A stretch of DNA of 33,893 nucleotides. Source: Parvularia atlantis (Eukaryota; Opisthokonta; Rotosphaerida). The stretch is taken from the NCBI GenBank assembly GCA_943704415.1, contig CALSCO010000277.1, positions 1 to 33,893 on the forward strand. Direction: 5' to 3'. The position numbers and the translations under genes were made by a program. Each line of letters starts with the position of its first letter. Position 1 is the first letter of the stretch. Below are positions 1 to 33,893 of this stretch, piece by piece. The notes below the pieces were generated by a model that did not search any database, was not told the origin of the DNA, and saw nothing but the letters and a program-made list of their open reading frames with translations.

Positions 1-1111
1 CCCCCAAGGCGACACCGACAGCACCAACGGCAAGGGCGCGGTCAAGCTGACCGACCTGACGCAGGACGACCAGCTGGACGACTACAACGTGCGCGTCGCG
101 CGTGTGCTCGCTGCACGCGGTGCGCTGACGGGTGCGTGGCAGTACGACATCAGCGTCAACGAGGGCAGCAACGAGCGCAAGGCCTTCACCGACGTGATCA
201 AGAAGGCGCTGCTGCCGGCCGTGCGCGGCAAGCTGGCCGAGCTCAATGCGGCCATCCTGCAGGGTGCGCGCACGCGTGCTGCATGCTTTGTGCCGCGCTG
301 TCTGACCGGTGTGGCTGTGCGCAGAGTACGGGCAAAAGGTCGTGCTGCCGACCAAGGAGCAGATCGCCGCGGCCGAGAAGGTGCGTACACACTCTCACAC
401 GGCCCCGTGAGCCTCACACGCTCTTGCACGGCAGGCGCAGGCGGAGAAGCACGCCGCGGCCGCGGCCGCCGCGCCGCAGCAGCAGGAGCAGGCTAAGGCG
501 GCCAAGACGTCGAGTGCGTCGTCATCGTCCGTGCGCACGAAGACGCTGCGCATGGAGGTCGACTTCCTGGCCGCGTGCGTGCTGCGCGCCTGCACCTCAG
601 CGCGCCTGTGGCTGACAACTGGGTGCTGGCGTGTAGCGCTGACGACCTCTACGACGCCCTCATGAACGTGCAGCGTGTGCAGATCTGGACGCAGGCGCAG
701 GCGCGCATCTCGCCCGAGGCCGGCGGCGAGCTCTCGCTGTTTGGCGGCAGCATCACGGGCACGACGCTCGAGGCGGTGCGTGCGGGCGCCGCCTCTGTAC
801 GCACCAAGCTGAGGCGCGCGCAACCAGGTCCGCGGCACCAAGATCAAGCAGAAGTGGCGCCTGTCGCAGTGGCCGTCGGGTGCGCTCGCTTGAGCGTCCG
901 CATGCATTGCCCCGTGCTGACCGTCGCCGGCGCAGGCCACCTGTCGACCGTGACGATGACGTTTGAGCAGGGCTCGTCGTCGACGCTGCTCAAGCTGATC
1001 CAAGAGGGCGTGCCCGAGGACCAGTTCGAGGCGACGGAGCAGAACTGGACGCGCTACTACTTTGATCGGATGAAAGGCGTCTTTGGCTGGGGCGTGCTGT
1101 CGGGCCTGTGA
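1..1111 (+). CDS. AHA1: Activator of Hsp90 ATPase (AHA1), 5' end outside window
   Basis: Co-chaperone that binds Hsp90 and stimulates its ATPase in the cytosol. Exons: <1-88, 143-263, 325-380, 435-574, 637-775, 828-879, 936-1111. The first three exons carry the end of the Aha1 N-terminal domain (an acidic stretch ending DDY, then FTDVIKKALLPAVRGKL). An Ala/Gln/Ser linker follows. The last exons form the C-terminal AHSA1 (START-like) domain: ADDLYDALMN, RVQIWTQ, GGSITG, KWRLSQWPSG, then ENWTRYYF-type ending QNWTRYYFDRMKGVFGWG. Joining 574 to 637 restores the conserved FLAAADDLYDAL segment, which fixes that intron. The first intron (89-142) is 54 nt with no stop, so retention would still translate. 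The start codon lies upstream of the window. Its stop is 49 bp from the stop of the convergent GPD1. Identity is secure from both domains. Confidence 0.93.
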
Positions 1112-1160
1112 CGGCATGCGCGTTTGGTAGGCAAAAAGCAGCACGCAAAGGAACGAAACG

Positions 1161-2688
1161 TCAGATGTGCCGCAGCAGCTGCGCTGGCGGCAGCCCCTCG
1201 AACGCGATGCGGTAGATGGCCGTGAACAGCGGGAAGCTGCCGTAGCGCGCGGTCAGCACCACTCGCGCGGGCCTCGCGTGGTCGCCGCGACGCACTCGTT
1301 CATCTTGCCCTTCTGCTGCAGGAACGTATACACCTCCTCGGCCGTGCCCACACCCTGCAGCTTCTGCCCGCGCAGCATCTCGGCCTCGAGCTGCTGGAAC
1401 GTCTGATCGCGCGCGCGGCGGTCGTGAGCGCCATCGCCACATCGCTCGAGCAGGCCGCGCTGCCACCTTGCCGGCCTTGACAAAGGCGCGCGAGACGCGG
1501 TAGTTGCGGCCATTGTAGCACGTCGTGATCAGGTCACCCACGCCGCAGCTCTCGAGGAACGTGCGCTCTGCGCGCGCGGCGCGGGCTCAGGCCGCCGTGG
1601 GCGCACAACGCCGCGCGCTCACACCCTTGATGCCGCCGTAGAACGTCTCGGCAAACTTCTTCATTTCCATCAGGCCGATGCGCATCACGGCGGCCTTCGT
1701 GTTGCCGCCCAGCCTGCGCGCGTAAGACGACTGTGAGCCGCAGCTGGAAGCAGTGCGCGGTGTGGCGCACTCGAGGCCGTCGACAAAGCCCGCGCCAAGC
1801 GCGACAACGTTCTTGAGCGCGCCGCACAGCTCTGGCCCGGCCACGTCCTCGACCACGCTCACGCGGAAGTAGTCGCGGTGGAAGAGCTTGCGGAAGAGCT
1901 CGCCTGTCTCGGCGTCGCTCGCGCCTGCAGCGGCGTCAGCGGCCGCGTGCTGCCCGCTCACGAGGGCAAGGCGCACCAATCGTCGTCTCGCAGAACTTTT
2001 CCTGCGCGACCTCGTCGGCCACGTTGGCGCCCATGAGCACCGAGACGCTGATGTTGAGGCTGTCGTGGATGATGTCTGAGATGAGCTGCAAGCCATCGCT
2101 CGTGTCGATGCCCTGTCGACACGGCCTCAGCGCTGCGAGCGGGCGCGGCGGGCGGGAGGCACCTTGATGAGCGAGATGGCCTTGGCGCTCGGCGTGAGGC
2201 GGCCCTTGAGCTGGTTCAGCAGGCCCTTGAGGAACTGCGAGCAGAGATAAGCCGGCAGCAGTCGCACGCCGCAGCATGGAGACGCGCGCGCCTGGTGCGG
2301 CACGACAAAGACGAGCACGGTCGCGCCCTCGACCGCCTTGGCGACGTCGGGCACGGCGACGATGTTCTCGGGCAGCTTGATGTCGGGCAGGTACCTTTGG
2401 CGCAGCCGTCAGCATCAAACACGCGAGCGCGAGCGCAATCGCCACAACGACGCACCGCACGTTCTCGTGCGTGAGGTTGATGATCTCGGTCAGCTTGCGG
2501 CCGTTGATGTTCTCCTCGTACACCCACATGTTGACGCGCTCGTCGAAGACGTGGCTGCCGGCCGTGTTCTGCCCGATGATGCGCGCGATGGCCGAGCCCC
2601 TGCGCGCCGCTGAGTTGCTTGCCGCACACACGGCGCGCGCGCACCAGTTGCCCGAGCCGAGGATGCACACACGCTCCTTGCGCACCAT
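1161..2688 (-). CDS. GPD1: NAD-dependent glycerol-3-phosphate dehydrogenase
   Basis: Reduces dihydroxyacetone phosphate to glycerol-3-phosphate (glycerol synthesis, redox balance, lipid precursor). Exons in coding order: 2645-2688, 2456-2599, 2292-2394, 2163-2234, 1977-2112, 1771-1924, 1625-1713, 1467-1567, 1296-1402, 1161-1236; 341 residues from ATG 2688. Visible: Rossmann motif [47 protein letters not shown] with a catalytic-type Lys, [16 protein letters not shown], the substrate-binding segment [14 protein letters not shown], and [14 protein letters not shown]. The fourth intron (2235-2291) needs a GC donor (CAG|GCGCGC) to restore PHQ-FLKG; it is in frame and stop-free. ATG 2688 gives the normal family length. 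The frame stays open upstream through a poly-Ala run to ATG 3021, so a longer form is possible (separate entry). Confidence 0.95.
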
Positions 2689-2695
2689 CGCCTCG

Positions 2696-2760
<65 letters not shown>

Positions 2761-3021
2761 CGCTGCTGCTGTGCCGGCGGATGCGGCGGCTGTGTGCGGC
2801 TGCAGGATGCTGCGGATGTGGCGGCGCGCGCGCGTCAGAGCTGGAGCGGGCTGCGGCGTCATGCGCGCCAGATCGCTCCCGCACCTCGCCAGCTGCGCCA
2901 TCCGCCGCTGCGCCGCCGCCCCGTCGCCGATCGTGCTGCTGCTGCTGCCGCTGTCGAAGCTGCTGCCGCTGTCGAAGCTGCTGCCGTCGAAGCTGCGCTG
3001 AAGGCAGCTGGACAAGCGCAT
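2689..3021 (-). other. Open N-terminal extension of GPD1 or its 5' leader
   Basis: This 333-nt stretch is open and in frame with GPD1 and contains in-frame ATGs at 3021, 2901 and 2862. It would add 111 residues: a tandem SSFDSGS-like Ser repeat, then an Arg-rich, acid-poor part (MAQLARCGSDLARM and ALTRARRHIRSIL) resembling a mitochondrial presequence, then poly-Ala encoded by the CAG repeat. Some GPD isoforms in yeast carry organelle-targeting leaders, so translation is plausible. It could equally be 5' UTR shared with the divergent glyoxalase gene, whose ATG lies 22 bp beyond 3021. An antisense plus-strand open frame through the repeat is judged a shadow. Confidence 0.4.
2697..2759. repeat. 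(CTG)21 trinucleotide microsatellite
   Basis: Twenty-one perfect CTG units on the plus strand (CAG on the minus strand), followed after TCG by more CTG units. If the GPD1 extension is translated, the minus strand reads it as poly-alanine (GCA). It sits just upstream of the conservative GPD1 start. Confidence 0.97.
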
Positions 3022-3043
3022 TCGGCGTCGACGTTCGAAAATC

Positions 3044-3479
3044 ATGACGCGGCTCGTGCAGGTCATGGTGCTGACACGTGACCTGGCGCGCTCGGTCGCG
3101 TTCTTCGGGCCGCCGGGGCTCGGCCTGCGCGTGCTGCGCCGAACCGAGACGTGGGCCGAGCTCGCGCTGCACGACGCTGCTGCCGCGCCGCGGCTCGCGC
3201 TGCGCGTCGCTGACGGGTGCGTGCGAATGCGACGCCGCACACGCCTGATCGCGTCTGTGTTTGCGTCGCAGCGAGGCCGCGCTTAGCACGGGCTACAGCC
3301 CGTTCCTCAACTTCGCCGTGGGCGACTTTGACGGGACGCTGCAGCGCGTGATGGGCCTCGGCGCGACCATGGACGGGCCCGTCAAGCACCCCGTGCACGG
3401 CAAGGTTGCGGCCCTGCGCGCGCCCGACGGGTTCATGATCGGGCTGTACGAGACGCCCGGCGACGCAGCCGATCCATGA
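3044..3479 (+). CDS. VOC superfamily (glyoxalase/bleomycin-resistance fold) protein
   Basis: Two exons, 3044-3216 and 3272-3479, encode 126 residues, the normal size of a single VOC domain. The first half has a typical beta-alpha-beta opening (RLVQVMVLTRDLARSVAFF followed by GLGLRVLRR). The second repeats the module (FLNFAVGDFDGTLQRVMGLG) and ends with APDGFMIGLYET, where the Glu of LYE sits at the usual metal-ligand position. The intron (55 nt, GTGCGT donor) joins VADG to EAALSTGYSPF. Substrate is unknown; glyoxalase I-like, dioxygenase-like or drug-binding roles cannot be separated from sequence alone. It is divergent from GPD1 and convergent with the FMN oxidase (30 bp between stops). The ATG is the first in frame. 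Confidence 0.75.
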
Positions 3480-3509
3480 GCACACAATTGCACGCGCACA
3501 AGCACGCGC

Positions 3510-5061
3510 TCACAGCCGCGCCGGCGAGCGCACGATCACGTGGTTGTGGCTGATGTCTTGCAGGCGCGCGCAGCCTGCAGTGTCGCGTGTGCGTGTGTCA
3601 GGCGACTGACCGCTCGCGCCGCACGAGCCGCTGGCAGCGCACCGGCGAGGGTCATCGCCAGGTGCAGCTCCGTGTTGAGTGTCGCGAGCACGGACGCCAC
3701 GCCCGCCTGGCCCTGGTACACGAGGCCCCACAGCACCGGCCTGCCAATAAAGACCGCGCGGGCGCCGAGCGCGAGCGCCTTGAAGACAGACGTGCCTCTG
3801 CGCCGCGGTCACGCACCGCGGCGAGCGACAGGCGCCGGCGCACCGCCGCACGCCGCCGTCGACGTAGACCTCGACGCGCCCGTTGACCGCCGCGACGATC
3901 TCCGGCAGCATGTCAATCGACGCGAGCACGCCGTCCAGCTGACGCGCTGTCAGGGCCGCGTGAGCAGGCACACGAGCAAACAAATGGGCGGCGCACCGGC
4001 GTGGTTCGACACCCACACGGCGTCGACGCGGTGCTCGACAGCCAGCAGCGCGTCCTCGGCCGTCTGCACGCCCTTGACGACGATGGGCAGCTTGGTGAGC
4101 GAGCGCAGCCACGCGATGTCCTTCCACGTCAGGTTGCGGTCGATCTGACCCGCGACGTACGCCGCCAGGCCCGACTCCTGCAGCTTGTGTTAGGTGTGCG
4201 CAGCGGCCTAGCGTGCGGGCTTTCCTTGGCGCCGCCCGTGAACTTTTGCTTGTTCGCGTCGCCGACAAAGTTGGCCATGACGAGGTGCGGCGGCAGCGAG
4301 AAGCCGTTGCGCACGTCGTCTTCCTGCCGTCCGCGCGCGCGCGTCCGTCTTAGGCGCGGCGATCATTGTGCAGCAGCCGCACGCACGCGGCGCCCGAGCA
4401 TCGGCGCGTCGACTGTCAGCACGAGCGCCTTGTAGCCGGCGGCCTCGGCGCGGCGCACGACCGACGCCGTCAGCTCGCGGTCCTTGTACACGTACAGCTG
4501 CCGCGCGCGCGCGCCATGTTGAGCGCTGGCATGCGCGTCGCTGATCGGCGCACCTGGAACCAGCGCAGCCCGGCGGGCGCGGCCGCGGCGACGTCCTCGA
4601 GGCTCGTCGTGGCCCACGAGCTGAGCGTCATGAGCGTGCCGGCCTCGGCGCAGGCGCGCGCCGTCGCGAGCTCGCCGTCCGGGTGGGCCATGCGCTGCAT
4701 CGCGGTCGGCGCGACGAGCACGGGCGACGCGACCTGCACGCTGCGCCGTCAGCCGCCGCCCGCCCTCCAGGACGCGGCATCGCGCGCACCGGCAGGCCCA
4801 GCACGGTCGTGCGCACGTCGATCTCGGCCACGGGGCGCAGCACGCGCGGGCGCAGGCGGATGCGCACGAACGCATCGAGGTTGTCCTGGAGTGTCTGCTG
4901 ATCGCACGCGCCTGCGCCGTCCGCGCGTTAGCCCGGCCGATCGCGAGCCGTAACGCGCAAGAGCGCACGCACGCACCCGACGCGTAGTAGTCGTAGACGT
5001 ACTTGGGCAAGTGCTTCTTGGCGTGCGCCTCGAGGTCCCACAGATTGACGAGCGCGCTCAT
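3510..5061 (-). CDS. FMN-dependent 2-hydroxyacid (glycolate/lactate) oxidase
   Basis: Oxidises an alpha-hydroxy acid to the keto acid with FMN; peroxisomal or cytosolic in known relatives. Exons in coding order: 4977-5061, 4790-4911, 4554-4733, 4387-4497, about 4231-4323, about 3997-4183, 3844-3946, 3643-3797, 3510-3574; 366 residues. Family motifs: YDYYASG (active-site Tyr), [70 protein letters not shown] (FMN-binding Lys), VWVSNHAARQLDG (catalytic His and Arg), [22 protein letters not shown]. The usual NHGGRQLD reads NHAARQLD here. The intron near 4184-4230 has no GT donor; a GC donor at 4230 keeps the frame, so its borders are uncertain and it lies in the variable loop before the TWKDI segment. 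Start 5061 gives the normal N-terminus; another in-frame ATG lies at 5091. Confidence 0.9.
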
Positions 5062-5108
5062 CCTCGCCGCTATGTACACGCACTTGTGCAATCCGCCACG
5101 TCTGTCGC
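5062..5108. promoter_or_regulatory. 47-bp divergent spacer
   Basis: Only 47 bp separate the FMN oxidase ATG (minus) from the EngB GTPase ATG (plus). Both 5' UTRs and promoters must fit here or overlap the neighbouring gene. No TATA-like motif is obvious. Confidence 0.5.
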
Positions 5109-6632
5109 ATGGCTGTGCGGCAGCGGATGCGCGCCGTGATTGTGGCGCCGAAGCTGCTCGAGCGCATCGCGGCCGACGGGCTCGGCCTGCAGCGCCGTCC
5201 CGGTGCGCGCCGTGCGCCCGTGTGCGTCACGTGGTGACAGATCGCTGACGGACGGACGCCCGCCAGCGCGCCACAACCGCCGCGACATCGTCGTGCAGCC
5301 GATGTCGCCCAACGACAGGGCGCAGGCCGCCGTGCGTCGCCGTCTCTCGTCCGCCTCGTCTCGCGCACACACTGACGATGCGCAGGAGTTCCGCCGCGGC
5401 TTCCGCTTCGTGGCCGGCGCGACCTCGTTCGAGTCGATCCCGGCGTTGACGCAGCCGCAGATCGCCTTTGTCGGTGCGCCGTCGCGCCGTCTAGATCGCA
5501 GGGCGCGCGGCGGCTCACGGCGCCGCGACGCAGGCCGCTCCAACGTCGGCAAGTCGTCGCTGATCAACGCGCTCGCCCAGTCGACCGTCGTGCGCGTGTC
5601 CAAGACGCCCGGCCTCACGCGCCAGCTCAACTTCTATGAGATGGGCAAGATGGGCGTGGCGGTCGACATGCCCGGTTACGGCTTTGCCTTTGCCAAGCAG
5701 GAGGACAAAGAGCGCTGGCAGACGCTGGTGCGGTGTGCTGACTGCCGCAGGCGTGTCTCACAGCTCGCTTCGCGCGCAGATCTACGACTACCTTGAGAAG
5801 AGCCCGCGGCTGCGCCGGCTGTTTGTGCTGCTCGACTCGCGCCACGGTGCGCCGCGCGCCCCACCGGCCCCGTTGCGCAGCGCTGAGCATCGCGTCGGCG
5901 ACACGCGCAGGCATCAAGGTGATCGACCGCCAGTTCATGCAGAAGCTGGAGCAGACCAAGGTCAGATACCAGGTCGTGCTGACCAAGGCCGACCTCGTGC
6001 GCCCGATGGACCTCGCCAGGCGCTACACGATCGTGCGCGACGTGCGTCTGCGGGCAGGCGGGCTTCGCGGGTGGACACTAACGCGCGTAAGGGCGCAGGA
6101 GCTCAAGACGCTGCCGTACTGCGTGAGCGACGTGCTCATGATCTCGTCGCACACGCGCGCGGGCCTGCCCAAACTGCGCCGCGTGATCCGCCAGGTGCTG
6201 CAGCCGACGTGGCGCGCACCCGCGGAGGAACCCGAGCCGCCGGCGCGTGCGTACCCGTTGCCCACGGCGATCATCCGCGAGCCCAGGTCCCAGACGCCCC
6301 GCGTGCGCCCGCCGAGTCGCGCGCTCGGCCGGCCAGCGAAGAAGGTTCAGCGAAGCCGTCCACCCAAGCCCGCCGAGAGGTCGCCTGCCCGGCCGTCCAA
6401 GCCTGCGGACAGACCGCCCAAGCCCGCCGACCGGTCGCGCAGCCGCCCGCCCAAGCTCGCGCGGATGAGCCGCTCGCCCAAGGCGGACCCGCGCGGCCGG
6501 CCGACGAGGAAGGACGACGGCGCGCGTGGTCGGGCGCGTAGCCGGCGGTCGAAGCAAGCCCAGACGCGCGGCGGTCCACGCAAGGACGGGCCGTCGTGGA
6601 AGTCGACGCTGCGCGCGCTCGACGCGATCTGA
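5109..6632 (+). CDS. EngB/YihA-type GTPase, probably mitochondrial (GTPBP8/MRX8-like)
   Basis: TRAFAC GTPase; EngB relatives act in ribosome large-subunit assembly. Exons: 5109-5202, 5267-5331, 5386-5473, 5534-5727, 5780-5846, 5911-6041, 6099-6632; 390 residues. G1 is [16 protein letters not shown], completed only after splicing 5473 to 5534. G2 region [16 protein letters not shown]3 [13 protein letters not shown], then [17 protein letters not shown]4 VVLTKADLV and G5-like ISSHTRAG. The N-terminus ([20 protein letters not shown] and more Arg) has the look of a mitochondrial presequence. EngB proteins are usually about 200-300 residues; here about 139 extra C-terminal residues form a Lys/Arg/Pro/Ser tail with repeated KPADR/KPAER units. 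The intron at 5332-5385 is 54 nt and stop-free. Convergent with ABI (97 bp between stops). Confidence 0.88.
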
Positions 6633-6729
6633 TACGGGCGCCCCTCAATAGCTCCACCTTCTGTTCCTTCTGACGCGAGACACAAAACGAACAACGCAAC
6701 AAGCAAAGGCCCTCAGCCCGCGCGCGCGC

Positions 6730-8325
6730 TCACATGAACCTGCATGCGCGGGGGTAGTTAGTATCGTCGCGCACAGACGACGCGCCCGCACGCACTCGAC
6801 GTAGGACTGCGGGAAGATGCCCTTCTGGCCCGTGAGCGTCTTGCCCTCCATCCACCCGTCGCCCACGTCCGGGTTGGTCACGAGCAGGATGTCGCCGGCC
6901 TGCATGCGCGCGGAGCGTGAGCGTGTCGTGTGCACCCTCAGGCACGGCCGCCGCACCGCGATCGAGATCTCCTCGTCCGTCTGCGCCGCGTAGTCGTACA
7001 TCACCTGGACCGACGGCAGATCCTCGCTGCGTGTCCGCGAGCGTGTGAGACCGAGTGCGCAAGAGTGCCGTGCACGCACTCCTGCGCCTGCTGGTCCGCG
7101 CCGGCTGGCGGCGGCGGTGGCGGCGGCGGCCGGGAGTCTGCACAGGCACACGTGAGCCACACAAACCAAAGCAAGCAAGGGCGCGCGCACCGGCGTAAAA
7201 GTTGCTGGGCATGCTGTCGATCGTCGGCACCGAGTAGCTAGCGCCCTGCTCACGCGCGCACCACCGCGCGTCAGACCGTGCGCAACAACAACGGAGGGCA
7301 CAGGCGCGCACCGGGCCCACCGACGCGGTCGAGCCCTTGCTGGCAAGGCGGTTCTTGAACGCAAGCACGGACGAGCCCGTGTTGGTGCGCCCGCGCATGT
7401 CGTCTGCGCGCGCTCGTGCATCAGCGGCTGCATCGGGCAGCGCGGGCCGCGGCACACCCATCGGGTCCATCGGCATCGGCGTCGTCGGGAGGGGCTGGCG
7501 CGAGACAGGCGCGGCGCCGATCGGGTTGGCGACCTGCGCCGGGCGGCCGTCGGTGCGACCGAGGCCGACGTCTGCGTCACGCCCGCGCTGAGCTCCCGCG
7601 CGCCGCAGCAGGCGGCGGGCGCGCCGCACGCACGGTCGAGCGCGTAGAGATCGATGCCCTGCTGCGAGTGGTCGGCGATCGCCAACTGCGGCTCGTTGAG
7701 CTTGACGGCGCGCGAGCGGAAGGCCGTGGACGGGACGACGTTTATGTCGCCGATGGCCTTGCGGCCGACAAACTCGTGGCTGGCGGCGATTTGCTGCAAG
7801 CGGGCGATGAGACGGCGCCAGGTTGATGATATCGGGACGATAACGGCGCACCTGCGACATGGCGCGGACGTCGGCCAGGTGGCCCTCGAGCTCGCCCACC
7901 TGCAGCTCCATCAGCTGGTTGATGCTCTGGGCGAGCACGTTGACCTGGTACGCGACCGAGGCGAGGGCCTGGAAGGCGTACTGTGCGCGCGTGCGGCGTT
8001 GAGCAGTAAGCGCGGAAGCAGGAGCAGCAGTGCGCGCGGCACCTGCTTCGTGTCCTCCAGCGCCTTCTTCTTGTCGACGGCCTTGTCGTTCATGTCCTTC
8101 ACGTCCACCGCGAGCTTGGCCAGCGTGCGGCTGCTGTCCTGCAGCGCCTGCCCCGCCGCGCCGTTGTTTTGTTATTGTTCGCTTGAGCGGGATGTCGCCT
8201 TTGCCGCCCTCCACCGTCCCACCGCAGCGCCGCTCCAGCCACCACCCAGCGCAGCCCTCGCAGCCAGCACGCACCTTGAGCGCGTCGGGCAGCGCGCGAC
8301 CGCCGAGTTCCTCCAGCGTGGCCAT
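6730..8325 (-). CDS. ABI: Abl-interactor (ABI) subunit of the SCAR/WAVE complex
   Basis: Scaffold subunit of the SCAR/WAVE regulatory complex, which activates Arp2/3-driven actin assembly. Exons in coding order: 8275-8325, 8043-8147, 7852-7980, 7634-7793, 7312-7571, 7191-7245, 7080-7137, 6957-7026, 6796-6899, 6730-6739; 333 residues. Order: N-terminal helical region (LQDSSRTLAKLAVDV, DKKKALEDTKQYAFQALASV, AYQVNVLAQSINQL), the ABI signature HEFVGRKAIGDI (about residue 100), IDLYALDHVGLG matching the family's LLDDVGHG motif, a Pro-rich linker, and a C-terminal SH3 domain (VMYDYAAQTDEEISI, AGDILLV, DGWMEGKTLTGQKGIFPQSYVE). The last exon is only 10 nt (TACTAAC branch upstream). A stop-free 54-nt segment, 7404-7457, has good splice signals and may also be removed. 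The first intron (127 nt) is the longest seen. Confidence 0.9.
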   Translation of the reverse strand: MATLEELGGRALPDALKVRAGCEGCAGWWLERRCGGTVEGGKGDIPLKRTITKQRRGGAGAAGQQPHAGQARGGREGHERQGRRQEEGAGGHEAGAARTAAPASALTAQRRTRAQYAFQALASVAYQVNVLAQSINQLMELQVGELEGHLADVRAMSQVRRYRPDIINLAPSHRPLAANRRQPRVCRPQGHRRHKRRPVHGLPLARRQAQRAAVGDRRPLAAGHRSLRARPCVRRARRLLRRAGAQRGRDADVGLGRTDGRPAQVANPIGAAPVSRQPLPTTPMPMDPMGVPRPALPDAAADARARADDMRGRTNTGSSVLAFKNRLASKGSTASVGPVRACALRCCCARSDARWCAREQGASYSVPTIDSMPSNFYAGARALACFGLCGSRVPVQTPGRRRHRRRQPARTSRRRSACTALLRTRSHTLADTQRGSAVGPGDVRLRGADGRGDLDRGAAAVPEGAHDTLTLRAHAGRRHPARDQPGRGRRVDGGQDAHGPEGHLPAVLRRVRAGASSVRDDTNYPRACRFM

Positions 8326-8773
8326 CCTTGTGCGCGTTTGATGCGAGAGGCGGCTGCACAGCAAAAGAAAGCGTGGCGTGGCGTGGCGCCGTGTCAGTCG
8401 TCGAGCGCACGGGCGAGTGAGCACGGGCGCCAGCGGTGGGAGCAGGGGCAGGTGGTGCGTGCGCGCGCGCGCGCGCGCGGGGAGGGAGGGTCGCAGCCAA
8501 CGCGCAAAGGCAGAGAGGCGGCCGCCAGAGGACGACGGCCATGACTGTCGCCTGGCTGCGTTTGATCAGTTTGCGCCGCATCCCGCCCCACTCGCCTCTC
8601 GCCTCCTTTGCGCGGACGGGCGGGCGCATGAGTGCGTGGGAGCGCACCCCGCAGCGCCGCATCGCGCCCCTGCGTGCGCGGCCGGTGTCGATGGGCAGTC
8701 TGCGCCGCGGACAGTGCGCGGTGGCATCCGCAAGCACGCGCCAACATCCGCGCGCACTTCCTCGCGCCGCCGT
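8326..8773. promoter_or_regulatory. 448-bp divergent intergenic region, ABI / glycosyltransferase
   Basis: Spacer between two start codons pointing apart. It holds a short alternating CG run near 8459-8479. Long open frames on both strands are compositional, with no family motif. It presumably contains both promoters and 5' UTRs; no specific element is recognised. Confidence 0.5.
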
Positions 8774-10275
8774 ATGCCGCCCGCCAAGCCGCGCCGCACC
8801 GCCGCGTCGCTGCTGGCCGCGGCCGTGCTGGCCGCCGGGATGGTCGCCGCGCTCGTCTTGCTCTTCGCCGCCACCGTCGGGCGCGCGCCGCACGGTGACC
8901 GCGCCGCATCGCGCTTCGCCCGCCTCGGCATGGTCCCCGGCGCCTGGAACGAGGGCTGGAACGGATGGGCGCTCGGGATGGACCCGGCGCGGCCGCCCCC
9001 GTCGCCGTCGCCGTCGCCATCGGCCGCATCGGCCGCGCACGGAACGTCGCTCGCCGCGTACTGCATCGCCGTGCTCGACGTCGACATCGTGCCGTCCGTC
9101 GTGAGCCTCGTCGAGACGCTGCGGCCGTCCGGCAGTGTGCGCCGCGCCCTCTCCGTCGTCATCTGCACGGCGCGCTCACTGCTCCGCCGCAGCTGCTCGT
9201 CGTCCAGGTGTTTGCCGACGTGCCCGACGACACTGCGCGCTTCATGCTGCGGGCCCTGCGCACGTTCGCGCTCGGGCACCAGCGCGTCGTCGTGCAGCGT
9301 GTCCCGCGGCGGTCGGTCATGGACCCGGTGTGCCGCCGCCGCCGCCGCCGTCGCCGCTCGTGGACGCGCATGCTGACCGCGTGCGCAGGTCACGGCCGAC
9401 ATCATGTGCATCCGCACGGCGCTCGAGGAACCGTCGTGGCGCTACGTCGTGAGGCTGTCGGCCGACACATTCCCTCTCGTGCGTGATTGCTGCACGCAAT
9501 GCATGCTGCTGATGTGCCGCCGCCGCAGGTCGACAATGCGGCCATCCAGACGCACCTGCGCGACGCCGAGCCGACGTCGTTCATCGACATCGTCGGCAAC
9601 TTTAGCGGCAATATTCCCTGGTGCGCGCCCGGCCGCGAGCGGACGACGGGCTGACGGAATGGATGGCAGGCGCGAGCACCTTGCGTCGACGACGATGCAC
9701 TGCCTCACGGACGCGTGCACCGAGGTCGAGGGCGCGCCCAGCGGCAGCATGGTCTACTTTGGCCTGCCAACGGTGCGCCTGCAGCCTAGCTACTGCGTTG
9801 CGTGCTCACACGCGTGCGCGGGCAACGGCAGTTCCAGCTGCACCGCTCGCTGTGTGCGCACCTCGTGAACACGTCGCAGGACGAGTGGGAGGCGGCCTTT
9901 GTTCAGACGCGCCGGCCAGGTGCGTTGTGCGCTGCGTGTGCATGCCGTCCGGCCTGACGCGCGCACAGCCGTCGCGTACCTGCCGACGGTCGTCATGCAC
10001 GCGGCAAAGACGTTCCCGGTCCAGCAGCGCAGCCTCACGTACTCGACGCAAACGCTGCCCGACGTGACGTGCGTCCGGCGCCTACAGTTTGCTCGCTGGC
10101 GGTGTACTGAGACGCACGCGCACGGTGCAGCGCCCAGGTACTCGGCCCGGCCGACCTGCCGCCGGCCAACGCGTCGTTCCTGTTTGCGAAGCGCTTCGCC
10201 GCGCCGCCGTGCTTCCTCGCGCACGTACACTGCGACCTCACGCCACCCGTGCTGTTCGAGCCCGGGGAGGCGTGA
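8774..10275 (+). CDS. GT14 (core-2/I-branching, xylosyltransferase-like) glycosyltransferase, type II membrane
   Basis: Probably transfers a sugar to glycoprotein or proteoglycan glycans in the Golgi. Exons: 8774-9136, 9193-9327, 9389-9478, 9529-9620, 9670-9772, 9832-9919, 9969-10068, 10131-10275; 371 residues. N-terminus: short basic tail, then one hydrophobic signal anchor (ASLLAAAVLAAGMVAALVLL), then a Pro/Ser stem. The lumenal domain follows GT14 order: AAYCIAVLDVDIVPSVVSLV, CIRTALEEPSWRYVVRLSAD plus TFPL (family: W-Y-x-I-x-LSGxDxPL), a DEW segment (family DE..F), and LGPADLPP...FLFAKRF (family DL...FARKF). SADTFPL departs from the usual SGxDxP. The eighth exon boundary has an alternative donor. 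Family call is moderate; acceptor and donor sugar are unknown. Confidence 0.62.
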
Positions 10276-10332
10276 CGGCGTGCGCAAATCCAGTAAGCAA
10301 TCTGTGAAAAACAAGTACATCGGCAGCATGAA

Positions 10333-11507
10333 CTACGGCAAGGAGGTGTATCGTGGCCCGCCGCACAGCAGCGCACGCCACAGCTGCAGGTTCTGGCTGG
10401 TCAGGCCGAGCACGAGGACCGTGTTGGCCGCGATGAGTGCGACGGCGACGACGTGCACGACAAAGACCGACTGCGCACTTGTGAGCGGCGCGAGCGCACT
10501 GCAGCGATGGCAGCAGCGCACCGTCTCGGTCGACGCAAACGCCCCGCCCGCGTACAGCGACAGCATCAACACGGTGATCGTCTGGGCGGCGAGCGCGCAC
10601 GTGGTCAGCAGCAGCACGCGCATGGCCGCTTGCACAGGCGCCACGCACGACGATCGACGCGATGAAGAGCATCTGGCGCGCGATCAGGTGGATCTGCTCG
10701 GCGCTCATCACGCGGCTCGCAGCGGGCGTCGTCGCCGTCGCGGTCGCACTCGACACCATCGGCGACAGCGCGCGCGAGGCATTGACCGACGACGTGCTGT
10801 CGGCCACGAGCGGGCTGCTGCTCGCGCCCAGGCCGGCGTCGCTCGCGCCTCTGCTGACGGCGCCGGCGGCCGCGCGCGCCTTGAGCGTGCGCCAGAGCCG
10901 CCACAGGTGCACGAAGAGCATGACCCAGAGCGCGAGGCCGGCCGCACCCAGCACGAGCAGCCAGCCGTTGAAGAGCGCAAACTGCAGCCAGAAGTCGTCG
11001 TACGGCACGTCGCACCTGCGCCGCAAGAGCCGTCGGCGCGACGCGAACATGATAGAACGCGCACCAGACGCCGTTATACTCAAACTTGCGCAGCGCGAGC
11101 GGCGCGGCGACGACGACGGCCGGCGCGAGTGCGGCGGTGCCCGCGAAGATGCGCACGCGCAGTACGCTGACCTCGAGCACGAGCGCGATGCGCCAGTAGA
11201 GCACGAGCGAGAAGAAGAACCAGAGCAGGACGAGGGCGAGCGCGCTCCAGAGCAGGATCGCGCCCTGGAATGCGCACAGCGCCGCCGTCGTGGCCATCGC
11301 GACCGGATCGGCCGCGCTTCCGAGCAGCAGCGCGCCGCTGAGCACCGTCGCGGCCGCGAGGAAGGTCATCGTCAGCACCGAGACGGGCGGGCGCCGCTTC
11401 TCATCAAACAGCGCAAACGTGAGCAGCAGCGCCGCGTGCGACGCCACGGCCGCCGCCGACACGCCCGTGAGCACGCGCCGGTGCGCCTCGTACGTCTCGT
11501 CCGCCAT
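10333..11507 (-). CDS. Seven-transmembrane receptor (GPCR-like)
   Basis: Predicted plasma-membrane receptor. Exons in coding order: 11065-11507, 10649-11015, 10333-10581; 352 residues. Seven hydrophobic segments: VSAAAVASHAALLLTFALF, LTMTFLAAATVLSGALLL, a long TM3 with AILLWSALALVLLWFFF, AGTAALAPAVVVAAPLAL, FALFNGWLLVLGAAGLALW, then MLFIASIV joined by splicing to TITVLMLSLYAGG, and SVFVVHVVAVALIAANTVLV. A Cys at the start of TM3 (ALCAFQ) and a WC after TM4 could form the usual disulphide. The third intracellular loop is long (about 75 residues) and Ser/Ala-rich, a likely phosphorylation region. It is not a rhodopsin-family receptor by motif (no DRY or NPxxY seen); it may belong with cAMP-receptor-like or GPR1-like groups. 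Ligand unknown. Convergent with the glycosyltransferase (57 bp). Confidence 0.7.
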
Positions 11508-11882
11508 GTGTCCGCGCGCGAGCGCTGAGAGGCGACGGCGACTCGGGGCGCGCGTGCAGCTGAAACGCAAACGATGCACGTGCGAAACACGGCCATGCTC
11601 GCTGTTGCGCTCGTCGGCCACGCACGAGCACTGATTGGACGCGTCTAGCCTCCTCTCGCGCGCCTTCTGCACCGCTTCCCCCGCCTGCGCGCCACAGACG
11701 ACGTGGCTCACTCACTGCCCCCATGCCGTCCGTGTCTCGCGATTGCGCTGCGCTTTGACGCGATTTCAGCTCGTGCGTCGTGTGAACTGAACGACACGGG
11801 GCTAACGCGTGACCTGCTGCTGCCGCTTTGTCCCCGGGTGCGTTGCTGGTTCACTCAAACAACGCCGCAGACCGGTGCGCCA
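11508..11882. promoter_or_regulatory. 375-bp divergent intergenic region, 7TM receptor / ankyrin gene
   Basis: Spacer between two outward-pointing start codons. No conserved coding segment or RNA gene was recognised. It should hold both promoters. Confidence 0.45.
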
Positions 11883-13125
11883 ATGTTCAAGGGCAGCGTG
11901 CGCAAGCAGAGCGTCGACCCGGGCTTCAAGATGCCCTTCTCGGGCGCGCTCGCGTCGAGCGACAGCATGACCGCGCTCTCGCCCGACGGATTCGAGATGC
12001 CGCCGACCGACTTCTCCGACTTTGGCTCGGTCACGTCGGGCTCGGACGCGGTGCGCGCGGCGCGGCGTTGGTCACACGGCAGCAGACAGCTGACCGCAAA
12101 CAGCAGGGCACGGGCGCGACGATAACGACGACCGCGACCGGCCCCGGCACGACCGAGAAGAACGCCGAGCTGCTCGAGGCGGCGCGGCGCGGGCAGCTCA
12201 AGCCGCTGCAGGCGCTTGTCGCGGCTGGCGGCAATGTCGACCACCAGTGCGACGTCTACGGCTGGTCGCCGCTGATCCACGTGCGGGCGGCTAGCGCGCT
12301 GTCGCACCCGCTGACGACGCGGTCGCACACGGTACGGCGCGGCGCAGGCCTCGCGCGAGGGGCACGTCGACGTCGTCAAGTACCTGCTCACGGCCGGCGC
12401 CAACCCCAACCTGATCGACAAGATGGGCTGCACGGCGCTGCGTGCGTTGCCAGCGCGTGTCTGGCGCGCTGATGCGGTCTGACTTGGCCGCACCAGACCG
12501 CGCCGCCTTCCGTGGCAACTACGACGTGACGCGCGAGCTTCTCAACGGCGGCGCCGACCCGGGCGTGCTCGACTTCATGCAGCAAACGGCGCAGCAGCTC
12601 GCCGTGCAGGAAGGCCACTGGCGGCTCGCGTCGAAGCTGACGCGCGGTGCGCCGCCGCGCTCGATCGCCCGCGTCGCCGCGGGATCGCTCACGGCAAACC
12701 CGCCGGCGGCAGCCGCGGCCAAGGCGGGCAAGTCCAAGAAGACAACGGACAAGGTCTCGGGCGACGAGGTGCGCAAGCACGTGGCCGCGGTCAAGAAGCA
12801 GGAGGAGGACCAGCTCAAGGAGGCCGCGCGCGCGCGCGACCGCGAGCGCAAGTCGATGTCGATGCGCAAGAAGCCCGAGCCCACGCCCATGTTCCCGCCC
12901 TCGATGATGTCGTCCGAGAACCAGGGGACCGTCTCCAAGGCGAGCACGATCAGCAAGGCCGGCGGCAAGCCGGCGCCGACGATGGAGGATGACCCGGCGA
13001 TGACGATCAACGGCGTTGCCCGCGCCATGCCGTCGCAGTCGGGCGAGAGCAAGAGCATGCCGCGCCGGTTCAGCATGCTCAGCCTCTTCCGTCGCACGCA
13101 GGACGCCCCGTCCGCGATCGTCTGA
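11883..13125 (+). CDS. Ankyrin-repeat protein with charged C-terminal tail
   Basis: Exons: 11883-12050, 12104-12280, 12348-12441, 12497-13125; 355 residues. Residues 1-75 are polar and Ser-rich. Three to four ankyrin repeats follow: NAELLEAARRGQLKPLQALV, GWSPLIHASREGHVDVVKYL plus AGANPNL, then GCTALHRAAFRGNYDVTREL plus GGADPGV and a degenerate repeat ending EGHWRLASKL. The C-terminal half is low complexity: an Ala/Lys linker, a predicted charged helix (GDEVRKHVAAVKKQEEDQLK then EAARARDRERK), and Ser/Met/Pro-rich sequence ending in RRFSMLSLFRRTQ. The repeats only read through after splicing 12280 to 12348 and 12441 to 12497. A protein-binding adaptor is likely, but partner and pathway are unknown. 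Convergent with COX10 (103 bp between stops; an A-rich stretch follows its stop). Confidence 0.8.
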
Positions 13126-13228
13126 GAAAAAAAGTGAGGCCGCGCCGTCGCCCAACCATTGAGCCACTGAAACACCCACCCACGGTGTTCTTCCGCTTCG
13201 CTGTCATGTGTGCTTGTAGAGCAGCGCG

Positions 13229-14724
13229 TCACTTGTGGATGAGCATGAGCGTGAGCACTGTGGGCAGGTAGACGAGGCTGGCGAAGAACAGGTTGCGCGC
13301 GGTCGCGTCGGTCTGCGCGCGCCGGAACTGCCACGCGCGGTATCTGTCGCAACGCGGAGTCAGCACGGGCGCGCACGGCGAGGCTGGCCGGCCGGGCGCG
13401 CACATGAAGAAGCTGTTGACCAGCGCTGAGTCGGCCGCGAACCACAGCGTCGTCATACCGAGCGCCGGCGCGGCCACCGTCGTCGCCGCCGCGAGCAGCT
13501 GCATGCAGCACGGTCAGCACTGCGCACTGCGCACGGGCCGGCGCGCACCCAGGCGTAGCGGTACGCGACGCGCACGTTCAGCGCCGGGTCGAGCACTGAC
13601 GCCATGCGGTACCCGGCCTTGGAGTAGTCGCTGCGTACGCACACGTGGGTGAGCACGGAGCGTCGTACCCGCGCGCACCGCCGCACCCGCGCAGGTTCCA
13701 GCTGAGCGCGTTAAAGTGCGGGAACTGCCAAGCGTACAGCACAAAGCCAAGCAGCAGCGCCGACGCGTCGAGCGTATTGGCGCACGCGGCCCACCCCTGC
13801 CGGCCCCGCCGTAAGCCGTGCGACGACGAGCACATGGGCGACACGCGCACGCACCATCATCGGCGGGATCGCGCCCACGACCGCGCCCGCCCACGTGTTG
13901 GCGATCGACGTGCGCTTCATCGGCGTGTACACGGCCGTGTAGAGCAGGATGTTGGCCAGGCCGAGGCCGGCCGTGAGCGGGTTGACCGTCGCCGCCAGCA
14001 GGCCCACACCGACCACGCCCGTCGTCGCGCCAAACACCGCCCTGTGCGTGCGGCGTCAGCGTGCGCTGTTGGCACGGCATGGACGCACGCGTGCGTGGGC
14101 GACAGCGCGCGCCGCACGAGCACGCGGTTGCGCGTGCGCGCCATCTGCGCGTCGTACGGCACCTCCATCCACTGGTTGATGCTGGCGGGCGAGCGTCAGC
14201 CGTGCGGAGGGCCCCGTGCGCCGCACGCACGGCACCTGTTGGCCGACGCCGCGCACAGTGCCGTCCCGATGCTCGTGCAGCCGAGCGTGACGAGGTCGGT
14301 CGCGCCCGGCGCGAGGGCGTAGGCGCACTGCGTTTGGCGCGCCGCGGCGGTCAGCACGGCCTGCCAATCGGCGTGCTCGCGAGGCGCACCATCGTCGACA
14401 GCACGACCTGCGCTGTCAGCTTGCCCTTCGACAGCTCAAAGTACAGCCCCGGCAACTTGGCCAGGCCCGCGGCCTCGGCGGCGCGCCACCGGGCGGCGGA
14501 TGCGGGCGGTGCCGGTGAAGCCGACGGTACCGCCGCTCCTGCTGCCGCCTCGCTCTCTGCGCGCGTGTCGTTTGCATCGGCCCCCCCTGCGCGCATCGTG
14601 CGGGCGCCCGCGCACCGGTCGGCAGCGCCGCCGCGCCCGCCGCGAAGTTGGCGCGCCCCCGCACGGCCGCCGTCAGCCGTCGCACGTGGGCGATGCGGCA
14701 GCGATGCGCGATCGACACGATCAT
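13229..14724 (-). CDS. COX10: Protoheme IX farnesyltransferase, mitochondrial
   Basis: UbiA-family enzyme of the inner mitochondrial membrane that farnesylates heme B to heme O for cytochrome oxidase. Exons in coding order: 14616-14724, 14390-14556, 14236-14327, 14089-14181, 13855-14041, 13687-13796, 13549-13630, 13404-13498, 13229-13343; 349 residues. Signature 1: [20 protein letters not shown] (prenyl-diphosphate/Mg site, N...D..D type). Also [38 protein letters not shown] then IPPMMGW, and [20 protein letters not shown]. Start 14724 is chosen because it supplies an Arg-rich, acid-free presequence ([20 protein letters not shown]) and splices in phase (14616 to 14556) onto the conserved body; the ATG at 14596 would lack any presequence. 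Divergent from phosphoglycerate dehydrogenase (171 bp). Confidence 0.95.
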
Positions 14725-14895
14725 CTGACAGCCGATTGTGCGTTTGAGTTCTCGGCTGCTCCGGCGCACGTCGTCCCGCCCCGTTCGCGCACGCGCCCCG
14801 TCCCGCTCAGGTGCGCGCAGAGCTCGAGCGGCCGACTCGGCGAGCACGACGAGTCCTTCGAGAGTGCTCTGAACTGCAGCGTGATGTAGTTAGCA
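14725..14895. promoter_or_regulatory. 171-bp divergent spacer, COX10 / SER3-like
   Basis: Region between the COX10 and phosphoglycerate dehydrogenase start codons. No canonical TATA box or repeated operator was seen. Presumed bidirectional promoter from position only. Confidence 0.45.
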
Positions 14896-16980
14896 ATGCT
14901 AGGCGGGATGCTGGGCACGACGTCGCATCCGGTGCCCATCGCGCGCTCGGCGTCGTCGTCGGCGTCGGGCTCGGCGTCGGCGTCCACGTCGGCGTCGGCG
15001 TCGGCGTCGTCCACGGGGCTCGCCTTCGCGGTCGGCGCGCACGCGCTCGCGTCGTCGTCGCCGCCACTGCACGGCTTCCTGAGTGCGTCGAGCACGTGCG
15101 CGAGCGCGACTGGTGTGCTGACGGAGGCGCGCGCGCGCACAGACGCCACACCGTCGCCCGTGCGCATCCCGCAGGCGCCCGCGCCCGTGCGCACGTTCGC
15201 GGCGAGCGAGCAGCGCACCAAGGCACGCCGCCGCCGCTCCTATATGGCCGCTCACCGTGCACGGCGCCCGCAGGTGCTGCTGCTCGAGAACGTCAGCCCG
15301 ACCGCCGTCGAGCTGTTCACGAAGGCCGGCTACGACATCGACTTTGTCAAGGACTCGCTGCCGGACGCGCAGCTGATCGAGCGCATCAAGGACGTGCAGG
15401 CGATCGGCATCCGCAGCAAGACGAGCCTCACCGCGAGCGTCCTGCAGCACGCCAAGAACCTGGCCGTGATCGGGTGCTTCTGCATCGGCACGAACCAGGT
15501 GCGCAAGGGGCAGTGCAGTGCTCGGTGGCTGACGCGGCGCCCAGGTCGACCTCGACCAGGCGATGAAGCAGGGCGTGCCCGTATTCAACTCGCCCTTCAG
15601 TAACAGCCGCAGCGTCGGTACGCAATGCACGCAGGCCGCACGCCTTCACGCTTGCTGACACCGGCCGCGCGCACCGCCCAGCCGAGCTCACCATCGCCGA
15701 GATCGTCGCGCTCGCGCGCCAGCTCGGCGACAAGACGCACGAGACGCGACAGCTGACCTGGAACAGCGACGGCCCCGTTGCAACCGCCTCAGCCGCGGCC
15801 GGGGCAGACAGCGCGGCATCGACCGAACCGGCACGGCACCCGCGCCTCGAAGTGCGCGGCAAGGTGCTCGGCATCATTGGCTACGGGCACATCGGCTCAC
15901 AGCTGTCGGTGCTGGCCGAGTCGATGGGCATGCGCGTGCTCTTCTACGACATCCTCCCGATCATGCCACTCGGCACGGCGCGGCCGGTCGCCACGCTTGA
16001 GGTGCGGCCGGGGTGGGCGGCGCACTGCGTGGCGATGCTGACCGGGAGCGCGCCCACAGGACCTGCTGAAGGAGGCCAACTTTGTGACGATCCACGTGCC
16101 CGCCACGCCCGAGACGACCAACATGATCCGCGAGGAGCACCTGATGATGATGCGGCGCGGCTCGTACCTGATCAACAACGCGCGCGGGACGGTGGTGCGT
16201 GGCAGACACTCTGCGCGCTCGCCCGTCGCCGTTTCACCTGACGTCGCGCCTGCAGGTCGACATTGCCGCGCTGGCCCGCGCGCTGCGCAGCGGCCACCTC
16301 GCCGGCGCCGCGGTCGACGTGTACCCGAAGGAGCCCAAGGGCAACGGGCCAGGCTTCGTGACCGAGCTGCAGAACTGCCCCAACACGATCCTCACGCCGC
16401 ACATCGGTCTGCGCTGTCGCGCTCTGTATGTCGGCGCTCACGGCTCGTGCAGGCGGCTCGACCGAGGAGGCGCAGCGAGCGATCGGCGTGGAGGTTGCGA
16501 CGGCCATCATCCGGTGCGGCATTATGTCTTTGGCCGGTGAGTCCGCTGACGGCGGCGGCGGGCGGCAGGTACCTCAACGCGGGCAGCACGACGACGGCGG
16601 TCAACTTCCCCGAGGTCGAAGTGCGCAATCTCGACCCGGCCAAGACGAGCAACAAGACCGTGCGCATCCTCAACGTGCACGAAAACGTGCCCGGCGTGCT
16701 CAAGGTGCTGCCTGCTACTCGCGCGCGCCGAGTGGGCGTCGGCTGACTACGCTCGGCGTGCAGCAACTGAACAAGCACCTGTCGGCGTGGAACATTGAGA
16801 AGCAGATCTGCGAGTCGAACGACAAGGTGCGCGCGTGCGCTGCCCACCGCTTGGCTGAGCGCGCCGCAGATCTCGTACTTCGTGGCCGACATCACGTACA
16901 AGACTGAGGCGGACTTGCAGCAGCTCCAGGAGAAGATCAGCAAAATCCCCGAGAGCATCTGCACGCGGCTGCTGTACTGA
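14896..16980 (+). CDS. D-3-phosphoglycerate dehydrogenase (SER3/SerA type)
   Basis: First step of serine synthesis from 3-phosphoglycerate, cytosolic. Exons: 14896-15082, 15143-15498, 15545-15617, 15682-16001, 16060-16194, 16256-16406, 16453-16513, 16569-16704, 16764-16826, 16870-16980; 530 residues. Motifs: VLLLENVSPTAVELF, AIGIRSKTSLTASVL, VIGCFCIGTNQVDLDQAM, FNSPFSNSRSVAELTIAEIV, NAD site GIIGYGHIGSQLSVLAESMG, SYLINNARGTVVDI (catalytic Arg), PHIGGSTEEAQRAIG (catalytic His), and a C-terminal ACT domain (VRILNVHENVPGVLKQL ... ISYFVADI) that in relatives binds serine. Two oddities: about 28 extra low-complexity residues between LTWN and EVRGKVLG, and a Ser/Ala-rich N-terminal leader whose 60-nt segment 15083-15142 looks like an in-frame intron. 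ATG 15244 is an alternative start. Confidence 0.95.
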
Positions 16981-17026
16981 GTGAGGCGCACCGGCGCACT
17001 GGCACGGCGGCATTTGCAACACAAAA

Positions 17027-18460
17027 CTACACCTCACTGCGGCCCAGGTACATCATCAAGAACGCGAGCCAGCCGACCCTGTGCGGCGCGCGGTTGGCAC
17101 ACTGTCGCCGCGGTGGCACCGCAAGGCAGCGCACCCGGAGCCTTGGCTGTGGCGGCTGAAAAAGTCAAAGTCGCACGACAGCGCCAGGCCAATCAGCACT
17201 GCACGCTGCTCAATCGTCAGCGGCTCGCTCGGCGGCGGGCGCTCGGTGACTGCGCGACGTGTCGGCGGGGCTTTCCCGGCGCGGCGTGCCGCACCTTGCA
17301 CCGTGTCCGGCCCGGTCATCTCCATGCGCGGCGGGGGTATGAAGTGCAGCACGTACTCACCCGTGTCGGTGAAGATCTGCCTGGCGCGCTCAGCCCGGCG
17401 CAAGGCACCGTCGAGCACACGCACCTCACGCGCAAAGCCGACAAAGTTGCGGTCGACCACGGCGACGACCTGGCCGTGCTCGTTGCGCACCTCGAAGACC
17501 ATGCCGAGGAAGGGCGTGTCGACGGCGCCAAACTGCTGCTTGCTGCGCATGACGCGAGGTCTGCGTTGAGCGAAAACACGTAGCAGCCGCGCGCGCGACG
17601 CACTCGATGAACAGGTCGAAGCGTCGGCGCCACGGGTGCCAGCGGCGGTGCACCTCGCCGATGAGGTTGTTGTCGACGTCGAAGATCTGCGTGGTGCTGC
17701 GGGCATGCGTGGCTCGTCGGCCTGCGTGCGCGAGCAGGCGGTGCACGTCGCGCAACCTGCTGATGAGGTAGTACGGCCGCTTGACAAACAGCAGCGGGTT
17801 GCCGAACGCGTCGAGGATCGTCGCGCTGAACGCGCGGTGCAGCCCTGGCCGTGCGCGCGCGCAGCGCCGCGTCAGCCCAAAGGGAGGTGACGACGACGCG
17901 CCGGCGGCCGCACCGAGGAACTGGCGCCCGATGACGCGCCCGAGCGACGACTCCTCCGCGATGAAGCCGATGTTCTGCGTCCCGTCGTCAGCCGACCGTC
18001 GCGTCCCGCTCACGTCACGGGCCGCGCGCACACCTGGCCCGTCGCGATCTTGATCGCGTAGCGGTTGGCCTGCTCCCAGCCGAGGAAGACGTTGAGCATC
18101 TCGATCTGGCGCGCGATCACGAGCGCGGGCTGGTCCACGAGCCAGCCGTACTCGCCTTCGCCTCGTCAGTCGATCGACGTCAAGCACGTCCGTGCGCGCA
18201 CCCGTGTACTTGTAGTCGACGGGCGCGACCCAGCCGACGTCGTGCGCAGGCGGCGCCGTCGACGGAGGCGCCGGCGGAACGTTCTCGGCGGCGATCGGGG
18301 CGCGTGCGGCGGCGGGGCGGACCGGGCGGGCTGCGTTCACGCGTGAGCGGCGGGATCGGCGACGGCGGCAGTGGCGCGTACCGGCGGCCGCGCGCCGCAC
18401 CATCGTGCGCGCGGACAGGGCCGGCGAGGGCGCGCGCGCGAGGATGCGGCCCAGCAGCAT
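17027..18460 (-). CDS. Phospholipid scramblase family protein, AIM25-like, mitochondrial
   Basis: Scramblase-fold protein; fungal AIM25 relatives are mitochondrial. Exons in coding order: 18202-18460, 18034-18155, 17914-17974, 17747-17844, 17604-17686, 17425-17560, 17135-17376, 17027-17078; 350 residues. N-terminus is Arg/Ala-rich without acids (MLLGRILARAPSPALSARTM plus RR/RRRR), a good presequence. Body motifs: YGWLVDQPALVIARQIEMLN, LGWEQANRYAI, RVIGRQFLGLHRAFSATILD, NPLLFVKRPYYL, NNLIGEVHRRWHPWRRRFDL, TPFLGMVFEV, VDRNFVGFAREIFTDTGEYV, and the family ending IGLALSCDFDFFSRHS. Exon joins were set by these motifs. The ATG lies only 25 bp downstream of the stop of the co-oriented TBC gene. Lipid-flipping activity is not proven for this subfamily. 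Confidence 0.82.
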
Positions 18461-18485
18461 CGCTCTCAAGTAAGAAATGACACAA

Positions 18486-20662
18486 TCAATCGTCAAGCTG
18501 GAGGCCGCCGCCGCGCGCCTGCTGCGACTTGTGATACTCGCGGCGGAGCACGGCGAGGGCTGTGAGCGTGCGCGCACATCAGGCTGAAGGCGGCACAACG
18601 CAGCAGCGCACCCTGCGCCCGCCCAGGCATGCTCGTGTGCGTGAGGTTGATCAGGCGGATGACGGCGCGCACGAGCCGGTCGTCGTCGATCTCCTGCTTG
18701 GACATCTGCCCGAGGAATTCCATCATGCCCTCAAAGTCGAGGCTGAGCAGGTCGTCTGCGTGTGCGCCGTGAGCCTTGCGCACGCTCGCTGTGAGGACGC
18801 CGCACTCTGGAACATCTCGAGCACGGCCACGGCCACGAAGAAGAGCACGTCAAAGCCGTGCATCAGGAACACGTCCCAGATGCGCAGGCACGTGTGGAAC
18901 GGGAAGCCGAGGAAGATGGTCATGTACCACCGCGTCGCGTACGCGCTCGGGTGGATGTTGTGGTTCTTCTGCTCAGCCGGGGTGGCGCGGTCGTGAGTTC
19001 CCGTGCCGGCGTGCGCAAGGGGCGACGCACAAAGTGCTTGAACATCTTGGGCACGTGGAACTTGAGCATGCGCTCGTGCACGTAGAAGCCCTCCATCAGC
19101 ATCGGGAAGCCCGCGGCCCAGATGCCTGTTCGCGGTTGAGCGGCCGTGTGACACACACTGCTGGCGCGCGCACCCTTCAGCCGGAAGTTTTCGTGCGACA
19201 CCAGCTTATCCATGATCCAAAACGCCGTCTGCGCGCGTGTCAGAGAGGCAGGCCGTGCCACGGCGAGGGCGCACCTCCTCCTTGCAGTAGATGAGCAGGA
19301 ACGCGGCCACGGACGCCATGCCCTGGCAAAAGCCGACCTCGGGGTTGTAGTTGGCATACGCGCGCAGCACGTTGAACAGACGCTGCTGCCCTGCGCATCG
19401 CCGGCCGCGCGCATCAGTCAGACCCACAGCGTGCGCGCACGAAACGCGCCACCTGGCCCGTAGCGCTGCCGGTAGACGATGTGGTTGCGCAGCGTGCGGT
19501 TGATGTCGAGGTCGATCTGGTTCTCGTCGACCTCGGACGTGGGTTTGGCTAGCATGTCCTGTGCGCGCCCTCAGTCGTACACGCGGGGCATGCGAGGGAG
19601 CAGCCACACCTGGTACAGCCGCACTTGGCGCTGGTCGAGCTCGTCGGCCGCGCCGAGCGTCATCAGCAGCCACACCTTGAGCCGCCACGGGTTCGGGATG
19701 CCCTTGTACACGCGGCGGCGGAACTGCGTGCGGCCGGCCGTGAGCCCACCCGCGCGCGGGTCGACGACTGCTTACCTTCGGGTCGTTCTTGAGGTCGCCC
19801 ACCTTCACGTCCGCGCCCGAGACCATCTTGGCCCACTTGAGCGCGCGCTGGTTCTCGAGCTGCTCGGCACGGCGCCGCTCCGAACGCGACTCCTTGCCGC
19901 CCGACGCCTCGCCGGGCCTGCGTCAGCCCCGCGCGTGAGCAGCACGCGCATCAGGTGCAATCGGCGCACGCACCCGTCGCCGTCGTCGTCCAGAAAGCCG
20001 TAGCGGTCGGCGTGCGCGTACAGCGTGTTCTCGCTCTCGGGCGGCACGGGTGCGGCCTCGGTGTAGAGCGCGACGAGGCCGCGGCCGGCGCTCGCAAACT
20101 CGCCTGACCGCGCGCTGTCAAACAACAACAACAACAACAACAAAGCGTGCGTAAAGGCGCGCACCGAGGTTGCCGCCCGACGTCGAGCGCGTGACGGCGA
20201 CGGCGGGCAGCGGCGATCCGGGCAGGCGCGGCCGCCGCAGGTCCTGCCGCGTGCGTTGCGCGTGCGCGTGGGTGAGCCGTGGCCGCAAGAAGAAGGATGC
20301 AGCGCGTGCCTTGAGCGCGTTCTTGCTCGCCTCGAACTTGATCGCGTTGGCGAGCTTGGCGCGCGTGGCGTCGTCGTCGATGCCCATCTCGACCTGCGCC
20401 CGCGCGCATCACTCTCAGCCGCCCTCCCCGCCGCAACGGTGCAAGCAGCACCGACCATAAGCTCGTCGGTCAAATGCGGCAGGCACTCGCCATCGATGCC
20501 GTGCTCGCTGAACAGATCGCGCAGCCGCGCGAGCCCTGCGATCCGCCGTCAATAGTGCACCAAGCAGGCAGCAGGCAGCCACCGCGCACCCTCGTTGCCG
20601 AGCCACAGCGCCACCTCGTCCGTCGACCACAGCCGCAGCGGCTTCTTGGCCGCGAACGACAT
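18486..20662 (-). CDS. SAM-TBC domain protein (probable Rab GTPase-activating protein)
   Basis: Likely Rab-GAP in membrane traffic. Exons in coding order: 20590-20662, 20456-20535, 20165-20393, 19974-20103, 19776-19917, 19610-19723, 19453-19558, 19275-19390, 19174-19228, 19031-19125, 18806-18968, 18612-18755, 18486-18559; 506 residues. Residues about 10-66 form a SAM domain ([51 protein letters not shown]). The TBC domain starts near residue 219 ([17 protein letters not shown]) and has the Arg-finger motif IDLDINRT and the Gln-finger region EVGFCQGM (FCQ rather than YCQ), then [36 protein letters not shown] 66-nt stop-free GC-AG candidate intron (20244-20309) may split exon 3. Intron 20394-20455 has a weak GTCGGT donor; intron 20104-20164 contains a (TTG)n run. 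Confidence 0.88.
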
Positions 20663-20987
20663 CTGCGACGCACACACCCGCCCCACACTGCTCGACACTC
20701 GAAATGTGCCAGCTTCTGGCGTCGCGCCGGAATAAATTCGGGCCCGGCGCCACTTGTCTCTCACGGCGCGCCGCTCGTGGTGGCGCGCGCTGCGGCTCGT
20801 TGGCGCCGTCGGGAGGGCGCGGAGGGCGGTGGCGGGGAGGAGGGTGCCGCGGGGGACGACGCGTTGCTGAACGGCGCGGCGCTGACGGCGGTGCGGCGCG
20901 CGACAGGGGCCGTTCACTCTTCCCTTTCGTCAAGCGGCATCCCGCCCCTCACCACCACCCAGCGCGCCTCGTCTGCCCTCGCGAGCC
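20663..20987. promoter_or_regulatory. 325-bp divergent intergenic region, SAM-TBC / SAPS
   Basis: Lies between two outward-pointing starts. No family-supported coding sequence was found in any frame. A CT-rich plus-strand stretch just before the SAPS ATG could be part of its core promoter. Confidence 0.45.
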
Positions 20988-23818
20988 ATGTTCTGGCGCT
21001 TCGGGTTCCACACGCAGTCGGCGGTGGACGCGCTGCTGGACCGCGACCAGTTCGAGCTGGAGGAGCTGCTGGACGAGGAGGAGCTGCTGCAGGAGTGCAA
21101 GGCCCACAACAAGAAGCTGCTCGACTTCCTCTGCAAGGCCGGCGTGCTCGAGGCCCTCCTCGCCTACATCACCGACGACCCCGCGCCCGACCTGCCCGAC
21201 GAGTCCAAGTACAAGTGCGTCGTGCTTCTGCGCTCGTCCTTTCCCCCCGTCTCACTCCTTTCAAAAGGTACCCGATGATCGCCTGCGAGGTGCTCTGCTC
21301 CGACATCCTCGCCGTCTACGACTCGCTCTTCCTGAACGAGGAGCTGCTCGAGGTGCGGCGCCGCGGCCGCCGTCGGGCACACGCGACGCTGACGCGTGCA
21401 CAGGCGTTCTGGAAGTTCCTCGACAAGCCCGCGCCGCTCAACCCGCTCCAGGGCTCGTTCTTCATCCGCGTGTTCTCGATGCTGCTGCAGCGCAAGATCC
21501 CGCAGGTGCTCGCGCGCACACGTGTGTCCGGCGAGGACGGGGGCCTGACGCCGCGCGCCCGGTCAGACGCTCGCGTTCATCAAGAAGCAGCCGAACCCGG
21601 TCGACAGCATGCTCGCGCATATCGGCCTGTCGGCGATGATGGACCTGATCATGAAGATCACGTCGTGCGAGGAGGTCAAGGAGGGCGAGGGCATTGTGCA
21701 GGTGCGCGCGTCGCCGACTGGCGCGTGGCGGCTCAAAAAAAAAAACGCCGGCAGTGGCTCGCCGACAACCACCTCGTCGACAAGCTCGCGCTGAAGATCG
21801 ACGGCGACAGCACGCCCGAGGTGAGCGCGCACGCGCCGCGGGACGGCGGCGGCCAGAGTGGGTGCTGACGCCGAATCGCAGGACAACAGCAACGCGTCGC
21901 AGCTGCTGATCGACATCCTCAACACGTCGCACGCGTTCGGGGCGAGCAAGAACATCATGCTTGAGCGCATCAAGAGGTGTGCGCGGTGCTCGGCGCCAGT
22001 GCGCACTGACGCCCCGCCGCAGCAAAGCGACGGTTGAGACGATCGTCAAGGGCATGCTCAAGCCCGACTCGCCCAACTTCACGGCCTCCATGTACCACGG
22101 CCTGGCCGTGTTCATCGAGCTTGTGCAGAAATACGTCGTGTGCGTGGCGCGGCCCGCGCTGCTCGCGGCCGCGGCTGACGCGCGCCGCCTGCAGGAGCAC
22201 GCAGGTACAAGACGGCACGCCCGCGGTCGACGTGAGCGACATGGTCGCGGTCGTTGTGCCGCACCTGCCGCAGATGCACGCCATCATGGAGAAGCCCTAC
22301 GTGGCGGTGCGCGCGCACGCCGTGCGCTGCGGCCGCGGCGCTGACGTGGCGTGCCGCGCAGCCTGGAGAGCTGGCCAACACCACCTTCCCGCAGTCCAAG
22401 CCGCTGGGGTTGCTGAGGCTACGGGTGCGCTGCGGGCCGCGCGGGCGAACAAGCACGCACGTGCGCTCACCGTACCCGCGCAGATCGTCGAGTTTTTCTC
22501 GGCGATGCTGCACACAAACAACCAGGCGGTGTACGACGCGTTCGTGAAGCTGCAGGTGCTGCCGTACTTTGTGGTGCGCGCGCGCCGCTGCTGTGCGTCG
22601 GCCCTGGGCAGCCGCTCAGGCCGTGCCGTGCCGCGCCGCAGAACCTCTTCTTCACGTACCCGCAGCACAACTTTTTGCACACGCTCGTGCAGGACATGGT
22701 CATCAAGACGCTCACGGCTGACCAGAAGATCGCCGGGCCGCTGGCCGCGTCGGTGCGCCTCCTGCGGTTGCTCTGTGTGTGTGCATGTGTGCGCTGACGG
22801 GCGCGCAGCTGCTCAAGGATGCGCGGCTGACGGACCGCATCGCCGAGGCGGCCGTTCATAACGAGGGCGAGATGTGCGTGTGAGCGCGGGGGCTGCGAGC
22901 ATGCGCTGATCGCGTTCGCTGTAGCGTCCGGGAGCGCGGGTCGCACCGCGGGTACATGGGGCACATAACGTTGATAGCTGCCGACCTCGTCAAGTACGCC
23001 GAGGCCGAGGGCCTGGACACAGACGTCAAGGGTGCGTGCTGGTTGCTGTGCTGTGTCTTGGCAGCGGCTGACACGAGCTGTGCGCGCAGCCGTGTTTGAC
23101 CGGGACGCGTGGAAGGAGTACGTCAACAAGACGCTCAAGGAAACGCAGGATCGCGACTCGAAGGCACGTCGCTGCGTAGCGGGCTGTGCGCATTGCATTG
23201 CTCACACGCGCACGCAGCCGCTGGGCGGGCACCGACCGGTCGCACCGGCCGAGCCCGAGGGCATAAACAACTTCTCGAGCAGCAGCGACGACCTGTCGAA
23301 CCAGGACCCGGTGCGTGCACGCGTGCTCGCTCGACGCAGGCCTGACGCCGCCGCGGCACGCAGTTTGCGCGCTTCATGTCGCACCAGGCTGTGGCGCACA
23401 TCCCGCAGAAGCTCGCCGACGACGACGATGACGACGACGACGACGACAACGGGATGGACCAGTGCGTTTTTTGCGCGCTTGTGCGGCGCGGCGTGGCGCG
23501 TGCTGACGGCGCCGGGGTGCAGGGACTTTGCCAAGAGCGTGCACATGTTCAACCCGTTCGACAAGCACCGGTCACAAGAGCCGGACGAGGAGGACAAGGC
23601 ACGCGCTTGCAGGCGGTGTGGCGCGGCGAGCGCTGACATGCACGCGCGCGCGCGCGCGCAGTACTTTTACAGCGGCGGACTGGACGAGCAGCAAAAGTCG
23701 TTCGCCAACTTTGCCAACTTTGACCAGGTGCGCGGGCGCGCGTGCTGGCCGTGCTCTGGGGCGGCGACTGATGCGCGCATGTCCATGTACGACGACAAGA
23801 AGCTAGCGGGCGCGAACG
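20988..23818 (+). CDS. SIT4-associated / PP6 regulatory subunit (SAPS domain), 3' end lost in gap
   Basis: Regulatory partner of PP2A-like phosphatases (yeast Sit4, animal PP6). Eighteen exons read: 20988-21214, 21268-21352, 21404-21505, 21567-21701, 21755-21820, 21882-21976, 22023-22137, 22205-22306, 22362-22424, 22484-22573, 22642-22752, 22809-22873, 22925-23031, 23090-23163, 23218-23310, 23364-23461, 23523-23598, 23662-23727; 590 residues before sequence becomes uncertain. Motifs: FWRFGFHTQSAVDALLD, ELLDEEELLQECKAHNKKLL, YPMIACEVLCSDI, FWKFLDKPAPLNPLQGSFF, KKQPNPVDSMLAHIGLSAMM, LLIDILNTSHAFG, KPLGLLRLRIVEFFSAML, FFTYPQHNFLHTLVQDM, RGYMGHITLIAADLVKYAE, ARFMSHQAVAHIPQK. A run of ten Asp follows. 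Two introns (23164-23217, 23599-23661) use AAG|GCACG donors. The next intron starts at 23728; the last exon, and so the C-terminus, is broken by the gap. Confidence 0.9.
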
Positions 23819-23843
23819 NNNNNNNNNNCCCCCCCCCCCCCCC
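23819..23843. other. Assembly gap (10 N) next to a C15 homopolymer
   Basis: Ten N at 23819-23828 followed directly by fifteen C (23829-23843). A fixed 10-N run usually marks a join of unknown length. The SAPS gene stops being readable here, so bases are probably missing. Confidence 0.95.
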
Positions 23844-24101
23844 ATCTGCAAAAAGCGGGCCGCAAACGAAACAAGCAAAAAACGGCATTCGCTCAGGCCC
23901 GTCAAGTTTTTTGTTTTCTTCTCTTCTCCCCCCGTCCGTCCGCGCCCCCCGTCCCGTGCCTGTCGCTGTCGCCCAGCGTCCCTTTCGTCGTGTCCGTCGC
24001 ATGAATCATCTTTGCCCTCATCGCCGATGATCGCGCTGCCGCTATGGCCGCGGAGTGGCGCATCTCACTCTGCGCACTCGCCGCCGCGGCAGCCGCAGGA
24101 G
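23844..24101. promoter_or_regulatory. Pyrimidine-rich leader upstream of LAMTOR4
   Basis: From about 23908 the plus strand is strongly T- and then C-rich, unlike the rest of the window. It precedes the LAMTOR4 start and may be its core promoter or 5' UTR. An in-frame ATG at 24027 would add 25 residues without family support. Possible SAPS 3' sequence cannot be excluded near the gap. Confidence 0.4.
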
Positions 24102-24494
24102 ATGGACGAGTCGCTGCTGACGGCGCTGGGCGGCATCGCGGACCAGCAGGGCTACCTCGTGCTCAGCCCGGCCGGCGACATCTTTGCGGTGCGTGCGTGC
24201 GGGGCGCGGTGTGCGGCGAGGGCCGATGCGGCGCACGCGATGCAGTCGGCCGGCGACCTCACGGACGACGTCAAGACGGCCAAGGCGATGGCGCGGATCG
24301 TGCAGGACGCGGGGCGGGCTGCGGGCGCGCACGAGGCCGAGGCGCTCAAGCGCGTGACGGGTGCGCACGCGCGCTCGTGTGTCGCGCTCGCTTGATGGCT
24401 GATTGTGCCGTGCGCACCAGTCGCGTTCGCGGCGCACCAGCTCGTCGCGACCGTGGCCGACGCGCAGGTGTTTGTCGTCAAGCGGCCGCTGTGA
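24102..24494 (+). CDS. LAMTOR4: Ragulator complex subunit LAMTOR4
   Basis: Small roadblock-like subunit of Ragulator, the lysosome/vacuole-surface scaffold that anchors Rag GTPases for TORC1 activation. Exons: 24102-24188, 24246-24360, 24421-24494; 91 residues, against 99 in the human protein. Colinear matches to the animal family: IADQQGYLVLSPAGDIFAS, SAGDLTDD, a central helix KTAKAMARIVQDAG, ALKRVTVAF, and the C-terminal VFVVKR. These motifs only join after both introns (57 and 60 nt, GTGCGT and GTGCGC donors) are removed. ATG 24102 is preferred over in-frame 24027 because it gives the family length. Convergent with the ketopantoate reductase-like gene (67 bp between stops). Easy to miss because it is short and split three ways. 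Confidence 0.87.
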
Positions 24495-24561
24495 GCGTCT
24501 GTGTGTGGCTGATCGATCCGTGCGCTCGTCAAGCAGTGCGTGCGCGCTGCGTCGTGATCAA

Positions 24562-24941
24562 TCACTGCGCGCTCGCTGCCTCGGTGGCCGCCGTGCCCTT
24601 GAGATGCTCCTCGACCAGCGCCTCAATGTTGCCGATGGGCAGCCCGGCTGCCTTGCCCGCCACAGCGACGTTCTTGGCGACCATGCGGATCTGCCGCGCG
24701 TGGCGCGTCCTCAGCACTCACCCGCACGGGCGGCGAGGCGCACACGGACGCACCTGCACGCCGACCTTGGTGAAGTGGTACTGCATGTAGCGCTCAAAGT
24801 CGAACGGCATGAGCGCCGGCGCGGCCCAGAGCGCGAAGCCGATGGTCCACGGGCCGATGAGCCAGCTCGCGAGGGCCGAGGGCTGCGAGCCGGCCGAGTG
24901 CGCTGCGCACTCGAGCTCAGTCACGCGGACGCGCGCACGCG

Positions 24942-24999
<58 letters not shown>

Positions 25000-26080
25000 C
25001 ACAGCGCGCACCGGCCACGGCCATCGCCTCGCGGCCGGCCTTGTGCGCGAGCGGGAGCAGAGGGCTGCTGCGCAGCGCCGCGAACGACCAGCCCGAGAGC
25101 TCGAGCCCGAGCAGGAGCGGGTGGAACGACGCCTCGAGCACGCCAAAGTCGGCCTTGAGGCGCTTGCCGATCGACGCCCTGCGACGCGTCGCGTGAGGCG
25201 CGTTTTTTTTTTTTCTGCGGCACGGCGGGGCGCACTGGAGGCCGCCCTTGTTCAGCGCGTCCACGATCGGGCGCACGCGCTCGTCTGCGCCCTCCCACGG
25301 CAGCGGCGACGGCGCGAGGTAGCCAATGACCTTGTTGGCGCCGGGGGCCGGCGGGATCGGGTGGAAGCGCTCGTTCGGGATCGGCGCCTTGCGCACGCCG
25401 CGTCACGTCACGTCACGTCACGTCACGTCGCCACCCGCGCTGTGCACGACGGCGCGCCCCGCACCTGGAAGTTGATGCTGCTGATGATGTTGTAGACGAG
25501 GCGCGCGGGCGGCACCTGGATCTCGTCGCGGAAGAGCTCGCTGGGGCGCCAGCGTTGTCGTCAGCACCGGACGGGAGCAGGCGCGGGCGCGCGGGCGCGC
25601 GGCGCACTAGTCGCCGAAGCCCGACGACGTGCACACGATCGTCGCGTCGTCGCCGGCCCACGCCACGAAGCGCTTGGCAAAGTCGTCGGCGCGCAGCGCG
25701 TCCTGTGCACGCCGTCAGCCGATCTGCGCTGCTGGGCGCCCCACATGACGGGGCCGAACCTGCGGCGCCGTGAAGATGACGGTGTCGTACGCGCCCGCGC
25801 GGACCTCGGCCTCGGTCGAGATCACGCCGTACTCGCGCCACTCGCGCCGCTCGGCGCGCGCGAAGAGGTGCAGCCGGTGCAGCGTGAGCGGGCCGGCCTT
25901 GAGATCGGCGACGTACTTGGCCTGATCAGGGCGCGCACGGGCGGCGTGAGCGGCGCATCCGGGGCGCAGGGCGGCGGCGTGCACCTTGACGAAGAACGTC
26001 ACGCGCGCGCCGCCCAGGTGCAGGTGGAAGCCGTAGGCCTGGCCGACCGCGCCGGCGCCGACGATGAGCACGTTGGGCAT
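24562..26080 (-). CDS. Ketopantoate reductase-like (ApbA/PanE) oxidoreductase
   Basis: NAD(P)-dependent reductase; PanE makes pantoate for pantothenate/CoA, but many eukaryotic members have other substrates. Exons in coding order: 25985-26080, 25760-25921, 25608-25702, 25465-25540, 25236-25387, 25012-25178, 24754-24902, 24562-24690; 341 residues. N-terminal Rossmann motif NVLIVGAGAVGQAYGFHL, then VTFFVKAKYVADLKAGPLTL, YDTVIFTAPQ, VAWAGDDATIVCTSSGFGDY, LVYNIISSINFQ, and a helical C-terminal domain ending NVAVAGKAAGLPIGNIEALV. The intron at 24903-25011 is long (109 nt) because of a CT/GA microsatellite. The intron at 25388-25464 carries a CGTCA repeat and ends in AAG; that at 25179-25235 has A12. 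Only 86 bp (with a GATCGATC repeat) separate its ATG from the stop of the upstream co-oriented ankyrin gene. Confidence 0.82.
24957..24997. repeat. (GA)n microsatellite inside an intron
   Basis: About 41 bp of perfect GA (CT on the coding minus strand), preceded by an alternating CG run from about 24930. It lies wholly within the 24903-25011 intron of the ketopantoate reductase-like gene and explains that intron's length. Confidence 0.95.
25401..25430. repeat. Pentanucleotide repeat CGTCA x5 plus CGTCG
   Basis: Six consecutive five-base units within intron 25388-25464. The unit resembles half a cAMP-response element, but its intronic position suggests a simple microsatellite. Confidence 0.9.
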
Positions 26081-26166
26081 CGCTTGATTGATCGATCGAT
26101 CGACGAACGACAAAGTGCGCAAGCGGTAGGCCTACCGAGGACCGAGAAGCGGAGCCACAACGAGTC

Positions 26167-27829
26167 TCACTTGGACTTGGGCTTGGGCGCCTTGGGCGGC
26201 GGGCCGAGCGGCGTGGGCAGGCCGGGCGACCCGGGCACCGACATCTTGCGCGCGAGCGGTGCGGGCGGCGGCGGCAAGTTCCCGGCGCTGGGCCCGCGCG
26301 CGAGAGGCACGGGCATGCCTGCGCTCTCGAGATCTGCGGCGCACGGGTGTGAGGGACAGTGGGGCACGCAGGGCAGACGCACGCTTGCGCAGCAGCGCGA
26401 CGACGCCGTCGTGTCCGCGCGCCGCTGCAATGTCGAGGGGCGAGCGCCCTGCGTCGCCGTGAGCATTGTGCGCGCGGCGGGCCAGACGACGCGCACCGTC
26501 GTTGTCGCGCAGCGTCGCGTCCGCACCCGCATTGAGCAGAAGGCGCACGCCGTCGTCGTTGCCCTTGTACGCGGCGACGTGCAGCGGCGTGTAGCGGTTG
26601 TTCTCTAGACACACCGTGAGCGGTGCGCGCGCACAAAGTCGAAGGTCGCACACGCACCCGTCTGCGCCTGGTTCACGTTGGCCTGCGCGCGGCACAGCAG
26701 CGCGATGACCTCGTTCTGGCCCGTGAAGGTGGCCATGTACAGCGGCGTGGCGCCATCTGCCACGGGCGTGAGCGCACGGCGCACAGCGCACGCGTGGGCG
26801 GGGCGCACTATTGGTGGCGTGGTTGACGTGCGCGCGCGCCGCGATGAGGGCGGCGACGATGTCGCTGCGGCCCTCCTGCGACGCGAGCAGCAGCGGTGTG
26901 GCGTTGTCTGGTGTGATCGGGTGAGCCCGCGCCTCGCGCGCGCACGTGCGCCACGCACTGAGGTTGGCCTTGTTGACGTCCGCGCCGGCCGCCAGCAGCA
27001 GGCGCACGATGTCGATGTTTGCTTTTTGGGTGGCGACGTAGAGTGGCGTAATCATCTGCGCGGCGGCCTGATTAGCATCACAGCGTGCGCGTACGTGCGG
27101 CCTGCGCGCCTTCTTGTTGGGGCGGTTGATGTCCGCGCCGTTCTGGATCAGCACGCGCGCGGCCTCGAGGTAGCCGCGGCTGCAGACGATGTAGAGCGAC
27201 GTCGCGCCGTCTGCACGCGCCGCGTCAGCTGCTGACGAGCGCGCGAGCGTGCTTCCGGCGCGCACCGGCATCCTCCTGGTTCGGGTCAGCGCCGGCCATG
27301 AGCAGCGTGCGCATGACAGGCACGTGGCCGTACGACGACGCCACGAGCAGCGCGGACCATCTGATGCATGCGGGCGATGAGCCAGCAGGCTGAGCAGGGA
27401 AAGACGCGCGCACCCGTCGGCCGTCGTGCGCGCAATGTCGGCGCGAAACTGGATGAGCGCCGCGACGACGTGCTCGTGGCCCTTTTGCGCGGCGATGTAC
27501 AGCGGCGGGATGCCGTCCGCCGTCACGCCCACGTTGACGTCGGCGCCGGCGCGCATGATGGTCGGGATGAGGTGCGCGTGGCCGTGCAGGCTCGCGATAT
27601 ACAGCCTGCCGCGGCCGTGAGCACCGCGCACACGGCGCGGTGCTGCGTGGCCCGGGCCACGCACACAGTGCCGGTCGACTCGTCCTCCTCCTGGCTCACG
27701 TTGTCGGCCGACAGGGCGCTGGTGAGGCTGGCGGCATCGCCCGCGGCCGCGGCGTCCCAGACTGAAACGCGTGCGCGGCGAGCCGTTTCAGCGCGGCGCG
27801 AGCGTGGGCAGCGACGCACTGCTGGTCAT
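26167..27829 (-). CDS. Ankyrin-repeat protein with one repeat per exon
   Basis: Exons in coding order: 27820-27829, 27665-27761, 27414-27605, 27266-27360, 27110-27210, 26959-27055, 26809-26907, 26658-26756, 26497-26604, 26383-26448, 26167-26333; 376 residues. After a 10-nt first exon (MTS plus one base), nine or so ankyrin repeats run from about residue 35 to 320: VLYIASLHGHAHLIPTIMRA, PPLYIAAQKGHEHVVAALIQ, SALLVASSYGHVPVMRTLLM, TSLYIVCSRGYLEAARVLIQ, TPLYVATQKANIDIVRLLLA, TPLLLASQEGRSDIVAALIA, TPLYMATFTGQNEVIALLCR, TPLHVAAYKGNDDGVRLLLN, SPLDIAAARGHDGVVALLRK. The tail is Pro/Lys-rich. Intron 27056-27109 uses AAG|GCGCGC and its removal restores normal repeat spacing (GADIN-7-TPLY). Function unknown beyond protein binding. 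Confidence 0.87.
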
Positions 27830-28242
27830 GCGCTCGACCTGCCGTTTGTTTGCTGCGCGTTGCTGTTGGGAAAGCGGGAGCGTTCCCGGAGAGGATCCGC
27901 GAAGCCTGTCGCTGTTCGCCGCCCCGGCCGCCTCCTGCGCCGCCTCGCGATCAGCCGCACTTCATCGCGGGCGCGCGCACGGGCAGCACGGCCACGCGAG
28001 CGCGCAGCGAAAAAAGAAAAACAACACAGCTGCGGGCACGCAAGCGCAGGGGGGGGGAAAAGAACGCGCTGAGCGCGTGCCCCCGGCCGCGGCGCGATTG
28101 GCCGCGTCGCGCACGCGGGTGGAAGTTTCTGGAACGATGGCATCGCCGTTCGTCACCCAACCGTCGCAGGCGGCACGTGCGGATGCGGCTTCGGATGCGG
28201 CGCTGACGTGCGCGGACGCGCGCGGACGCGCAGGGCGCGGAG
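27830..28242. promoter_or_regulatory. 413-bp divergent intergenic region, ankyrin / alkaline phosphatase
   Basis: Contains A-rich patches and a G10-like run near 28050. An intron-like segment (28177-28233, GTGCGG donor, CTGAC, CAG acceptor) just upstream of the phosphatase ATG may be a 5' UTR intron. An upstream ATG at 28138 would be out of frame with the phosphatase after that splice. No other gene seen. Confidence 0.4.
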
Positions 28243-30881
28243 ATGCTCTCGGTGGCGTGGAGCAAGCCGCGCGCGGGCGCCGGCCGCGGCAAGGTCGTGT
28301 ACGACGCGGAGGACATGCGCGAGGTGAACGACGACCGCGTCACGCTGCTCGGCGCATCGGCGAGCGCGGCGTCGTCCGACACGGCGTCGGCGGCGTCGGC
28401 GGCGTCGGCGGGGGGCGACGTCGAGTTGGGCGTGCGCAAGGTGCGGCGGCATCGCGATGTCAGGTCGCTTGATGACACGCGGCGGCAGTACCGCACGCTC
28501 GAGTGGCTGCCGGGCTGGGCGCGCGCGCTGATGGTCGTGGTAGGGCTGGGCATGCTTGCGGCGATGCTGTGGTGTGCGCGCGCCTGCCGCGTGGTGGTCG
28601 CGCTGACGGGCCCTGGGCGAAAGGTACACGATCACGTATACGTTCGCGAGCCGCGCGCGCAAGAACGTCATCTTCCTCATCAGCGACGGCTTCGGCCCGG
28701 CCAGCCAGACGATGGCGCGGCAGTACGTGCAGAGCACGCAGGGTGCGTGCGTGTTTGTGTGCGTGTGCTTGTGCGTGTGCTTGTGCGTGACGAGGCGAGC
28801 GGGCGCAGGCAAGCCGATGGACTTTCAGCTGCCGCTCGACACGATCCTCGTCGGCTCGTCGCGCACGCGGTCGACGTACGCGCGACCAGCGCATGTGCGC
28901 TTGTGCTACGCCGATCCCTTGACTGCCCTTGCGCAGGGACTCGCTCGTGACCGACTCGGCCGCGGGCGCGACGGCATTCTCGTGCGGGCTCAAGTCGTAC
29001 AACGGGGCGATCGCTGTCGACAGCCGCCAGGTGTGCTCAGCTGCCGGCTGGTACGCGTGACCTGATGCGCCGCGTGGCAGCTGCCGTGCGCGACCGTGCT
29101 CGAGGGTCTGCACGTCAGCGGCTACCGCACGGGCCTCGGTGCGCACACTCAGCCGCAGTCCTGCGCGCTTGCGGCTGACCCGCGCGGCACAGTGGCCACG
29201 AGTCGCATCACGCACGCCACGCCGGCGTCGTTTGCGTCACACGTGGTCGACCGCGACCTCGAGAACGACATCGCCGTGCAGGAGATCGGCAACACGCCGC
29301 TCGGCGTGTGCGTCCTGTGCTGTCATGGCGAGGGCGAGCTGACGCGCTTGTTCGCAGGCGCCCGGATATCCTGTTTGGCGGCGGCCGGCGCCACTTTATC
29401 CCCAAGTCGCAGTCGGGCAGCTCTCGCACGGGTGCACTATGCGGGTCGCGGCTGTTCCGCTGCTGACACGGGCGCGCAGACGACGTGGACGTGCTCAAGG
29501 ACGCGCAGAGCAAGGGCTACCGGGTGATCACGACGCGGAGCGAGTTTGACGCGCTGCCGCGCGACGCCACGGGGTACGTGCGGGCGCGTTTGTGCATGGG
29601 TGCGCGCGCGGCTGAGCCGTGCTGCGAACCAGCGCGCCGACGCTGGCCGTGTTCACCCTGTCGGATATGACGTACGAGATCGACCGCGACCCGGCCGTCG
29701 AGCCGTCGCTGCTGGAGATGGCCAAGGCCGGTGCGTGCTGTCGACGCAAGAGGGGCTGACTGGCTCGCGCCTGACGCGGCGGGCGGCGCAGCGATCGACA
29801 TCCTCGAGGCGCAGGTTGCGGCGAGCTCGTCCGACGGCTTCTTCCTGATGATCGAGGGTAGCCGCATCGGTGCGCACAAAGGGGGATGTGCGGGAACGCA
29901 CCGACGACGACGAGCGCAGACCACGCCGCGCACGACAACGACCCCGCGACACACCTGGGCGAGATCCTCATGTACAACGAGGTGATCGAGTACGTGCGCG
30001 CGTACATTGACGCCCACCCAGACACGATCATGGTCTCGGTGCGCTCCACTGCGCGTCGTGGGTGCCGTGCGCTGACGCCCGGCGCGCGCAGACGTCGGAC
30101 CACGAGTGCGGCGGCATGACGGTGGCGCGGCAGGTGCAGGTGGCGTACCCGGACTACCTGTGGTACCCGGCGGTGCTCTCGGGCGTGCACAACTCAACCT
30201 CGGCGCTGTCCAAGTGCGTGTCGGACGCGCGCGTGAGCGGCGAAGGGCGCTGACGTGCTCGTGCGCCCCCAAGGGCGATCCGCGCGTACGCGGCGGGCGG
30301 CGGCAGCGACCTCGAGGCGTACATCACGCAGGTGGTCGTGCGCGACATGGGCATCACGGACATGAGCGACGCCGAGCTGCAGACGCTCATGAAGCTCGCG
30401 CTCAGCAGCGACTCCAACGCGCAGCAGGTGCGCTCTCGCGCTCACATTGCTGTAGTTGTGCGCTCATCCGCCGCAAGAACCTGGTGTACGCGCTCGGCAT
30501 TATGGAGAGCACGCGCGCACAGCTCGGGTGGACCACGCACGGCCACTCGGGCGTCGACGTCAACCTGTACGCGTACGGCTCGGTGCGTCCGTGCCGCACG
30601 CCGCCAATGCCTGGGCTGACGTGGCGCGCCCGCAGGAGAGCGTGATTGCGCCTCTGCGCGGCAACCACGAGAACACCGATGTCGGCCAGTTTTTCATCAG
30701 CTACTTTGACGTGGACCTCGCGCCGCTGACCGAGCGCCTCATGTATGCGCGGCGCGGTGTGGGCTGTGTGGTGTTTGGACTCACTGCCCGGCGCAGCAAC
30801 GCGCGTAGCGAGGGCAAGCGAGGCGCGGCAGCAGCAGCGGGCCGTACGACGGACGACGTGCACCACGCGCGGCGGGTGTGA
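28243..30881 (+). CDS. Vacuolar-type alkaline phosphatase (PHO8-like)
   Basis: Membrane-anchored metal-dependent phosphomonoesterase. Exons: 28243-28571, 28624-28742, 28809-28875, 28937-29030, 29081-29138, 29193-29307, 29358-29431, 29480-29573, 29633-29730, 29792-29869, 29920-30038, 30092-30213, 30274-30427, 30478-30582, 30636-30881; 623 residues. A cytosolic N-terminal tail of about 90 residues precedes one TM helix (ALMVVVGLGMLAAMLW). Active-site motifs in order: NVIFLISDGFGPAS (metal Asp), SLVTDSAAGATAFSCGLKSY (nucleophile Ser), RITHATPASFASHVVDRD, DILFGGGRRHFIP, FFLMIEGSRIDHAAHDNDPA, VSTSDHECGG, GWTTHGHSGVDVNLYAYGS, GNHENTDVGQF. TSDHECGG replaces the yeast TSDHETGG. The C-terminus after LTERLMYA is unclear: read straight it stops at 30881, but an acceptor-like CAG near 30796 could shorten it. 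Confidence 0.94.
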
Positions 30882-30888
30882 TCTGTTG

Positions 30889-30914
30889 GTGTGTGTGTGT
30901 GTGTGTGTGTGTGT
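30889..30914. repeat. (GT)13 microsatellite between convergent genes
   Basis: Perfect GT dinucleotide run in the 47-bp spacer between the alkaline phosphatase and RING-PHD stops. Confidence 0.95.
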
Positions 30915-30928
30915 TACAACATGTGCGT

Positions 30929-32340
30929 TCAGTGGTGCGGTAGAAGACGCTGGGCTTCGGCGCGCAGCGTGTCTGCGTCAAGCGAGGCGGGCGCTAACAC
31001 GGCGAGCTGCTCGGCGGCGCGGCGTGCGAGCTCCTTGAATCGCTCGCGCGAAAGCCTCCCGCTGTCGTAGTGCGGCTGGAGGAGCTCGCGCACGACGTCG
31101 GCGCAACGCGCGATGTGTGCCTTGCTGGGCGGCGTGGCGGCTGGGGCGGGTGGCGCCTCAGCCGACGGGTACAAGAGCTGCGGGACGATGGGCGCGGGCG
31201 GCGGCGCAGGCGGCGGCGTACGCGGTCGCGGCCGCTTGATGAGCGGGTGCGCCGTGTCGATGTAGGCGGCCGCAGGTCGTCGTGCGGGCTGCTGCTGCTG
31301 CTGCTGCGAGTGCGGGTGCGGGTGCGGTTGCTGCGTGCGCACAAACTGTGCCATCTGCCGGTAGAGCGCGTCGATCTTGAGCAGGCGCATGCGCTCGATC
31401 GCGGCCGTGCGCGAGCGTCCGGATCTCGGCAGCGCGCCCGTCCCGCCGCGAGTGCGGGGCGCGACGGGCGACGGCGCGGGTGAGGGCGGAGGCGACGGCT
31501 TGACCGACTCTGGCGGTGACGGCGCGGGCGAGCGCCGTGCAAGCCGGTCGAGCGCTTGCGTGCGCCGGGCCGTGCTGTCGGCGACGGTCGCGTTGTACTG
31601 CGCCCGCGTGGCCGAGACGGGTGCCGGTGCCGGTCCCGGTCCCGGTGCTGGTGGAGGCGGCGCAGTGGTGGTGGCGGCCGCACGCGCGGCCAGAACGTGC
31701 GGCGTGCACTCGGCGCAGAACCACGAGCCGGCCGGGACGCGCCCGAGCGGCGGTTCAAGGCAGGCGATGTGCGTGCCGCGGTCGCAGCGATCGCAGAGGA
31801 CGATCTCGTTGGGCCGGTCGCCGTTGCCGCACACCTGCGCGGCTCGACGGTCACACCATGCCACGTCGCTCGCACGCGCACCGTGCAGTTGTACCGCGGG
31901 TCGTCGTCGTCGTCGTCGTCCTCCTCCTCCTCCTCGCCCGCCGCCGCTGCTGCTGCCGCCGCCGCCTCCTCGTCCTCGCCCTGCCGCCGCGGCGCGACCG
32001 GGATGCGCCGCAGCACGCGTCCGCCGGGGCGGTCGGTGACGAGCAGCTCGTAAAAGGCGTTGCGATCGAGTGGACACGACGTCTCGACCTGCTCGCGCGC
32101 ACCCGATCAGCCACGACGAGCGACGACGAGCGACGGACGCGCCTCGGCCCAGGCGGCGATGCAGCGCAGATGAAAGGCGTGCACGCGCGCGCACTCGACC
32201 ATCGCGACATCGCCGTCGAGCTCGGCGAGGCAGATCGGACTGCCGTGGTGCGTCACGGGCGCGCGTAGGCAGGCAGCGCACGCGGCGCACCAGGCGAGGC
32301 GCTCGGCCGCAGCGCTCATGCGCTCGACCGTGTCACGCAT
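30929..32340 (-). CDS. RING-PHD protein (PHRF1-like)
   Basis: Probable nuclear E3 ligase/chromatin reader; animal PHRF1 has the same RING-then-PHD order. Exons in coding order: 32291-32340, 32143-32239, 31882-32088, 30929-31834; 419 residues. Splicing 32291 to 32239 creates the first RING pair (LACPICLAELDGDVAM). CARVHAFHLRCIAAW follows, then VETSCPLDR after intron 32089-32142. That intron needs a GC donor (GAG|GCGCGT), which gives the ten-residue spacing seen in RINGs of the CILEWSKNANSCPVDR type. Next come an Ala/Glu/Asp run and a PHD finger: NCTVCGNGDRPNEIVLCDRC, DRGTHIACLEPPLGRVPAGS, WFCAEC (C4HC3 complete). The tail is Pro/Ser/Gln-rich and ends with a charged helix (FKELARRAAEQLAVL). ATG 32319 is an alternative start. 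Confidence 0.82.
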
Positions 32341-32374
32341 TTCCCATCAGCGGGTCCCGCGCAAAACGGAAAGC
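32341..32374. promoter_or_regulatory. 34-bp divergent spacer, RING-PHD / S-formylglutathione hydrolase
   Basis: Just 34 bp lie between two outward-pointing ATG codons. Promoter elements must overlap coding sequence, or the true starts lie further inside one gene (the RING-PHD ATG at 32319 would widen it to 55 bp). Confidence 0.5.
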
Positions 32375-33651
32375 ATGACGCCGCTGCGCACGCTCTCGTC
32401 GTCGTCGCGCTGCTTCGGCGGCGACCTCGTCAAGTTCACGCACGCCGTGCGCCGCCCGCGCGCTGGCCCCGCGCACGCTGCCGCCGGAGCTGATGCCGCC
32501 GATGCGGGGCTGCAGTCGAGCACCATCGGCCTCGATATGAACCTCAACGTGTTCTTCCCGAAGCCGCTGGCCGAGCTGCAGGCGGCGGGCGCGCGCGTGC
32601 CGGTGCGGCCGGGCCTTCATCGATCGCGCGGCGGCGCTGACCGGCGCGGCGGTGTCTCGCAGTGGCTGCTGTACCTCTCGGGCCTGACGTGCACCGAGGG
32701 TGCGCGCCGCCTCGCGCACGTCCGCGGCACGCCGGCCTCACCCGATCGGCAGACAACGTGATGCAAAAGTCGGGCCTGCAGCGCGCCGCCGCGCGTCTCG
32801 GCATCGCCGTCGTCGCGCCCGACACGAGCCCGCGTGCGCTTACCCCCGCTCGGGTGCGCGCGTGCCCGTGCCTGATCGCGGCGCGTAGGCAAGACGGGCG
32901 TCGAGGGCGCGGACGCGTCGTGGGACTTTGGCACGGGTGAGTGTGCGCGCTCGCTGCCTCGCTACCGCCCGCTCACGCGCGGCACAGGCGCTGGCTTCTA
33001 CCTCAACGCGACGCAGGCGCCGTGGAGCAAGCACTGGCGCATGTACGACTACCTCGTCGACGAGCTGTACGCGCTGCTGCCGGCCGAGCTCCCGCTCGAC
33101 GGCGCGCGCGTGTCGATCTTTGGCCACTCGATGGGCGGCCTCGGCGCGCTCGTGCTCGGCCTGCGCAACCCGGACAAGTTCAAGGCGCGCGCGCCCCGTC
33201 GCTGCATCCCGCGCTGTTCTCATTGCCCGCTGCGCATCGCAGTCGGTCTCGGCCTTTGCGCCAATGGCCCACCCGAGCGCCTGCAAGATCGGCCAGAAGG
33301 CGTTTGCGGGCTACCTCGGCGCGGACAGCACCGAGGCCTGGAAGCAGTACGACCCGACCGAGCTCGTCAGCGCCGGCTACCGCGGTCCGGAGCGGCACCT
33401 GCTGATCGACCAAGGCGCCGAAGACGGCTTCTACAAGGACGCAACGCTGCTGCCGGACGACTTTGTGCAGGCGTGTGCGCAGGGCGACGTCGCGCTACAG
33501 TACCGCCTGCACCCGGGCTACGGTGCGCGACCCCATGTCACGCGCTCACGGTGGCTCATGCACGCACACGCATATGCCCGAAGACCACAGCTACTACTTT
33601 GTCGCGAGCTTCATCGACGAGCACATCGAGCACCACGCCAAGTGGCTGTGA
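32375..33651 (+). CDS. S-formylglutathione hydrolase (esterase D)
   Basis: Serine esterase of formaldehyde detoxification: hydrolyses S-formylglutathione to formate and glutathione. Exons: 32375-32446, 32516-32602, 32663-32699, 32753-32833, 32889-32936, 32988-33184, 33243-33522, 33584-33651; 289 residues, close to the family's 280-290. Motifs: [31 protein letters not shown] (oxyanion region), [40 protein letters not shown], nucleophile elbow [35 protein letters not shown], catalytic Asp in [12 protein letters not shown], catalytic His in [15 protein letters not shown]. The intron at 33185-33242 uses a GC donor (AAG|GCGCGC); its removal joins DKFK to SVSAFAP, matching the family's YKSVSAFAP. 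The intron at 32937 has the window's rare GTGAGT donor. The last intron ends in AAG. Confidence 0.95.
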
Positions 33652-33711
33652 GTCGCTGCCGCTGTGTGGCTGTTTGGCGGCTTGAGCGCTGCTGGTGTTG
33701 ACAGGGTCGAC

Positions 33712-33893
33712 TTAACCTCGAGCGCGGCCAGGCCCGCCGGCGTCGTGCGGGAGCATGAAGTACGAGCCGTACCAGTGCGTCGCGACACCGCCGAAGCCGG
33801 GCGCCGAGCCGAACGTCGCCACCGCCGCGGCCTCAGCCGCCTCGAGCGCGGCCGAGCCGTAGTTCCAGAACGAGGCCCAGTCGGGGGCGTAGC
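33712..33893 (-). CDS. Partial open frame at right edge, unidentified
   Basis: A minus-strand frame is open from the window edge to a TAA at 33712-33714, about 59 codons, too short to judge. It reads YAPDWASFWNYGSAALEAAE, then a Gly/Phe-rich part and THWYGSYFMLP. Aromatic-rich composition and the alternating strand pattern make a convergent partner of the S-formylglutathione hydrolase gene plausible. I do not recognise the family, and a final intron may alter the C-terminus. Confidence 0.3.
   Translation of the reverse strand, partial: YAPDWASFWNYGSAALEAAEAAAVATFGSAPGFGGVATHWYGSYFMLPHDAGGPGRARG

Follow-up and report, generated by a model that had tools for sequence, protein, structure and literature searches.

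The shifted GTGCGY donor consensus of Parvularia atlantis introns and the base at +4

The DNA considered here, a 33,893-nucleotide stretch of Parvularia atlantis (contig CALSCO010000277.1, referred to below as the window), contains many short introns that appear to begin with GTGCGY in place of GTRAGT. Two questions follow: whether this donor consensus is real, and what could have put a C at position +4.

The donor consensus in the window and the wider genome

Both strands of the window were searched with a self-trained gene finder which scored every GT equally and was blind beyond the first two donor bases. It placed 151 introns in 17 genes, close to the roughly 147 modelled by hand in the first-pass annotation. 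GTGCGC (52), GTGCGT (37) and GTGCGG (16) make up 105 of these 151 donors (70%); the consensus claimed earlier is borne out, and its wording that nearly all introns carry it is too strong. The three canonical-looking donors pointed out at the time, GTAAGC at 19775 (minus strand), GTGAGC at 21821 and GTGAGT at 32937, were each recovered independently by the finder, the last by protein homology as well (Table 1). The departure had been assigned to +3 and +4. It lies at +4 (and loosely at +6) and not at +3, since G stands there in both GTGCGY and GTGAGT. With this correction the shifted consensus in the window is confirmed at the level of sequence.

Table 1. Introns of the window placed by homology or highlighted by their canonical-looking donors. 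Fractions are identical residues around the junction in the protein-to-DNA spliced alignment.
Gene	Positions	Strand	Donor	Evidence	Remark
GPD1	2600..2644	-	GTGCGC	homology, 12/15	
GPD1	2395..2455	-	GTGCGT	homology, 11/15	
GPD1	2235..2291	-	GCGCGC	homology, 9/16	GC-AG; finder: GTGCCG 12 bases upstream
GPD1	2113..2162	-	GTGCCT	homology, 9/15	
GPD1	1925..1976	-	GTGCGC	homology, 9/15	
GPD1	1714..1770	-	GTGCGC	homology, 12/15	
GPD1	1568..1624	-	GTGTGA	homology, 9/14	+4 T
GPD1	1403..1466	-	GTGGCA	homology, 8/16	+4 G
GPD1	1237..1295	-	GTGCGT	homology, 9/15	
Hydroxyacid oxidase	4912..4976	-	GTGCGT	homology, 9/15	
Hydroxyacid oxidase	4498..4553	-	GTGCGC	homology, 12/16	
Hydroxyacid oxidase	4324..4386	-	GTGCGT	homology, 11/16	
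Hydroxyacid oxidase	4178..4230	-	GCCAAG	homology, 9/15	+4 A; less certain placement; finder differs
Hydroxyacid oxidase	3947..3996	-	GTGCGC	homology, 11/15	
Hydroxyacid oxidase	3798..3843	-	GTGCGC	homology, 11/15	finder differs
PGDH	15499..15544	+	GTGCGC	homology, 12/16	
PGDH	15618..15681	+	GTACGC	homology, 12/15	finder differs
PGDH	16002..16059	+	GTGCGG	homology, 8/16	
PGDH	16195..16255	+	GTGCGT	homology, 10/16	
PGDH	16407..16452	+	GTCTGC	homology, 13/15	+4 T
PGDH	16514..16568	+	GTGCGG	homology, 8/15	
PGDH	16705..16763	+	GTGCTG	homology, 10/16	
S-formylglutathione hydrolase	32700..32752	+	GTGCGC	homology, 11/15	
S-formylglutathione hydrolase	32834..32888	+	GTGCGC	homology, 8/15	
S-formylglutathione hydrolase	32937..32987	+	GTGAGT	homology, 12/15	canonical; in first-pass annotation
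S-formylglutathione hydrolase	33185..33242	+	GCGCGC	homology, 12/16	GC-AG
S-formylglutathione hydrolase	33523..33583	+	GTGCGC	homology, 9/15	
Gene at 17027-20662	19724..19775	-	GTAAGC	gene finder	canonical-looking; in first-pass annotation
SAPS-domain gene	21821..21881	+	GTGAGC	gene finder	canonical-looking; Pfam PF04499 in predicted protein; in first-pass annotation

The wider sample, about 234 kb of the 16.25 Mb genome, added to the window twenty 10-kb stretches taken from 11 further contigs. The finder predicted 927 introns in it (median length 58 nt), with 862 GT, 60 GC and 5 GA donors, the GC and GA donors being admitted under a penalty. In the 862 GT donors, G takes a fraction of.84 at +3 and.79 at +5, C and A take.77 and.04 at +4, and C and T take.48 and.28 at +6. 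A normal GTRAGT consensus elsewhere in the genome, the finding that would have told against the earlier claim, was not seen in the sampled contigs, which by the gene finder are GTGCGY as well.

An independent check was made by protein-to-DNA spliced alignment of eight genes to their PDB homologues, with a script that itself demanded a GT, GC, GA or AT donor and an AG acceptor. It gave 58 junctions; 49 of them, flanked by 8 or more identical residues, were kept and 9 dropped. At +4 the 49 have C in 41, T in 4, A in 2 and G in 2 (48, 4, 4 and 2 in all 58); G stands at +3 in 42 and at +5 in 44, the donor is GTGCGC, GTGCGT or GTGCGG in 32, and 44 donors are GT and 5 GC. Finder and homology agree on the donor position at 41 of the 49. 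Across the eight genes the reading frames are restored by these 49 supported junctions. CTGAC and CTCAC are enriched 5.9-fold and 5.2-fold within introns, with CTGAC present in 208 of 621; the acceptor in the wider sample is CAG, at a median of about 17 nt from the branch-like motif. With GT(GC)-AG ends, a branch-point-like motif and a restored frame, the introns have the sequence characters of ordinary short spliceosomal introns of the U2 type.

Spliceosomal RNAs, splicing factors and the origin of the introns

One U1 and one U6 gene scored above the cut-off, and no second copy of either did among the scored candidates (41 of 149 for U1, 47 of 492 for U6). The U1 5' end is AUACUUACCUG, which is canonical; U6 contains GAUACAGAGAAG, with a canonical ACAGAG box. 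The introns appear to be served by a single canonical set of U1, U2, U4, U5 and U6. A METTL16 gene is present as a 473-residue frame whose best PDB match is human METTL16 and which keeps the NPPF motif. The SNRNP27 domain (SNRNP27K) is also present and keeps the methionine of RQFMNRRGG, which we take to be Met141 of SNRNP27K. In PMC10581693 Met141 is associated with changes at +4. LUC7 gave exon matches on two contigs.

These readings bear on several ways in which the shift could have come about. The first-pass annotation had proposed compensating changes in U1 or U6, to be checked at the U1 5' end and the ACAGAG box. In the one U1 and one U6 that were read, no changed base was found at U1 position 5 or U6 A43, opposite +4, and the proposal did not survive. 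Compensating bases were rejected, barring a divergent second copy that lies in unassembled sequence or among the candidates left unscored, or post-transcriptional editing; the idea, raised for Ostreococcus in PMC2483917 and without direct support found here, is very improbable. Slightly less so, though still a slim chance, is a shift that follows the loss of METTL16 or SNRNP27K. The Saccharomycotina provide the precedent, since their A-to-U switches at the same +4 position track this loss while U1 and U6 are invariant (PMC10581693). Both genes were found in P. atlantis, however, and the loss yields +4 U in the yeasts whereas T falls below background here; this explanation was rejected as well. 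Could the introns instead have spread recently as copies of a mobile introner, their donor inherited and not selected? The donor does resemble that of Micromonas introners, two classes of which have GYGCGT donors according to PMC3879977. When 819 of the 927 intron interiors were compared all-against-all, 235 matching pieces were obtained, in 118 pairs at E < 0.001 (a first-order Markov control gave 31 such pieces), but only 13 pairs had a piece of at least 35 nt at 80% (22 of 819 introns; control 0). There is some shared simple sequence and no large intron family, and introner descent, rejected for this sample, is even less likely than a compensating snRNA. The least credible account is an artefact of gene modelling in GC-rich sequence rich in GTGCG. 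It is true that GTGCG occurs at about 10% of GTs on both strands of the sample (2808/27105) and that finder and homology disagree at 12 of the 58 junctions, yet the homology-placed junctions yield the same logo.

The sole U6 gene found has an oddity of its own, a 48-nt insert inside the catalytic triad that lacks GT-AG ends. The gene including the insert folds not unusually well (z -0.79), and a bulge-helix-bulge geometry was searched for by hand and not found. No second copy of the insert was reported in the genome and no relatives in viral_contigs; an exact 21-mer of it in a contig labelled Muribaculaceae, without an Rfam match at the gathering score, was taken as chance. None of 25 tRNA loci (ARAGORN, bacterial code setting) has an intron of unusual kind, so they offer no parallel. 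U6 introns are reportedly the subject of Canzler 2016 and of Tani and Ohshima 1989, both cited in PMC5832005.

Preference or tolerance at +4

GTGCG is found at 508 of 745 donors, compared with 231 of 1527 GTs within introns and 470 of 7197 exon GTs. In the matched context GTGNG, 90.4% of donors have C at N (443/490), against 54.5% in intron interiors (n=424) and 60.3% on both strands of the sample (n=4658), with p < 1e-49 for either background; these backgrounds, in which A is at 4-13%, were estimated from sequence, and a mutation bias specific to the GTGNG context could imitate a preference. Relative to the intron-interior and sample backgrounds, respectively, the donors have 1.66 and 1.50 for C, 0.21 and 0.39 for T, 0.38 and 0.11 for A, and 0.14 and 0.12 for G. 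The GC-AG donors are informative in another way. They have A at +3 in 22 of 42 cases, compared with 23 of 621 GT donors (odds ratio 28.6, p 1.4e-17), and AG at the exon end in 62% compared with 24%, while at +4 they have C in 36 of 42 and A in none. All 60 GC donors of the finder show C 44, G 8, T 8 and A 0 at this position; against the no-A pattern counts one of the five homology-placed GC donors, GCCAAG, which has A at +4.

Pairing predictions do not favour C. For pairing with the U1 5' end the predicted duplex energies are -13.3 kcal/mol for GUGAGU, -12.5 for GUGGGU, -8.9 for GUGCGU, -8.8 for GUGUGU and -6.8 for GUGCGC. A C at +4 thus costs about 4 kcal/mol and would not have been chosen for U1 pairing. 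When a plain RNA duplex with U6 GAUACAGAGAAG is predicted, U at +4 comes out better than C (-3.6 for GUGUGU, -1.2 for GUGCGU). No trend was seen between the +4 base and intron GC (p 0.99, 623 introns), in a test of low power, as introns of 50 nt differ in GC mostly through sampling noise. Donors with C at +4 tend to carry G at +5 (odds ratio 9.6) as well as T at +6 (2.5), a linkage that misplaced finder donors could also yield. T at +6 avoids G at -1 (odds ratio 0.36, p 6e-8), which we read as an exon/intron trade-off like that described for two 5' splice-site classes in PMC11732430.

How far, then, can mutation alone account for C at +4? Under neutral erosion, GC-biased mutation would have replaced A by C, with U1 and U6 tolerating the mismatch and no preference for C. 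The window is about 70% GC, CpG observed/expected is 1.2-1.35 in the loci examined, and the GTGNG context by itself already gives mostly C and little A. Other GC-rich genomes have a GTGCGY-type consensus or many GC donors. The composition half of this idea, which had been put forward in the first-pass annotation, stands: base composition does push +4 towards C. The tolerance half fares poorly, because the donors exceed the matched background, the weak GC donors restore pairing at +3 and the exon end and never with A at +4, and G, which is GC-type and can wobble with U1, is the rarest base at +4 of GTGNG donors (5/490). Since donors reach 90% C and GC-AG donors lack A, C at +4 looks preferred rather than merely tolerated; GC-biased mutation would be part of the story, and some unexplained preference appears to be at work as well. 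Neutral erosion on its own we regard as rather doubtful.

The reading that we consider probable is that these are ordinary short introns with a shifted GTGCGY donor and canonical snRNAs, in which C first replaced A at +4 through a bias towards GC, the G-N-G context in this genome mostly holding a pyrimidine, above all C, and in which the spliceosome now actively prefers that C. U1 would pair with the exon G and with +1, +2, +3 (by wobble), +5 and in part +6, and the mismatch at +4 would be offset by the short intron, the CTGAC/CTCAC branch-like motifs and the CAG acceptor. A more tentative proposal, possible though on balance unlikely, is a true spliceosomal preference for C that is explained by no gene-encoded U1 or U6 base. 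After correction for composition C stands well ahead of T, A and G, and a choice of C over U would be best read by a G-like partner. One candidate is U6 G44, which might pair with C+4, its neighbour A43 being displaced and C42-G+5 and A41-Y+6 kept; this register is not the one chosen by plain duplex prediction. Conversion of U6 A43 to inosine, or a protein contact that reads C+4, are other candidates.

Comparison with other GTGCGY systems

A GTGCGY-type consensus is already published for Ostreococcus and Micromonas, and P. atlantis, with its C-dominant +4 between G at +3 and +5, matches the GTGCGT-class sites of the Mamiellophyceae in sequence. According to PMC2483917, introns of Ostreococcus lucimarinus outside chromosome 2 have the donor GTGCGTG, the branch point ACTGAC/GACTGACG and a preferred CGCAG acceptor, so that the donor type, the CTGAC-type branch motif and the CAG-type acceptor are all shared. 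ACTGAC is present in 87% of those introns, compared with the lower CTGAC count given above for P. atlantis, and the green alga is intron-poor outside chromosome 2 whereas the P. atlantis genome is intron-dense. Within a single Ostreococcus nucleus, GTGCGTG serves most chromosomes and half of chromosome 2 has GTRNGT; one spliceosome can thus accept both, which counts against a preference for C at +4. In PMC3879977, canonical introns and introner elements of Micromonas have AG|GTGCGT donors and an NCTGAC branch point, with GC donors frequent in IE-A1. P. atlantis shares the donor, the CTGAC motif and the frequent GC donors, and differs in that no large intron family was seen in the sample and in its shorter distance from branch point to acceptor (43-52 bp in Micromonas). 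High GC-AG fractions are described in Aureococcus (39.6%), Micromonas pusilla and Chlorella (PMC3033335); those here (60/927 by finder, 5/49 by homology) are many, yet below Aureococcus. In fungi, GTGCGT is one of many donors allowed when stwintron motifs were searched for (PMC9024468), whereas it is the consensus here. The Saccharomycotina have a changed +4 with invariant U1 and U6, as P. atlantis does, but the base there is U with factors lost (PMC10581693), while here it is C with both factors present.

The EF1A of P. atlantis aligns to human EF1A with one single-residue gap, while archaeal EF1A align shorter, and its 13 PDB matches included no plant or algal EF1A. The insertion it carries is presumably the opisthokont marker. 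These EF1A features point to an opisthokont and suggest that GTGCGY is shared with the green algae by convergence. If the preference for C is real, GC-rich lineages such as P. atlantis, Ostreococcus and Micromonas would have arrived convergently at another mode of 5' splice-site docking, which here would coexist with a retained METTL16. In the literature searched, with most subscription journals outside its scope, no report was found of an opisthokont with GTGCGY as its consensus.

Current models tie the evolution of splice sites, through the +4 base, to SNRNP27K and to METTL16 methylation of U6. P. atlantis offers a counter-case, for with canonical U1 and U6 and with both genes it still has C at +4, and those genes alone would not fix this base. 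PMC2483917 leaves snRNA changes that offset GTGCGT donors as a possibility for Ostreococcus; with U1 and U6 read here, the question has an answer for one genome, in which none was seen. In genomes of this kind, a gene finder trained on GTRAGT donors would be expected to put many introns in the wrong place.

The donor consensus in the window and beyond

The window, one entire contig (C65, 33,893 bases) of a 616-contig, 16.25-Mb assembly, has a GC content of about 70%. A self-trained gene finder that treated all GT equally as donors and all AG equally as acceptors predicted 17 genes in it, with about 9 introns per gene. Nine of the ten predicted proteins scanned have a Pfam match: AHA1, NAD-glycerol-3-phosphate dehydrogenase, FMN-dependent dehydrogenase, SH3, 2-hydroxyacid dehydrogenase, SAPS, ankyrin repeats, alkaline phosphatase and esterase.

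The first-pass annotation had proposed that the introns of this contig begin with GTGCGY rather than GTRAGT, and both lines of sequence evidence point the same way. The finder, blind to any such preference, opened 105 of its 151 window introns with GTGCGC, GTGCGT or GTGCGG. The other line came from protein-to-DNA spliced alignment of eight genes with their PDB homologues, in which a GT, GC, GA or AT donor and an AG acceptor were the sole requirements. This placed 58 junctions, of which nine were dropped and 49, with at least 8 identical residues nearby, were kept; +4 is C in 41 of these, T in 4, A in 2 and G in 2. The window contributes 27 of the 49, with C at +4 in 22, and the finder chose the same donor at 41 of the 49. 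Five junctions of the homology-placed set have GC donors, four with C at +4 and one with A (GCCAAG, of uncertain placement).

The consensus also extends beyond the window. The same finder, run over the window and 200 kb of 11 other contigs (about 234 kb of the 16.25 Mb), gave 927 introns with a median length of 58 (862 GT, 60 GC and 5 GA donors, the last two classes being penalised). Base frequencies over the 862 GT donors are 84% G at +3, 77% C and 4% A at +4, 79% G at +5, and 48% C and 28% T at +6.

It should be pointed out that the GTGCGT donor class is already known. Most of the Ostreococcus lucimarinus genome uses a GTGCGTG donor with an ACTGAC branch point and a CGCAG acceptor, while GTRNGT is preferred on chromosome 2, and the authors proposed snRNA changes as maybe worth exploring (PMC2483917); canonical introns of Micromonas favour AG|GTGCGT with NCTGAC (PMC3879977); and GTGCGT is among the donors accepted in a search for fungal stwintrons (PMC9024468). 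The present addition is a GTGCGY case that probably lies outside the green algae, in an intron-dense genome for which the snRNAs and the +4 factors have been read.

Composition and preference at +4

This genome favours C at this position anyway, as the C-rich GTGNG backgrounds indicate: N is C in 54.5%, T in 34.2%, G in 7.5% and A in 3.8% of occurrences within introns (n = 424), and C in 60.3%, T in 18.4%, A in 12.9% and G in 8.4% on both strands of the sample (n = 4658). Among 621 GT introns of 40-90 nt ending in CAG, however, GTGNG donors carry C in 443 of 490 cases (90.4%; p < 1e-49 against either background), an enrichment of 1.66 over the intron and 1.50 over the sample background. All other bases are depleted against the two backgrounds (T 0.21 and 0.39, A 0.38 and 0.11, G 0.14 and 0.12, respectively). 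Since A lies below both, it is not just diluted by GC but not favoured at all, and the excess of C at +4 is partly beyond composition. The base at +4 did not vary with intron GC among 623 introns, which is a weak test. G at +5 and T at +6 tend to accompany C at +4 (odds ratios 9.6 and 2.5, respectively), an association that could come from misplaced finder donors.

The GC-AG introns offer another view of the same position. High GC-AG fractions accompany some GC-rich genomes (PMC3033335). A C at +2 loses one U1 pair, so these sites are expected to be stronger elsewhere. In the 42 of the 60 GC donors whose introns are 40-90 nt long, A stands at +3 in 22, as against 23 of the 621 GT donors (odds ratio 28.6, p 1.4e-17). 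An exon-final AG precedes 62% of these GC sites but 24% of the GT ones. At +4, these 42 have C in 36 and A in none; all 60 have C in 44, G in 8, T in 8 and A in none. A thus returns at +3 and not at +4, which argues against C+4 as a tolerated mismatch alone. The earlier suggestion that GC bias eroded the donors while U1 merely tolerated the result therefore divides: background C of 54.5-60.3% favours the bias, while the 90.4% of C in donors and the absence of A+4 from the 60 GC donors speak against mere tolerance. As a separate observation, CTCAC is enriched 5.2-fold in introns of the window and loci L007-L026 of the same assembly, nearly equal to CTGAC, which suggests two candidate branch-point forms.

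What might read the C

The alternative offered at first, a compensating base in U1 or U6, is not encoded in the genes found when 41 of 149 U1 and 47 of 492 U6 candidates from a first look were scored. One U1 stands above the cut-off (88.1 bits; another match, at 13 bits, falls below it) with the canonical 5' end AUACUUACCUG, and one U6 (63.7 bits) with the canonical GAUACAGAGAAG; U2 with GUAGUA, U4, and U5 with the loop CGCCUUUUACUA are also present. By plain RNA parameters, GUGCGU (-8.9) pairs with U1 about 4 kcal/mol more weakly than GUGAGU does (-13.3) and just as strongly as GUGUGU (-8.8). The choice of C over U is thus not explained by U1 pairing, nor by U6 pairing in this model, since the plain U6 duplex prefers U (GUGUGU -3.6 vs GUGCGU -1.2).

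Loss of the known +4 factors is not seen either. In yeasts, A-to-U switches at +4 accompany loss of METTL16 or SNRNP27 with U1 and U6 invariant (PMC10581693), whereas Parvularia keeps both genes and has C. METTL16 is represented by a 473-aa frame with PF05971 at 181 bits, the NPPF motif and human METTL16 as top PDB match (166.9 bits), beside another, weak PF05971 match of 25 bits; SNRNP27 (52.1 bits) keeps the methionine in RQFMNRRGG. Moreover, U would be expected if A43 were unmethylated, yet U is below background at +4. The donor might also have been inherited from one mobile intron. When 819 intron interiors of 40-120 nt were compared (E < 0.001), 235 matching pieces fell in 118 pairs (31 pieces in a Markov control), and 13 pairs, involving 22 introns, shared at least 35 nt at 80% (control 0); there is thus some sequence in common, but an introner-like family was not found among these sample introns. 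We favour instead a course in which GC bias would have driven +4 to C, and C would since have become preferred. The order of C above U fits a G-like partner, and we hypothesise that C+4 is read by U6 G44 with A43 extruded, by inosine at 43, or by a protein contact.

The split U6 gene and other features

A 48-nt insert (GTTGCG...AGTCGTT) interrupts the sole U6 gene found. It lies exactly after the A of the catalytic AGC triad and before the G, two bases that we take to be A53/G54 by human numbering. When contiguous, U6 can pair with U4 of the same assembly in a stem I of 8 bp (-8.5 kcal/mol), and stems I and II appear in the predicted co-folding; the insert abolishes this stem I in the prediction and leaves the U4 strand no more than a 5-bp site (-7.0). 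The U4 complementarity fits contiguous U6, so mature U6 should, on this modelling, be without the insert. Introns in U6 are known (PMC5832005). The insert is a possible non-canonical intron; neither of the two triad-restoring boundary placements has GT-AG ends. The insert might also be a fault of the assembly, or an intact copy of U6 might lie in unassembled sequence. The insert contains one near match to GWTCRANNC, presumably the B-box motif, which may be chance, as there are 15 such sites per 3,162 bases on the same strand.

Locations of individual features in the window and in loci of the same assembly (L002, U6 locus)
Feature	Location	Strand	Remark
U6 insert	L002:1560-1607 = G000:C142:8879-8926	+	48 nt
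B-box-like site GTGCGAGCC	L002:1591-1599	+	inside U6 insert; one mismatch
GC-AG intron	window 2235-2291	-	
GC-AG intron	window 33185-33242	+	
CTG-type triplet repeat, long run	window 2696-2770		adjoins GPD1 gene start
Homoisocitrate dehydrogenase-like gene	L019:5430-6918	-	top PDB match 3ty3

ARAGORN, in its bacterial code setting, found no tRNA genes in 25 loci (L002, L003, L007-L026 and L030-L032) that include 200 kb of the genome. The EF1A of the assembly carries an insertion, a presumed opisthokont marker, and its alignment to human EF1A has a single one-residue gap; its PDB matches include animal and yeast EF1A and none from plants or algae. The homoisocitrate dehydrogenase-like gene presumably hints at the alpha-aminoadipate lysine pathway.
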